Positions 1-44,720 of a DNA stretch of 44,720 nucleotides are shown piece after piece. Where the stretch lies: positions 1 through 44,720 of IMG/VR virus record IMGVR_UViG_3300033388_005222. The stretch is one strand, 5' to 3'. A program made the translations under genes and the position numbers. The stretch is from a virus. How positions within the stretch are numbered: the stretch's first letter is position 1; each line of letters starts with the position of its first letter. Below the pieces are notes generated by a model that saw nothing but the letters and a program-made list of their open reading frames with translations, had not been told where the DNA came from and made no database searches.

Positions 1-114
1 GTCTGCTCTGTATGTGGCTTGCAACGATGCGGACTGCTTCCAAGGGGCTGCAAAAAGCTCAAAAAAAGAAGCCGTAGAGGCCGCCGAAAAGCTTTTAGGC
101 CGTAAATTTGAGAG
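1..114. repeat. Left copy of 114-bp terminal direct repeat
   Basis: Bases 1-114 are identical to 44607-44720. The small gene beginning at 44290 reads without interruption through this repeat into its stop codon at 125-127, so the two ends join in the molecule. This is either assembler overlap of a circular or permuted genome, or a short physical terminal repeat; the sequence alone does not decide. Confidence 0.95.
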
Positions 115-127
115 AGTGCCAAAATGA
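2..127 (+). CDS. 3' part of junction-spanning small protein (RPEDF family)
   Basis: This is the end of the gene that starts at 44290; the frame begins at base 2 and stops with TGA at 125-127. The visible part reads SALYVACNDADCF and then a lysine- and glutamate-rich tail ending FERVPK. Two cysteines in the segment spanning the junction (CPVC, upstream at the right end) and two here could form a zinc knuckle. The stop overlaps the next ATG (ATGA), suggesting translational coupling. Function unknown. Confidence 0.75.
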   Translation, partial: SALYVACNDADCFQGAAKSSKKEAVEAAEKLLGRKFERVPK

Positions 128-657
128 AATCCCCAAGACGCTGGAAACGCCCTGAAGACTTCACCCTGCAAGAGGGTGTTTTTTACAATCTCTTGCAAAA
201 GGTAGAAGGTGGCCTAGCCCGGGAGCTGCCTCATAATTATAGCTGGTATCCGGGGGATGCCCAATTCCATTCAGGGGAGCAAGCCGTAGAAATGGTGGAA
301 GTTTTGGGCTTTGTTGAAGCTGACGGCACAAGCCCCGCCGAAGACTTCACTTTTTTGCAGGCCCCGGAGCTGAGCCCAAAAACCCGAGAGGAACCCCCGC
401 AGCCCCTGAGCATGTCAACCAAGATATTTTTCACTATGCTGTGCTGCTGCACTTTCTCTTGCGCTTATCTGGGAGTAGCTTTTATACACTCCCAGAGCAT
501 AAAAATTGCACAGACCTCGCAAGAACTCAAAGAAACCACCCGCAGCCTTGACGAGTGCCGCCGAGAGACGACCTTTGGCCGATGGGTTGCCCGAACTATC
601 TGTGAAGATAAAAACCCCGTGGCGGCCTGTACAAGGGCCGGGTACTTGGAGCCGTGA
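124..657 (+). CDS. RPEDF-family protein with C-terminal membrane anchor, unknown function
   Basis: This is a 177-aa protein. The N-terminus (W-K-RPEDF-x2-QEG, about residues 7-19) matches the N-termini of the two genes immediately upstream (43979 and 44290, across the contig junction), so it is the third member of a tandem family. Unlike the other two it carries a hydrophobic, cysteine-rich segment at about residues 98-120 followed by a polar, possibly coiled stretch, which suggests a single-pass membrane protein. The start overlaps the upstream stop (ATGA) and the end overlaps the next start. No known domain is recognised. Confidence 0.75.
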   Translation: MKSPRRWKRPEDFTLQEGVFYNLLQKVEGGLARELPHNYSWYPGDAQFHSGEQAVEMVEVLGFVEADGTSPAEDFTFLQAPELSPKTREEPPQPLSMSTKIFFTMLCCCTFSCAYLGVAFIHSQSIKIAQTSQELKETTRSLDECRRETTFGRWVARTICEDKNPVAACTRAGYLEP

Positions 658-869
658 TGCTTACTCAATCCCAAGCCCACAACGCCCTAATGCGGGAGGT
701 GGTAAGAAGCGCAGCCTATACTACAGGAGGTCACCGGGCATGGCTTCGGGCCGTAGCAGGCAACCTGCCACCCCGGGGCGTGCAAAAGCACCTTGAAGTC
801 GTGGCCGAAATGCAGCCCCTGAAATACCGCAAGCATCTTCTACGGCAGATTATTGGAGAGTTGAAATGA
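654..869 (+). CDS. Small hypothetical protein (71 aa)
   Basis: This is a short basic, probably helical protein with no recognised family. It begins ATG ATG, overlapping the upstream stop, and ends overlapping the next start at 866, so it belongs to the tightly coupled plus-strand cluster. A longer reading frame in another phase (506-796) crosses two coupled junctions and is disfavoured. Confidence 0.6.
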   Translation: MMLTQSQAHNALMREVVRSAAYTTGGHRAWLRAVAGNLPPRGVQKHLEVVAEMQPLKYRKHLLRQIIGELK

Positions 870-1165
870 TTAATATCTTGCGAATGCCCATAACCGGCAA
901 CTTCCCCCCGAATACCGGATGCATGAAGCCCCGATTCCCGAAAAGGCGCACCCGGCGGGGCCCGGTTTCGGTGCCATATTTGGACCTAGACCCCGGAACA
1001 TACTTGATAACATTCGTCAAAGAGTCGGGGGCCAAACGGACGTACAAGCTAAAAACTTGGATAAGCCCTTTCGGTTGGGCCTATGAGCTTAATGCAGTGA
1101 AACCACAGCCGGACGGAAAACCCACACCACAACTTGTAAATGATTTGCTGCGGGAGCTGAAATGA
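866..1165 (+). CDS. Hypothetical protein (99 aa)
   Basis: This 99-aa protein has a basic N-terminal third (RFPKRRTRRGP near residue 24-34) followed by alternating hydrophobic residues suggestive of a small beta domain (DPGTYLITFV, RTYKLKTW). No family is recognised. It overlaps neighbours by 4 nt at both ends, supporting translation as part of the operon. Confidence 0.65.
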   Translation: MINILRMPITGNFPPNTGCMKPRFPKRRTRRGPVSVPYLDLDPGTYLITFVKESGAKRTYKLKTWISPFGWAYELNAVKPQPDGKPTPQLVNDLLRELK

Positions 1166-1341
1166 TTTCAGAAAAGGCGCTAGAGGCCCTAGAAGAGCAC
1201 GGGCTAGAGGTGCAAGGCCCCCGCTATGTTAGTCCCGCAGATAGGGTTTTCATAACACGCCATGGTGAAATGGTGAAGATAACGCACTTTCACAGGGTAG
1301 AGGCTTTTCTACTGAGCCTCCCGCCCAAAGGACAAAATTAA
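1162..1341 (+). CDS. Small hypothetical protein (59 aa)
   Basis: ATG at 1162 overlaps the stop of the previous gene (ATGA) and the frame stays open for 59 codons to TAA at 1339-1341, one base before the next ATG. The protein starts MISEKALEALEEHGLEV, probably helical, and continues with a short beta-like part (DRVFITRHGEMVKI). Coupling at both ends is the main support. Function unknown. Confidence 0.65.
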   Translation: MISEKALEALEEHGLEVQGPRYVSPADRVFITRHGEMVKITHFHRVEAFLLSLPPKGQN

Positions 1342-1342
1342 G

Positions 1343-1795
1343 ATGAGCTTTTTAGAGTATCTCGCCCCCCACATCGGTTTTTTAATCTTGGGCATCCTAA
1401 TAGGCTTTAGATTAGGCTTTGGTGACAGCATCCCACAACCCCCGCCCTGTGGCACCTATGCGCAGCTCTTAGAGGTCTCGAAAATCACGCCCCAAGAGTA
1501 TCTTGATGGCAAGAGGCCTCACGATGTGATTTTGACTCATGCACAATGTGACCTCCTGCACGCCCCAGAGGGCTTTGTACACTCCACAGGAGGCACCTAC
1601 AAAGACGCAAGGGGCAATAGTTGGGCCAAAGTGGATGATAAGTGGGTAACGGTTAGCCCTCCACCTTATGATACTTTCGCGGTCTCCCTTAGCCCCGGGA
1701 CTTTCTTTTCCCGGCGGGTTTCGGGGTACTTGCTAACCTGTAACTTAACTGAAGACTCGCGGGCTATGTATTGCACCTATGGGGCTAAGAAATGA
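1343..1795 (+). CDS. Membrane-anchored hypothetical protein (150 aa)
   Basis: Residues about 8-28 form a single hydrophobic helix (IGFLILGILIGFRLGFG), followed by a proline-rich linker and a roughly 110-residue hydrophilic domain with several cysteines. This could be a signal anchor placing the domain in the periplasm. No known domain is recognised. It overlaps the next gene by 4 nt. Confidence 0.65.
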   Translation: MSFLEYLAPHIGFLILGILIGFRLGFGDSIPQPPPCGTYAQLLEVSKITPQEYLDGKRPHDVILTHAQCDLLHAPEGFVHSTGGTYKDARGNSWAKVDDKWVTVSPPPYDTFAVSLSPGTFFSRRVSGYLLTCNLTEDSRAMYCTYGAKK

Positions 1796-2043
1796 GAGTC
1801 TTAATAGAGGGTATTGGCACCTTTGACAGCATGTTTAAAGCCCGAAACTGCCCTCTGGTCTCGGGTTTTGTGTTGGGGCATAATGGCCGGGGTCGTGAAA
1901 TAGTGCTCACTCGTGCTATGGTGCAGTGTAGTGGTCTGAGCCCTAGCTTTATCGTCTATGCAGTCTCGAAGGCCTCCGGGAGCCTGCACAGGGTCGCAGA
2001 AGCCCCGGAGCCGCAGCTAGAATTTAACTTCAAAAAGGATTGA
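1792..2043 (+). CDS. Small hypothetical protein (83 aa)
   Basis: This is an 83-aa protein of unrecognised family that ends in a charged tail (LEFNFKKD). The start overlaps the upstream stop by 4 nt. An AAGGAT-type site in its last codons serves the next gene, which starts four bases downstream. Confidence 0.6.
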   Translation: MRVLIEGIGTFDSMFKARNCPLVSGFVLGHNGRGREIVLTRAMVQCSGLSPSFIVYAVSKASGSLHRVAEAPEPQLEFNFKKD

Positions 2044-2047
2044 GAGA

Positions 2048-2281
2048 ATGAAAACCCGAGATATTCACGGCAATGAAGAGCACACCCAAAACATAACCCC
2101 AGAGGCAATCCAGAAGGCCTTTGCAGACCCCAAGGTTAAAGATATTCAGGTTTATAAGGGGGCGGCGCCCACGACGAAGTTAGGTGTAAAAATTGCAAGA
2201 GAGAGAGCCCGGAAGCTAAACAAGAGCCTGAAACGCAAGGCCCACAGCCGAGCTAAAGCCGCACAGCGCCTGCACAAATAG
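2048..2281 (+). CDS. Small basic hypothetical protein, last gene of plus-strand block
   Basis: This 77-aa protein has an acidic/polar N-terminal half and a strongly basic C-terminal half rich in Lys and Arg (residues about 52-77), suggesting nucleic-acid contact. No family is recognised. It is preceded by an AAGGAT-like ribosome site. Its last 29 bases overlap the 3' end of the convergent amidase gene, marking the meeting point of the early and late blocks. No intrinsic terminator is evident between them. Confidence 0.65.
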   Translation: MKTRDIHGNEEHTQNITPEAIQKAFADPKVKDIQVYKGAAPTTKLGVKIARERARKLNKSLKRKAHSRAKAAQRLHK

Positions 2282-2807
2282 CGAGATTTGACAAGACCTT
2301 TAGCTTTACATCAAATAGAGAGACCAAATCCCCGACATTAGAACCAAAGCCCAGCTCTATGAGGGCGGTGGGCTGCCTAAACGCAGATAAAACCGCGTGT
2401 GAATCCCCCCACAGCTCGGGCGTTGCCCATCGGGCCCCGTCATAGCGTTTCAAGGGTGATGGCATAGCCGATGATATACTCTCACAGATTGATTTCATAG
2501 CTCGGTTGCCCGGGTAGGCCAGGCAAAGAGCCCCGTGCCAAGACCGATTGGCACTTGAGTTGACGTGTAGACTAAAAACGTGTGTTGCACCCCCTGAGTC
2601 TGCGATAGCGGCCCGCTCCGCAAAGCTTAGTGTTTTGTCATCAGAGCGGATTAAAAACGTCTCCACGCCGCAGGCTTCGGACATTTCCTGCAACAAGAGC
2701 CCACGCTCTAGCACATAATCTTTTTCCAACACGTCTCCAACGTCGCAGCCGTGGTTCGTGCCACCGTGGCCAAGGTCAAAAGCTAGGACTACTTTGGGGG
2801 TGCTCAT
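2253..2807 (-). CDS. N-acetylmuramoyl-L-alanine amidase endolysin (Amidase_3-like)
   Basis: This 184-aa protein likely cleaves the MurNAc-L-Ala bond of peptidoglycan as the phage endolysin. The N-terminus has the Amidase_3 zinc motif (AFDLGHGG), later SLHVNSS contains the second conserved histidine, and IELGFGSN near the C-terminus matches the catalytic-glutamate motif of the family. The start at 2807 is chosen because its ATG overlaps the upstream stop (ATGA). A 47-residue extension to 2948 lies wholly inside the neighbouring gene and has no motif. There is no signal peptide, so release probably depends on a holin. It is the last gene of the late operon. Confidence 0.85.
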   Translation of the reverse strand: MSTPKVVLAFDLGHGGTNHGCDVGDVLEKDYVLERGLLLQEMSEACGVETFLIRSDDKTLSFAERAAIADSGGATHVFSLHVNSSANRSWHGALCLAYPGNRAMKSICESISSAMPSPLKRYDGARWATPELWGDSHAVLSAFRQPTALIELGFGSNVGDLVSLFDVKLKVLSNLAICAGAVRL

Positions 2808-3343
2808 TTCGCAAGCTCCGCAGATGAGGCCCCACCGATACGCACACCGGCGTAGTTTGCTTTCCGGCGTAAAGTGCGCAAAAGGCCCTTGAAGCCTAGC
2901 CACCGGCGCACAAAAAAGCCCGGGTCTTTGGGTTGGTACATCGGCCAAGACACGGCCAGCACGTCGCTATAGAGGCAATCAAACCACTTGCGGCACCGGT
3001 CATGGTTTTTTAGCACGCGGTCTTGTATGCAATTAGGGACGGGTTGCCCGATGGCCCCCGCCTTGAGCATTTCATAACCCCCATCGTGAAGAGCAGAGGC
3101 TAGCAGGTTCCGCATATCGTCAAAGGTCGGGCCCGACGGGTCAAAGAGCATACCCTTATGTAGGGTCAAGACACCTTCGGGGCTGATAGAGGCTCCCAAG
3201 GTGCCTACGAGGTGAATCGGGCGCAACTCGGTCGGAAACTCGAAGTCTTTTGTAACACGGTACTTGCCCTTGCCTTTTGTGCCGTTAACCTTTTCAAAGT
3301 GCAGGCCATGCACCACAAAAGAGTTTTCTAAATCGTAGTGCAT
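2804..3343 (-). CDS. DUF1353-family protein in lysis region
   Basis: This 179-aa protein has a central motif (DPSGPTFDDMRNLLASALHDGGYEM) that resembles the DUF1353 signature in which a D-x-S/A-x-P stretch is followed by a conserved ALHD. This family is common beside phage lysis and tail genes; its biochemical role is unproven. I prefer ATG at 3343, with GGGAG five bases upstream, over an in-frame GTG at 3349. It overlaps the amidase start by 4 nt. Confidence 0.7.
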   Translation of the reverse strand: MHYDLENSFVVHGLHFEKVNGTKGKGKYRVTKDFEFPTELRPIHLVGTLGASISPEGVLTLHKGMLFDPSGPTFDDMRNLLASALHDGGYEMLKAGAIGQPVPNCIQDRVLKNHDRCRKWFDCLYSDVLAVSWPMYQPKDPGFFVRRWLGFKGLLRTLRRKANYAGVRIGGASSAELAK

Positions 3344-3456
3344 AACCACTCCCAGAGCCTTCTCAAGAGACTTTTGCGGTAGGTCAAACTATAGTTGCTG
3401 CGGTATTTCTTCGGAGCTACCAGCAGAGCCCGGCGCCCGGAGCCCTTGCCATTCAT
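3328..3456 (-). CDS. Tiny basic protein (42 aa)
   Basis: ATG at 3456 overlaps the stop of the upstream holin-like gene (ATGA) and reads 42 codons to TAG at 3330-3328, running 16 nt into the next gene. The product is very basic (MNGKGSGRRALLVAPKK, then a tail ending LRRLWEWL). It fills what would otherwise be a 109-bp gap in a densely packed operon, which favours it being real. Function unknown. Confidence 0.5.
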   Translation of the reverse strand: MNGKGSGRRALLVAPKKYRSNYSLTYRKSLLRRLWEWLCTTI

Positions 3457-3701
3457 TTGGGGATTCTACGCAGAATCTCTTTTATGTCCGAGTTCTGCTC
3501 ATCTAACCGCCCGTGGATATTCTCAAGAGCTTGCCCGAAAAGTTCTTTTTGCGCGTCGATTCGGGCGTGTAAGGCCTTGTGTTCAGCGTCGGCAAGCTCT
3601 TTATTCATGGCCCGCCGGGGGGAGAATACGGCGCCAAGCCCCCCGCCCCCCAAAAGAATAGCCATAGCTCCGGCTATATTCGTTAGAAGGTCTGATTCCA
3701 T
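3453..3701 (-). CDS. Putative holin / small membrane protein with coiled coil
   Basis: This 82-aa protein has a short N-terminal periplasmic-type stretch, one hydrophobic glycine-rich segment (residues about 8-27, IAGAMAILLGGGGLGAVF), a basic boundary (SPRRA) and a long charged helix predicted as coiled coil. This resembles single-span phage holins or antiholins (class III/DUF-type) beside endolysins. The start at 3701 gives MESDLL; an extension to 3776 enters the upstream gene. It lies directly upstream of the DUF1353 protein and amidase. The holin role is inferred from topology and position only. Confidence 0.6.
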   Translation of the reverse strand: MESDLLTNIAGAMAILLGGGGLGAVFSPRRAMNKELADAEHKALHARIDAQKELFGQALENIHGRLDEQNSDIKEILRRIPK

Positions 3702-3705
3702 TGGA

Positions 3706-4281
3706 TTACTCCACCTGGTCAAGGGCCTGGATAACGAGCCCGTTTTCAACGTCTTGCAAAAAAGTGGCTGAATCATTCACGACTTTGACCACGACAATAG
3801 AATAATAGGCAGCCCCCTCTTTTCGGATAGCCACGGCCCTTGGGGCCTCCCCGGGGGGTATGCCGTGCACTAGAGTCAGATATTCAATCCAACATTGCCC
3901 GGCCTGCCAGAGCACAGGGCGCCTTTTTAGGGGCTCCGGGTAGGTCTCCGCAGTGGAGACATGCCTATTGCCTGCGAGGTATTGAGCCGCCCGTGCTTCA
4001 GCTGTGGCGGTTTTTTGCTCTGTGCCATCGGCCATAGAGCCCTTTTCGTAACGGATAACCCGATAGGTTAAAATCCCTCCGGGCAAGGTCTCGGGGTGGG
4101 TGTAGCCCACGCATTCAACGGCCTTCGCAACACCTCCTGTGATAGTCCCTAGCTCCACTTCTGGGAGCTTTTTGGTGTAAATCATATCCCCGACGTTGGC
4201 CGCCGAAACCATGAGAGCTATTGAGGGGATAGAGAAACCTGCGAGAATGAGCAGAGCGCCCTTGAGGGTGAGTGTTTTCAT
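3706..4281 (-). CDS. Exported or membrane-anchored hypothetical protein
   Basis: This 191-aa protein starts MKTLTLKGALLILAGF, with two lysines and then a hydrophobic run to about residue 28, typical of a Sec signal or signal anchor. The rest is a soluble domain with two cysteines (near residues 57 and 129) that could form a disulphide in the periplasm. No known domain is recognised. It lies between the exported virion-region protein at 4284 and the holin candidate. It could be a spanin-like or superinfection protein, but nothing in the sequence shows this. Confidence 0.6.
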   Translation of the reverse strand: MKTLTLKGALLILAGFSIPSIALMVSAANVGDMIYTKKLPEVELGTITGGVAKAVECVGYTHPETLPGGILTYRVIRYEKGSMADGTEQKTATAEARAAQYLAGNRHVSTAETYPEPLKRRPVLWQAGQCWIEYLTLVHGIPPGEAPRAVAIRKEGAAYYSIVVVKVVNDSATFLQDVENGLVIQALDQVE

Positions 4282-4283
4282 AA

Positions 4284-5303
4284 TTATCTCCCGAGATTCC
4301 AGCCGGTTTCCTGTTGGAGGGTGATATTGTTCGTGGTCGTGCTCTTCACATAGAGCCGGACCTCATCAGTTGTGCTCATAAAAAACTTACAGTGGATACC
4401 GTCCGCCCCCCAATCCGTGCCTGTCATTGTTCTATACGTCTTGCACCCATACCCAGTTTCAAGGTGTCCCCCGTTAGCGTAAGCAACAAACTCAATGATA
4501 TCGTTGTTCTGAGCCTTGAAATGTAGCATTCCTGAGAACAAGTACAGGCCGTAAGCTGCCCCCGCATCGGGCGTGAGGCCGCCGTCGCTTACGGTGTAAT
4601 TGTTAGTGAGAGCCACTATTTCATCTATATTCGCGTCTGTGACTTCCTCCCAGACACCGGGGGTTACGCCACTCATATCAATCACGATATCCGCGCTTGC
4701 GTAGACCCCGCCCCCGGTGGATTTCATATCCCCATCCATCAATGGCCACCAGCCGGTGTTACCGACGCCGCTCTTTTTAGTATAGAATGTCGGAATGCCG
4801 CCGCCGCCATCTAAGCGAATATAGGCAGAGCCAACGGTCGCAGTCTTGGACCCCTCGGGCGTGCCTGTGCCGGAGTAAATGCAGGCTGTTACCGTGCCTA
4901 GCCGCCCATTTGCGTTATCTGTCCAGCAGTATCCGGTATCTTTTCCGCTCCAAAATTCATCACCCGCCCCAACCCAGACGCCATTTGAGTTCGCTCCGCC
5001 GTCTCCGCTGGCGTTGATTGAATTAACGTTTACGTCATACTCCGTTGCTTTCGCCAGATTGTAGAAATGGACGGAACTCCCCGTGAGCCACAAGCAAGAC
5101 CCCTCTGTTCCCACTTCGTTCTGGATGCAGAAAACACCGTCTTCCGGGTTGGTCATCTTGCCCCATGGCGTCCCATCGACAGGGAAAGTAGCAGCGCCCC
5201 CGCCGCCCGAGCTATAGCTGTAATCCAGACCCCCGGGAAAATTGGCCTGCACCGCAAAGGGAGTTAAAAAAAGAAGTACTGCAAATAGAATATAAGGTCT
5301 CAT
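4284..5303 (-). CDS. Secreted beta-rich protein of tail-fibre region
   Basis: This 339-aa protein starts at ATG 5303, overlapping the previous stop (ATGA). Residues 1-20 (MRPYILFAVLLFLTPFAVQA) are a textbook Sec signal peptide with a VQA cleavage site. The mature part is rich in Gly, Thr, Tyr and Trp with several cysteines, consistent with beta-structure as in fibre or surface proteins. A signal peptide is unexpected for a virion component, since virions assemble in the cytoplasm. It may therefore act at the cell surface. No named family is recognised. Confidence 0.65.
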   Translation of the reverse strand: MRPYILFAVLLFLTPFAVQANFPGGLDYSYSSGGGGAATFPVDGTPWGKMTNPEDGVFCIQNEVGTEGSCLWLTGSSVHFYNLAKATEYDVNVNSINASGDGGANSNGVWVGAGDEFWSGKDTGYCWTDNANGRLGTVTACIYSGTGTPEGSKTATVGSAYIRLDGGGGIPTFYTKKSGVGNTGWWPLMDGDMKSTGGGVYASADIVIDMSGVTPGVWEEVTDANIDEIVALTNNYTVSDGGLTPDAGAAYGLYLFSGMLHFKAQNNDIIEFVAYANGGHLETGYGCKTYRTMTGTDWGADGIHCKFFMSTTDEVRLYVKSTTTNNITLQQETGWNLGR

Positions 5304-5830
5304 AGCCCCGCCTGCACCGTGTAAACGTCGATAATATCCCCGGCAGCCCCACCCGTGCTCCAAAATCGAAACCTCATATCAGGGGCTTCGACCGTGTAAA
5401 TCACTTGCCAGACCTCGACCGTTGCTGATGTGGTGTCCCATTCGGGGGTTAGATTGGTCATCACCATGGCAGGCAGAGAGGCCGTGCCCCCTTGCTGAAT
5501 ACCCCAAGGGCCGGTTGCGGCGTTGGTAGTCGAGCCATCAACTTCCATAAAGACCTTGGTTGCCGTCGATTTCGTAAACTTGATAATCAGAGTGACCTTT
5601 TTAAGGCCCCGGGCGTTAATCGTGAAAGATGCACACCCAGGGTCTGCGAGCAACTCGAAGCCCGCAGAGCAGGCCACGTTAATGGGCTCTGCATCAAGGG
5701 CTTTTTCAGTGCCTGAGTTGTCCTGAGTGCGGGAGATTTGGGCACTATAGAGGGGGCTGGTGCCTTGGGCGTGGCTCAGGGCGGGCAAGAGAAAGAGGAA
5801 AGCAAGGGACAGATAAAAAGATTTAAACAT
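5300..5830 (-). CDS. Secreted protein, probable beta-sandwich
   Basis: This 176-aa protein starts MFKSFYLSLAFLFLLPALSHA, a clear Sec signal with S-H-A cleavage site, followed by a roughly 155-residue beta-rich domain with two cysteines in the mature N-terminal half (ACSAGF, DPGCASF). It lies immediately downstream of the beta-propeller fibre and is coupled to the second secreted protein at 4284. The pair may work together outside the cytoplasm; function unknown. Confidence 0.65.
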   Translation of the reverse strand: MFKSFYLSLAFLFLLPALSHAQGTSPLYSAQISRTQDNSGTEKALDAEPINVACSAGFELLADPGCASFTINARGLKKVTLIIKFTKSTATKVFMEVDGSTTNAATGPWGIQQGGTASLPAMVMTNLTPEWDTTSATVEVWQVIYTVEAPDMRFRFWSTGGAAGDIIDVYTVQAGL

Positions 5831-5833
5831 GTT

Positions 5834-6880
5834 TTAGCTCCTTAAAGATGAATGGATTTCGCCGTTATCCCCGACGAATAGAATTACACCGGCCCCAAAG
5901 GATGCGGCGTTTTTGGCGTAATCGTAGGTAATGGAGGTGTCTCTAAAATCCACCCCATCTCGGGAAGTAGTCATAATGGGGTGTGTCATGGGATTTCCGG
6001 GGCAAGCGAAAAAATCCCCCGTCCACAGAATACAATGTATAGAGGGGGCGGCACCCCCCGGGGTGTAGGCAAGGGCCCATGTAGCCCCCGCGTCCTCCGA
6101 TATATAAATACTAGAGGTAATGACGAACAGCCAAACCCCCGCCCCATACTCCACGTCGGTTATAGTTACGGGGCCTAAGCCACTTACACCGGGGGACCAA
6201 GTAACCCCTGTTGGGGACGTGATAACGGTGCCCAAGTCCCCAACGGTAACGAAAGAGGTCAGGTCAGTGGCGCAAGCTGTTAAGTCATCAGAAGTCCCGC
6301 TCGTTCTAGTTGTCCATGCAGCACCATCGGGAGAGGTGATAACGGTACCAGAGCCCCCCACGGCTACCAATAGGGACCCATTGTGGGCTATGTCTTCAAG
6401 GGCATTTCCCGTGCCGCTCGTTTCTGCATTCCAAGTAACGCCAGTGGGGGACGTAAGAACAACGCCGCCCGAGCCCACCACCACGAATTGAGCCCCATCC
6501 CACACCGAGCCTTTTAAGTCTGTGGCAACTCCGCTTGTTCTGGCAGTCCAAACTTTGGTTTGTCGGTCAGAGGTCCAAATAAGCCCCCCAGCACCTACGG
6601 CTACCCAAGTATCCACCCCGTCAAAAACCGAATCGTAGACGATAGCGGTGGATGGCGTGGTTTCTAAATTCAAGTTGCTGGCAATGGCTGCCACCATAAG
6701 GGCTACACCCCCATCTAGGTGAGTAATCCACTCCTGGGTTAGCTTAAAAAGCCAATTCATATAGGCCGAAGAGACGGGTTTTTCCTCATTAGTCCAGCCT
6801 AGAGCTTTCTTTGCTGCATTGGGCTCCGTGTTATTGGCCCCACCTGTATTCCAAAGGGGTAATTTATCAGGTCTGCTCAT
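5834..6880 (-). CDS. Tail fibre with beta-propeller-like repeats
   Basis: This is a 348-aa protein. The first ~50 residues (MSRPDKLPLWNTGG...) resemble the baseplate-attachment N-terminus of many phage fibre proteins. From about residue 80 it has at least five repeats of roughly 38-42 residues with the pattern V-x-VG-x2-G-x-V-x-TS-x2-G-x-x-W, a WD40/BNR- or Ycf48-like propeller blade pattern. Such folds bind glycans or surface ligands, so this is the best candidate receptor-binding protein. It sits directly after the gpI-like baseplate gene, the usual fibre position. Confidence 0.75.
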   Translation of the reverse strand: MSRPDKLPLWNTGGANNTEPNAAKKALGWTNEEKPVSSAYMNWLFKLTQEWITHLDGGVALMVAAIASNLNLETTPSTAIVYDSVFDGVDTWVAVGAGGLIWTSDRQTKVWTARTSGVATDLKGSVWDGAQFVVVGSGGVVLTSPTGVTWNAETSGTGNALEDIAHNGSLLVAVGGSGTVITSPDGAAWTTRTSGTSDDLTACATDLTSFVTVGDLGTVITSPTGVTWSPGVSGLGPVTITDVEYGAGVWLFVITSSIYISEDAGATWALAYTPGGAAPSIHCILWTGDFFACPGNPMTHPIMTTSRDGVDFRDTSITYDYAKNAASFGAGVILFVGDNGEIHSSLRS

Positions 6881-6881
6881 T

Positions 6882-7430
6882 TTAGGCCGTAGTCCCTAGC
6901 CCGCTCGAATCATCAAAGCCGACCGTTGAAGAGTCAAAAGCAAAGGGGGTTGCTGCCGGGGTCCAGGTTACGAGTCCCCGAACTCCGGCAAGCTTCGCCT
7001 TTTTTATGATTTCAGCTATAGAGGCCCCCGCACTCTGGGTGCCCTGCATATAAACATTGAAGGCCGCCGGGAATTCTTCGGAAAGCACAAGAGAGACCCC
7101 TACATCTTTTAGGGTCTCTAGCACCGTTAGAACATCAAGCGCCGTGCCTGAAGACCTGAGCACAGTAATTTGGGCTTGTAGCCACTTGCGGTACTCTGCA
7201 TCTGTGCGGCCTAGTCTCTCCACTTGCAGGATGCGGCCTAGCACGTCTAATTGAGCCCCAACGGCGGCGTCGGGTAGCCTCAAGGTGAGCAAGTCCCAGA
7301 GCATATCCTCAAGGGCTTGTATCTCAACCAAAAAGGCAGAGATTAGGGCCGTAGTCTTGGCCTTACCTTTGAGTTGCTGCAACAAAAAGGCAACGCCGCT
7401 TGCAGCATGGTTGGATACGTAACTAAGCAT
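6882..7430 (-). CDS. Baseplate protein, gpI / Mu gp48-like (DUF2612-like)
   Basis: This is a 182-aa protein. The segment LPDAAVGAQLDVLGRILQVERLG followed by D-x-E-Y-R-x-W-L-x-A-Q-I and RSSGT matches the DUF2612/gpI-like proteins that close the baseplate wedge and connect fibres. The start overlaps the gpJ stop (TAATG), and the fibre gene follows. The role as periphery of the baseplate follows from family and gene order. Confidence 0.75.
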   Translation of the reverse strand: MLSYVSNHAASGVAFLLQQLKGKAKTTALISAFLVEIQALEDMLWDLLTLRLPDAAVGAQLDVLGRILQVERLGRTDAEYRKWLQAQITVLRSSGTALDVLTVLETLKDVGVSLVLSEEFPAAFNVYMQGTQSAGASIAEIIKKAKLAGVRGLVTWTPAATPFAFDSSTVGFDDSSGLGTTA

Positions 7431-8590
7431 TATGCAACCACGATATCAGAAGTGTCGAGGGTTGCCAACTCCCGAATGCCGATTGATAAATTCACGGTAC
7501 CCACGGGGGAGATAGTGAAGCCCGCCCGAATGGCGGTAACATCTACAACACCTGAGACACCAAAGGCCGCAGCCGAGACCACAGCTAAAATAAAATCATC
7601 CCCTATCACGAAGGCCTGAACAAGAGCAGCCGCAGCCGTGGCCACCTGTGCATCACCGTCAACAGGATAGTCAGCATCGGTCGTCAAGTCTATTTCCAGA
7701 TATATGCGTTTTTCGGTGGGTCGTGTGTAATTAACGGTATGGTTATCCCCTACCGAATCCTCCGCAGTGCCAGAGCTTGCCCCATAGGTCTGGATGCCTG
7801 CGCCTTTGCTGGCCCATATCTGGTCAACCACGTCCTGAGCAGCTCCCCCCAAAACTAAAGCCTCTATTGAGTGCGGGGGCAAGCCATCCCCATCGGTGGC
7901 GTCGGTGTCGTTTTCAAAGACCCGGGCCGAAGTCACACCCGATACGTTCAAAAGGTCCGCCCGGATGGCGTCTACTGTGCCTGTGCCTGGCTTAGATAAA
8001 TCTGCCTCCCTCCGGAGCCTTAGCGCGGCGTCGGTCTCTTCTGCGGCGCCTATGGTGGCGTCCAGCGGGTTGGTGACGCTAGCCGCGCCCGTGGTAGGGG
8101 TATCAATAACGGTTAGTGTTGCGGCATTGGCTACGGTAGCCCCGGCGGTCACAGCTTCGAAGGCCACATCAGCCACGGTACCAGCTCCCGCCGCCACAAT
8201 GGCCTCTGCATTGACAAAAGCCGCCGCCGGGTTGCCTGTGACGCTAATTTGGAAGGTCCCCTCCGCAATATTAACGGCCTGTGTTACCACTACATCTACC
8301 GCCGCCGTGCTCTCTGTGGCCAAGCGGCGGATTGTACCTGTGAGGGCGGCAAGGCCTGTGAGGGCGTCCCCTGTGGCTTCGTCGGGGTCAAAGGCGGAAT
8401 ACACCCCTGCACCCATTTCCCAAACCTCACTTAATTTGCTCGACATAATGCCGACTATAACCCCTGACCAGCTAGAGGCCGTGGTATTGATTTTGGCCGA
8501 AATATTGGCCTTCCAATCGTCAAAAATATCGGTCTTAATCTGCTCTAGGGTCTTCTCTACAAAGCCCGTGATAGTTACGCCGAAAGACAT
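7430..8590 (-). CDS. Baseplate J-like wedge protein (Mu gp47-like)
   Basis: This 386-aa protein starts with an N-terminal helical region that includes TLEQIKTDI and SKLSEVWEM. The ATGDALTGLAALTGTIRR segment, the Ala/Val/Thr-rich beta region and the DAALRLRREADLSKPGTGTV stretch are hallmarks of Baseplate_J proteins. It would form the baseplate wedge together with the gpW-like protein encoded just upstream. Length and order (gpW, gpJ, gpI, fibre) match P2/Mu-type contractile tails. Confidence 0.9.
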   Translation of the reverse strand: MSFGVTITGFVEKTLEQIKTDIFDDWKANISAKINTTASSWSGVIVGIMSSKLSEVWEMGAGVYSAFDPDEATGDALTGLAALTGTIRRLATESTAAVDVVVTQAVNIAEGTFQISVTGNPAAAFVNAEAIVAAGAGTVADVAFEAVTAGATVANAATLTVIDTPTTGAASVTNPLDATIGAAEETDAALRLRREADLSKPGTGTVDAIRADLLNVSGVTSARVFENDTDATDGDGLPPHSIEALVLGGAAQDVVDQIWASKGAGIQTYGASSGTAEDSVGDNHTVNYTRPTEKRIYLEIDLTTDADYPVDGDAQVATAAAALVQAFVIGDDFILAVVSAAAFGVSGVVDVTAIRAGFTISPVGTVNLSIGIRELATLDTSDIVVA

Positions 8591-8591
8591 T

Positions 8592-8966
8592 CTAAACCCC
8601 TATTTTAAGCTCTGTGTATTCAAAAGTGTACTCTGTGGAGTCGTCCAGAAGACCTTGACAAGTGAGGGACAATACACGAGCCACCCGGTCGGAGTCAAAA
8701 GTGAATTCTTCGATGGTTTTTATGCCCGGAGTGGTGGCCACAACGGCCCGCAAGATGCTTCGGGTCGTGGCAAATTTGGCCTTTTTACCAAAAATCTTTT
8801 GGAAGTATGGAACCCCCACATTCTTATCTAAAAACCACTCCCCGAGGAAAGTTAGCAGGCGCATTTGTAAATGTTGCCCCACGGCTTCGGCGTCGGTTAC
8901 TAGCTCAAAATCCCCAGAATCTGTCAAGGAAATGTCGCCATCCGCATCTAGTAGGAAATCGGTCAT
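8592..8966 (-). CDS. Baseplate wedge protein, gpW/gp25-like (Mu gp46)
   Basis: This 124-aa protein starts with the pattern D-x-DGDI-x-L-TDSGDFELV and has QHLQMRLLTFLGEWFLDKNVGVPY, typical of the gpW/gp25-like wedge family that also contacts the sheath. It overlaps the C1q-like gene upstream by 4 nt and precedes gpJ by one base. Confidence 0.85.
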   Translation of the reverse strand: MTDFLLDADGDISLTDSGDFELVTDAEAVGQHLQMRLLTFLGEWFLDKNVGVPYFQKIFGKKAKFATTRSILRAVVATTPGIKTIEEFTFDSDRVARVLSLTCQGLLDDSTEYTFEYTELKIGV

Positions 8967-9523
8967 TTTTCGCCGCCCCAGAAAGAGGAATATTCAGACC
9001 CGCTTGAAATATCACAAGCCCCACCCGTGTTATAGACCTCAACAAATACGACAGCGGAAGACGGGAGCTTAATCTCCTCTGTCCCCGTGAGGGTTTCGAT
9101 AGTGTCGCTAACCACGGTTTCGGCGATTCTATATTTTGTACCGTTCACGTCCAACCTCATAATCAAACGGTCCCCGGAAGACACATTGTAAAATCGGACT
9201 CTAGCCCCAAGCGTATTTGTTTTTAGATTTGGGGCCGTGTACTCGTGAGTAGAGGTGTTGAAATCTGAGCCGTCGTCATCCCTCTCTGTGTTGAATTCTA
9301 CTTTCTCCCACGCGGGTGTGGCAGGCATACTTTGCACTGCGTTATTGTAAGCTGAGAAGAAAGATTTTTCGGCAGTAGGGTCCACAGCCGCAAAAATAGC
9401 ATCTGCCAAAACGTCAAGGGCCGAATCTGCCGTTTTAGTAATAGGGGCGTCGGTATCCGGGGGGTAGTCCGAATAATACCCACCCCGCAAAATATCTTTA
9501 ATGTCTTGTAGGCTTGCGCTCAT
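8963..9523 (-). CDS. Baseplate-region protein with C1q/TNF-like jelly-roll domain
   Basis: This is a 186-aa protein. Residues about 75-180 have the strand pattern of phage C1q-like domains (V-x-FNTERDDDGSDFN, then Y-TAPNLKT, ARVRFYNV, VFVEVYNTGG). Such trimeric jelly-rolls decorate capsids or tails. It is an unusual insertion between the spike and gpW genes, where most simple myoviruses have nothing. It overlaps both neighbours by 4 nt. It is probably a virion surface protein at the baseplate tip or periphery. Confidence 0.6.
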   Translation of the reverse strand: MSASLQDIKDILRGGYYSDYPPDTDAPITKTADSALDVLADAIFAAVDPTAEKSFFSAYNNAVQSMPATPAWEKVEFNTERDDDGSDFNTSTHEYTAPNLKTNTLGARVRFYNVSSGDRLIMRLDVNGTKYRIAETVVSDTIETLTGTEEIKLPSSAVVFVEVYNTGGACDISSGSEYSSFWGGEK

Positions 9524-10224
9524 ATCTCAACCTTGACTTTTGAGGAGCCCACTTCTGCAAGAGGCCCCACGGGGGCAGCTGTGGGCGCCAATATGCCGGG
9601 GGCTGCACTTGCACCTATTGTGGCTGTAGTTATATGTACATGGCCATCGTGGGCCGTTTGTAGGCTATCAAAGCGGGCCTTTACATCATCTGCAAGAGCT
9701 ACGGCCTGATAGGTCTCGCCTTGCTTGCCTACCTCTACGAGCCCAGCTGCATCTATGCGGACCTGTGCCCCTTCGTCGTGGCCTATAATGAGCTTGGCCG
9801 GGTCAGCCTCTTTTAGTGCCTGCTCTTTGGGGTAAAAGTTGGTTGGGATGGCTACCGCAAAACTCAAGTCGTGCATCCTCTGGTCTGCGGGGGTGGTCTC
9901 TTGCCCGTTTTCTAGCCACTGGGAATAATCCCGCTCTACGATTAGAATCAAGACAGAATCCCCCACCGCAAGGGGGAAAGATACGAAAAAGCCGCCGCCC
10001 CTGGGGTGCAGTATGGGCACGTTTACGAGCGGGGGTAGAGTCTCCTCTAAGGCCTCTTGGTCATCGGTGGCCGCAACGTACCGCCCTAGTTGGGGCTGAA
10101 TCTCTGCGGTCTGTGTTACAGCGTCATAGGAGACGATTTTGCCGGGCAGGGAGACGTGCAAATCTACTAGGCGCTTATCTATAGCCCTTTTTATAAGCGT
10201 GGCCCAAGTGGGGGTGGTTGGCAT
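9520..10224 (-). CDS. Baseplate spike / central puncturing protein (gp138 N-terminal-like, Mu gp45-type)
   Basis: This 234-aa protein has an N-terminal OB-like domain (residues about 25-110, with VSYDAVTQTAEIQPQLGRY and a VGDSVLILIVERDYSQW stretch) typical of phage spike proteins of the gp138/gpV type. A short repetitive beta segment follows (AKLIIGHDEGAQVRID), and the end contains DGHVHITT. That histidine motif is found in spikes, where HxH residues can bind iron at the tip. It lies between hub and wedge genes. Confidence 0.85.
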   Translation of the reverse strand: MPTTPTWATLIKRAIDKRLVDLHVSLPGKIVSYDAVTQTAEIQPQLGRYVAATDDQEALEETLPPLVNVPILHPRGGGFFVSFPLAVGDSVLILIVERDYSQWLENGQETTPADQRMHDLSFAVAIPTNFYPKEQALKEADPAKLIIGHDEGAQVRIDAAGLVEVGKQGETYQAVALADDVKARFDSLQTAHDGHVHITTATIGASAAPGILAPTAAPVGPLAEVGSSKVKVEI

Positions 10225-11045
10225 TATTTAGCCTCAATTGCTACGGTCCAATCATCCCCGGCAGTATCCCCCGAAAATACGGACCTTTCAACCCTAAAGA
10301 GACCTGAAACGCCATGCTCTGAGTCGATTTGCACTTTGCGCCCGGGCATAAGCTCCGGGATTAAAAGAGCCCTCGCCTTTACTATGCCGTCGCTCCCGAT
10401 TTCAGGTACACCCAACAAGCCAGAGCCAGCAGACAAAACCACGGCCTGAGAGTCAAGGGCTTCATCGAGGGGGACTATTTGCAATTCGCCGTCCTGGATG
10501 GAGTATTCAAGACCACAAGATTTTAGGATGTGGTCTAGGTGGGCAAGACCCCCACCGGATAATGTAACCCCGGTTGTGAAATTGCTAACCTTGCCCCCCA
10601 TAAGGGCACTCTTGACGGCTTCGGCGGCGTTGCCTATGCCTACGTCCACAGCCTTTGCAAGGTCTTTTAAAACGGCCTCAACCGTGGCTTGGGCGGAAAA
10701 GGTCTTGTTTATGCGGCCTGTGCCCCCTGCTTTTGCACCGTCGGAGCTTCTGATAGTGGTCACCCACTCCGGGCCGTCTTGCCGTGAAAAGCCCTCAGAT
10801 AGCTCCCCCGTGAAAAGCTGGCCCAGGTTTCCAGCATACCCGGCCTTGAAAATCACAGGGATTTTTTCATCATTTGAGGCCAGCTCTTTGACCTGATTCC
10901 GGTGGGCTGGATTTAAATTGTAAATATCGAATTGGGCTGAGTTGGCTTCGCCTGCGAGGTCTTTTTCGACACTAAAAACCATATCAAGATTACTGAAATC
11001 AGCCCCACCAATATTGATTTGTGCGCGCCTATCAAATAAGCTCAT
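10224..11045 (-). CDS. Baseplate hub protein (gpD / Mu gp44-like)
   Basis: This is a 273-aa protein. The N-terminus (SVEKDLAGEANSAQFDIYNLNPAHRNQV) is typical of hub proteins of simple contractile tails that trimerise at the tube end and hold the spike. The start overlaps the plug gene by 4 nt and the end overlaps the spike start by one base. The order Dit-like, plug, hub, spike matches the Pam3-type cyanophage baseplate. Confidence 0.85.
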   Translation of the reverse strand: MSLFDRRAQINIGGADFSNLDMVFSVEKDLAGEANSAQFDIYNLNPAHRNQVKELASNDEKIPVIFKAGYAGNLGQLFTGELSEGFSRQDGPEWVTTIRSSDGAKAGGTGRINKTFSAQATVEAVLKDLAKAVDVGIGNAAEAVKSALMGGKVSNFTTGVTLSGGGLAHLDHILKSCGLEYSIQDGELQIVPLDEALDSQAVVLSAGSGLLGVPEIGSDGIVKARALLIPELMPGRKVQIDSEHGVSGLFRVERSVFSGDTAGDDWTVAIEAK

Positions 11046-11365
11046 AACTCGGCCTCCGGGGTGTAGACCAGCAAAACACGGCCCCCCAAGTCATCGAGCC
11101 CGGGGTCCAGGTCCCCGCCTTCGGTATCTATGGCCATGAGCAGCCCCGGGGGGCGGGCGGCGTGGGTATTGCCCCTCAGGAGGTCAAAGCCTGTGACGAT
11201 TTTGCGCCCGGCTTGGATGGCAGCCCCGTCAACGGTAGCAATTGAAATTCTGAAAAGACCTTCTCTCCCGTTGTAAACAAGCCGGAAATTGTAAGATACT
11301 CCATCCAATTTTGAAGAGAAAGTAGCAAGAGGTACGCCGGGAGTTATCGGGATTACAACGCTCAT
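11042..11365 (-). CDS. Baseplate plug protein (Pam3 gp18-like, DUF6983)
   Basis: This 107-aa all-beta protein has the pattern GV-x-Y-x-F-R-L-x-YNGREGLFRISI near residues 23-42 and a C-terminal DDLGGRVLLVY. It resembles the small plug protein of the Pam3 cyanomyophage baseplate, which lies between tail tube initiator and hub. Position between Dit-like and hub genes fits this exactly. Confidence 0.75.
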   Translation of the reverse strand: MSVVIPITPGVPLATFSSKLDGVSYNFRLVYNGREGLFRISIATVDGAAIQAGRKIVTGFDLLRGNTHAARPPGLLMAIDTEGGDLDPGLDDLGGRVLLVYTPEAEL

Positions 11366-11940
11366 CAGAAGGCCCCCGCAGCTTCACCTAACAGGCGCAA
11401 CGCTGAAACGTCTCTTTCCACCGCCGCCGGGGCGGGGGTTGGTGGTTTTTTACCCTGTGCAGCGCTTGGGGTGCCCCGGGCTTCCACCGGGTCAGGGGCG
11501 GCGGCCTGCACTTCGATACTCGAAGCGGTTACGGTTACGACCTGCTCTGCGCTGCAAGAAAAGTGCAGGGCTTCACCAGTTTCGGCGTCTCTTGCGACGA
11601 CCAGAGAGCCTAAGGCCATGCTTTCGTAAGTTTTCAGCTCGGTTGTAATGGTGAAGATTTCACCCCTGTCTATAAGGCCTGATAAGGCTGCATATGCGTC
11701 CTTAACCCTATCCCCCCCTGCTATAATATCGGTTATGTCCAGGGGGTGGTTTGTAATCACGCCGGATAATTCAAGAGAGTCCGGGAGGGCTCTTATATTG
11801 TCGGATATTTGGGAGCCATCCTCAACCCTGTGTTGGGCTATTTCGGCGGCTTTGCCGTGGGTCTCAGAAATCGTTGCATCTATCTGAATGGTCTCTATCT
11901 CGACAAGGTCTTTTCCGAAAATCAAATCAGCGAGGCTCAT
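11365..11940 (-). CDS. Dit-like tail tube initiator / baseplate protein
   Basis: This is a 191-aa protein. Residues about 18-75 (IDATISETHGKAAEI, then SLELSGVITNHPL) match the Dit-like proteins of simple myoviruses that join tube and baseplate. The end is proline/alanine-rich (near residue 155-172) and probably flexible. It starts within the last codons of the tape-measure gene (4-nt overlap). Confidence 0.75.
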   Translation of the reverse strand: MSLADLIFGKDLVEIETIQIDATISETHGKAAEIAQHRVEDGSQISDNIRALPDSLELSGVITNHPLDITDIIAGGDRVKDAYAALSGLIDRGEIFTITTELKTYESMALGSLVVARDAETGEALHFSCSAEQVVTVTASSIEVQAAAPDPVEARGTPSAAQGKKPPTPAPAAVERDVSALRLLGEAAGAF

Positions 11941-13508
11941 TTGGTAACCCCCAAGCTTTCGGCGGTCTGTCTGCGGGCGGCTTCGTCATCCATACGCCAT
12001 GATTTTTGTACGATACCAGCGGTCTCTCGGGCGTCTGCATTCTTGGCGTTTACTGTCACATTCATCGTGCGTGGGCCATTGCTGACACTGTTTTGAGTCC
12101 CCCGGCCTTGGGGAATGGCAAAAGTCTTGCCCCCCATTTCAGGGGCTGCCATCGCGGCCAGCATACCTGGGGGTAACTTCACGTCTGCAAGGGCCTTGTA
12201 AGCATCCAGAGCAAGGCCAAGGCCTGCGAGTCGTGCAATGTTTTCAAAAGCTGCTAATACCCCATTAACGGCTTGCTCTAGCAGGTTGAAACCTTCCCAC
12301 CACTCCCGAAACATATCCCCGATTGACAAGCCGAGGCCTGTAAAAATTTCGCCTAATGTATCCCCGAGAGAGAGGGCCCATTTGTTCCAGTCCTCCATAA
12401 GAAGAGTAAATCCCGACATATCCCCCTGCAAGCCCATAAACAGAGCCGCCGCAACCTTACCTAAAGAGCCTATAGCCTCGGATACAGTCAAAATTACGGC
12501 TTTTAGGGCAGCCCCGCCTTCCTCAGCATCAAAAAACTTATCTATTACGGCCTCAAGAGCCGAATCCCCCCCACGCAAAAAGGTGGTGAAGTCATCATAG
12601 GCCAAAGCTAAAAGGGCAACCGCCGCCGCTAGCTTAAGGGCAATAATAACGAATGGGAAAAAGGGGGCCATAGCGATTAGCCCCACAACAGCAAGCGCCA
12701 CTAGCAGCCCTTCTAGGATTCGTGTTCGTTTACTCAAGGCTAGAAACTCCCGGGAGAGACCCCTAAAAGCTATCACCATGCCCGTGGCTAGGGGCAAAAG
12801 CTTTTGCCCGGCCAAGGTGGCTAGGTCTTTCAATGCCCCATCAAGGCCGCGTGTGGCGTTCGCGTACCCATCCGCCGTCTTAGCCGCGTCGCCTTGCGCG
12901 GTAACGGTTTTCGACATAATGAAATTGTAACGGAGCTGGGTTTTCTCCGCTATGTTCATTTGTTTTGTTGTTTTTGTTAGGCCTTGCTCCAAGGCGAAAG
13001 CCTGCAAAGCGGCCTCGCTCATAACAACGCCATATTGCATAAGGGGGCGAGACTGCCCTATAAGAGCCGACTTAATAGCCTCTAGGGCCTGTGTATCCGT
13101 TGTGTTGAAAAAGGATGCAAGGTCAACAGCAAGCCCCCCTAGCTCAGTTGACATTTGGGCGGTAGCTTTGGCGTTTTGCAAGGTGGGTTGTAGAATGGCC
13201 CCAAGAGCCCCGGCATAATTACCCAGCTCATCCACAGAGCGCCCCATAACCGTGGCCGTGGCGTCTGCCCATTGCAGCACCGCGCCCGCTTGGTCTTCGA
13301 AAGCTGAATTGATAACGTTTAGCTGCTCTTCTGCGTCGGAGGCCCGGTCAATCAAAAACTTGAAGCCGAAGGCGAGGGCCCCGCCGGTTAGGAGGCTGGA
13401 TAGGGTACCCATTTGCTTGATGGTGCCTGAAATACCCTTGTTGGCTTTTTTCAGGCCTTTGTCATCAAATTTAACCCCGAAGGTGGCTAGAAGCTCCCGA
13501 ACTACCAT
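11937..13508 (-). CDS. Tail tape measure protein
   Basis: This is a 523-aa protein. The N-terminal region (ATFGVKFDDKGLKKANKGI, then GALAFGFKFLIDRASDAEEQL) and the ALGAILQPT / LIGQSRPLMQYGVVMS segments are typical of phage tape-measure proteins. A hydrophobic block at about residues 262-300 is predicted to insert in the host membrane during genome ejection. The family rule of about 1.5 angstrom per residue gives a tail near 75-80 nm. The gene follows the frameshifted chaperone genes, as in most long-tailed phages. Its ATG at 13508 overlaps the end of the frameshift extension. Confidence 0.9.
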   Translation of the reverse strand: MVVRELLATFGVKFDDKGLKKANKGISGTIKQMGTLSSLLTGGALAFGFKFLIDRASDAEEQLNVINSAFEDQAGAVLQWADATATVMGRSVDELGNYAGALGAILQPTLQNAKATAQMSTELGGLAVDLASFFNTTDTQALEAIKSALIGQSRPLMQYGVVMSEAALQAFALEQGLTKTTKQMNIAEKTQLRYNFIMSKTVTAQGDAAKTADGYANATRGLDGALKDLATLAGQKLLPLATGMVIAFRGLSREFLALSKRTRILEGLLVALAVVGLIAMAPFFPFVIIALKLAAAVALLALAYDDFTTFLRGGDSALEAVIDKFFDAEEGGAALKAVILTVSEAIGSLGKVAAALFMGLQGDMSGFTLLMEDWNKWALSLGDTLGEIFTGLGLSIGDMFREWWEGFNLLEQAVNGVLAAFENIARLAGLGLALDAYKALADVKLPPGMLAAMAAPEMGGKTFAIPQGRGTQNSVSNGPRTMNVTVNAKNADARETAGIVQKSWRMDDEAARRQTAESLGVTK

Positions 13509-13693
13509 TTTTCTTTGCTCCTATTGGCCTTTGCTACGGCCCCTTCAATAAAATCAAGTACCTCGTGGGCTTCTGCTACGTCATCAATAGACCAGTGCTC
13601 TTCCAGCTCCCGCAGGGTTACGCTTATTCGCTCACTTGTGAGGAGTCGCCAGCTTTCCCAGTCGATACCGGCTGGGATTGAGATTGTTTCACC
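13502..13693 (-). CDS. -1 frameshift extension of tail assembly chaperone (gpE'/GT-like T part)
   Basis: In the -1 frame relative to the chaperone at 13624-14118, an open frame follows the AAAAAG slip site. It reads GETISIPAGIDWESW, then LRELEEHWSIDDV and HEVLDFIEGAV, and ends at TAG 13504-13502 just inside the tape-measure start. These motifs are characteristic of the downstream half of phage tail-assembly chaperones. No ribosome site or good start of its own is apparent, so it is made as a fusion: residues 1-142 of the upstream protein plus 63, about 205 aa. Confidence 0.75.
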   Translation of the reverse strand, partial: GETISIPAGIDWESWRLLTSERISVTLRELEEHWSIDDVAEAHEVLDFIEGAVAKANRSKEKW

Positions 13694-14118
13694 TTTTTGA
13701 GCAGGCGGGCGATATTTTGCCCTCCGCCGAAAAAACTTGCGAAATTAACCTTGATAGCGAACGCCATCCAACCCAGCCACGCGCTGTAATCCTCAGAAAA
13801 ATAATCGTCTATATCCCTGTGTAAGGGCACCCACGCCTGTGGGCCTGTTTCCACCTCGGAATTTTCAGCAAATAAATCCGTAAAATATTTGAGGTCTTCC
13901 TCGGTCATAGACATTAGCAGGGTATTGAAAGCCCCGGCCATATTGCCCACGTCCATATCTTCAAGGTTTACCTCTGAATCAATACCCCCGAAAGCTTCGG
14001 CCAAAGCAGGGCCTGCGATTTTTGCGAGTCGCAACGCCGCACCACGGCCTTCGGTAAAGGGGAGCTGTGTTACGCGGTAGACGTTTTTTCCAATCTTTTT
14101 TTCTTCGTGTTTACGCAT
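13624..14118 (-). CDS. Tail assembly chaperone (gpE/gpG-like)
   Basis: This 164-aa protein begins KKIGKNVYRVTQLPFTEGRGAALRL, the pattern of phage tail assembly chaperones encoded between tube and tape-measure genes. It is thought to coat the tape measure while the tube polymerises. The region AFAIKVNFASFF near residues 122-133 is conserved in such proteins. A fraction of ribosomes should shift -1 at codons AAA AAG (13698-13693) to make the longer form. Confidence 0.85.
   Translation of the reverse strand: MRKHEEKKIGKNVYRVTQLPFTEGRGAALRLAKIAGPALAEAFGGIDSEVNLEDMDVGNMAGAFNTLLMSMTEEDLKYFTDLFAENSEVETGPQAWVPLHRDIDDYFSEDYSAWLGWMAFAIKVNFASFFGGGQNIARLLKKVKQSQSQPVSTGKAGDSSQVSE
13693..13699 (-). promoter_or_regulatory. 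Programmed -1 frameshift site CAAAAAG
   Basis: Minus-strand CTC AAA AAG in the chaperone frame. After a -1 slip the Lys codon AAG is re-read as AAA and the next codon GGT enters the conserved second frame (GETISIPAGIDW). The heptamer lacks the canonical first X of X-XXY-YYZ, so pairing after the slip is imperfect in the P site. No experiment is implied; the coding pattern is the evidence. Confidence 0.65.
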
Positions 14119-14155
14119 TTGGAGCCTCTAAAAAGGGTGTAAGGCTTAGGGGGTA

Positions 14156-14587
14156 TCAGCTACCACCATCAAAATCAATCAGGTTTGCAACCCGAAACTT
14201 CCACTCTCGGGCGGTGGGCGTGGGCCCATACTCTGTATCGGGGTTACGAGCAATCCAAGCTTGCTCCCCCGTGTGGATGGCGTTGCCTTGTCGGTCTCGC
14301 ACCATAATTGGGTAGACCCCGGCCCCGTTGGGGCTGGCTTTGTCAAGCGCCCGGATAGTGGCCAATCTGTCATTGGTACGAGAAGACTGCATAAGGCTAA
14401 CCGTAATGGTGGCCCGGTTGTCGAGACTTTTAGAGCGGGTAACCTCGCCCCGAACGCCTGCAACGTCGGTAAAATCATCGGTTTCACGTTCGATAGAAAC
14501 CATCGTATCTTCGGCAAAACCCTGAAAAGAGATACCCGCAAAGTTGATGGAAACCATATCGGGGTCGTAATGTTTTAAGTCAGGCAT
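14156..14587 (-). CDS. Tail tube protein (DUF3277 family)
   Basis: This is a 143-aa protein. The motif VSINFAGISFQGFAEDTMVSIERETDDFTDVAG followed by GEVTRSKS and LMQSSRTND is a clear match to DUF3277 proteins (KPP10 ORF10-type structural protein), which form the inner tail tube of this myovirus group. It lies directly downstream of the sheath gene with a ribosome site in the 17-bp gap. Confidence 0.85.
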   Translation of the reverse strand: MPDLKHYDPDMVSINFAGISFQGFAEDTMVSIERETDDFTDVAGVRGEVTRSKSLDNRATITVSLMQSSRTNDRLATIRALDKASPNGAGVYPIMVRDRQGNAIHTGEQAWIARNPDTEYGPTPTAREWKFRVANLIDFDGGS

Positions 14588-14604
14588 AGTCTTAAACTCC
14601 TAAA

Positions 14605-15918
14605 TTATAAGCTGAGGGAAACAGACATAACAGTCGCGTGAACCGCGCCCGCAAGGTAAGCCGAAGCCTCCATATCAGGCCATACCCGCAAAGCTTTATT
14701 TGCTGCGGAGACGTCGGCTGCAAGGGGGATGATAATAAGCTGCGGCGTGTCCTCAGTATCAGGCAAAAAGACACCTTTTCGTACCCCTTCATCAAACTGG
14801 GCTTGAATCACACCTCGCCATATATCCCCGGTTTCGTCGTCAAAGGGCAGTTTGCCATTACTTACCAAAACGAAGAAAACCCGCTCTTGTTGGCGTACTC
14901 GATACCAATCAACACCCCGGGTGATGTCAATGAATTCGCCGCTTGAGCTATAGCCCTCGCTTGTGATATTCACCCCAGCCACAGCAAGGTAATAGTTGCA
15001 GTTTTTGCCCGCAAGGGCAGAGGTCTCAGCAGCTGTCAACTCAGAAACTGTAAGTCCTGCGAGGGTCTTGAACTTCCAAGTTGTGGAGCCCGGGTCATAG
15101 GGGAAGCGGTTACCCATCCAACGCGCTGCGGGGTATTGCTGAGAGTACTCGCCGAAGAGCAGGAAGGTGCGGGCGTATGCTGCGGCCTTGAGGTCGCTTG
15201 CCACGTCTGTGGTCGTGCCCACGTCTTTTACGAGAGTATCCATCGTACTGGCACCAAAAAGCACGTTTCGAGCTTCGGCCCATACCGCCGCCGCATTAAT
15301 TTCGGCCTCTGAATTGCTATCAATAAGCAGGCCATAAAAAGAGGGGTCTTCGGCTTCAATCGCTGCAAGGTCGGTCACGATGCCGGGGTCGGGCGTGAGG
15401 TCTTCAAACTTAAAGCCCACAGATACCGCACCAAAGGCCAACAAATCATTGGTGGTGGTGGGGGCTATGGTCAAGTGGGTCACGTCATCTGTGGAAGTGA
15501 CCGTAGCAATGGCATTAACCAAGGCGTGCAAGGCCGTCACAATCGTTGCCACAGAAGCCCCACCCAAGATGGTGTAAGAGATTTCGGTACCATCTACATT
15601 GATTGAGAGCACCTCCCCCTCTGTGGTAATCGTGGGGGTGAGTCGTATGCTCTGCTGGGCAGGTAGCGCCCGGCGGCCTACCTTCCACGTCTTGATGGAC
15701 GGATTTTGGGATTTCATGGCCTGCGCCATCAAATACGCGGGGTCGGTGACTGCGTGGCCCGCTGCTACCATTTCTGGCAAGCTTCCATAAAGCTGCACCC
15801 GCCCGGGGATAATGGAGCTATCCACATACGCAGCTAAAAGCGGAATATCAAAGGCAACCCGGCTAATGCTGCGGGTTGCGGTTGTAATCGTAACACTGGC
15901 AATATCAGAAAGTGACAT
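14605..15918 (-). CDS. Contractile tail sheath protein (DUF3383 family)
   Basis: This 437-aa protein begins SLSDIASVTITTATRSISR, and the C-terminal region (GEFIDITRGVDWYRVRQQERVF, then IWRGVIQAQFDEGVRKGVF) is the conserved interlocking part of DUF3383 sheaths. Residues about 97-175 are an inserted domain resembling one in the capsid cement protein at 18756. Presence of this gene defines the phage as a myovirus. An AGGAG-like site (TAGGAG, plus-strand CTCCTA) lies upstream of the start. Confidence 0.9.
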   Translation of the reverse strand: MSLSDIASVTITTATRSISRVAFDIPLLAAYVDSSIIPGRVQLYGSLPEMVAAGHAVTDPAYLMAQAMKSQNPSIKTWKVGRRALPAQQSIRLTPTITTEGEVLSINVDGTEISYTILGGASVATIVTALHALVNAIATVTSTDDVTHLTIAPTTTNDLLAFGAVSVGFKFEDLTPDPGIVTDLAAIEAEDPSFYGLLIDSNSEAEINAAAVWAEARNVLFGASTMDTLVKDVGTTTDVASDLKAAAYARTFLLFGEYSQQYPAARWMGNRFPYDPGSTTWKFKTLAGLTVSELTAAETSALAGKNCNYYLAVAGVNITSEGYSSSGEFIDITRGVDWYRVRQQERVFFVLVSNGKLPFDDETGDIWRGVIQAQFDEGVRKGVFLPDTEDTPQLIIIPLAADVSAANKALRVWPDMEASAYLAGAVHATVMSVSLSL

Positions 15919-15928
15919 TTTCTAGCTC

Positions 15929-16507
15929 CTAGAGGCCGCTACCGTCTATAGTATCGGTGCCTGAGATTGTGCCTACTGGTTTTTCAAGGTCGTAGCTTAT
16001 TTCTAGCGTATCAACATAACCCCGTGCTTCTGAGGTGTCAATATCATTTGCAGCGGCATTAAAAATTGCATCTATAGCAACCCGTGATTCAACACGGTGC
16101 ATGATGGTGGGGTCTAATTCGTTGTAGCCCTCAAAGGACGAGAAACCCAAGCCCGCAGCGTGTAGAGCCGCTTTAATCTTGGGTTTCTTAATCGAGGTGC
16201 GGATTTTTTCAATGTAGTATTGAGCTGAGGTGTTGGGGCGCTGGTCTCGACTCTCAACGACTATCCCTAACGTGAGCAAGCGGGGGCCTGCGATATTCGG
16301 CACTAACTCGGAGCCTGCGGGCTGTGTATCGTCGTAATCTTCCCGGTTTTCGTCAATCCCAAGACCTGCAACAACCGTGAGATTCAGCTTCACCCGGGCC
16401 TTGGCCTGAAAAACTTGGGCTGCGTTTTTAAACTGTGATGGCAGTCCTGTGGCGGATAAAATCCAAGCCTCGAAAGCATCGTGATAGGTCTCTAAATCAA
16501 GGCTCAT
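15929..16507 (-). CDS. Neck / tail terminator protein
   Basis: This 192-aa protein begins MSLDLETYHDAFEAWILSATGLP, as in the short neck or tail-terminator proteins that precede the sheath gene in Pam3- and KPP10-like phages. It probably caps the tube and sheath before joining to the head. The identification rests on position and general pattern; it is less sure than the sheath. It overlaps the upstream gene by 4 nt. Confidence 0.6.
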   Translation of the reverse strand: MSLDLETYHDAFEAWILSATGLPSQFKNAAQVFQAKARVKLNLTVVAGLGIDENREDYDDTQPAGSELVPNIAGPRLLTLGIVVESRDQRPNTSAQYYIEKIRTSIKKPKIKAALHAAGLGFSSFEGYNELDPTIMHRVESRVAIDAIFNAAANDIDTSEARGYVDTLEISYDLEKPVGTISGTDTIDGSGL

Positions 16508-16998
16508 GGTGTCTTGGCCTTGATTTCAAAATCTATGGAGCCCTTAAGCTGGCCGGTATCTATGAGGGGCTTAGAGGAGCCTTTACGGGCTATCGTCTCG
16601 GGGTGGTTTGGTGTGAAGACCCCGCCCTTGTTGATGCGTTGCACAAGAGAGCCTTTGACATAGACCCCGGTTAGCCTTAGAGCCTGGTCAACACTCATTT
16701 GGGCTACGAGTACTTCGCCCGCGCCTTTCTTGAGCACTTTAATTATCTTGCCTTTGGCTTCGTCAACGCCCACACGGATAAAAGAGCGCTCAGGCACACC
16801 TATGCCGTATTCATTAAGATAGCCAATCTCAGCATTAGTCAAAGCCCTTTCGCCTGTCTCGGTCGTGTCAAAGAGCCGGGGGGCGTCTTTTTGGAGTATG
16901 CCTACGGCCACTACTTTGCGCTTAAATTTGGACATTTCACGGGTAATCTTTTTCAGGCCCCTGTCTTTGTCCTTAATTTTTAGAGTGGTTTTGGCCAT
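16504..16998 (-). CDS. Head-tail joining / tail completion protein (virion morphogenesis-like)
   Basis: This 164-aa protein has a basic N-terminus (MAKTTLKIKDKDRGLKKI). Motifs NAEIGYLNEYGIGVPERSFIR and NHPETIARKGSSKPLIDTGQL are typical of gpS-like virion morphogenesis or HK97 gp10-like completion proteins, where the IDTG-Q-L end is highly conserved. The start at 16998 follows the upstream stop by one base; an extension to 17181 lies in the previous gene. Confidence 0.75.
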   Translation of the reverse strand: MAKTTLKIKDKDRGLKKITREMSKFKRKVVAVGILQKDAPRLFDTTETGERALTNAEIGYLNEYGIGVPERSFIRVGVDEAKGKIIKVLKKGAGEVLVAQMSVDQALRLTGVYVKGSLVQRINKGGVFTPNHPETIARKGSSKPLIDTGQLKGSIDFEIKAKTP

Positions 16999-16999
16999 C

Positions 17000-17290
17000 T
17001 TAGATAGTCCGCACCCCGAGACCCAGAGAGCTTTGGATAGTCTTAAGCTGCGCTGAATACGTTGTAGCGTCGGAGCCACATTTATCCATATCAAGCCGGG
17101 CCATTTCTCCCAAAGGATTAATAGCCAGAAGGTGGGCGGCCTGAAACCGAACGGCCATATCATACTTGACGCCATAGGCACTAGAGCTAATCATAAGCCG
17201 GGCGTCTGTGAGGCTAGCCTCTATTAGCGTGGACCCGGCAGCTTCAAACTCCGGGAAACGCTCCAAAAAGCTAGCCGCCGTGACTGCCAT
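17000..17290 (-). CDS. Head-tail adaptor (DUF4054-like)
   Basis: This 96-aa protein contains FLERFPEFEAAGSTLIEASLTDA near the N-terminus and a central RFQAAHLLAINPLG motif. This is the pattern of DUF4054 connector proteins that bind beneath the portal. It overlaps the upstream gene by one base. Confidence 0.75.
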   Translation of the reverse strand: MAVTAASFLERFPEFEAAGSTLIEASLTDARLMISSSAYGVKYDMAVRFQAAHLLAINPLGEMARLDMDKCGSDATTYSAQLKTIQSSLGLGVRTI

Positions 17291-17664
17291 TATTCGAGAC
17301 CTTCAACCCGGACTTCAATCGCGTTTTGCATTTTCGGGCGGGTTTCAGCTTCGTGCCAATCCAGCAGAAACTCCCGATTATCGGTTTTTTCCAAAATCAC
17401 CGTGGCTTTCTTGATGGTCAACGCGCAAAGCTCCTCAATAGTGAGGGCGGGGGCTTCGACATCTACGGGCTTTGCGGGGGCCTTTGCGGGGGCTACTGCC
17501 ACCACAGAGACGAAACCAAGCTTTTGCCAGCTCTTAAATGTAGGGTCTTCTTTGACGATTTCGAAGCTTTCGACGGGGATTTCGTTTCTGCCTGGCATAA
17601 GGCTTTCACCCGTGCAGAGGCCAAGAATGGATGCTTTTTTACTGTTGATTGTGACGGTTTTCAT
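17290..17664 (-). CDS. Hypothetical head-region protein (124 aa)
   Basis: Residues 1-45 look like a small beta domain (MKTVTINSKKASILGLCTGESLMPGRNEIP), followed by an Ala/Pro/Lys linker (residues about 55-70) and a helical C-terminus. It sits between major capsid and connector genes, after the capsid terminator. It may be a capsid-associated or connector protein; no family is named with confidence. Confidence 0.55.
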   Translation of the reverse strand: MKTVTINSKKASILGLCTGESLMPGRNEIPVESFEIVKEDPTFKSWQKLGFVSVVAVAPAKAPAKPVDVEAPALTIEELCALTIKKATVILEKTDNREFLLDWHEAETRPKMQNAIEVRVEGLE

Positions 17665-17690
17665 TGTGGAGTTTCCGGGGCTAGGGTGGT

Positions 17691-17723
17691 AAAAACCCCA
17701 CGGCCACCCTTTAACCGTGGGGT
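17691..17723 (-). terminator. Rho-independent terminator after major capsid gene
   Basis: On the minus strand an 8-bp perfect stem CCCCACGG / CCGTGGGG (17722-17715 and 17703-17696) with an 11-nt loop is followed by a T-run at 17695-17691. It lies 29 bp beyond the capsid stop. It would attenuate transcription into connector and tail genes and thus raise capsid mRNA relative to downstream genes. Confidence 0.85.
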
Positions 17724-17751
17724 CTCACTACTACGGGCTAGGCCTTTCGGC

Positions 17752-18711
17752 TTAGATACCGTCCTGATAGATAACGCCCAAAGGTCGGTAGACCACCGTA
17801 CCACCACAACGGGCATGGCAGGGGGTGACAAACGCAAGGCTCTTGGCTTGTGCAGGGAGCTGCTCAAAATCCTGCGGAATAATCAATTCCAGAATTTCGG
17901 GGCTCTTCTCATAGGCTACGGCCCGGGGGCCTGTGCCTGCGGCGTCGGCTGTGGCCAACTTGTACCAAGACTCAACCGCTGTAACGCTATCGGAGTTTGC
18001 CAAAAAGCTCTTGAGGATGGTTAAAGAGTTGTCCCCTGTAACCTGAGTTTGGGCGATGTGAGCCCGCTGCTTAGTAGGCAAGAGCAGAGTTGAGGGCATA
18101 TGCACGCCCTTGGTCGTCTCAACCATACTAGAGGCCATATTGTGCATATCCTCTAAAATCAGCATACCAATCTTGTTTGCAGTAGCCCCGGAACGAATCC
18201 AAGTCGTAGCCGTTCCATCGTTTTTAGCCGTCAAAATAGTGACGTTGGGGTGGGTCAAGAGGCCCGGAAGCTTGGTAGCTTTGTCCCCCACGGCGGCGAT
18301 ATCATCAATTTTACGCTCCACAAATTTGCGGGCCGCCCGGGCTTTCTTGCCGGGCAAATCCACACCACTCATAGCGGAGCGCCGGAGGTCTTGCAGCGAA
18401 AGCGAATAGCTGACGCCAATACCCTCAATAGTACCTGTGATTTTTTCGCCCTTCACTTCAACATTGGGCAAATCGTCGGCATAATTGGCGATAAGCTTCG
18501 CCATACCTACATCTGAGTACTCCATATAGGCGTGGGATTCGGCCCCTGTGTCGATGCTGGTATCTGTGGGGATAAGCATACGGGCCTTGAGAGTGGGAAA
18601 CAAAAGGTCATAGGTCTTTGACCGGAGGGCCTCAAGCTTATCGCCTAAAATCGACGTATAAGCCGCATCCAGCCGAAGACCGATAGTTGCGAGCATTGCC
18701 ATCAAATTCAT
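17752..18711 (-). CDS. Major capsid protein (DUF2184 family)
   Basis: This is a 319-aa protein. The N-terminal region SILGDKLEALRSKTYDLLFPTLKARMLIP, then GIGVSYSLSLQDLRRSAMSG and LPGKKARAARKFVERKIDD, matches the HK97-fold DUF2184 capsid proteins. Its partners in this phage (DUF2213 protease, DUF1073 portal) belong to the same module. It is followed by a strong terminator. An alternative start at the internal Met4 or Met6 cannot be excluded. Confidence 0.85.
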   Translation of the reverse strand: MNLMAMLATIGLRLDAAYTSILGDKLEALRSKTYDLLFPTLKARMLIPTDTSIDTGAESHAYMEYSDVGMAKLIANYADDLPNVEVKGEKITGTIEGIGVSYSLSLQDLRRSAMSGVDLPGKKARAARKFVERKIDDIAAVGDKATKLPGLLTHPNVTILTAKNDGTATTWIRSGATANKIGMLILEDMHNMASSMVETTKGVHMPSTLLLPTKQRAHIAQTQVTGDNSLTILKSFLANSDSVTAVESWYKLATADAAGTGPRAVAYEKSPEILELIIPQDFEQLPAQAKSLAFVTPCHARCGGTVVYRPLGVIYQDGI

Positions 18712-18755
18712 AATATTTTCTATCCTGTTTTAAGGTTTTTGGTTAGCCTTCGGGC

Positions 18756-19571
18756 TTATCCAACAAAGTCCATTTCGACTTCTGCGATATTTTCGGCGGC
18801 AATCTTACGGCCTGTGAATTTACAGCCTGGGATTGCAACAGCGTCGGAAGTGTCGGCGTCGGTGCGAATGGCTCCCAGCTCCTCAGTACCTGCGGCCACA
18901 AAACGAGCGAAAACCGAAGCGAAAGCAGCAACACTTCCAACTTGGCCGGATTCAACTTCCACCCACATACGACCCTTACGGGCCACGGGCACCATGTTGC
19001 CGGAGTTATAGCCCGCATAAGGGGCAGTTTCCCGGGTCTGGCGGCTCATATCAGCCCGAACAAAGCCTGCGGGGGCGCCTGTGACTTCGCCTGTAGCGAT
19101 AGGCAGACGCACACCCACTTGACCTGCGGCATCAATATCAACGCCGGTATCATTCACAACGAACTTGCCGAAACCGAGGGCTTCTTCTTGCGCCACCAGG
19201 GCTGTCAGAGTCAGCACGCCATTCGCCGGATTTGTGATACTGATAGTGAAGCCGTTGTCGTGGTCGGTGGATTCGATAGTAAGAGTATCGGTCAAATCGT
19301 CAACAACTTCGACGGTTGCGGAGCCTGCATCAATGAGGGCCTTAAGGCCCGCGCTGATTTCGGCTTTTGTGGCGCTGCCATCTGAGGTGTAGGGGTACGC
19401 CGTGCCATCAATCGTGATTGTGAAGATTTCAGAGTTATACTCCGTGGTAACCACGACTTGCTCTTTTTGGCGCGTAGCAGAGACCCGAGAGATACACTCA
19501 AGGCCTGCATTATCGGAGGCCATGCCAGAGACTGCGATGGGTGCGTTTTCATTTACTGATAATTGGGGCAT
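18756..19571 (-). CDS. Capsid cement / decoration protein with inserted beta domain
   Basis: This 271-aa protein starts at ATG 19571 (MPQLSVNENAP), with an AGGAT site about 9 bases upstream; an extension to 19637 enters the protease gene. The ends (RGMASDNAG-type start and the C-terminal FTGRKIAAENIAEVEMDFVG) fit the structural cement proteins encoded between protease and capsid genes in this phage group. Residues about 47-127 form a separate domain with a T-I-x-IDGT-x-Y-x-Y core similar to the insertion in the sheath protein. The protein is probably on the outside of the head. Confidence 0.7.
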   Translation of the reverse strand: MPQLSVNENAPIAVSGMASDNAGLECISRVSATRQKEQVVVTTEYNSEIFTITIDGTAYPYTSDGSATKAEISAGLKALIDAGSATVEVVDDLTDTLTIESTDHDNGFTISITNPANGVLTLTALVAQEEALGFGKFVVNDTGVDIDAAGQVGVRLPIATGEVTGAPAGFVRADMSRQTRETAPYAGYNSGNMVPVARKGRMWVEVESGQVGSVAAFASVFARFVAAGTEELGAIRTDADTSDAVAIPGCKFTGRKIAAENIAEVEMDFVG

Positions 19572-19612
19572 TTTCTTAAAATCCTGTTTTAGAGTTTGAG
19601 GGAGTGGCGGCC

Positions 19613-20746
19613 TTACGCTGCGGGTTTGGTCTCCCACGCTTCAGCGTTGCGCTTAATCATCTTGGCCCGGGCATCCTCACTATCGAGGCGAGTGCCACCG
19701 GCTGCGGCTGCGGCTGCCTGAGAAGCTGCAAGGGAGGCGTCGGTTTTCTGGGTAGCCCCATCACAGATGGCGTCAAAGCGGCCTTGAATGTAGCCCTCCG
19801 ACTTGTCCGCAAGGTCCGCATCTTTCGAATCGTTGCGGATAACCTGAGACATAATTTCAAGGCTGGCCCCCTCGATTTTGGTGTCTTTGGGTAGTGCGGC
19901 CTTGGCAGACTCAACCAGCTTGATACGAGCTGCAACCTTCGAATCGATGCGGGTTTCGTCAGTGGCTTCGGCCAAATCTTTCTTGGCTTTCTCAAGCTGA
20001 GGCGTCATAGCATCAACACGACCTTTCAGGGTGTCCCGCTCCGCTTCAATCACGGAAAGGGCCGAATCCGCCCGGACCTTGTTTTGCTCAATAGCTTCGG
20101 CCACGTTGGCCTCAACGTCGAATGTAATGCCATCAATTTTGATTTTCATCTTTTCACCTTGGCCTTTATCGGCCCGTATTTCGGGTATGACTTCGGACCC
20201 GTTAGAATCTAGTCTAAGTGCGACTTCAGAGCCCGCCCTATTCCAATCCTTGGGGCCTAGTGCAACGTGATTATAAATTATGTCGGTCTGGATTTGGTCA
20301 TAAGGGCCAAAAGTCTCATGTACACCGGGGGTGGCATCTACCCGGCAAGTATAGCCGGGGGAAATCTCGACCAAACTTCCGGCGTCGATTTGGGCTATGG
20401 TGTTGGGGTCTGTTACAGTCACAAAGCCATCCAGCCGGGTTTTGTTGCCCCCGCTTTCGTCTGCGATGAAGCCCACGCCGAACTCTTTAGCATTCGAAGG
20501 GCCCACAAGCACCTTGCGGCCCATCACCGATGGATGGTCTACAGTTAAGAGAGCCCCCCGTAGTGTAGCTATAGAGTCGGTTTTAAAAAGCTCTTTTTTG
20601 GTGCGTAGCTCTCGAATAACGCCACCTTCTGGCGTGGTGTACTTCAAAATGCCCTCAGCCCCAAAAGTCGCAGGGACACGCAAAAAACCCGCGCTGGTCT
20701 TTGTGGCTTTACCCATTCGAGAAAAATCAAACCTGGTAACTCGCAT
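19613..20746 (-). CDS. Prohead protease fused to scaffold (DUF2213 family)
   Basis: This 377-aa protein would process the capsid during assembly. The N-terminal ~190 residues carry the DUF2213 pattern (GFLRVPATFGAEGILKY, RGALLTVDHPSVMG, DGFVTVTDP, VEISPGYTC). Residues about 200-300 form a charged coiled-coil-rich scaffold region and the C-terminus is Ala-rich and basic. The likely catalytic histidine is in the VDHP motif, by family analogy. It is the first gene downstream of the 20.75-21.07 kb regulatory gap, in which I see no convincing minus-strand promoter. Confidence 0.8.
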   Translation of the reverse strand: MRVTRFDFSRMGKATKTSAGFLRVPATFGAEGILKYTTPEGGVIRELRTKKELFKTDSIATLRGALLTVDHPSVMGRKVLVGPSNAKEFGVGFIADESGGNKTRLDGFVTVTDPNTIAQIDAGSLVEISPGYTCRVDATPGVHETFGPYDQIQTDIIYNHVALGPKDWNRAGSEVALRLDSNGSEVIPEIRADKGQGEKMKIKIDGITFDVEANVAEAIEQNKVRADSALSVIEAERDTLKGRVDAMTPQLEKAKKDLAEATDETRIDSKVAARIKLVESAKAALPKDTKIEGASLEIMSQVIRNDSKDADLADKSEGYIQGRFDAICDGATQKTDASLAASQAAAAAAGGTRLDSEDARAKMIKRNAEAWETKPAA

Positions 20747-20784
20747 ATCAAGACCCTAGCAAAGATTTTGTGTAAAGCAAGCCT

Positions 20785-20865
20785 AAAAGTACTTTTTATT
20801 TTAGAAAGGTCTCTTTTCCCTTGCTTATAAATATACGTTGTGTTTATACTTGGGTTTATAAGCAA
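20785..20865 (+). promoter_or_regulatory. Diverged copy of the phage promoter/operator unit with 11-bp inverted repeat
   Basis: AAAAGTACTTTT (20785-20796) is followed 25 bases later by TTGCTT (20821-20826), an 18-base spacer containing ATAAATATAC, and TATACT (20845-20850). The segment 20821-20865 is bounded by a perfect inverted repeat, TTGCTTATAAA and TTTATAAGCAA, separated by 23 bases. The unit is a partial duplicate of 20960-21023, sharing the flank GCCTAAAAGTACTTTT. Downstream, AAGGGG and an ATG at 20888 open a five-codon frame only, perhaps the stub of a lost gene. Minus-strand activity toward the protease gene is possible but unclear. Confidence 0.55.
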
Positions 20866-20959
20866 ACTTCAACCTAAGGGGCCTGCTATGCATATTCTTA
20901 AATAATTACACGCTGTAAACCTCGCCTGATACCCACCCCCTAAAAATCAGCTTAAGCCT

Positions 20960-21023
20960 AAAAGTACTTTTATTTTAAAAAGGGGGTTTTAGGGGTTGTG
21001 TATAAATATACAAGGTGTATATT
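20960..21023 (+). promoter_or_regulatory. Conserved phage promoter P1 (upstream of 21066 gene)
   Basis: The perfect 12-bp palindrome AAAAGTACTTTT (20960-20971) is followed by TTGTGT (20996-21001), a 16-base spacer carrying GTATAAATATAC across its left edge, and TATATT (21018-21023). The same arrangement recurs at 30463, 32133, 34163 and 43661. It directs transcription of the single plus-strand gene at 21066. Confidence 0.8.
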
Positions 21024-21065
21024 AAGAACATAGACAAAGCGGCAACGCACAACAAAGGAAAGACG

Positions 21066-21341
21066 ATGACAACGACAATCAAAATCAGCAAATCAGAACT
21101 ACAGGCAGCGATGAACAGCGCGAGCAAATGCGGATTCATGCAGGCAGAGGGGCATGCGATCTCGTTATCCCATGTGGGGAATATTGCGACTACCGAGCAG
21201 GGCGCAACGGATATGAGTCAATACGCCGTCGAGCTGATGAATCTCGAAAATCGCGCAGAGCCTGAACTATCGGCGATGGATTTTGGGGTTATTTCAGAAA
21301 ATGCAGAGGATTGCGGCTTTGATATTGAGTGGGTAGCGTAA
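21066..21341 (+). CDS. Moron-like gene inside late operon, unknown function
   Basis: This 91-aa acidic protein begins MTTTIKISKSELQAAMN; no family is recognised. AAAGGA lies 6 bases before the ATG. It is the only plus-strand gene in the 24-kb minus-strand virion block, with its own promoter (20996-21023) and a hairpin just after it. Its alanine codons are mostly GCG/GCA, whereas neighbours strongly prefer GCC. It holds the only GATC I found in the window (21158-21161). These point to recent acquisition. Candidate roles are host takeover, superinfection exclusion or anti-defence; none can be shown from sequence. Confidence 0.7.
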   Translation: MTTTIKISKSELQAAMNSASKCGFMQAEGHAISLSHVGNIATTEQGATDMSQYAVELMNLENRAEPELSAMDFGVISENAEDCGFDIEWVA

Positions 21342-21354
21342 ATAGCTCAGCCCG

Positions 21355-21378
21355 AGGGCCCGGCTTCGGTCGGGCCCT
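21355..21378. terminator. GC-rich hairpin with UUCG loop, probable terminator
   Basis: AGGGCCCG (21355-21362) pairs with CGGGCCCT (21371-21378), and an inner C-G pair closes a TTCG tetraloop. It lies 14 bases after the stop of the 21066 gene and overlaps the stop codon of the convergent minor head gene. No T-run follows on either strand, so termination may be weak or factor-assisted. Confidence 0.6.
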
Positions 21379-22369
21379 AATTCAGCACGCTGCTAGCAGC
21401 CTCTAGCCATCCTGCGGGCATCACGGGGATGGCATTACACCGACATTGATAATCCCCACCAGGGTGGGCATATCTTACGCCTCCCTTTCCAAACGCTACC
21501 GCCGGGGGGTCGCTCCACTTTTGCGTAGTGCCATCTAGCTCTTGATGCGTGGGTCTAACACGCTCGTCTTTGGATGAATCCCAGATATACTCATCAATCC
21601 CCGCATTTACTTGCCTCAGCTCTGTTAGCTCACCTTGCAGCTTGCCAACTTGGTCCCGTGCTATCAGAGCCGCGCGGCTCTTAGACAGGCCAAAGCTTGC
21701 CCGCAAATTCTTAGCTATGGTCTCGTTTCTGAGGCCACCCCGCAGGCCCTCTAAAATCTGAGCCTCTGCCCTGTCGAGGGCTTGGGCCCGTACTGACTTT
21801 ATGAGAGAGGCATTTTGACGTACAAACGCATCTGAGACGGGCCCTAAATAGGCCTCTTGGGATAGCAGAGGCAGCCCGGCAACGCCTACGCCTTCGGATA
21901 CGCCTGCAAGGCTAGAGCCCTGCACACCTAGCATAGAAGCAAATTGGGCGGAGGTCTGCTTTTTATGGGACGTATTGACACCCTCCCACACCGAAGCCGC
22001 AAGAGTTTCGGCTGTTACAGTGGGGCCGGGGGGTGTTAGCGTGGCACGGGTCGTCGTGGTACTAACAGCCGTGGGGCCTGAGCCTGCCCACTCCGCCGTT
22101 GTACCCTCAAGGTCCTCGAAAGTGGCGTGCAGGAAGTCCAAAGAGCTATCCCGCCTTATCCCACGCTCATCCTGGTAGGCCTCTATGAGAGCAGCCCCGC
22201 CGGTTTTCCACTCAGATAAAACCTGAGCTTGCACCGTGGCTAACATACGCATAAGGGCCCGATGGTATTTGAGCCTTTCAGCGTTGGGCCATAAAATGGC
22301 CTTCGTGGCTTGCCGGGGCTTGCGTCTTGCCCCGGTAAAAGCCCGGCGTATTTGGGCCTCTGAGGGCAT
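21377..22369 (-). CDS. Minor head / head morphogenesis protein (Mu gpF / SPP1 gp7-like)
   Basis: This is a 330-aa protein. The C-terminal half carries the Phage_Mu_F signature: SRAALIARDQVGKLQGEL, then IWDSSKDERVRPTHQELDGT, and HPGGDYQCRCNAIPV, with the paired cysteines of the CRC motif. A few copies normally sit inside the head near the portal. The stop codon TAG lies within the hairpin that ends the opposing gene. It starts at the portal stop with a one-base overlap. Confidence 0.85.
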   Translation of the reverse strand: MPSEAQIRRAFTGARRKPRQATKAILWPNAERLKYHRALMRMLATVQAQVLSEWKTGGAALIEAYQDERGIRRDSSLDFLHATFEDLEGTTAEWAGSGPTAVSTTTTRATLTPPGPTVTAETLAASVWEGVNTSHKKQTSAQFASMLGVQGSSLAGVSEGVGVAGLPLLSQEAYLGPVSDAFVRQNASLIKSVRAQALDRAEAQILEGLRGGLRNETIAKNLRASFGLSKSRAALIARDQVGKLQGELTELRQVNAGIDEYIWDSSKDERVRPTHQELDGTTQKWSDPPAVAFGKGGVRYAHPGGDYQCRCNAIPVMPAGWLEAASSVLN

Positions 22370-23730
22370 TAGGTAGCGTCGGGCTCAGGTTCGGGGTCAT
22401 CTGTGAGCTTACTCGCGGCGGCGTCTGCGGCCAAGATTTCGGCCCGGGCCTCAACGTCAATCGAGGTATGCGCCGAAAATTCCCCATTACCATAGCGGCT
22501 TAGTGCTACTTCCTCTGGCAAAAGTACCTGTGCAGTTATATAGGCCACGTCCTTATCTGCTGTGAGTTTTTCGATTTCGGCTTGTTCTTTTTCGCTGGTG
22601 TTACGTATTTTGGGCCAGACTACCGAAAAATCTTCGAGGTCTACCCGGGTGTCTTTGGCAATGCTCACCAGATATGCCATACGTTGCACTATGGGGGTGA
22701 AAACGTCATCTTGGTAGGTTTGGGCCTCGCCATCCCACAAATCCAAATCGCTGGCACCTGTGGCGTTCATGCCCGCAGGGCTTTGGCCCATGAGCTTGGT
22801 AACGGGCATACGAGCTGCGGCGGCTAGCCTAAGCATGAATTTATCCAGCACCCCTGGAACGCCTGAGAAGTTATAAGCCTTCCGCTCAAAATCCTCGTTT
22901 TCGGCGTCTACCATGATGGCCCGGCTCACACTCCGGGTTGAATCCATAATCTCCATACGGGTTTGGAGTAAAGTCGAATCCCCAGAGGCCAGTATTTCAG
23001 CCAAATCCTGAATCTTAAAAACACCCTGCGCGGCGTCCGTCATCAGGTGGGCTGTGGCTTGCCACCCGCTTGCAAACTGCACTAAAACATCATGCACCTT
23101 GTGCAATACGCTATCATCCCACCCGCCATTAGCTTTCTTCTGCACCTTCGTGGTACGGGCGCCACCTAGGACCAGCACGCGGGAGCTGTGGATTTTTAAG
23201 CCTATACCCTCTAGGGCTTGTATCTCGTAGGTCTGGACCTTACCAAAGCCCTCTAGGGCCGGGTCTGTTTGGTAGGTGTAGGGCCGGATTTCTTGCTTTG
23301 TGAGCACCGTAAGGAATTTAATGCTTCTGATTTGGGCTTCGTTCACAGGCTCTGAAACGTCCTGCCCGTCATCTATGCCGATATAGAGCACAGCGCCCCC
23401 CAAAACACGGCCCCAAATCGCGGCCTCAAGAGCAGCCCCCTTTAGCCCCAGAGCCTTTAAGGCCTTTTCAATCTTCTGTGCGGCTTCGGTATCTTCAGAG
23501 TCATCTGGCTGGATTTCGGCCCATTTGCGGCTTGCGGATTCGGGCAAGGCTTCACAGATACGGGCGGCTATATCATCCCCCATGTACATGTATTCGAGGG
23601 CCTGTGGTGTGAGTCGGGCCGTATTCTGGAATTGTGTCTGCATAAGCTTATCACGGGCATATGAGCCCAAGCCCGTGGCAAAATTTACAAATGAATCAAA
23701 CCTTGCACCAACGATTTCTTTTAATCTCAT
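22369..23730 (-). CDS. Portal protein (DUF1073 family)
   Basis: This is a 453-aa protein. N-terminal YARDKLMQTQF, then LTPQALEYMYMGDDIAARICEALPESASRKW, and central AGMNATGASDLDLWDGEAQTYQDD match DUF1073 portals. It would form the dodecameric ring at the packaging vertex. The gene order TerS, TerL, portal, minor head, protease, cement, capsid is canonical. It overlaps TerL by 4 nt. Confidence 0.85.
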   Translation of the reverse strand: MRLKEIVGARFDSFVNFATGLGSYARDKLMQTQFQNTARLTPQALEYMYMGDDIAARICEALPESASRKWAEIQPDDSEDTEAAQKIEKALKALGLKGAALEAAIWGRVLGGAVLYIGIDDGQDVSEPVNEAQIRSIKFLTVLTKQEIRPYTYQTDPALEGFGKVQTYEIQALEGIGLKIHSSRVLVLGGARTTKVQKKANGGWDDSVLHKVHDVLVQFASGWQATAHLMTDAAQGVFKIQDLAEILASGDSTLLQTRMEIMDSTRSVSRAIMVDAENEDFERKAYNFSGVPGVLDKFMLRLAAAARMPVTKLMGQSPAGMNATGASDLDLWDGEAQTYQDDVFTPIVQRMAYLVSIAKDTRVDLEDFSVVWPKIRNTSEKEQAEIEKLTADKDVAYITAQVLLPEEVALSRYGNGEFSAHTSIDVEARAEILAADAAASKLTDDPEPEPDAT

Positions 23731-25184
23731 AAGCTTCCTCTTGCCTCTTGCATTGCCTTTAATTTAGCTCTATACCCCTTCGTTGTCTTTTTGTAAAGGT
23801 ACGCCAGCGCTTGAGTCATTGCATCAACTCTATCATCGGGGCGGCCTGCAATGCCCGTAAATTTAACCAGCTCCTCTACAAAATCCCCGACCCAAGGTGC
23901 AACCGCCGGGTTAGGGATATGTACATTTCCGGCCTCCCACAAAGGTGCAACCGCTTGCGCTCGTACCCACTTGCCACCCTGCGGATTTACGGCAATGATA
24001 CCGGGTATAGAGCCCTTTAGTAGCTCTATGACGGCGGTGCCGTTGGCTTTATCCTCAATCAATTTTGTTTTGGCTTTTGGCCATTTTGCCGACATTGCGA
24101 CGATAGCCCGCATGGTTGCCGCTATCCCCATTTTGTCAGCCACCGAATCTAAGAGATAATACTCCCCGCCCTTGACCAACCAAACCTGGCCCGCAACCGA
24201 ATCTGAGGTTTTCAAATCTTTGAAAGAGCAATCCCAAGACTGTATAATTTTGGTCTTGCGGGCCGGGTACTCGTTCCAGTGCTGTATCCAAGAGCGTTGG
24301 AATAATTCCCCCCCAGGAGGACTTGGCAATTGGTCATGCTGTGCAGCTGCACCACGCGCCCCAAGCTCTTTACGCTGCACTTTTACCGCTTCCTCCGGGA
24401 AACGCTCCGGCCATAAAAGTTCCCCCTCTACCGTCCTAAAATCGACGTGCCCAAGGGAGGTCTCATAGTGCCTTTCGGGGTCATACTTCATTGGGAGGCA
24501 TAGAAGCTCGTAGCCTTGGTCTATCAAGAGCCCAGCTAAATCTGCCTCGTGGAGCCTCTGCATAACCACCACACGGGCCGAATTGGCCACGCTGGTGAGC
24601 CGGGTAGACATGGTTTCATCCCACCACTCAGACGCCTTCGCAAGGGCGTTGCCATCGGCATTCATGAGCCCCGTAACATCCATCGGCTTTAGTGGGTCGT
24701 CCGCTACCTGAATATCAGCATGGTCCCCCGTAATCGCACCTCCCACCGATGTGGCCATACGCATACCCGCGCTATCGTTTACGAATTTATCGGCCCCCCA
24801 AGGTTCCGCCCGTTCGATAGGCCATCGGGCTTGGAACCAAGCAGACTCGATAAGGCGCCTTGTGCGGGTATTGTCCCGGCGGCTCAAAGTGGCTGAATAC
24901 GAGGCGTAGATAAATTTAGTTTGCGGGCGCTGGCTCCACTCCCATGCAGGCCAAAATACACAGACCAAAAGGCTTTTCATGGCCCCGGGCGGGATGTTAA
25001 TCACGAGCCTTTTTATATCCCGGCGGGATACGGCCTCAAGGTGGGCGCAAATTACGTCTATATGCCAGTTATGGGAGTATGGGCGGGCAGGTTCCACCTG
25101 TGGCCATGCTAGTTTGACAAATTCGGCTAGGCTTCGACTGGCAAGCTCCCGCTCTGCATTAATTAGCCTGTGCGAATCCGCCAC
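23727..25184 (-). CDS. Terminase large subunit
   Basis: This 485-aa packaging motor has an N-terminal ATPase domain with a Walker A variant NIPPGAMKS (residues 63-71) and Walker B region IQVADDP (about 158-164). It also has a C-terminal RNase H-like nuclease with acidic residues in QSWDCSFKD, LIEDKANG and DDRVDAM. The P-P-G-x-x-K-S form of Walker A is common in gp17-like terminases. The packaging mode (headful or defined ends) is not visible directly. Confidence 0.9.
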   Translation of the reverse strand: MADSHRLINAERELASRSLAEFVKLAWPQVEPARPYSHNWHIDVICAHLEAVSRRDIKRLVINIPPGAMKSLLVCVFWPAWEWSQRPQTKFIYASYSATLSRRDNTRTRRLIESAWFQARWPIERAEPWGADKFVNDSAGMRMATSVGGAITGDHADIQVADDPLKPMDVTGLMNADGNALAKASEWWDETMSTRLTSVANSARVVVMQRLHEADLAGLLIDQGYELLCLPMKYDPERHYETSLGHVDFRTVEGELLWPERFPEEAVKVQRKELGARGAAAQHDQLPSPPGGELFQRSWIQHWNEYPARKTKIIQSWDCSFKDLKTSDSVAGQVWLVKGGEYYLLDSVADKMGIAATMRAIVAMSAKWPKAKTKLIEDKANGTAVIELLKGSIPGIIAVNPQGGKWVRAQAVAPLWEAGNVHIPNPAVAPWVGDFVEELVKFTGIAGRPDDRVDAMTQALAYLYKKTTKGYRAKLKAMQEARGSL

Positions 25185-25187
25185 GGC

Positions 25188-25739
25188 CTAGCCGCGAATC
25201 TTTTTCAGGAGGTCGTGATACAGTAGCAATTCGTCGGCACTAAGAGAGCTTAAGTCTTCATCAAAAGCTTGCGTTATGGAGTCAGGCTCCCCGCGATTAA
25301 GGCGCTCTATTTTGGCCCCGGCTTCCATCAGCTTGACCAGCTGGTCGGGAGTCAACACAGAACGGCGGGTAGCTGCACCTTTCTCTTTTTGGGCCTTTTC
25401 GGCTTCTATCACTCGGTCTGTGAGGGCGTGTAATTCCTTGCCTACGACCTCTTGAAAGCCTACTCCAAGGGCTATTTGCCGGGAGCGCATGGCCACAACG
25501 TCATTTAGAATTGAACGCCGGGAGCGTTTATCCAGCTCCGCTTCCCATTTCTTGACCCGCTCCACCCACTTAAAATCTTTGGAATAAATCCGCATATTGT
25601 CTGGATTCATACCGAACATTTCAGCCGTTTTTCTTACGCTTCTATCCGCCCCCAAATCACGGTAATTGCAGAAGTACAGGTAAGCTTTTGACCCTTCCCC
25701 CTCTAACGGGCCCCAAGGGGCCATAGGCGGGTTTTTCAT
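25188..25739 (-). CDS. Terminase small subunit
   Basis: This is a 183-aa protein. The N-terminal part (SKAYLYFCNYRDLGADRSVRKTAEMFG, then YSKDFKWVERVKKWE) contains a helix-turn-helix typical of DNA-recognising small terminases, followed by a long helical oligomerisation region. ATG at 25739 has AAGGGG upstream. A start at 25862 would overlap the RHH gene by 32 nt and adds only a proline-rich, motif-free leader. It ends 3 bases before TerL. Confidence 0.75.
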   Translation of the reverse strand: MKNPPMAPWGPLEGEGSKAYLYFCNYRDLGADRSVRKTAEMFGMNPDNMRIYSKDFKWVERVKKWEAELDKRSRRSILNDVVAMRSRQIALGVGFQEVVGKELHALTDRVIEAEKAQKEKGAATRRSVLTPDQLVKLMEAGAKIERLNRGEPDSITQAFDEDLSSLSADELLLYHDLLKKIRG

Positions 25740-25830
25740 GTTTGGGCCCCTTGGGTATGCCCCGAGATTATAAAAGCCGCCACGGGGCAGCAAAGGGGGG
25801 TGCCGAGGGTATTCTGTGCGGGTTTTAGAA

Positions 25831-26016
25831 TCACTTGCTTTCTGGCTCCACTTCGGGGGCACCTACGGAGTCACAGGCAAATTGCAGGGCCTGCTCTAAG
25901 AAATCCCCCATGCTGATTTCTTGCTCCAGAGCTGCAAGCTTTAGGCGCTTGTGGGTGCTTGGCCTCAAGTTGAAGCTAAAAACCTTTTTTCCATTTTTTA
26001 CATTGCGTACAGTCAT
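25831..26016 (-). CDS. Ribbon-helix-helix regulator (Arc/MetJ- or HicB-like)
   Basis: This is a 61-aa protein. A beta-strand KVFSFNLRPS is followed by two helices (THKRLKLAALEQE, then SMGDFLEQALQFACD), the RHH layout. RHH dimers bind palindromic operators through the strand. It is the first gene of the minus-strand block, facing the origin, and is a candidate controller of late genes or of the AAAGTACTTT-containing promoters. Neither target is shown. No partner toxin is adjacent, so a toxin-antitoxin role is not favoured. Confidence 0.7.
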   Translation of the reverse strand: MTVRNVKNGKKVFSFNLRPSTHKRLKLAALEQEISMGDFLEQALQFACDSVGAPEVEPESK

Positions 26017-26094
26017 ACAGCACGATTAATATACTTTTGGTAAAAAAGCAAGTGTAAAAACCCCAAAAAAGAGCAAAAAACAAAAAGCCTACAA

Positions 26095-26373
26095 TTACAG
26101 GCACTTACAAAGATTACAACCTAGTTACAGCAAATCAGGCCAAATTACAGCGAATTACAGCGCCACCCCTAATGATTACAGCACGTTACAGCATTACAGC
26201 AAAAATGACCTGAAACATATTAATAATACTAATATATACTCTATACTATCTATATTAAATAATCCTTATTAAATTAGATGATTTGCTGTAATGCTGTAAA
26301 CCCTACGGAATTGCAGAGCTTTCTTGCTGTAATCTTGCTGTACATCGCTGTAACACCTATAGGTTTGCTGTAA
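26095..26373. other. Probable replication origin: opposed phased iteron arrays around AT-rich core
   Basis: Left array: TTACAG begins at 26095, 26125, 26145, 26155, 26176, 26186 and 26194, with TTACAA variants at 26105 and 26114, so steps are close to 10 or 20 bases. Right array in inverse orientation: CTGTAA begins at 26286, 26294, 26327, 26348 and 26368, with CTGTAC at 26338. Between them 26215-26278 is almost pure A/T. The block sits in the 467-bp divergent intergenic gap, directly upstream of the PrimPol-helicase gene. Repeats on one face of the helix flanking a melting region are typical of initiator-bound origins. Confidence 0.75.
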
Positions 26374-26483
26374 CTACACCTATGGTAAATAAATAAAGTG
26401 GTAAAAACCCACGGTTTCGGCCCTTGGTATTTATTTAATTCTTTTCTCTTGCCTAAAATCTCAAGTTCTGCTAGCTGTAAGAG

Positions 26484-28877
26484 ATGATAATCTCCCACTT
26501 TAGAAATCACAAAGATAATGCCCCCTCACAGGAGGAAACCGACTGGAAAACGCTGGTTTCTGATTTCTCTGTACACCTTATAACGGACAAATTTGCGGCC
26601 CCCGCATTTAGCCCTGTGGAGTGGGCCGAAGGTTTTACCCGTGGGCTTAAAGGGATACAGGCCGTGCATTTTGGGGTTTTGGACCTTGATAAACTCACAG
26701 AAGCCCAGTTTTCGGAAGTCTCAAAAGCGGCCTCAGATTACGATTTTATCCTCTATACGACTTGGAGCCACTCCGAAAGATTCAAAGCAAAAGGCACGTG
26801 GTCTTTTAGGCTCGTGGCCCGCTTCTCCCGCCCGGTTTTAGCCTCGGAGTGGCGTAAGTTTTGGCCCCGCTTCAACGCTATTTTTGCGGGTTATTCCGAC
26901 CAGAAGTGCAAAGATGCTTCAAGGCTCTATTTCATACCCTCAGCCCCAGCTGATGGGGATGGTGAATCCATCCACAACCCCGGGCGGCCCGTTGACGTTG
27001 ACGCCCTTCTAGCCGCACCTGTACCTGAGGCTAAAGCTGAATCTCTGATAAATAAAGCCGACCTTCTAGAGCTGGCCGCCCGATTGAAAAGCAAGCGGAG
27101 CCCAGAAGCCAAGGCCGTTAGCGCCTACATATCAGAAGGGGTTGAGGGGGTGGCCTTTGCCCCACAAGGAGACCGCGACAACACGCTTTTTATCTTGGCC
27201 CGCTACTTGGCCAAAGAATGGCCACACGCAGCACCTGAACACATAGCGTCCTTTTTCAAAGAAGCGGTAGAAAAGCAGGAGGGCACAGACGGCCCCGGGC
27301 TGGAAGTCTTCACCGACAAGATAGGCCGGAAACAAAACGAGCTGGAAGATACAAAAAAAGAGCTTGAAGAGCTGGCCCAAGACAAAAGGATTTTGCGTAT
27401 ATCCGAAGCCTTCAAAGGTACACGAAACACGCCGTATACCCCCGAAGAATTGGCCCGTTATGCTTCTGAGGCAGGAGTAGCGGCCCCGCAGTTTATGGCT
27501 CTATGGATTTTGCAGGCCGGGAAAAGCTATTATTTTTTCAAAGGGGGGGAGTATGGCAAGGCCTATATGGACTCTGAAGCTCTGAGGGTGGCACAGTCTG
27601 AGCTAGCGGCGGCTTCTACGGCTGGGGTGGACCTTACCAAGGTATCTGAAAAAGGGAATATCAGCAAAAAGAAGCTTTCAGAGCTGGTGGATGAGTACGG
27701 CTCAGTGTTGGATTTTATTATAGTGGATTTGCACGCGCAAAAAAGCTCCTATGATTGGAACACAAAAACTTTGACCGAAGCCCCCACGCCTATCAGGGAC
27801 ATTGAGCCCAAAGAAAATCCGCAGGTGGCGAAGTGGCTCGAATTGCTCGGGGGAGAGAATCCAGGAAAGCTCCTGGATTGGGTGGCAGTAGTAACAGACC
27901 TCTCAGAGCCTTGTGCGTCTTTGTATCTGGGAGGGGCCCCGGGCACAGGTAAAACCCTTTTGGCCGACGCCCTAAGCCGTCTATGGAGTGAGGAAGGGCC
28001 TGTAGATATGGCTGATGCAGTGGAGAATTTCAATGATGCCTCTCTTAAGTGCCCCCTCGTTTTGGCGGATGAGGTTTTGCCCGAAGCTTTCAGAAAGCAG
28101 AGTGCTACCACGGGGGATTTGCGCAACTTCATCCAAGCCCGGGGGCGCTCACTCAAGCGCAAATTCCTACCTATGGCCACCCTTAAGGGGGCCACAAGGT
28201 TGATACTAACAGCCAATAATGAGGACCTTCTAAGAACGTCTGAAAGCCTCACAGAGAACGACATAGCCGCGATTTCGGATAGAATCCTTTCTATCGAACC
28301 TTCGGAAAAGGCAGCTGTTTACCTGCTGTCGCTCCCCCCGGAGGTTTTGCAGAGTTGGGGGGCGGGGGATACCGTTGCAGCTCACGCACTATGGCTTAAG
28401 CAGACCCGCACCGTCAAGAGGGGCAAGCGGTTTCTAGTCTCGGGGGATAGCTCGTCTCTGTCAACAAATCTGACCATTCAGACCTACTTTAATTCGATAG
28501 CACTTCGGTGGTTGGTCTCCTACCTGCAAAACCCAAAGAAGGTGGACAACACGGGGGCCGGGCTGATTAAAATTATCGACGGGGGCCTGTATGTCAACAC
28601 CCGGGCCCTTTCGGAATATTGGGAAGTGTATGAAACTGGGGAGAAAGTGCCCGCCCACCACAAAATAAACACGGCTATCAGTAGCCTGAGCCACAAAGAG
28701 CGCCGGGGCTTCAAGGATGGACGGGGCAAGCTGCAAATGTTCCGCAAAGTCAAAACCGAATACCTGGTAGCCTGGGCCGAAAAGAACCTTTTCGACATAG
28801 AAGAAAACATCGTAGCCGCGCTACAAAAAGAAACCCAGCCCAAAACCCGTGGCACCGTCGTGCCCATAAGAGGTTAG
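26484..28877 (+). CDS. PrimPol (AEP) - SF3-like helicase replication protein
   Basis: This is a 797-aa protein. The N-terminal third shows archaeo-eukaryotic primase motifs: LDLDK (residues 66-70), TWSH (93-96) and KDASRLYFIP (143-152). After a helical linker, the C-terminal half has a D5/SF3-type ATPase with Walker A GAPGTGKT (about 486-493), Walker B region VLADE (about 525-529) and LILTANN (sensor). It would prime and unwind at the adjacent origin. The upstream ribosome site is weak (GTAAGAG). A winged-helix C-terminal part may bind DNA. Confidence 0.85.
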   Translation: MIISHFRNHKDNAPSQEETDWKTLVSDFSVHLITDKFAAPAFSPVEWAEGFTRGLKGIQAVHFGVLDLDKLTEAQFSEVSKAASDYDFILYTTWSHSERFKAKGTWSFRLVARFSRPVLASEWRKFWPRFNAIFAGYSDQKCKDASRLYFIPSAPADGDGESIHNPGRPVDVDALLAAPVPEAKAESLINKADLLELAARLKSKRSPEAKAVSAYISEGVEGVAFAPQGDRDNTLFILARYLAKEWPHAAPEHIASFFKEAVEKQEGTDGPGLEVFTDKIGRKQNELEDTKKELEELAQDKRILRISEAFKGTRNTPYTPEELARYASEAGVAAPQFMALWILQAGKSYYFFKGGEYGKAYMDSEALRVAQSELAAASTAGVDLTKVSEKGNISKKKLSELVDEYGSVLDFIIVDLHAQKSSYDWNTKTLTEAPTPIRDIEPKENPQVAKWLELLGGENPGKLLDWVAVVTDLSEPCASLYLGGAPGTGKTLLADALSRLWSEEGPVDMADAVENFNDASLKCPLVLADEVLPEAFRKQSATTGDLRNFIQARGRSLKRKFLPMATLKGATRLILTANNEDLLRTSESLTENDIAAISDRILSIEPSEKAAVYLLSLPPEVLQSWGAGDTVAAHALWLKQTRTVKRGKRFLVSGDSSSLSTNLTIQTYFNSIALRWLVSYLQNPKKVDNTGAGLIKIIDGGLYVNTRALSEYWEVYETGEKVPAHHKINTAISSLSHKERRGFKDGRGKLQMFRKVKTEYLVAWAEKNLFDIEENIVAALQKETQPKTRGTVVPIRG

Positions 28878-28882
28878 AATAG

Positions 28883-29911
28883 ATGCAACCCTTTAACGTA
28901 CTTAGTCTTTTTGATGGAATATCCGGGGGCCAAATAGCCCTGGAAAAAGCCGGGATTGAGGCCACCAACTATCTGGCGAGTGAGATAGATAGAAGGGCAA
29001 TCGAGGTAACACAGGCGAATTTTCCGGATACAATACAAATCGGGGATGTTAAAGATGTGGATATCCCCCCGGACGTCAATATAGATTTAATAATGGGGGG
29101 TTCCCCCTGCCAGTCTTTCTCTTTTGCCGGCAATCGAAAGGGTATGGCAACCTCCTGCGACATTGAGATAACAAACCTGGACCAATATCTGGAGCTAAAA
29201 GCTGAGGGCTTCGAGTTTCAAGGTCAATCCTATCTATTTTGGGAGTATGTCCGGCTTTGTTACCAAGTGAATCCTAAATATTTCCTACTCGAGAACGTCA
29301 GAATGGCCAAAAAATGGGAGAAAATTATTAGTGATACTTTGGGAGTAGAGCCTATTTATATAGACTCTAACACCAAATCAGGCCAAAACCGTAAGAGGTT
29401 GTATTGGACGAATATCCCTGTAAACAGGGAAGCCTTTAGAGACCCTAGCCCCACCAAAATCCGGGATATATTGGAAGATTCAGATTGTGACTTTGCAGAA
29501 ACCACCCTCCTGGATTTTGACAGCTCAAAAAGGATAATAAAAGAGCACTTCAAAACGGGCCATCTAGATGGCCACCTGGCGGATTGCATATTCACAGAGA
29601 GATTTTTCAAGAAAAAAATAGGCACCCTTGCCTATAAAAAAGCCCTTTCCCAGCTCAAAAGCCTTGAGCACAAGTCGAATTGCCTCACAACTTCCGGCCA
29701 AAATATCGCTAATAGTGGGTCTACAAATATCTTCTACATAAATCTCGAGGGCAAATTGAAAATCAGGCCCTTGAACCCTACAGAATGTGAGAGGCTGCAA
29801 ACCGTCCCGGAGGGGTATACCGACCATTGTTCACGCAACCTAAGGATTTCGATGCTGGGCAACGGTTGGACGATTGATGTCATAGCTGAGATTTTGAGAG
29901 GAATAAAATGA
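28883..29911 (+). CDS. DNA (cytosine-5) methyltransferase, orphan
   Basis: This 342-aa protein contains the conserved C5-MTase motifs in order: SLFDGISGGQIAL (I), GGSPCQSFSFAG with catalytic Cys76 (IV), LLENVRM (VI), QNRKRLYW (VIII), RPLNPTECERLQTVPEGYT (IX) and LGNGWTIDV (X). An insertion of about 30 residues lies between motifs IV and VI (about 90-120). The target recognition region is short. No restriction endonuclease is nearby, so it most likely protects phage DNA from host restriction. The recognition sequence cannot be read from sequence. Confidence 0.9.
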   Translation: MQPFNVLSLFDGISGGQIALEKAGIEATNYLASEIDRRAIEVTQANFPDTIQIGDVKDVDIPPDVNIDLIMGGSPCQSFSFAGNRKGMATSCDIEITNLDQYLELKAEGFEFQGQSYLFWEYVRLCYQVNPKYFLLENVRMAKKWEKIISDTLGVEPIYIDSNTKSGQNRKRLYWTNIPVNREAFRDPSPTKIRDILEDSDCDFAETTLLDFDSSKRIIKEHFKTGHLDGHLADCIFTERFFKKKIGTLAYKKALSQLKSLEHKSNCLTTSGQNIANSGSTNIFYINLEGKLKIRPLNPTECERLQTVPEGYTDHCSRNLRISMLGNGWTIDVIAEILRGIK

Positions 29912-30186
29912 AAATCCAAGCCAAAGACCACCTAAAGCTAGCCCTCGAAGCCCTCACACGCCTAGAGGATAACCTAGAGGCCCACCGCCTGAGATTCAAC
30001 ACCGCAGCAACCACAGGCAAGACCCACCTGATAAACGCCGTGCAGCACCAAATAGAAGCCCTCCCTGAGGCCAAAGACAAAAAAGAGCGTATGATGCGCA
30101 CCATCTATCTCTTAGAGGGCCTATCCAACCCTGAGGCCATCCAAGCGGCTTTTCACGTGGGCGCAGCTTATGGCCTTTTGTCATGA
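29908..30186 (+). CDS. Helical hypothetical protein, tandem paralogue A
   Basis: This 92-aa protein of predicted long helices (MKIQAKDHLKLALEALTRLEDN) ends HVGAAYGLLS. It is clearly related along its full length to the next gene (MKSQAKERLKLAVMTL, ending HMGVVHGLLM). The start overlaps the methyltransferase stop by 4 nt. Function unknown. Confidence 0.7.
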   Translation: MKIQAKDHLKLALEALTRLEDNLEAHRLRFNTAATTGKTHLINAVQHQIEALPEAKDKKERMMRTIYLLEGLSNPEAIQAAFHVGAAYGLLS

Positions 30187-30464
30187 AAAGCCAAGCTAAA
30201 GAGCGCCTAAAGCTGGCGGTAATGACCCTTGACGCCATGAAAGAAGACATAGCAGCCCAAAGGAACCACCTAGGGCTAGACCCCGTTACAGGAGAGACCC
30301 GTATCTTAAGCCGACTTCAAGAAGAAATGAGGGACTTACCTGAAGTCGAAGACAAAGTAGGGGCTACGGTGGCCATTGCATGGAGCCTAGCGGCCTTCTA
30401 CGACTCCCCAAAAGCCATGCAGGCCGTGTATCATATGGGGGTCGTGCACGGCCTTTTAATGTAA
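30183..30464 (+). CDS. Helical hypothetical protein, tandem paralogue B
   Basis: This 93-aa paralogue of the preceding gene is coupled to it by an ATGA overlap. The shared skeleton is M-K-x-QAK-x-x-LKLA at the start and A-x-x-x-G-x-x-x-GLL at the end. Its stop codon lies at the edge of the AAAAGTACTTTT palindrome of the next promoter. Function unknown. Confidence 0.7.
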   Translation: MKSQAKERLKLAVMTLDAMKEDIAAQRNHLGLDPVTGETRILSRLQEEMRDLPEVEDKVGATVAIAWSLAAFYDSPKAMQAVYHMGVVHGLLM

Positions 30465-30517
30465 AAGTACTTTTATTTACGATTAGGGGTTGTGTATAAA
30501 TATACAGGGTGTATAAC
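30463..30517 (+). promoter_or_regulatory. Conserved phage promoter P2
   Basis: The palindrome AAAAGTACTTTT occupies 30463-30474. TTGTGT (30490-30495), a 16-base spacer and TATAAC (30512-30517) follow, with the GTATA-AA-TATAC palindrome overlapping the -35 edge and spacer. AGAACAT follows the -10. Directs the 30547 gene. Confidence 0.85.
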
Positions 30518-30546
30518 TAGAACATACCCAAACGGAGCTAAACACC

Positions 30547-30846
30547 ATGAGCCTAGAAATCACAAACACAATCAGAAACCAAATTGGAAGCCGCGCCCTT
30601 TACATGTTAGGTGCGCAAAAATTGGGTGGGCATAAATCAGGTTTTTCTTTTCGCTTTCGTGGTTGCCAGACTCTGAATCATTGCAAAATCACGCTGAACA
30701 GCCTTGATACCTACGATATGGAATTCTGCAAGATTGGCCGCGCTCCCCATTTCAAAATCAGCAACAAGATTGAGAAGCCCGGGCTTTATGCTGACATGCT
30801 GCACAAGGCCATAGAGCAGGCTACAGGCCTTTACACCTCACTCTAA
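30547..30846 (+). CDS. Conserved small phage protein (99 aa), unknown function
   Basis: This 99-aa protein has the pattern I-x-NQIGSRALYMLGA, then GFSFRFRG, LDTYDMEF and a C-terminal TGLYTSL. I recognise this as a frequent small phage protein without known function. It is the first gene after promoter P2 and is preceded by a GGAG ribosome site. A 24-base segment at 30587-30610 recurs in another reading frame at the end of the gene at 32543. Confidence 0.75.
   Translation: MSLEITNTIRNQIGSRALYMLGAQKLGGHKSGFSFRFRGCQTLNHCKITLNSLDTYDMEFCKIGRAPHFKISNKIEKPGLYADMLHKAIEQATGLYTSL
30587..30610 (+). repeat. 24-bp exact repeat, copy 1
   Basis: The segment starting GAAGCCGCGCCC and ending ACATGTTAG is identical at 30587-30610 and 32867-32890. 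Here it encodes SRALYML; in the second copy the frame differs and it encodes EAAPFTC plus the stop codon. Confidence 0.9.
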
Positions 30847-30858
30847 CCGAAAAACCCA

Positions 30859-30878
30859 GCCCCGGAGCTATCCGGGGC
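30859..30878 (+). terminator. Hairpin between 30846 and 30902, weak terminator or mRNA structure
   Basis: GCCCCGGA (30859-30866) pairs with TCCGGGGC (30871-30878) around a GCTA loop. No T-run follows; the ribosome site of the next gene (GGAG, 30891-30894) is close. It may limit readthrough or protect mRNA ends. Confidence 0.5.
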
Positions 30879-30901
30879 CCATCCTCCCCCGGAGAAAAAC
30901 C

Positions 30902-31279
30902 ATGATTAAAGAACAATGGCTTCAAGACCTCAAAGCGGGCGATTTGGTAATTATTGCCCGATATGGGTACCGAACCCAAAGCCGTGCAATTCTCAAAATC
31001 ACCCGCACAACGCCCACGCTAATCCTGATAGGGGAGAAACCTAATCAGGACAAGTACACACGCTCCCGAGGTGTGCCGCCCGGAAAATCCGAGGATAGGT
31101 CCCGCAGAAGCCGCTTACAGGAGCCCACCCCGGAGGCGCTAGCTCAAGTCGTGGCCGAAAACCTCAAGAAAAGGCTCTCATGCACCCTCAGCGTTGAGAA
31201 TTGGTCAACCCATAGCCTTAAAACCCTCGAAGCCGTGGCCATCGCCGCCGGGCTCCACAAGGAAGAAAACCATGATTGA
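30902..31279 (+). CDS. Small-beta-domain protein (LKAGDLV family), copy 1
   Basis: This is a 125-aa protein. The N-terminal WLQDLKAGDLVI followed by LKITRTTPTLILIG resembles an SH3/KOW-like small beta barrel. A Ser/Arg/Lys-rich middle and a helical end (SLKTLEAVAIAAGL) follow. The genes at 31272 and 32543 share the same architecture. Binding to a nucleic acid or protein is possible but unshown. It ends overlapping the next start by 8 nt. Confidence 0.65.
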   Translation: MIKEQWLQDLKAGDLVIIARYGYRTQSRAILKITRTTPTLILIGEKPNQDKYTRSRGVPPGKSEDRSRRSRLQEPTPEALAQVVAENLKKRLSCTLSVENWSTHSLKTLEAVAIAAGLHKEENHD

Positions 31280-32174
31280 AAAGACAGCCCATCAACTCGA
31301 AGTAGAAGAAAAAAGAAACGCCTGGCTTCAAGACCTCAAAGCGGGCGATTTGGTAATCGTTGTGGAGCCCTTGCGGGATAGCCACCCCTTTGAAATAAAA
31401 CTCATAGAGGACGGTGGAATCTATCTAGGCTTTGGTCACGGCACCGCCGCATTTTCCCAAAAAACCGGTATGGGTCAAGGGTTCTTTGGCACCAATCCCC
31501 GCCCTTATTTGGAGGAAGCCACACCCAAAGCCCTTGCAGCTATCAAGGCCCCCCCTGTACCTTGGATGAGGCCCCATAACACCCCAGCGACACAAAACCC
31601 CGGACGTGGCCTCGCGGCACTGGCAGCCGCAGCCATACTCAAAAAGGAGAACACCGTGGGAAGCACCCTCCCCGCAATCAATACACTACTTGACCGCGAA
31701 GAATCCAAAACTAAGGCCGAAGCCCTCAAGGCACTTTTACAGGCCGTCGATACTTACCAGGAGGCTTGTGCCCCGAAGCCTGAACCCGAGCCGGAGCCCG
31801 AGCCCTTGAAGTGGACCCCACCCCCGGGGGACTTCACAATCCTAAGTGATTGCACCCTCACAGGGCAGAAATTGACAGCGGGGGACGAATACCGCCTTGC
31901 AGGCTGTGAGCGGTATCAAGAGGATACCACCAAAAGGGACGCCGCAGAGCAGCTACAAGGCCAACTCTTGCGCGCCCGCCGGGCGGAGCTTTGCCCGGAC
32001 TACGTTCCCGACTTTTCAACGTTAGATAAAAAGTGCCATCATATGCAGCTAGGTACGGGGGAGTGGGATATGGATTACAACGTGGAGTGGAAAACCCCCG
32101 GCGTGGTCTATTTCCCAGAGGCCGAAGCCCGGAAAGTACTTTCTGAATTGCAAAGCGGGTTTTTGAGCATTTAG
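31272..32174 (+). CDS. Small-beta-domain protein (LKAGDLV family), extended copy 2
   Basis: This is a 300-aa protein. ATG at 31272 (MIEKTAHQLEVEEKRN) lies 8 nt inside the previous gene; an extension to 31194 is out of place inside that gene. Residues about 19-30 repeat the WLQDLKAGDLVI module, encoded by a 35-bp segment identical to one in the upstream gene. The rest is unlike it: an Ala-rich helix, a Pro-Glu repeat (PEPEPEPEP, about 184-192) and a C-terminal domain containing DFTILSDCTLTGQKLTAGD. It looks like a duplicated module fused to a second protein. Function unknown. Confidence 0.65.
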   Translation: MIEKTAHQLEVEEKRNAWLQDLKAGDLVIVVEPLRDSHPFEIKLIEDGGIYLGFGHGTAAFSQKTGMGQGFFGTNPRPYLEEATPKALAAIKAPPVPWMRPHNTPATQNPGRGLAALAAAAILKKENTVGSTLPAINTLLDREESKTKAEALKALLQAVDTYQEACAPKPEPEPEPEPLKWTPPPGDFTILSDCTLTGQKLTAGDEYRLAGCERYQEDTTKRDAAEQLQGQLLRARRAELCPDYVPDFSTLDKKCHHMQLGTGEWDMDYNVEWKTPGVVYFPEAEARKVLSELQSGFLSI

Positions 32175-32205
32175 GGCTTGTGTATAATTATACAGGGTGT
32201 ATATT
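32133..32205 (+). promoter_or_regulatory. Conserved phage promoter P3
   Basis: AAAGTACTTT lies at 32133-32142. TTGTGT (32178-32183), a 16-base spacer and TATATT (32200-32205) follow. In this copy the spacer palindrome GTATAATTATAC is perfect. The -10 ends 6 bases before the ATG at 32212, so the transcript is probably leaderless. Confidence 0.8.
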
Positions 32206-32211
32206 AGAACA

Positions 32212-32376
32212 ATGGAAAACATCAAAACAAAGACCGACGCGAACAACGAAAGCATAAGCCGTGGTTGGTACCAGAACACAGACAAGACCTTCACCGCCTT
32301 GACTTATGCCGAATCCAAAGACTTTAAGACCCAGAAAGGGGCCGAAAAATGGTTAGCGAAAAGAGGCATAAAATGA
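32212..32376 (+). CDS. Small protein (54 aa), DUF1391-like
   Basis: ATG 32212 reads 54 codons to TGA at 32374-32376. The second half (GWYQNTDKTFTALTYAESKDF, then KGAEKWLAKRGIK) resembles small phage proteins of the DUF1391 type. The start lies 6 bases after the P3 -10 box and no Shine-Dalgarno sequence precedes it. The stop overlaps the next ATG. Confidence 0.65.
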   Translation: MENIKTKTDANNESISRGWYQNTDKTFTALTYAESKDFKTQKGAEKWLAKRGIK

Positions 32377-32531
32377 ACCAACGCACCCTAAGAAAAGAAC
32401 TCAGGGCCGCAGGCTTCACCATTAAGTGGGGCCCCTTTGCACGGTGGGTCGTATCACAACGGGGCGAAGTCGTCTTTTCTGGTACGCCCTTACAGGTGGC
32501 TTGCTGGTTCAAGCTTGGGCCCGCAGCCTAA
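32373..32531 (+). CDS. Small hypothetical protein (52 aa)
   Basis: MNQRTLRKELRAAGF leads into a Trp-rich region (KWGPFARWVV) and CWFKLGPAA at the end. The start overlaps the previous stop (ATGA); an extension to 32349 adds eight residues inside the upstream gene. Function unknown. Confidence 0.6.
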   Translation: MNQRTLRKELRAAGFTIKWGPFARWVVSQRGEVVFSGTPLQVACWFKLGPAA

Positions 32532-32542
32532 AGGAAAAAGAA

Positions 32543-32890
32543 ATGGAATTCTTAGAGAAAATCAAGAAAGGTGACAAGGTCGTCTATAACTACAACGGGC
32601 CCTCAATCTGCAAGGTTTTGCGCACTACGAAAACTCTCGTATGCATAGAACTTAAGAATCACATGGGGAGCAAATATGAAAGCCGCTTTCGAAAGAGTGA
32701 CGGGGAGGGGCTGGACTCCCGCCACGCCTACTTAACAGAGGCCACCGACGACCGCAAAAAGGAAATCTCCAGAGCAGGCCAAAGGGGGGAGCTAATCCGG
32801 CGCATACGAAAAGTGCGGCTTGAGGCGATATCCGTTGAAGCCCTTGAAGCCGTGGCCGATATTTTAGAAGCCGCGCCCTTTACATGTTAG
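32543..32890 (+). CDS. Small-beta-domain protein (LKAGDLV family), copy 3
   Basis: This is a 115-aa protein. FLEKIKKGDKVV and VLRTTKTLVCIE parallel WLQDLKAGDLVI and ITRTTPTLILIG of the 30902 protein, and SVEALEAVADILEAA parallels its helical end. An AAAGGA site lies 8 bases before ATG 32543. The last eight codons, including the stop, are made from a 24-bp repeat of the 30547 gene read in another frame, suggesting a recombination-generated C-terminus. Confidence 0.7.
   Translation: MEFLEKIKKGDKVVYNYNGPSICKVLRTTKTLVCIELKNHMGSKYESRFRKSDGEGLDSRHAYLTEATDDRKKEISRAGQRGELIRRIRKVRLEAISVEALEAVADILEAAPFTC
32867..32890 (+). repeat. 24-bp exact repeat, copy 2
   Basis: Identical to 30587-30610. It provides the last residues EAAPFTC and the TAG stop of the 32543 gene. 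Confidence 0.9.
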
Positions 32891-32933
32891 CTTCGGAATT
32901 TATCAGCTCTGATGAGCGTCTAAAGGAAAAATA

Positions 32934-33938
32934 ATGCAAATTCACGTTGAAAACTTAGTGTCAGCCCTTAAATATTTTGAAAGCGTTGGGGCCTATGAGG
33001 CCTTTCTTTCTCCTGATTTAACAGGGGAGGTAGGACTTTTGGCAGAATTCCCTACGGGCAGGGCCCGCGTGGCCGTTGGTTTTGGTGCCTGTGCTGCTCT
33101 TATCTTGCCAGACCTACCCAAGGCCCTGCAAAGCATAGAAGGGGCTGCGTCCATAGTAGAGGCCACTACAGAGGCTGGATTTTTGGAGTTGGACGGGGCC
33201 GGAGTACTCAGCCGACACACCGAAAAAATCCCGCCTTATGATATGCTTCTGGAAGGCCCTCAGTGCCTCTTAAAGGATTTTACAGCCCGTATTGCCCCCG
33301 TAGCCTACACGATGGGTGCAGAGGCAGTAAACAAGCAAGTAAACGGGGTCCTGGTCGAGACTCAAGACCCGTGGTTACAATACGTCGCCACCAACCGCCG
33401 CAGACTGGCCCGGATTAACTACCCAGACCCCCCGCCCGCCGTGCCCTCTTTCATGATTCAGCGGGATTTTGTTGAGGGACTCAAGCTTTTTGACTGTGGG
33501 GCAGCTGCGGCCGTTACCCTGGACAATGGCCGGGTGCGGGTTGAGGCCGGAGACTTTGTAGGCGTGGCGGATGCTCTACCCAAATTCCCCGACTATAGGC
33601 AAGCCATACCGGCGGAAAGCGGGAGCTTCGGCGTCCTGAACAAAGAGCAGACCCTTAAGTTTTTGGATAATATCAAAGAAGTTAACACGGGCTGCACTTT
33701 CGTGGTCACGTCTCTTGAGCTTTTGATTCAGAGCCAAGAGGCCGGGGAGGTGTCTGTACCTATGCATGGGCCGGATAAATCCTTCACCTTCCGCTTGAGC
33801 CCTAAGCAATTTTTCGAAGCTGTGGCCAATGCCCCCGGGGAGCAAGCCTCCCTTTATTTTGATTTTTTGCAGCACGAGCAACCCCTTTTAATCCTATCGG
33901 GAAACTACGAAGCCGTGGTTATGCCCTACCGGAGCTAA
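32934..33938 (+). CDS. DnaN-like DNA polymerase sliding clamp
   Basis: This 334-aa protein is somewhat shorter than bacterial beta clamps (about 366). It shows clamp-like landmarks: VNKQVNGVLVETQDPWLQYVATNRRRLA in the middle domain, FPDYRQAIPA between domains, and the C-terminal LILSGNYEAVVMPYRS, which matches the L-P-M-R end that lines the partner-binding cleft. It would tether the phage family A polymerase or recruit host Pol III. A ribosome site AAAGGA lies shortly before the ATG. The level of identity appears low. Confidence 0.75.
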   Translation: MQIHVENLVSALKYFESVGAYEAFLSPDLTGEVGLLAEFPTGRARVAVGFGACAALILPDLPKALQSIEGAASIVEATTEAGFLELDGAGVLSRHTEKIPPYDMLLEGPQCLLKDFTARIAPVAYTMGAEAVNKQVNGVLVETQDPWLQYVATNRRRLARINYPDPPPAVPSFMIQRDFVEGLKLFDCGAAAAVTLDNGRVRVEAGDFVGVADALPKFPDYRQAIPAESGSFGVLNKEQTLKFLDNIKEVNTGCTFVVTSLELLIQSQEAGEVSVPMHGPDKSFTFRLSPKQFFEAVANAPGEQASLYFDFLQHEQPLLILSGNYEAVVMPYRS

Positions 33939-33942
33939 TAAA

Positions 33943-34182
33943 ATGCAACTCGAAACCCTGGCCATACTTAATGACCTCAAAGAAACCAACAAAGCCGCCG
34001 TAAACGTCCAGCGACTTGCTGAGAACATGCGCAAGCAAGGCCTGAAAGCTCGTAGCGTCTACCTCCGGGGTATGCTTATAGGGGCCTCCGCCGGACTTTT
34101 TGGCTTGGCTAATGCTCTTTTTGATGTGGCCGAAAAGCTCAAGGCTGAAATAAAAGAGACCGAAAGTACTTCTAAGGGCTGA
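33943..34182 (+). CDS. Small hypothetical protein (79 aa)
   Basis: This is a mostly helical, basic N-terminal half with a less polar Gly/Ala stretch (residues about 44-60, GMLIGASAGLFGLANALF) that could be a membrane helix. The P4 AAAGTACTT element lies inside its last codons. Function unknown. Confidence 0.6.
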   Translation: MQLETLAILNDLKETNKAAVNVQRLAENMRKQGLKARSVYLRGMLIGASAGLFGLANALFDVAEKLKAEIKETESTSKG

Positions 34183-34217
34183 TTAGGGGTTGTGTATAAA
34201 TATACAGGGTGTATAAC
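34163..34217 (+). promoter_or_regulatory. Conserved phage promoter P4
   Basis: AAAGTACTT lies at 34163-34171. TTGTGT (34190-34195), a 16-base spacer with the GTATA-AA-TATAC palindrome, and TATAAC (34212-34217) follow. It is nearly identical to P2, including the preceding GATTAGGGG. Drives the 34247 cluster. Confidence 0.85.
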
Positions 34218-34246
34218 TAGAGAATGCCAACCTGGAGACGACAAAC

Positions 34247-34528
34247 ATGACAGACCCAAAAGAGCCCGACACAGAGGCCCTGAAGATTACCTTCGACGCG
34301 GCAGAGGTTACGGAGTGCATCCAGAGCACGAAGGCCCAACGACTACAAGAGGGCCTTTCAGAGCTTAAACCGTCCGAAGCACTTGCGACCTTCAAACATA
34401 TGCTGGATACCTGTGCGCCCGGGGCCCTGCTGATAACCGAAACCGGGCTAGAAATCACCCTCGAAGACCATTCAATCCTTGGGCACTATTTGTGCGGGGC
34501 GAGAATGGGGGAGTATTACGTAAAATGA
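34247..34528 (+). CDS. Hypothetical acidic protein (93 aa)
   Basis: This is the first gene after promoter P4, with GGAG upstream of the start. The protein is acidic and helical in its first two thirds (MTDPKEPDTEALKITFD), followed by a short beta-like end. No family is recognised. Confidence 0.65.
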   Translation: MTDPKEPDTEALKITFDAAEVTECIQSTKAQRLQEGLSELKPSEALATFKHMLDTCAPGALLITETGLEITLEDHSILGHYLCGARMGEYYVK

Positions 34529-34544
34529 CAACGGACAACGAAAA

Positions 34545-34730
34545 ATGAAGCTTTGCCCCTTTTGTGGTGGAGAGGACACTCTAATGGTACAGCGTTGGGT
34601 GCCTAACAGTCGGGAGATACACAAGGTTGTTTGCTCAGGACAGCTGGAAGGTTGTGGGGCTACCCTAAACTCCAGAGTCCCGACTAGAGCTAAGGCTATT
34701 TCGGATTGGAATAAAAGGGCTGTAAAATGA
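34545..34730 (+). CDS. Lar-like zinc-ribbon restriction-alleviation protein
   Basis: This is a 61-aa protein. CPFCGGED at the N-terminus, a second cysteine cluster (VVCSGQLEGCGA), and the C-terminal TRAKAISDWNKRAVK fit the Lar restriction-alleviation family (C-P-F-CGG, CGA, A-I-x-x-WN-x-R). Lar of Rac prophage modulates type I restriction; members in phages are often only structural matches. Coupled to the next gene by an ATGA overlap. Confidence 0.75.
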   Translation: MKLCPFCGGEDTLMVQRWVPNSREIHKVVCSGQLEGCGATLNSRVPTRAKAISDWNKRAVK

Positions 34731-34972
34731 AACTCAAAATCGAAAACTTTGAGCCCCGGGAGCCCACGACACTTGAGGCCTTGCGGGAGCGGTGGGGCGG
34801 GCTCAAGGCCTTACACGTCACCCCTTTTGTGACCCATTGTATGGAGCCTACCGAAATGAATATAGAGGCCGAAATAAAGCAGACCCGAAAGGCCGTCAAG
34901 CTGTATAGGTCGGCTGCGGATTGGGCCTGTGGGTTTATGCCTGTGGCTGTGGTCTCTGAGGTGAAATCATGA
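34727..34972 (+). CDS. Small hypothetical protein (81 aa)
   Basis: The protein starts MKLKIENFEPREPTTLEALRE; no family is recognised. It contains a helical charged centre (EAEIKQTRKAVKLYRSA). It overlaps both neighbours by 4 nt, consistent with co-translation. Confidence 0.6.
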   Translation: MKLKIENFEPREPTTLEALRERWGGLKALHVTPFVTHCMEPTEMNIEAEIKQTRKAVKLYRSAADWACGFMPVAVVSEVKS

Positions 34973-35565
34973 AACCAGAAGAGAAACACCTTGACCCCGC
35001 AACCCTTCGTTGGGTGGCCGATAACGTACCCGGCGAGCCCTCTTGGATTGCCCTTAGGGGTTTTGCAACTGGCCTTAGAGACTTGGCCGCAGAAATTGCC
35101 ACCGCCCGCAAAACGGACTTGGAGACCGCCGAAGATTTACAAAAGGGTTTTCTCCCGTGCCCCCTCACGGTGTTGGGTGTCCTGCCCGATTGCCCCCTAC
35201 CCGAAGGCTTCAAGGTCGTGGGCATTGTGCATGATGAAGGCTTCAAGGTCGTGGGCATTGTGCATGATGAAGTGCTCCTAGAGGGGCTAAAACCTCTAAC
35301 CAAAAAGGCCCGGCGGGAGCTTAAAGAGAACCTTTTCGGCGGCCCGGGGAATATGCTAGCCGCCGCTCCGGAGGGGGCCAACGTGCCATCACCAACAGTA
35401 AAGAGGCCGTTGATTCAGGGGGAAATAAAAGACTATGCACCCCCTGAAGATTTCAAGGTGGGTGGCGGACCAGAGCCTGAGCCCACAGAAACCCCCTGTG
35501 ATGAATGCGGCGAAGCTGTGCCCATCAAGTATTACCTGTGCCGTACCTGTGGACAAGAACAATGA
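34969..35565 (+). CDS. Hypothetical protein with C-terminal zinc ribbon
   Basis: This is a 198-aa protein. A helical N-terminus is followed by an 11-residue module repeated exactly in tandem (EGFKVVGIVHD twice, residues about 79-100), a Pro/Glu-rich linker and a four-cysteine C-terminus (CDECGEAVPIKYYLCRTCG), a probable zinc ribbon. The ribbon suggests binding to nucleic acid or to the nuclease encoded next. The stop overlaps the nuclease start. Confidence 0.65.
   Translation: MKPEEKHLDPATLRWVADNVPGEPSWIALRGFATGLRDLAAEIATARKTDLETAEDLQKGFLPCPLTVLGVLPDCPLPEGFKVVGIVHDEGFKVVGIVHDEVLLEGLKPLTKKARRELKENLFGGPGNMLAAAPEGANVPSPTVKRPLIQGEIKDYAPPEDFKVGGGPEPEPTETPCDECGEAVPIKYYLCRTCGQEQ
35203..35268 (+). 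repeat. 33-bp perfect tandem duplication in coding sequence
   Basis: 35203-35235 is repeated exactly at 35236-35268, adding 11 residues in frame (EGFKVVGIVHD). The perfect identity suggests a recent duplication or an assembly/strain variant. Confidence 0.95.
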
Positions 35566-36947
35566 AAAAGCCCCTTTTGTCCTATTCACAAATCGACACT
35601 TTTTCTATGTGTAAAAGAAAATGGGCCTTTGCCAAAATCGACAGGGTGCCAAAGGTGCAGCACCCCAGCGCCATCCTGGGGGGCGAAGTACACATAATCC
35701 TGGAAGATTATCTAAAACAGGGCAAAGCCCCCGACCGGGAAACGAAACAAGGAAAAATCGCGTTGGCCGGAATTCACCTTCTACCAGCTCCGGGGACTGT
35801 AGAAGTAGAGGGCCGCTTTAAATGGGAGCTGGCAGACCAGCCTTTTGACCTGCAAGGCGTTGTAGATTATTCCCCGGCCCCGATTTTGGTACTTCCCCCG
35901 GATTACCTGAACCCAAAAAGGAGCATTTGGAAACCACACCCCGCCCCGGGGCTTGTCCCGGTGGTGGGGGACCACAAGACCACGGGGGATTGGAAATGGG
36001 CCCCGTCGCCCGAAGAATTATTGACCATGATTCAGCCCACCATCTATGCACAGCGCAAAATGCAGGAGTTGGGCGTCGATAGCTGCTTAGTGGAGTACAT
36101 CTACTATTTAACGAAAGGCACACCCAAATCTAAAGCCGTTAGGGCTCTGTTTACCCTTGCAGACAATAAAAAAATATGGGAAGGTATTTTAGCAAAAGGC
36201 CGCGAAATGGTCTATATATTAGAAACTGAAACGGAAGCAAAAAACATTGAACCAAACCCCCAAACTTGCCCCGCATATGGTGGGTGCCAGCATAGGGGGC
36301 GATGCAAACTCACCAACGGTGAGATAATGAGGTCGTACATGAGCAAGCCCACCCTTCGGGAACAAATGGCAGAAAATGCAAAGGCAGTCGCCGCAGCGGG
36401 GGGCACCCCCGCCGCAGTCGTAGCTGCAATCAACCCCCCCGCCGAAGCCGCACCCCCGGCCAAGCTTTCGGTTATGGATAACATGAAAGCCAAAGCCGCA
36501 GCAAAGGCCGCCACCCCGCCTACGGCTATGAAAATCCCCGATGACCAAGCCCCGGCGCCCGCAGCCCCGGCGCCGGCGCCCGCAGCCCCGAAGATGACCA
36601 CAGCAGCCCTTACCAAGGGAGCGAAACCCAAAAGCGATATGGTGGCCAAGATGGCAGCCCATAAAGCTAAACAGGCAGCCCCGAAGGCTGAGGTTCCACA
36701 AGTCGAAGCAGGGGTAAAAATGCCGGAGCCCCCCGCAACCGGACCCAAGCCGGAGCCCCCACCGCCCCCACCCGCAGTAAAAGCCCCGAAGGACAAGAAA
36801 GCCCCGGCGAAGCCCACCACTGTGGTGAATAATAACCTCGAACCCCCCGCCATCGTGGCCCGGGGTCTCGATGAAACCATGCTCTATCTCGCCAAAGCGG
36901 CCAAAGAGACAGGGCAAAAGATGACATTCACCATCACTTTTGAGTAG
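35562..36947 (+). CDS. Cas4/RecB-like PD-(D/E)XK nuclease with Fe-S cysteines and long Ala/Pro tail
   Basis: This is a 461-aa protein. Residues 1-260 form a RecB-family nuclease: SYSQIDTFSMCKRKW with Cys17, GGEVHIILED (His44), GVVDY (Asp102), VVGDHKT (Asp137, Lys139) and a Q at about 158. Cys236, Cys242 and Cys248 (CPAYGGCQHRGRC) plus Cys17 make the Fe-S cluster of Cas4/AddB-type enzymes. Residues about 270-430 are Ala/Pro/Lys-rich and probably disordered. A conserved-looking segment (LDETMLYLAKAAKETGQKM) ends the protein. It probably processes DNA ends in recombination or replication. The start overlaps the upstream stop (ATGA). Confidence 0.85.
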   Translation: MKKPLLSYSQIDTFSMCKRKWAFAKIDRVPKVQHPSAILGGEVHIILEDYLKQGKAPDRETKQGKIALAGIHLLPAPGTVEVEGRFKWELADQPFDLQGVVDYSPAPILVLPPDYLNPKRSIWKPHPAPGLVPVVGDHKTTGDWKWAPSPEELLTMIQPTIYAQRKMQELGVDSCLVEYIYYLTKGTPKSKAVRALFTLADNKKIWEGILAKGREMVYILETETEAKNIEPNPQTCPAYGGCQHRGRCKLTNGEIMRSYMSKPTLREQMAENAKAVAAAGGTPAAVVAAINPPAEAAPPAKLSVMDNMKAKAAAKAATPPTAMKIPDDQAPAPAAPAPAPAAPKMTTAALTKGAKPKSDMVAKMAAHKAKQAAPKAEVPQVEAGVKMPEPPATGPKPEPPPPPPAVKAPKDKKAPAKPTTVVNNNLEPPAIVARGLDETMLYLAKAAKETGQKMTFTITFE

Positions 36948-36958
36948 CTAGACGCAAC

Positions 36959-36997
36959 GAGGCCCCCGGGGCAAAGGAACAAATCCCCGGGGGCCTC
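36959..36997 (+). terminator. 13-bp perfect hairpin after nuclease gene
   Basis: GAGGCCCCCGGGG (36959-36971) pairs with CCCCGGGGGCCTC (36985-36997) around a 13-base A-rich loop that contains AAAGGAA. It lies 12 bases after the nuclease stop. There is no T-run, so it is a strong barrier or mRNA-end stabiliser and possibly a terminator. The following 49 bases before the next gene show only a ribosome site. Confidence 0.65.
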
Positions 36998-37046
36998 TAG
37001 CCTCACCATGAGCTAGCACCCTATAGAAGTACAAAGGAAAAAGCAA

Positions 37047-37256
37047 ATGTTAATAGTTGACCCTAACGGACTCCCCGCCGTATCAGTCAAAGACGAAATC
37101 GAACTAGAAAAGATGATTTCCAATGTCTTTACTATTCTAACTGTGCAAATGAACGCCGCCATGCAGCGCCAAAAGGGCGGGGCTTTGCAGCTTGATACCA
37201 CCCCCATTAAAGACCAGATTAAGCAGATTTATTTTTTAGGGCGCCTGCATCAGTGA
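37047..37256 (+). CDS. Small hypothetical protein (69 aa)
   Basis: This is a predicted helical, acidic then polar protein (DEIELEKMISNVFTILTVQ). AAAGGA precedes the ATG by 8 bases. The stop TGA overlaps the GTG of the next small gene. Function unknown. Confidence 0.65.
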   Translation: MLIVDPNGLPAVSVKDEIELEKMISNVFTILTVQMNAAMQRQKGGALQLDTTPIKDQIKQIYFLGRLHQ

Positions 37257-37420
37257 AAAATCTCCTTATATTGGCCTCTTTTTCGTGCCTCATCATGGTG
37301 CGGTTCGCCACCTTAGACCCAGTAATAGAGGATGCACTGTGGGCTGGGTATATCTGTGCCACTCTAGGCTTTTTAGCCTATGAGCTTATGCCGGAAGCCG
37401 ATAAAAATGAACCTTCTTGA
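37253..37420 (+). CDS. Small two-helix membrane protein (55 aa)
   Basis: GTG at 37253 overlaps the previous stop (GTGA) and reads 55 codons to TGA at 37418-37420, running 14 bases into the helicase gene. Two hydrophobic segments (LLILASFSCLIMV and WAGYICATLGFLAYEL) are separated by an acidic loop (LDPVIEDA). It may be a membrane protein for lysis control or superinfection exclusion; role unknown. Confidence 0.6.
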   Translation: MKNLLILASFSCLIMVRFATLDPVIEDALWAGYICATLGFLAYELMPEADKNEPS

Positions 37421-39215
37421 CTCTATGCTAGCCAAAAACGGCCAGACCCGGGCGGACTTTGCCAAAAACTCAAACCTCGGCAAGGTATTCCGCAAGCGGG
37501 GGGTTTCCAGAACTGCCGAAACCGACCGGATAGCCCGCTTGCCCTCCCGCCGGTGGCAAGACGACCAGCAAGCCCTTACGGCGTTGGGGCTAGCTTTACG
37601 GCACACCTTTGGTAAGGCGGGCTGTGATATGACCTTAAGGCCGCCACAGGTCGCAGCACTTGAGGAGCTGCACGACCTCGAAGGCCTGATGGCGCCCATT
37701 AGGGTGGGCGGGGGCAAAACACTTATTTCTTTTTTGGGAGCCTCTATACTGCAATGCAAGCGCCCTCTGCTTTTGGTGCCCGCAAAGCTGCGGGACAAGA
37801 CCCACAGGGAGTATAAAGAGCTTTCCAAGCAATGGCTCTTGCGCCCTGTCAAGGTGCTATCGTATGAAATGCTGGGCCGGGAGCGGGGAGAAGCCATCCT
37901 AAGAGAGTACGCCCCCGATTTAATCATAGCCGACGAAGCCCACCGCTTGAAAAACCGCAAGGCCGCAGTTACCCGAAGGGTCTCCCGCTGGTTCAAAGAG
38001 CACCCTGAGACCCACTTTATGGGCATGTCTGGCTCTTTTATGGTGAGGGGCATTAAAGACTATGCCCACCTTGTAGCATGGGCCATGCCGGAGGGCCTAC
38101 GCCCCATCCCGCAAACATGGGGGGAATTAAACGATTGGGCCGAAGCGATAGACCCAAACATCAAACCTGAGGCGAGGTTGCAGCCGGGGGTATTGCTGCA
38201 ATATGCTTCGGATTCAGAGCTTGAAAAGTTGGCTAAAGGTGAAATTGACTCTTTGACCGTGGCCCGGGGGGCATACCGCCGCCGCTTCACCTCTACCCCC
38301 GGCGTGGTGGCTACTGAGGAAGGTTTTGAGGGGGCCAGCCTGCAAGTCTATAGCATCGACCCCGGAATGGATGAAAAGCCTCTAGCGGTGCTAAAAGGAG
38401 TGCGAGACTTGTGGGAAATGCCCGATGGTTGGGCATTTATGGAAGCTGCGGAAATGTGGAGGCACGCCCGGGAATTGGCCTGTGGTTTCTGGTACAAATG
38501 GGACCCCCGCCCGCCGCCGGATTGGATGCTGGCCCGCAAAGAATGGGCAGCTTTTGCCCGGGATGCACTGTCCAACAACCGCCGGGGCCTAGACTCAGAA
38601 ATGCAGGTAGCTCGGGCCTGTGCCCGGGGGGAGCTTTCCGGGGTTGAATATCAGGCTTGGAAGAGTATAAGAGATAGCTTCAAGCCTAATTCCGTACCCG
38701 TTTGGGAGGCTGAATCCGTTGTAAATGCCGCAGCTGATTGGCTCAATTCCGGGGACTCCCCGGGGATTTGTTGGGTAGAACATACCGCCTTTGGTGTGAA
38801 GCTGGCAGAAAAGACAGGGCTTCCATATTTTAGGCAAGGGGGGCAAGCCAACGGCGTGGCTATAGAGGATGCCACGGGCCCCATTATCGCTAGTATAGCG
38901 AGCAATTCCGAAGGCCGGAACCTGCAAGGGTGGGCCCGTAATCTGTTAACATCCCCGATGGCGGGGGGCTCAGCCTATGAGCAGCTCTTAGGACGTACCC
39001 ACCGTGATGGGCAAGAGGCTGACGCCGTAACCTTCGGGCTTAACCTCGCAGTGATAGAGCAATGGGCCGGGGTACAAAAGGCTCTGCAAGAGTCCGTGGC
39101 GATAGAGCACACTACAGGACAGGCTCAAAAGCTGCTTTATGCGGACCTTGATATTTTGACCAAAGCTGAGGTAGAGGCTTTGATAGATAGAAAAGATGCA
39201 CGCTGGCTAAAATAA
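37407..39215 (+). CDS. SF2 (SNF2/DEAH-type) helicase
   Basis: This is a 602-aa protein. Helicase motifs: LRPPQVAALEEL (Q-like), RVGGGKTL (I), LLLVPAKLR (Ia), ADEAHRLKN (II), GMSGS (III) and QLLGRTHRDGQEAD (VI). It may unwind DNA or displace proteins in phage replication or recombination. The start ATG 37407 lies within the preceding gene; an extension to 37380 has no ribosome site of note. Long insertion between motifs III and V (residues about 210-480) with Trp-rich segments is unusual. Confidence 0.8.
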   Translation: MNLLDSMLAKNGQTRADFAKNSNLGKVFRKRGVSRTAETDRIARLPSRRWQDDQQALTALGLALRHTFGKAGCDMTLRPPQVAALEELHDLEGLMAPIRVGGGKTLISFLGASILQCKRPLLLVPAKLRDKTHREYKELSKQWLLRPVKVLSYEMLGRERGEAILREYAPDLIIADEAHRLKNRKAAVTRRVSRWFKEHPETHFMGMSGSFMVRGIKDYAHLVAWAMPEGLRPIPQTWGELNDWAEAIDPNIKPEARLQPGVLLQYASDSELEKLAKGEIDSLTVARGAYRRRFTSTPGVVATEEGFEGASLQVYSIDPGMDEKPLAVLKGVRDLWEMPDGWAFMEAAEMWRHARELACGFWYKWDPRPPPDWMLARKEWAAFARDALSNNRRGLDSEMQVARACARGELSGVEYQAWKSIRDSFKPNSVPVWEAESVVNAAADWLNSGDSPGICWVEHTAFGVKLAEKTGLPYFRQGGQANGVAIEDATGPIIASIASNSEGRNLQGWARNLLTSPMAGGSAYEQLLGRTHRDGQEADAVTFGLNLAVIEQWAGVQKALQESVAIEHTTGQAQKLLYADLDILTKAEVEALIDRKDARWLK

Positions 39216-39219
39216 GATT

Positions 39220-39268
39220 CCCCCAATTAAGGGGTAAAGAGCCCGAAAGGGCATAAGAGCCGAAAGGC
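39220..39268 (+). promoter_or_regulatory. Three small hairpins in leader of SSB-like gene
   Basis: CCCC-AATTAA-GGGG (39221-39234), GCCC-GAAA-GGGC (39241-39252) and GCC-GAAA-GGC (39259-39268) follow one another directly before the ribosome site and ATG at 39283. Two carry GNRA-type GAAA loops. This looks like a structured mRNA leader that may set expression of the abundant SSB-like protein. Confidence 0.5.
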
Positions 39269-39282
39269 AAGAGAGAAAGGTA

Positions 39283-39762
39283 ATGAGTTTATTTAATGGT
39301 ATGGGAAGTGCAAGCGCTACAGGTTCAGGCGTCTATTTTAACTCTAATCACAACTACCTTTGCAAGGTGCTGTGCCTCAAAATCATCCAGAGCCGCAGTA
39401 ACGATAATATGTTCGTGGCAGAAATGGAAGTTATCGAGAGTGATGACCCCGAAAGGGGCCCAGGGTCTTGCCCTGCATGGGTTGTAAATTTCAAGCACGA
39501 TAGTGCCTTGGGCAATATCAAGGGCCTTTTGGGGGCTCTGAATGGTGTTAACCCCAACGAAGTTGAGGCCCTCAATGCCCTTTTTTCTGAAGTAAATGAA
39601 AAGGGGGAAACGGTGGATATTTCGGTTGACATTTCAGAGTACGCGGTATCAGAGGCCAATCCCTTGGCAGGTAACACAGTGCGCTTGCGCACCGAAGGCA
39701 TAAAAACCCGGGCCGGTGGGGATTTCACCAAACACCTCTGGCGACCCACCGACGAGGCATAA
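39283..39762 (+). CDS. Single-stranded DNA-binding protein-like (OB-fold)
   Basis: This 159-aa protein resembles phage SSB-like proteins that start M-S-L-F-x-G, followed by Y-L-C-K-V, FVAEMEVIESD, and a GNIKGLLGAL helix. AGAAAGG lies before the ATG. It is flanked by a helicase and a polymerase and followed by a terminator, consistent with an abundant replication protein. Acidic tail is short (PTDEA). Confidence 0.65.
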   Translation: MSLFNGMGSASATGSGVYFNSNHNYLCKVLCLKIIQSRSNDNMFVAEMEVIESDDPERGPGSCPAWVVNFKHDSALGNIKGLLGALNGVNPNEVEALNALFSEVNEKGETVDISVDISEYAVSEANPLAGNTVRLRTEGIKTRAGGDFTKHLWRPTDEA

Positions 39763-39781
39763 GACAGCCCACCCCGTAAGC

Positions 39782-39811
39782 AGAAAAGGGGGCCCACGTG
39801 CCCCCTTTTCT
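39782..39811 (+). terminator. Rho-independent terminator between SSB-like and polymerase genes
   Basis: AGAAAAGGGGGC (39782-39793) pairs perfectly with GCCCCCTTTTCT (39800-39811) around a CCACGT loop. The stem contains the A- and T-runs, so it can act in either direction. The polymerase start follows 14 bases later, so most polymerase transcripts must read through. Confidence 0.85.
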
Positions 39812-39825
39812 ATGGAGCCTACACC

Positions 39826-41718
39826 GTGAAAACCTACGCAATCGATACAGAAACGGACCTAATCCGGCTAGGCTGCAAAGCCCCCCCGCTGGTATGCGTC
39901 CAAATCACCGAAGACACGGCCCCCGACGAAGGGGTTATCTTTTTACACTCAGAGCCCGGACTAAAAGGTTTTATAAAGTCGCTGCTTTTATCGGCCCTGA
40001 AGGGCCAAGCCCGGCTAATCTTTCACAATGCTGCTTTCGATTTGGCCGTGTTCGCAGCTAAATGGCCCGACCTTATGCCGCTAATCTTCGCCGCCTTGGC
40101 CAAGGATGGGGCCATAACTGATACCATGATAAGGCAAAAGCTTTTAGATATAGCCGCCGGGGAGTTTCGCGGCAAATATGGCCACGACGGCACCTTTATA
40201 AAATACGGCTATGGCTTGGGGCATTTATCAGAGCGCCATCTTGGTATGGTACTGGATAAAACCTCGAAATGGCGAACCGGCTATTTCGAACTAGCCGAAA
40301 CCCCGGTTACAGAATGGCCGGCAGAGGCCCGAGAGTACGCCGAAAATGACCCCGTGGCCACCTATGGGGTTTGGGCCCACCAAGAAAACAATCTTGCAGA
40401 CTACCCCTCAGGTGTCCTAGACGACGAGCCCCGGCAAGTGCGCAAGGCTTGGGCCCTGTTTTTGGCCGAAGCTTGGGGTATGAAAACAGACCCCGAAGCG
40501 GTGGACGCACTAGAAGCCGAAGCCGTGGCCGAAATAGTGCGCCTGCAAGCCTACTTGCACGGGCTAGGGCTCTTGACCCTCAAAAAAGATGGCAGCTATA
40601 GCCGCAAGCTCAAGCTAGCCCGAGAGCGCATGATAGCAGCCTGTGAGGCGTCGGGGGTGGAAGTACCCACAACTGATAAAGGCAACGTAAAATTAGACGC
40701 CGAAGCCATGGCCCTAAGCGGGGATGTGGGGCTGATTGCTCTGCAAGAGTACGGGGTAGCACAAAACATCCTCAGCAAAGATGTTACGGCCTTGAGAAGC
40801 CCTATTATACATCCCCGGTTTGATTCGCTTGTGGGTACGGGCCGCACGTCTGCAAGTGGCTACAACACGCAAAACCCACGCAAAAAGGTGGGTGTTCGTG
40901 AGTGCTTCGTGCCCCGAAAAGGTAAGGTCTATCTTAACTGTGATTATGACAAGGCCGAATTACACACCCTTGCCGAGACCTGCTTAGGCCTTGTAGGCTA
41001 TTCCAGGCTTGCTGAGGCCCTGAATGCCGGGCGAGACCCTCACCTAGACTACGGGGCTCTCATAGAGAGCATTGACCTCGAATGGGCCCGGGAAAACCCC
41101 AAACACCCCACGGTTAAGCAGGCCAGGCAACGTGCAAAAGCTGGAAACTTCGGTATCCCCGGAGGTATGGGGGCCAAGGGCTTTCAGGCCTACGCAAAGG
41201 GCTACGGGCTTGAATTAGACATGACAGAAGCCCGGCATATTTTCGACTCCTATTTTGAGGCATGGCCAGAAGTCCGGGAGTTTCACACGTGGATTAAAGC
41301 TCAGTGTACAGGCTACGGTGGAGAGGGCCTCTTTCAAATGCCCTACTCAGGGCGCTACCGCGGCGGTGTGCGTTTCACCCAAGCGGCAAACCTCTTTTTT
41401 CAGGGCCCCGCCGCCGATGGTGCAGGCTTGGCCCTATTCGCCGTGGCCTATGCCCAATACTGTGACACTGAGAGCCCTCTTTTTGGGTCCCGCACGGTCA
41501 ATTTTATTCATGATGAATTAATGCTAGAGGTAGACGAAGGCAAGGCCGCCGCCGCCGCCGCAGCAGAATTAGAGAGAGTAATGGTGGAAGAATTCACCCG
41601 AGTAGTGCCCAACGTGCCGCCCCGGGCCACGGCTTGTCTTTCCCGGCGCTGGTCAAAGGGTGCGGAGCCTGTTTTCAATGCCGAAGGCACCTTGATACCG
41701 TGGGAGCCTGAGTTATGA
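39826..41718 (+). CDS. Family A DNA polymerase with 3'-5' exonuclease
   Basis: This is a 630-aa protein. GTG start at 39826 (MKTYAIDTETD) with GGAG upstream. Exonuclease: DTET (residues 7-10), FHNAAFD (about 66-72) and AENDPVATY. Polymerase: motif A NCDYDKAELHTLA (Asp about 373), motif B RQRAKAGNFGIPGGMG (about 435-450) and motif C NFIHDELMLEV (about 557-567). In motif B the residue at the position of Klenow Tyr766 is Gly, a form known in some phage polymerases, while the Phe762 equivalent is kept. No 5'-3' nuclease domain. Confidence 0.9.
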   Translation: MKTYAIDTETDLIRLGCKAPPLVCVQITEDTAPDEGVIFLHSEPGLKGFIKSLLLSALKGQARLIFHNAAFDLAVFAAKWPDLMPLIFAALAKDGAITDTMIRQKLLDIAAGEFRGKYGHDGTFIKYGYGLGHLSERHLGMVLDKTSKWRTGYFELAETPVTEWPAEAREYAENDPVATYGVWAHQENNLADYPSGVLDDEPRQVRKAWALFLAEAWGMKTDPEAVDALEAEAVAEIVRLQAYLHGLGLLTLKKDGSYSRKLKLARERMIAACEASGVEVPTTDKGNVKLDAEAMALSGDVGLIALQEYGVAQNILSKDVTALRSPIIHPRFDSLVGTGRTSASGYNTQNPRKKVGVRECFVPRKGKVYLNCDYDKAELHTLAETCLGLVGYSRLAEALNAGRDPHLDYGALIESIDLEWARENPKHPTVKQARQRAKAGNFGIPGGMGAKGFQAYAKGYGLELDMTEARHIFDSYFEAWPEVREFHTWIKAQCTGYGGEGLFQMPYSGRYRGGVRFTQAANLFFQGPAADGAGLALFAVAYAQYCDTESPLFGSRTVNFIHDELMLEVDEGKAAAAAAAELERVMVEEFTRVVPNVPPRATACLSRRWSKGAEPVFNAEGTLIPWEPEL

Positions 41719-42194
41719 TTCTATCAATAGACCCCGGAGTGCATAAAACGGCTTGGGCCCTGTGGGGCAAAGATGGGCTACAAGAGGCAGGGTACCACGG
41801 AACCGACGCCGTGGGGAGGTTTTTCCCAGAGTATGGAACCCACCTTTTTGTTACTGTGGAAGTCCCCCAAATCTATAAACACTCAAAGGGGGACCCTCAA
41901 GACCTTATAAATCTAGCCTTTGCAGCGGGGCAAGCCTCTGGGAATAGGGCAATCTTTAAGGTGGACCCCAAAAAGTGGAAGGGGCAGGCCCCGAAAACTA
42001 AAAAGCTCGAAGATTATCTTATCCACAAATGGAACCTGAGAGCCCTAGAGGACGCAGAGCAAGGCGTTTATTTACAGGCCCTTTCAGGTATAGCGGCCTC
42101 TTTAAGGCACAATATCGCCGACGCCGTAGGCATAGGCCTTTGGAAACTACAAAGGGGGCATTACGCCCGGGGGCTTCAAAATGCCAAGCCCTGA
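41715..42194 (+). CDS. RuvC-like Holliday junction resolvase
   Basis: This is a 159-aa protein. MILSIDPGVHKTAWALW carries the first catalytic Asp (D6), VTVEVPQ the Glu (E49), and HNIADAVGIGLW the last Asp (D136), the RNase H-like layout of RuvC. It would resolve branched DNA before packaging. It overlaps the polymerase stop by 4 nt. Confidence 0.85.
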   Translation: MILSIDPGVHKTAWALWGKDGLQEAGYHGTDAVGRFFPEYGTHLFVTVEVPQIYKHSKGDPQDLINLAFAAGQASGNRAIFKVDPKKWKGQAPKTKKLEDYLIHKWNLRALEDAEQGVYLQALSGIAASLRHNIADAVGIGLWKLQRGHYARGLQNAKP

Positions 42195-42375
42195 TAATAG
42201 GATTATGGCAGAGCTTACACAAGTTCTACATTATGGGGCTTGGACGGTTGAGGAGCTGGCAACGCTTTTTCAAATGCCAAAAAGAAGGGTATATTATTAC
42301 CTCGTGGCCGTAAAAAGGACACCTTTAGATTTGGTTCGTACTAATAAAGGGTACGAAATCCGCCGGGCGGGTTGA
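42181..42375 (+). CDS. Small helix-turn-helix protein (64 aa)
   Basis: WTVEELATLFQMPKRRVYYYLVAVKR is a helix-turn-helix pattern. ATG 42181 lies within the resolvase end; an alternative ATG at 42205 gives 56 aa. It may be a regulator acting with the Xre protein encoded next. Operator unknown. Confidence 0.65.
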   Translation: MPSPDNRIMAELTQVLHYGAWTVEELATLFQMPKRRVYYYLVAVKRTPLDLVRTNKGYEIRRAG

Positions 42376-42399
42376 CTTTGAATAAACAAAGCGTATAAG
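42372..42399 (+). promoter_or_regulatory. Sigma70-like promoter of Xre gene
   Basis: TTGACT (42372-42377), 16-base spacer, TATAAG (42394-42399). It is unlike the conserved TTGTGT phage promoters and closer to the consensus. The -10 ends 8 bases before the ATG at 42408, so the transcript would begin at or next to the start codon. AAGG overlaps the -10 and could serve as ribosome site only in longer transcripts. Confidence 0.7.
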
Positions 42400-42407
42400 G
42401 TTATAGT

Positions 42408-42644
42408 ATGACTATTGGAAAAAGAAAGCTAAACGAAGCTCTAGCCCGTAAGGGCTGGACTTTGGCCCAAGCCGCCGAAGCCCTTGACACGGCCTCAGAG
42501 GGCGGGGCCATTAGGACCCAGAATGTTATGTTTTGGCGAAAAGGCCGCCGTACCCCCACCCTAGCGCAAGCCGTTGCGCTGCAAAACGTTTTTGGCATAA
42601 GCCCCAAGGCGTGGTTCAAAAAGGACGAAGAAAATGAGACTTAA
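42408..42644 (+). CDS. Xre/Cro-type helix-turn-helix regulator
   Basis: This is a 78-aa protein. MTIGKRKLNEALARKGWTLAQAAEALDT, then FWRKGRRTPTLAQAVALQNVFGI is the Xre HTH layout. With its own promoter and leaderless-type start it may be an early regulator, perhaps binding the promoter palindromes. No integrase or lytic/lysogenic switch partner is visible. It overlaps the next gene by 11 nt. Confidence 0.75.
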   Translation: MTIGKRKLNEALARKGWTLAQAAEALDTASEGGAIRTQNVMFWRKGRRTPTLAQAVALQNVFGISPKAWFKKDEENET

Positions 42645-43689
42645 AAGACGAAAGCCGGGCGCTACCTATCCTCTGGATGTTTGCGCTGTGTCGAAGTGCC
42701 CCCACCCTACCCTGGTTGTGGTGGGTGAAGGGGTCTCTTTCCCCGCAGAAAAGGGAGAAGTACCTCTCTGCGACTTACACCACGCCGAAGACCAAGGCCA
42801 AACGGCCACGCTAGTAACCCCGGAGGGCTTGCAAGAGACCCCCCCGCCCACCTATGCAGGCCTGAGCCTTAAACCTTTAGCACAGGGTGGACGGTACCTT
42901 GTGGACGTTTGTGCTGTGTCGGAGTGCTATGCCCCCATGGGTATCGTGCTAACTGCTGGGGCTTTCTTTCCGCTTGATAAGGGAGTAATCCCACTTTGTT
43001 GGCCCCATGATTTTGAGGCACAGCACCTTGCTTTGGGCTTACAGGAGACGGCCCCCGCAGCTTTAGAGCTACCGCCCCCGGAGGTTATCCCCACCGAAGA
43101 AATCCCATCCCCGGAGGCTATGGCGCTTGAAAAAGCGGAATTCGCCAAAGAGGAGCTTGTAGGGATTAAGTCTCTTGAGATTGACAGCCAAGAGGATTTG
43201 GATTTCGCAAACGAAATCTTGGCCGAAGTCAAAAAGAAATTCAAGGAAATCGATGCCGAAGAAAAAGGTGTAACCCAGCCCATTAATGCCTCTTTAAAGA
43301 AAATCCGGGATTGGTTCCGGCCCGCAAAAACAGCATACACCGAAGCTGAAAAGATTCTAAAGAGCAAGATTCTCGCAGGTATCGAAGCGATTCAGGCCCG
43401 ACAAGATGCCGCGCTTTTAGCCCTGCAAGAGGCCCACAAAGAGCAGAACGTAGCTGCAACGGCTTCGGCTTTGGCCGTGGTGCAAGAGTCGGCCATAGAG
43501 CAGCCCTCCAATGTCTCAGTGATTAAAAAATGGGCTTATCGGGTTGTGGATTTTGCCCTAGTGCCCCGGGAGTATTGTGCCCCCTCCCCTGAGCTTTTGA
43601 AGGCCGCCGTTAAGGCCTCCGATGGTACGATTAAAATCCCCGGGGTTGAGATTTTCGAAGAAAGTACTTTATCCCAAAGAAAATTATAA
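42634..43689 (+). CDS. Hypothetical protein: duplicated Cys/His domains plus phage coiled-coil domain
   Basis: This is a 351-aa protein. Two N-terminal copies of a roughly 45-residue module (YPLDVCAVSKC...PLCDLHH at about 12-50, and YLVDVCAVSEC...PLCWPHD at about 88-128) keep C-x4-C and C-x2-H and may bind zinc. Residues about 170-260 are coiled coil (EILAEVKKKFKEID, PAKTAYTEAEKIL). The C-terminus (VPREYCAP, then IPGVEIFEE) matches a common phage protein of unknown function often linked to recombination genes. The promoter P5 element lies in its last codons. Confidence 0.65.
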   Translation: MRLKRRKPGATYPLDVCAVSKCPHPTLVVVGEGVSFPAEKGEVPLCDLHHAEDQGQTATLVTPEGLQETPPPTYAGLSLKPLAQGGRYLVDVCAVSECYAPMGIVLTAGAFFPLDKGVIPLCWPHDFEAQHLALGLQETAPAALELPPPEVIPTEEIPSPEAMALEKAEFAKEELVGIKSLEIDSQEDLDFANEILAEVKKKFKEIDAEEKGVTQPINASLKKIRDWFRPAKTAYTEAEKILKSKILAGIEAIQARQDAALLALQEAHKEQNVAATASALAVVQESAIEQPSNVSVIKKWAYRVVDFALVPREYCAPSPELLKAAVKASDGTIKIPGVEIFEESTLSQRKL

Positions 43690-43734
43690 AATAAAGGCTC
43701 TGGGGGTTGTGTATAAATATACAGGGTGTATAAA
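43661..43734 (+). promoter_or_regulatory. Conserved phage promoter P5
   Basis: AAAGTACTTT lies at 43661-43670 inside the end of the preceding gene. TTGTGT (43707-43712), a 16-base spacer with the GTATA-AA-TATAC palindrome, and TATAAA (43729-43734) follow. Drives the 43768-to-2281 cluster across the contig junction. Confidence 0.85.
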
Positions 43735-43767
43735 TAAAACATACCAACTAACCCGGAGCCGCACACC

Positions 43768-43998
43768 ATGCCTGAACACAATACAAACCCCCTAACAAAG
43801 AATAACGTCACCGGCATTTTGGGCGCTATAGGTTGCATCCCTGACTTTCAAGAAGTCTCACAGGGCTGGACGCGGGTGTTCATCCACGAACCTCAGGAAA
43901 AAGGGCTGAATGTGACGAGGGCGGGGATGAGAGGCTATCCTGCTTTGCTGCTACTCTCGAAAGCTGCGGGGGTGCGCTATGAAAACCGAATTTTTTAA
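43768..43998 (+). CDS. Small hypothetical protein (76 aa)
   Basis: This is the first gene after promoter P5, with CGGAG upstream of ATG 43768. The protein starts MPEHNTNPLTKNN and contains a short beta-like centre (GWTRVFIHE). It overlaps the next gene by 20 nt. No family is recognised. Confidence 0.65.
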   Translation: MPEHNTNPLTKNNVTGILGAIGCIPDFQEVSQGWTRVFIHEPQEKGLNVTRAGMRGYPALLLLSKAAGVRYENRIF

Positions 43999-44293
43999 AG
44001 GTTGGATGCGGCCCGAAGACTTCCCCCCGCAAGAGGGCATATCATACCAGATAGTGGTGGAGGGTTTGGGGGAGGGGCCAACGTGCAAAATACTGAGGGA
44101 CTTCAAGTACTATATAGGAGAGAATGTTTTTGTGTCCGATATACAAACAGAGAGTGCTAAAAGCATCTTAGGCTATAAAGTGCAGTCACCTTTTGAGTAT
44201 GAGGTGAGTGATTTCGAATTTCTAGAGCCCGATATCGATTGGCGTAAAACGGTGGAGGCTCAAAAGCGCCACGTCTGCGGGGGTGAGCTATGA
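43979..44293 (+). CDS. RPEDF-family small protein, copy 1
   Basis: This is a 104-aa protein. GWMRPEDFPPQEGISYQ near the N-terminus is shared with the next gene, followed by a related pattern (YY-x-x-x-NVF, then GYK, FEFLEPDIDW). Copy 1 is shorter than copy 2 and ends without its cysteine-rich tail. It overlaps its neighbour by 4 nt (ATGA). Function unknown; probably a small beta domain. Confidence 0.7.
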   Translation: MKTEFFKGWMRPEDFPPQEGISYQIVVEGLGEGPTCKILRDFKYYIGENVFVSDIQTESAKSILGYKVQSPFEYEVSDFEFLEPDIDWRKTVEAQKRHVCGGEL

Positions 44294-44720
44294 AAACCGA
44301 ATTTTTTAAGGGCTGGATGAGGCCCGAAGACTTCCCCCCGCAAGAGGGGTTATTATATCAGCTTATTGCAGAGGTTCCGGGTACGGGCTACGAGTTAGAG
44401 CGGGATTGCAACTACTACAAAGCCCGCAACGTTTTCGAGTCAGAAGTCAGAACCCTAGCCCCATCAAAAGTCCTTGGGTATAAAGCCCAAGAGGGGGCAT
44501 ACCACAAAAAAGAGGCCTTCGAATTCCTAGAGCCCTCTATTGATTGGACAGAAACCGTGAGGGCCCAGAGGTGCCCTGTATGTGAAACCGTTTTGATTCT
44601 GGACGTGTCTGCTCTGTATGTGGCTTGCAACGATGCGGACTGCTTCCAAGGGGCTGCAAAAAGCTCAAAAAAAGAAGCCGTAGAGGCCGCCGAAAAGCTT
44701 TTAGGCCGTAAATTTGAGAG
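44290..44720 (+). CDS. RPEDF-family small protein, copy 2 (5' part; ends at 127)
   Basis: Starts MKTEFFKGWMRPEDFPPQ, nearly identical to copy 1 at the first 20 codons, and keeps the FLEPSIDW motif. It then continues with a four-cysteine tail (CPVC, then C-x5-C across the junction) that may bind zinc. The frame continues at base 2 of the window and stops at 127, giving about 180 aa. It is the middle member of three tandem genes. Confidence 0.75.
   Translation, partial: MKTEFFKGWMRPEDFPPQEGLLYQLIAEVPGTGYELERDCNYYKARNVFESEVRTLAPSKVLGYKAQEGAYHKKEAFEFLEPSIDWTETVRAQRCPVCETVLILDVSALYVACNDADCFQGAAKSSKKEAVEAAEKLLGRKFE
44607..44720. repeat. Right copy of 114-bp terminal direct repeat
   Basis: Identical to bases 1-114. 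It lies wholly within the coding sequence of the junction-spanning gene, so it is not an intergenic end structure. Confidence 0.95.

Follow-up and report, generated by a model that had tools for sequence, protein, structure and literature searches.

The window analysed here, i.e., the whole stretch of 44,720 bases, represents a whole virus record and raises the question of what could have removed nearly every GATC from it. The record presents exact 114-base terminal direct repeats (Table 1), suggesting that it is complete. A scripted exact count found exactly one GATC, at the position reported in the initial annotation, as compared to 123.6 sites expected under a maximal-order Markov model (observed/expected 1/123.6 = 0.008), 173.8 sites expected from base composition alone, and 151 ± 9 sites expected in coding DNA from synonymous-codon shuffles, which took in 63 predicted genes (93% of the sequence). 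The initial annotation had expected >100 sites, in agreement with the range of 124 (Markov) to 151 ± 9 (shuffles). The observed/expected ratio is <0.1 with >15 sites expected, which places GATC among eliminated sites, and the Poisson P for the deficit is approximately 1e-52; chance and base composition were thus rejected as causes by the Markov, shuffle, and Poisson analyses. As also stated initially, neighbouring words are common (GATA 185, GATT 200, and GATG 121 on the + strand). Only GATC, among all 256 tetramers tested, presented a near-zero count; the next-lowest tetramers, CGCG and GAAC/GTTC, presented ratios of about 0.6 in the Markov analysis and of 0.39 and 0.43, respectively, in the codon shuffles. 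The initial description of the loss as specific to GATC therefore holds among tetramers but does not extend to six-base palindromes, several of which were purged as well (CTGCAG, 0 sites; GAGCTC, 0; CGGCCG, 1; CCGCGG, 1; GCCGGC, 3; GCATGC, 1).

Table 1. Positions of features in the 44,720-base window.
Feature	Position	Strand	Basis
Terminal direct repeat (114 bases), left copy	1..114		sequence comparison of ends
Stretch without GATC	1..21157		exact count
Promoter/operator-like element (five copies in total) preceding the orphan gene	20996..21021	+	near-identical repeats
Orphan gene, acidic 91-aa protein (pI 4.2), holds the lone GATC	21066..21341	+	ORF call
Only GCATGC of the window, adjoins the lone GATC	21152..21157		exact count
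Sole GATC of the window	21158..21161		exact count
Stretch without GATC	21162..44720		exact count
C5-cytosine DNA methyltransferase (predicted)	28883..29911	+	PF00145 E 4e-38, TIGR00675, phrog_116 E 6e-62
Lar-like restriction alleviation protein (predicted)	34545..34730	+	PF14354 E 9e-10, above cut-off
Terminal direct repeat (114 bases), right copy	44607..44720		sequence comparison of ends

The deficit was found in every codon phase (0 sites vs. 74.5 expected in phase 0, 0 vs. 8.4 in phase 1, and 1 vs. 68.5 in phase 2) as well as in non-coding DNA (0 vs. 8.3), and synonymous shuffles and codon-context controls showed that it exceeds the constraints of codon usage and amino acid sequence. Aspartate before a codon starting with C was encoded by GAC in 121 of 121 cases and never by GAT, as compared to 52–67% GAT before other bases, and the codon-context control identified no comparable switch before C for Asn, His, Tyr, Phe, or Cys. 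Leucine following GAT was encoded by TTR in all 30 cases, while leucine following GAC was encoded by CTN in 40 of 54; isoleucine following G was encoded by ATT (96), ATA (45), and ATC (1) among 142 cases, and Gly or Arg codons of the form NGA were never found directly before TC in the codon-context count. Codon bias was thus rejected as the cause by these controls, as was a depletion confined to some flanking contexts, all contexts being empty. GATC was lost through several base-change routes, most of them silent, a pattern that indicates selection against the word itself and not a single chemical decay route; selection against GATC almost certainly acted in this window.

The purge belongs to the lineage of this phage. 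We compared 53 related loci, comprising IMG/VR loci and Aeromonas phage 56, linked to the phage through terminase, primase, polymerase, or sheath genes; their GATC ratios ranged from 0.47 to 1.78, and none was purged or near zero. One of these loci (L001) has seven head and tail genes in common with the phage, in the same order, with a GATC count of 124/137. Relatives in virion genes are unpurged, which places the cause outside the shared genes and recently in this lineage. Few protein relatives were found for the phage, its terminase relatives are spread across many phyla, and no nucleotide match among phages was found for bases 1–25000. One Vampirovibrionales contig with a related terminase (L058) presented no CGCG, as compared to 46 expected.

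The predicted cytosine methyltransferase of the phage offers one candidate cause, as it could act at GATC, with sites decaying through deamination (GAT5mC to GATT). GATT/AATC is the most over-represented tetramer in the Markov analysis, and 18 viral loci with methyltransferase relatives presented low GATC ratios (0 to 0.94; median 0.39), as compared to a median of 0.97 in the 53 terminase-related loci (P 4e-9), a comparison that is confounded by host and lifestyle. However, deamination cannot produce the changes from GAT to GAC or from NGA to NGC or NGG that make up much of the loss, and decay at methylated bases fails to account for a loss that took the several chemical routes identified above; in addition, the closest methyltransferase relatives retain about half of their GATC. 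The Bacteroides caccae phages BC679P2 and BC679P5, which are 93% identical to each other, resemble the phage described here in being purged (2 and 4 GATC vs. approximately 95 expected, in genomes of 36–38 kb) and, for BC679P2, in encoding a related cytosine methyltransferase; they differ in that they have been cultured, on B. caccae, and in that their hexamers are less affected. BC679P2 carries an intact methyltransferase gene while BC679P5 carries only a remnant, yet both are equally purged, suggesting that the methyltransferase is unlikely to be the cause. Taken with the other base-change routes and the half-retaining relatives, this pair makes deamination a highly improbable explanation. 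A search for control lytic phages through the Bacteroides phage DNA polymerase returned no matches. Three IMG/VR contigs with a distant methyltransferase relative (L068, L069, and L074) presented 0 GATC, as compared to 26, 49, and 34 expected, respectively.

The loss almost certainly reflects escape from some host enzyme targeting GATC. The agent was probably a host restriction enzyme that cleaves GATC, most likely an orthodox Type II enzyme with the specificity of MboI, DpnII, or Sau3AI; we infer that it cut unmodified GATC. Under this explanation, a tailed-phage lineage would long have met hosts cleaving DNA at GATC, and point mutants that had lost GATC sites would have survived until essentially none were left. 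The purging of several hexamer palindromes is expected for a phage facing several Type II systems, and the phage encodes other predicted anti-restriction genes (i.e., the methyltransferase and the Lar-like gene), in support of a host-restriction reading. On this view, several restriction systems have acted on the phage, most strongly at GATC. Published surveys place site elimination (ratio <0.1) chiefly among non-temperate dsDNA phages and at orthodox Type II sites (PMC6286503). Under the restriction reading, the phage described here would be mainly virulent; no integrase was found among the proteins searched, while its HTH regulator (42408–42644) would be compatible with a temperate lifestyle. 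The initial annotation had proposed selection by restriction or by a GATC-dependent process; selection is strongly supported by the shuffles and codon contexts, and a GATC-cleaving restriction system is the most likely cause. A GATC-specific nuclease encoded by the phage itself, destroying host DNA while its own genome was purged for immunity, could reside among the many early genes without family assignment. However, the nuclease-like genes found were a PD-(D/E)XK exonuclease (phrog_69), a resolvase, and a weak exonuclease-like match (42634–43689), and such a nuclease would leave the purging of other palindromes unexplained, so that we regard this origin as very unlikely.

DpnI-like or Mrr nucleases, Dam-directed mismatch repair, and phosphorothioate defences at GATC would leave the same trace as a restriction enzyme cutting unmodified GATC. 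For an agent that reads methylated or hemimethylated GATC, i.e., mismatch repair with nicking by MutH or a DpnI/Mrr-type nuclease acting on GmATC, there are precedents in both bacterial and archaeal viruses. GATC is scarce in enterobacteriophages and wholly lacking in phiX174, a loss for which Dam and MutH have been proposed as the agent (PMC5014478, citing McClelland 1984 and Deschavanne and Radman 1991); those phages differ from the one described here, in which several other palindromes are also purged. In the haloviruses HF1/HF2, SH1, PH1, and HHIV-2 (PMC7230728, PMC3622292), GATC is likewise wholly absent and other palindromes are partly lost, and in HF1, SH1, and PH1 this absence coincides with Mrr targeting of GmATC; these viruses differ in their archaeal hosts and in their loss of CTAG, which presented a normal frequency in the window (ratio 0.90). 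A methylation-reading agent leaves the parallel loss of PstI-, SacI-, EagI-, and SacII-type hexamers unaccounted for, and no Dam-type gene was found among the proteins searched; we therefore consider such an agent rather unlikely.

The moderate depletion of GAAC/GTTC is not explained by a GATC enzyme. This word, with 114 sites vs. 266 expected in the codon shuffles, ranks second in depletion among tetramers by codon-shuffle z-score and first among non-palindromic ones, and is low in five of six phases. As phosphorothioate modification is known at both GATC and GAAC/GTTC cores, a Dnd- or Pbe-type defence marking either of them, instead of an ordinary restriction enzyme, could have driven their joint loss. 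However, GAAC/GTTC is only halved, CGAG, GCGA, and CGCG drop similarly in the codon shuffles, and a phosphorothioate system leaves all but a few per cent of sites unmarked, making site loss no obvious escape. Codon-context bias may suffice for the GAAC/GTTC drop, and a phosphorothioate defence is very unlikely as the selecting agent.

The purge described here thus represents a very clean new case of a known viral anti-restriction strategy and not a new type of system. Non-temperate dsDNA phages surveyed by Rusinov et al. 2018 (PMC6286503) have likewise lost almost every copy of a palindromic Type II site (ratio <0.1, >15 expected); as compared to those cases, the ratio of 0.008 is extreme but not unique. 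The enzymes that a virus has faced leave a lasting record when site loss is nearly complete, and such a record can therefore hint at the host of a metagenomic phage, which in this case would be expected to carry GATC-, PstI-, SacI-, EagI-, NaeI-, and SacII-type systems.

Site loss also serves as a rough clock for gene arrivals, represented here by the orphan gene with its GATC and the methyltransferase gene with hexamers purged elsewhere. The initial annotation correctly placed the lone site in a plausible + strand ORF between two minus-strand head genes; these encode head-morphogenesis and protease proteins, and the ORF is convergent with the former. The orphan protein presented no Pfam, NCBIfam, or PHROG match and no relatives in any collection searched, and its AlphaFold model, built without relatives, is unusable (pLDDT 37). 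The same interval in the syntenic locus L001 contains a different, unrelated gene. That the orphan gene had recently arrived, as first proposed, is in keeping with its codon usage (second most atypical of 63 genes; z = -3.3) and with the adjoining sole GCATGC; against this, only 0.34 GATC would be expected in the gene even without selection, it has no relatives, and it is preceded by the phage's own promoter-like element. Of the features of a moron, the opposite strand and atypical codons are seen, while the promoter comes from the phage's own set of repeated elements. Recent arrival is plausible from these sequence features, its dating resting on one GATC site. Of the 18 sites left for hexamers purged elsewhere, 4 lie in the methyltransferase gene (29023, 29126, 29288, and 29744; P 7e-5, a post hoc value, as the hexamers were picked after seeing the data), which has no GATC (5.1 expected). 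As a lead, this suggests that the gene arrived once the hexamers had been purged, and that its GATC sites were either missing on arrival or the first to be removed.

The promoter-like element upstream of the orphan gene is one of five near-identical elements, TTGTGTATAAATATACARGGTGTATA, all on the + strand (20996–21021, 30490–30515, 32178–32203, 34190–34215, and 43707–43732). Each can be interpreted as a promoter whose hexamers, TTGTGT and TATAAC/TATATT, are 16 bases apart and flank a perfect dyad, TGTATA-NN-TATACA; the dyad is perhaps the operator of the HTH protein. The element was absent from all other IMG/VR contigs. No RNA families or tRNAs were found in the window. No gene deviates more from typical codon usage than the Lar-like gene. 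A near-palindromic sequence, TAAAAGTACTTTT, was observed at 20784, 20959, and 30462, upstream of promoter-like elements.

Follow-up and report, generated by a model that had tools for sequence, protein, structure and literature searches.

A small, apparently foreign gene behind a copy of a phage's own palindrome-promoter module in the virion operon

What is a single small gene doing on the opposite strand in the middle of a phage virion operon, and under whose signals would it be expressed? The question is raised by the window analysed here, an entire phage record that is 44,720 bases long and carries a 114-base direct repeat at both ends. A leftward block encodes terminase, portal, minor head protein, protease, cement, major capsid, sheath, tape measure, baseplate and endolysin, and is faced by a rightward one that holds replication and small genes. 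Searches of the window for tyrosine integrase and resolvase domains were negative (the same searches were positive in 14/14 and 10/14 control genomes), which makes lysogenic conversion by the inserted gene unlikely; the phage is a contractile-tailed virus, and probably a non-temperate one. The reading that we favour, with moderate confidence, is recent capture of a small foreign gene, which came to lie behind one of the copies of a two-part regulatory module native to the phage.

Within the late block, most neighbouring genes touch or overlap. The interval from the protease start (20746) to the minor head stop (21377) measures 630 nt, the largest of 28 late-block gaps (the next is 356 nt), and holds one good ORF, on the strand opposite to the virion genes (Table 1). 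The original prediction had described an opposite-strand 91-aa gene interrupting the protease/minor head junction, equipped with its own ribosome site, promoter and UUCG-loop hairpin. All of these were located: the ORF between neighbours identified by Pfam and PHROG matches, an AAAGGAA upstream of its ATG, a copy of a six-copy module that would act as promoter, as judged at the sequence level, and a hairpin with a cUUCGg loop. The in-frame coding score of the ORF (0.176) is matched by none of 1465 off-frame windows from phage genes and is within the values seen for small genes of the phage itself, so that the ORF is probably a real gene. The functional element could instead be an RNA or a double promoter rather than a protein, for example a leader or antisense RNA tuning the protease and minor head genes. 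The orientation opposite to the virion operon, the presence of two modules in tandem and the strong hairpin, whose base overlaps the minor head stop codon, would suit such an element, but the ribosome site of the ORF, a coding score that no off-frame window reaches and the absence of any Rfam match in the window make it highly improbable.

Table 1. Positions of the inserted unit, its neighbours and the other module copies in the window.
Feature	Position	Strand	Remark
Head maturation protease (left neighbour)	19613-20746	-	phrog_530 3.8e-74; DUF2213 7.3e-25
Degenerate first module copy (AAAAGTACTTTT, then TTGCTTATAAATATAC)	20779-20848	+	Promoter core with 2 mismatches
Five-codon mini-ORF (MHILK, stop)	20888-20905	+	Behind ribosome-site-like AAGGGG
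Palindrome AAAAGTACTTTT, probable activator/operator site	20960-20971		Contains the 8-mer found six times
Conserved promoter block (TTGTGTATAAATATAC...GTGTATAT)	20996-21022	+	Inner inverted repeat GTATA-AA-TATAC
Shine-Dalgarno-like AAAGGAA	21054-21060	+	Ends five bases before the ATG of the 91-aa ORF
Cargo gene, 91 aa	21066 (ATG)-21341 (TAA)	+	Orphan acidic protein (pI 4.2, net charge about -10)
Sole GATC of the genome	21158-21161		Inside the 91-aa ORF
Hairpin, cUUCGg loop, 3' end of cassette	21355-21378	+	-22.9 kcal/mol, z -3.16
Minor head protein, Mu F-like (right neighbour)	21377-22369	-	PF04233 2.6e-20; phrog_324 3.7e-54
Palindrome-promoter module of sister cassette	30463-30516	+	
Sister cassette gene, 99 aa	30547-30846	+	phrog_9437 (8.2e-17)
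Hairpin closing sister cassette	30859-30878	+	58-nt stretch folds to -21.9 kcal/mol
Further palindrome-promoter module	32132-32204	+	
Further palindrome-promoter module	34162-34216	+	
Further palindrome-promoter module	43660-43733	+	

The composition of the 91-aa ORF sets it apart from the rest of the genome. In a third-order word model, with each tested window left out of its own model, the ORF is the least typical stretch: none of 1894 windows of 276 nt scores as low (z -4.4), and three do so when GATC is skipped. The upstream part of the insert is ordinary phage DNA (z -0.66), and the sister gene described below and three other promoter-proximal genes have z values between 0 and -1.2. Words avoided by the phage also crowd the ORF (38 vs a mean of 16.8, a level reached by 8/1909 windows), although the windows of both counts overlap and the counts are therefore not independent tests. 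Codon use agrees with the originally reported preference for GCG and GCA over the GCC of the neighbouring genes: 11 of the 12 Ala codons are GCG (six) or GCA (five) and one is GCC, a codon whose share elsewhere is 0.43-0.50, and a score this low is seen in only 11 of 4000 90-codon windows. The deviation is much stronger in the 5' half of the ORF than in its 3' half, which counts against capture of a foreign gene. A near-normal 3' half fits a native, fast-evolving gene, e.g., a regulator, whose odd composition arose by chance in a short ORF; its length of only 276 nt, its native promoter and a coding score within the range of the phage's small genes fit that explanation as well. We nevertheless consider it unlikely, given how few windows are as atypical with or without GATC, the presence in the gene of the sole GATC of a purged genome, and the failure to find the gene in relatives.

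That single GATC, at 21158, had been noticed originally, and its isolation is pronounced: one copy in 44,720 bases compares with a mean of 115.8 in shuffles and 123 under a Markov model, and at the unselected rate 0.7 would be expected in the 91-aa ORF. Its near-elimination fits restriction avoidance, which has been described as strongest in non-temperate phages (PMC6286503). Foreign word use and the sole GATC inside the ORF, next to an ordinary upstream flank, are most simply read as an ORF that arrived after the GATC purge and whose promoter did not come along, which would make it recently arrived cargo of foreign origin inside a regulatory shell native to the phage. This nearly GATC-free genome encodes a C5-cytosine DNA methyltransferase at 28883-29911 (PF00145, TIGR00675, phrog_116). 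CTGCAG and GAGCTC each occur zero times in it, against about 19 and 15 expected from a Markov model.

The claim that the gene uses the phage's own regulon promoter is supported by the distribution of the promoter core. With up to three mismatches, TTGTGTATAAATATAC has six matches against 0.19 expected, and none of 100 shuffles reaches six; all six cores lie on the + strand, four of them exact, one with one mismatch and one with two. Repeat analysis recovered 50 aligned bases of 76-86% identity around five of the six. A second promoter element, beyond what was originally described, is a palindrome: the genome has six copies of the 8-mer AAGTACTT, one upstream of each core, and three of the six palindromes are located inside the ends of upstream ORFs. 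The palindrome core AAAGTACTT starts 26, 27, 35, 35, 45 and 46 bases before the promoter. These distances step by about one helical turn (a beat of 9.5-10 bp; phasing P about 0.014, if distances are assumed to be drawn from 20-60 and the duplicated pair is counted once), as expected of an activator that touches polymerase from one face. Two helix-turn-helix-like proteins encoded at 42181-42375 and 42408-42644 are candidate binders of the AAAGTACTTT palindrome or of the promoter's inner inverted repeat; their pairing with the palindrome is a guess. A plain sigma-70 promoter for the 91-aa gene was sought and discarded: a strict scan called no promoter in 20700-21450, which counts against the favoured reading, and the promoter may thus need another factor.

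The insert itself holds two modules in tandem, as the first copy has 72% gapless identity to 20954-21022. The mini-ORF behind that first copy may be the stub or scar of a lost cargo, or a leader peptide. Apart from the modules of the 91-aa gene and its sister, three other strong copies appear to head operons, and the company of genes that share the module suggests 'early' expression of the 91-aa gene. Several other repeats were seen in the genome. A 35-nt repeat (89%; 30584-30618 and 32864-32898) links two genes near module copies in different frames and is a possible recombination scar. Repeats of 40 nt (95%; 30917-30956 and 31323-31362) and 107 nt (84%, direct; 43964-44070 and 44275-44381) mark apparent tandem paralogues, the former in neighbouring small genes and the latter in the gene at 43979-44293 and one running from about 44290 towards the record end. 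A perfect 33-nt tandem duplication at 35203-35268 lies inside coding sequence (GFKVVGIVHDE twice).

A sister unit of the same build, i.e., promoter, gene and hairpin, occupies 30462-30878 and spans 417 bases, compared with 420 for the unit of the 91-aa gene. The window contains five strong GC-rich hairpins, and each of the two single genes that stand behind a module copy is followed by one of them (P about 3.5e-5, assuming random hairpin placement, in a test framed after the hairpins had been seen). The hairpin of the 91-aa gene is strong but has no T-run and received zero terminator-like calls, a further point against the favoured reading. Since neither cassette hairpin has a T-run, both may protect RNA or halt polymerase in a host-specific manner. 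Distant relatives of the sister gene occur in three plasmids and in three phage records that represent two phages; the genomic surroundings of two plasmid relatives offered no hint of function. Elsewhere in the genome, a strong 11-bp hairpin (AGAAAAGGGGG/CCCCCTTTTCT, 39782-39811) lies just 5' of the DNA polymerase gene and is terminator-like in both directions.

The same junction was compared in 139 sequences, i.e., the window and 138 loci (L007-L144), a set that includes overlapping records of one contig (e.g., L014/L020 and L016/L025) and near-identical pairs (L021/L022). Relatives were found with two-row and five-row portal alignments; single-sequence scans with portal, minor head protein and MCP gave no match, and PolA gave one weak relative. 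Both genes lie on the locus + strand in 67 sequences, of which five are rearranged and were left out (L007, with the genes on the minus strand, was also dropped), leaving 62 junctions, window included, in which the two genes follow each other in order over no more than 2.6 kb. The gap between minor head and protease, whose length rests on estimated starts, is at most 50 nt in 13/62, 51-299 nt in 22/62 and at least 300 nt in 27/62. The TerL-portal gap is wide in 18/71, so that the excess at the minor head-protease junction is only moderate, which counts against the favoured reading; gaps between portal and minor head are inflated, because conservation of the minor head protein is largely confined to its end. 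The minor head-protease junction is a favoured, not a unique, insertion site. Among 54 ORFs picked mechanically from the 27 wide junctions there are three related pairs, none of which includes the 91-aa protein of the window.

For an acquired moron tied into the regulon of the phage, the original prediction expected variable cargo with a constant promoter at this junction, and a gene conserved in place with matching codon use would have spoken against it. Junction contents proved mostly unrelated, the gene was not found in relatives and its codon and word use are mismatched. Several traits by which a moron is recognized are present: neighbours that adjoin in relatives and stand 630 nt apart here, a different insert or none at the same place, a putative promoter of its own, and a composition unlike that of the phage. 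In the Synechococcus phage S-CBS4, an opposite-strand ORF annotated as a repressor lies just before the protease. One related virus contig (L017) carries in this junction a 152-aa ORF (2778-3236) with a lipobox-like N-terminus, as judged by eye. Small membrane-protein-like ORFs, similar by eye, sit beside the protease at 7457-7804 of L028 and 40215-40457 of L007; their orientation with respect to the virion genes differs between the two. Of the named relatives found, L007 (MW202816), a circular myovirus from Manatee Spring, is the closest, with 32-36% identity in portal, protease and MCP and 28-34% in PolA; its minor head gene has moved. The promoter's inner repeat is present in none of L007-L019, the 27-base promoter has no exact match in viral contigs, and no relative with the same promoter was found.

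The product of the gene is an orphan by every search applied. A tblastn search against phages and plasmids (E up to 1) and exact-peptide scans of viral and genome contigs, which reach close relatives only, returned no relative, and none was seen in 13 virus records. Searches of whole genomes gave 0/10, 1/398 and 2/385 hits at E values of 0.006-0.007 per genome, as expected by chance at a limit of 0.01. Pfam, PHROGs, PADLOC (whose models describe defence, not counter-defence) and PDB sequences yielded no match, and an NCBIfam match at E 0.026 was dismissed as meaningless. Kinship with the protein encoded at 34247-34528, suspected by eye, was not borne out by any BLASTP alignment. Single-sequence structure prediction, which had been suggested originally, gave a pLDDT of 37 and no usable fold, and the sequence databases searched gave no match to a known inhibitor. 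Among the 18 small + strand proteins examined, it has the highest acidity per residue (-0.113). Acidity is common to other small proteins here (34247, 43979), making it weak evidence of function and a point against the favoured reading.

A small, acidic, newly acquired protein behind a non-virion promoter suits an inhibitor of host defence, but also a host-manipulating factor. The originally proposed anti-defence or superinfection function is a guess; we hold inhibition of a host defence to be possible but doubtful, and a literature search for small acidic anti-CRISPR cargo returned nothing. The other candidate, of about the same standing, is a moron like Pid of the Salmonella phage P22 that would act on a host gene or host physiology, unrelated to defence. 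In anatomy, pid is the closest described case: it encodes an 86-aa orphan, is oriented against the surrounding late genes, has a 3' terminator and occupies a site that is empty or differently filled in relatives (PMC3573128). A small orphan antisense to the late genes, a variable site and a stable 3' structure make the two nearly the same. However, P22 is temperate and Pid expression was seen in carrier cells (PMC3573128), whereas the present phage shows no integrase or resolvase domain and its hairpin lacks a T-run. The repeated phage-wide promoter module, sister cassette and GATC purge seen here are likewise not mentioned for pid in the parts of that account available (PMC3573128).

For repeated promoter-hairpin elements tied to gene shuffling, the nearest cases are elements of T4-type phages and motifs of the archaeal virus HGTV-1. 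In T4-type phages, PeSL mobile regulatory cassettes combine a repeated early-type promoter and a stem-loop beside small exchangeable genes, and recombination between promoter copies offers a route of shuffling (PMC4503421). The present phage shares the repetition, with six promoter copies and a hairpin behind two of the genes. It differs in that the promoter sequence is another, the phage is unrelated, the copies number only six and the hairpin comes at the end of the gene; an inverted repeat immediately before the promoter occurs, among the selected stretches examined, only at the sister cassette (30421-30454, composite 30421-30516). In the tailed virus HGTV-1, a motif precedes the majority of ORFs on one genome side (PMC3950731); the likeness is by description, not by sequence, and HGTV-1, unlike the phage here, infects archaea. 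No prior description of a GATC purge used as a clock, of cargo at this junction or of the palindrome was found in search listings of the open-access literature. What is new relative to the described cases is the clean split between native shell and foreign gene.

The insertion, the repeated module, the foreign composition and the sister unit are all evident from sequence, and the favoured reading would connect them as follows. A small foreign gene would have been captured behind a module copy, at a junction that is empty or unrelated in relatives, to form a unit of promoter, ribosome site, one gene and hairpin that lies backwards in the virion operon. A phage-encoded activator would probably bind the palindrome, whose helical phase relative to the promoter is roughly constant among the copies, and the gene would be expressed along with the non-virion genes (early or middle). 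Late in infection it may be damped as transcription of the virion operon runs through it in antisense. The acidic product might, more tentatively, counter a host function, most likely a defence, e.g., as a DNA-mimic-type inhibitor.

A broader proposal, which we advance only tentatively, is that the native shell of operator-promoter, ribosome site and hairpin (about 420 bp) serves as an expression dock, copied from place to place in the genome and filled with single foreign genes. Any cargo so loaded would at once come under the phage's own activator, and recombination between module copies would swap it. The duplicated module and five-codon stub (20779-20905) would then be the scar of an earlier cargo, and the GATC-purged genome would serve as a clock that dates each arrival.

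Phages gain genes for counter-defence and host control fast, and how the expression of a newcomer comes to be correctly timed is seldom visible. Here the newcomer is distinguishable from its native control shell, since only the gene has foreign word use and only the gene carries a site lost from the rest of the genome. If cargo is indeed loaded into a standard shell, searching for the module would lead to other shells, whose contents would be candidate host-interaction genes. The locus thereby suggests a way for phages to plug in and control new weapons or tools.
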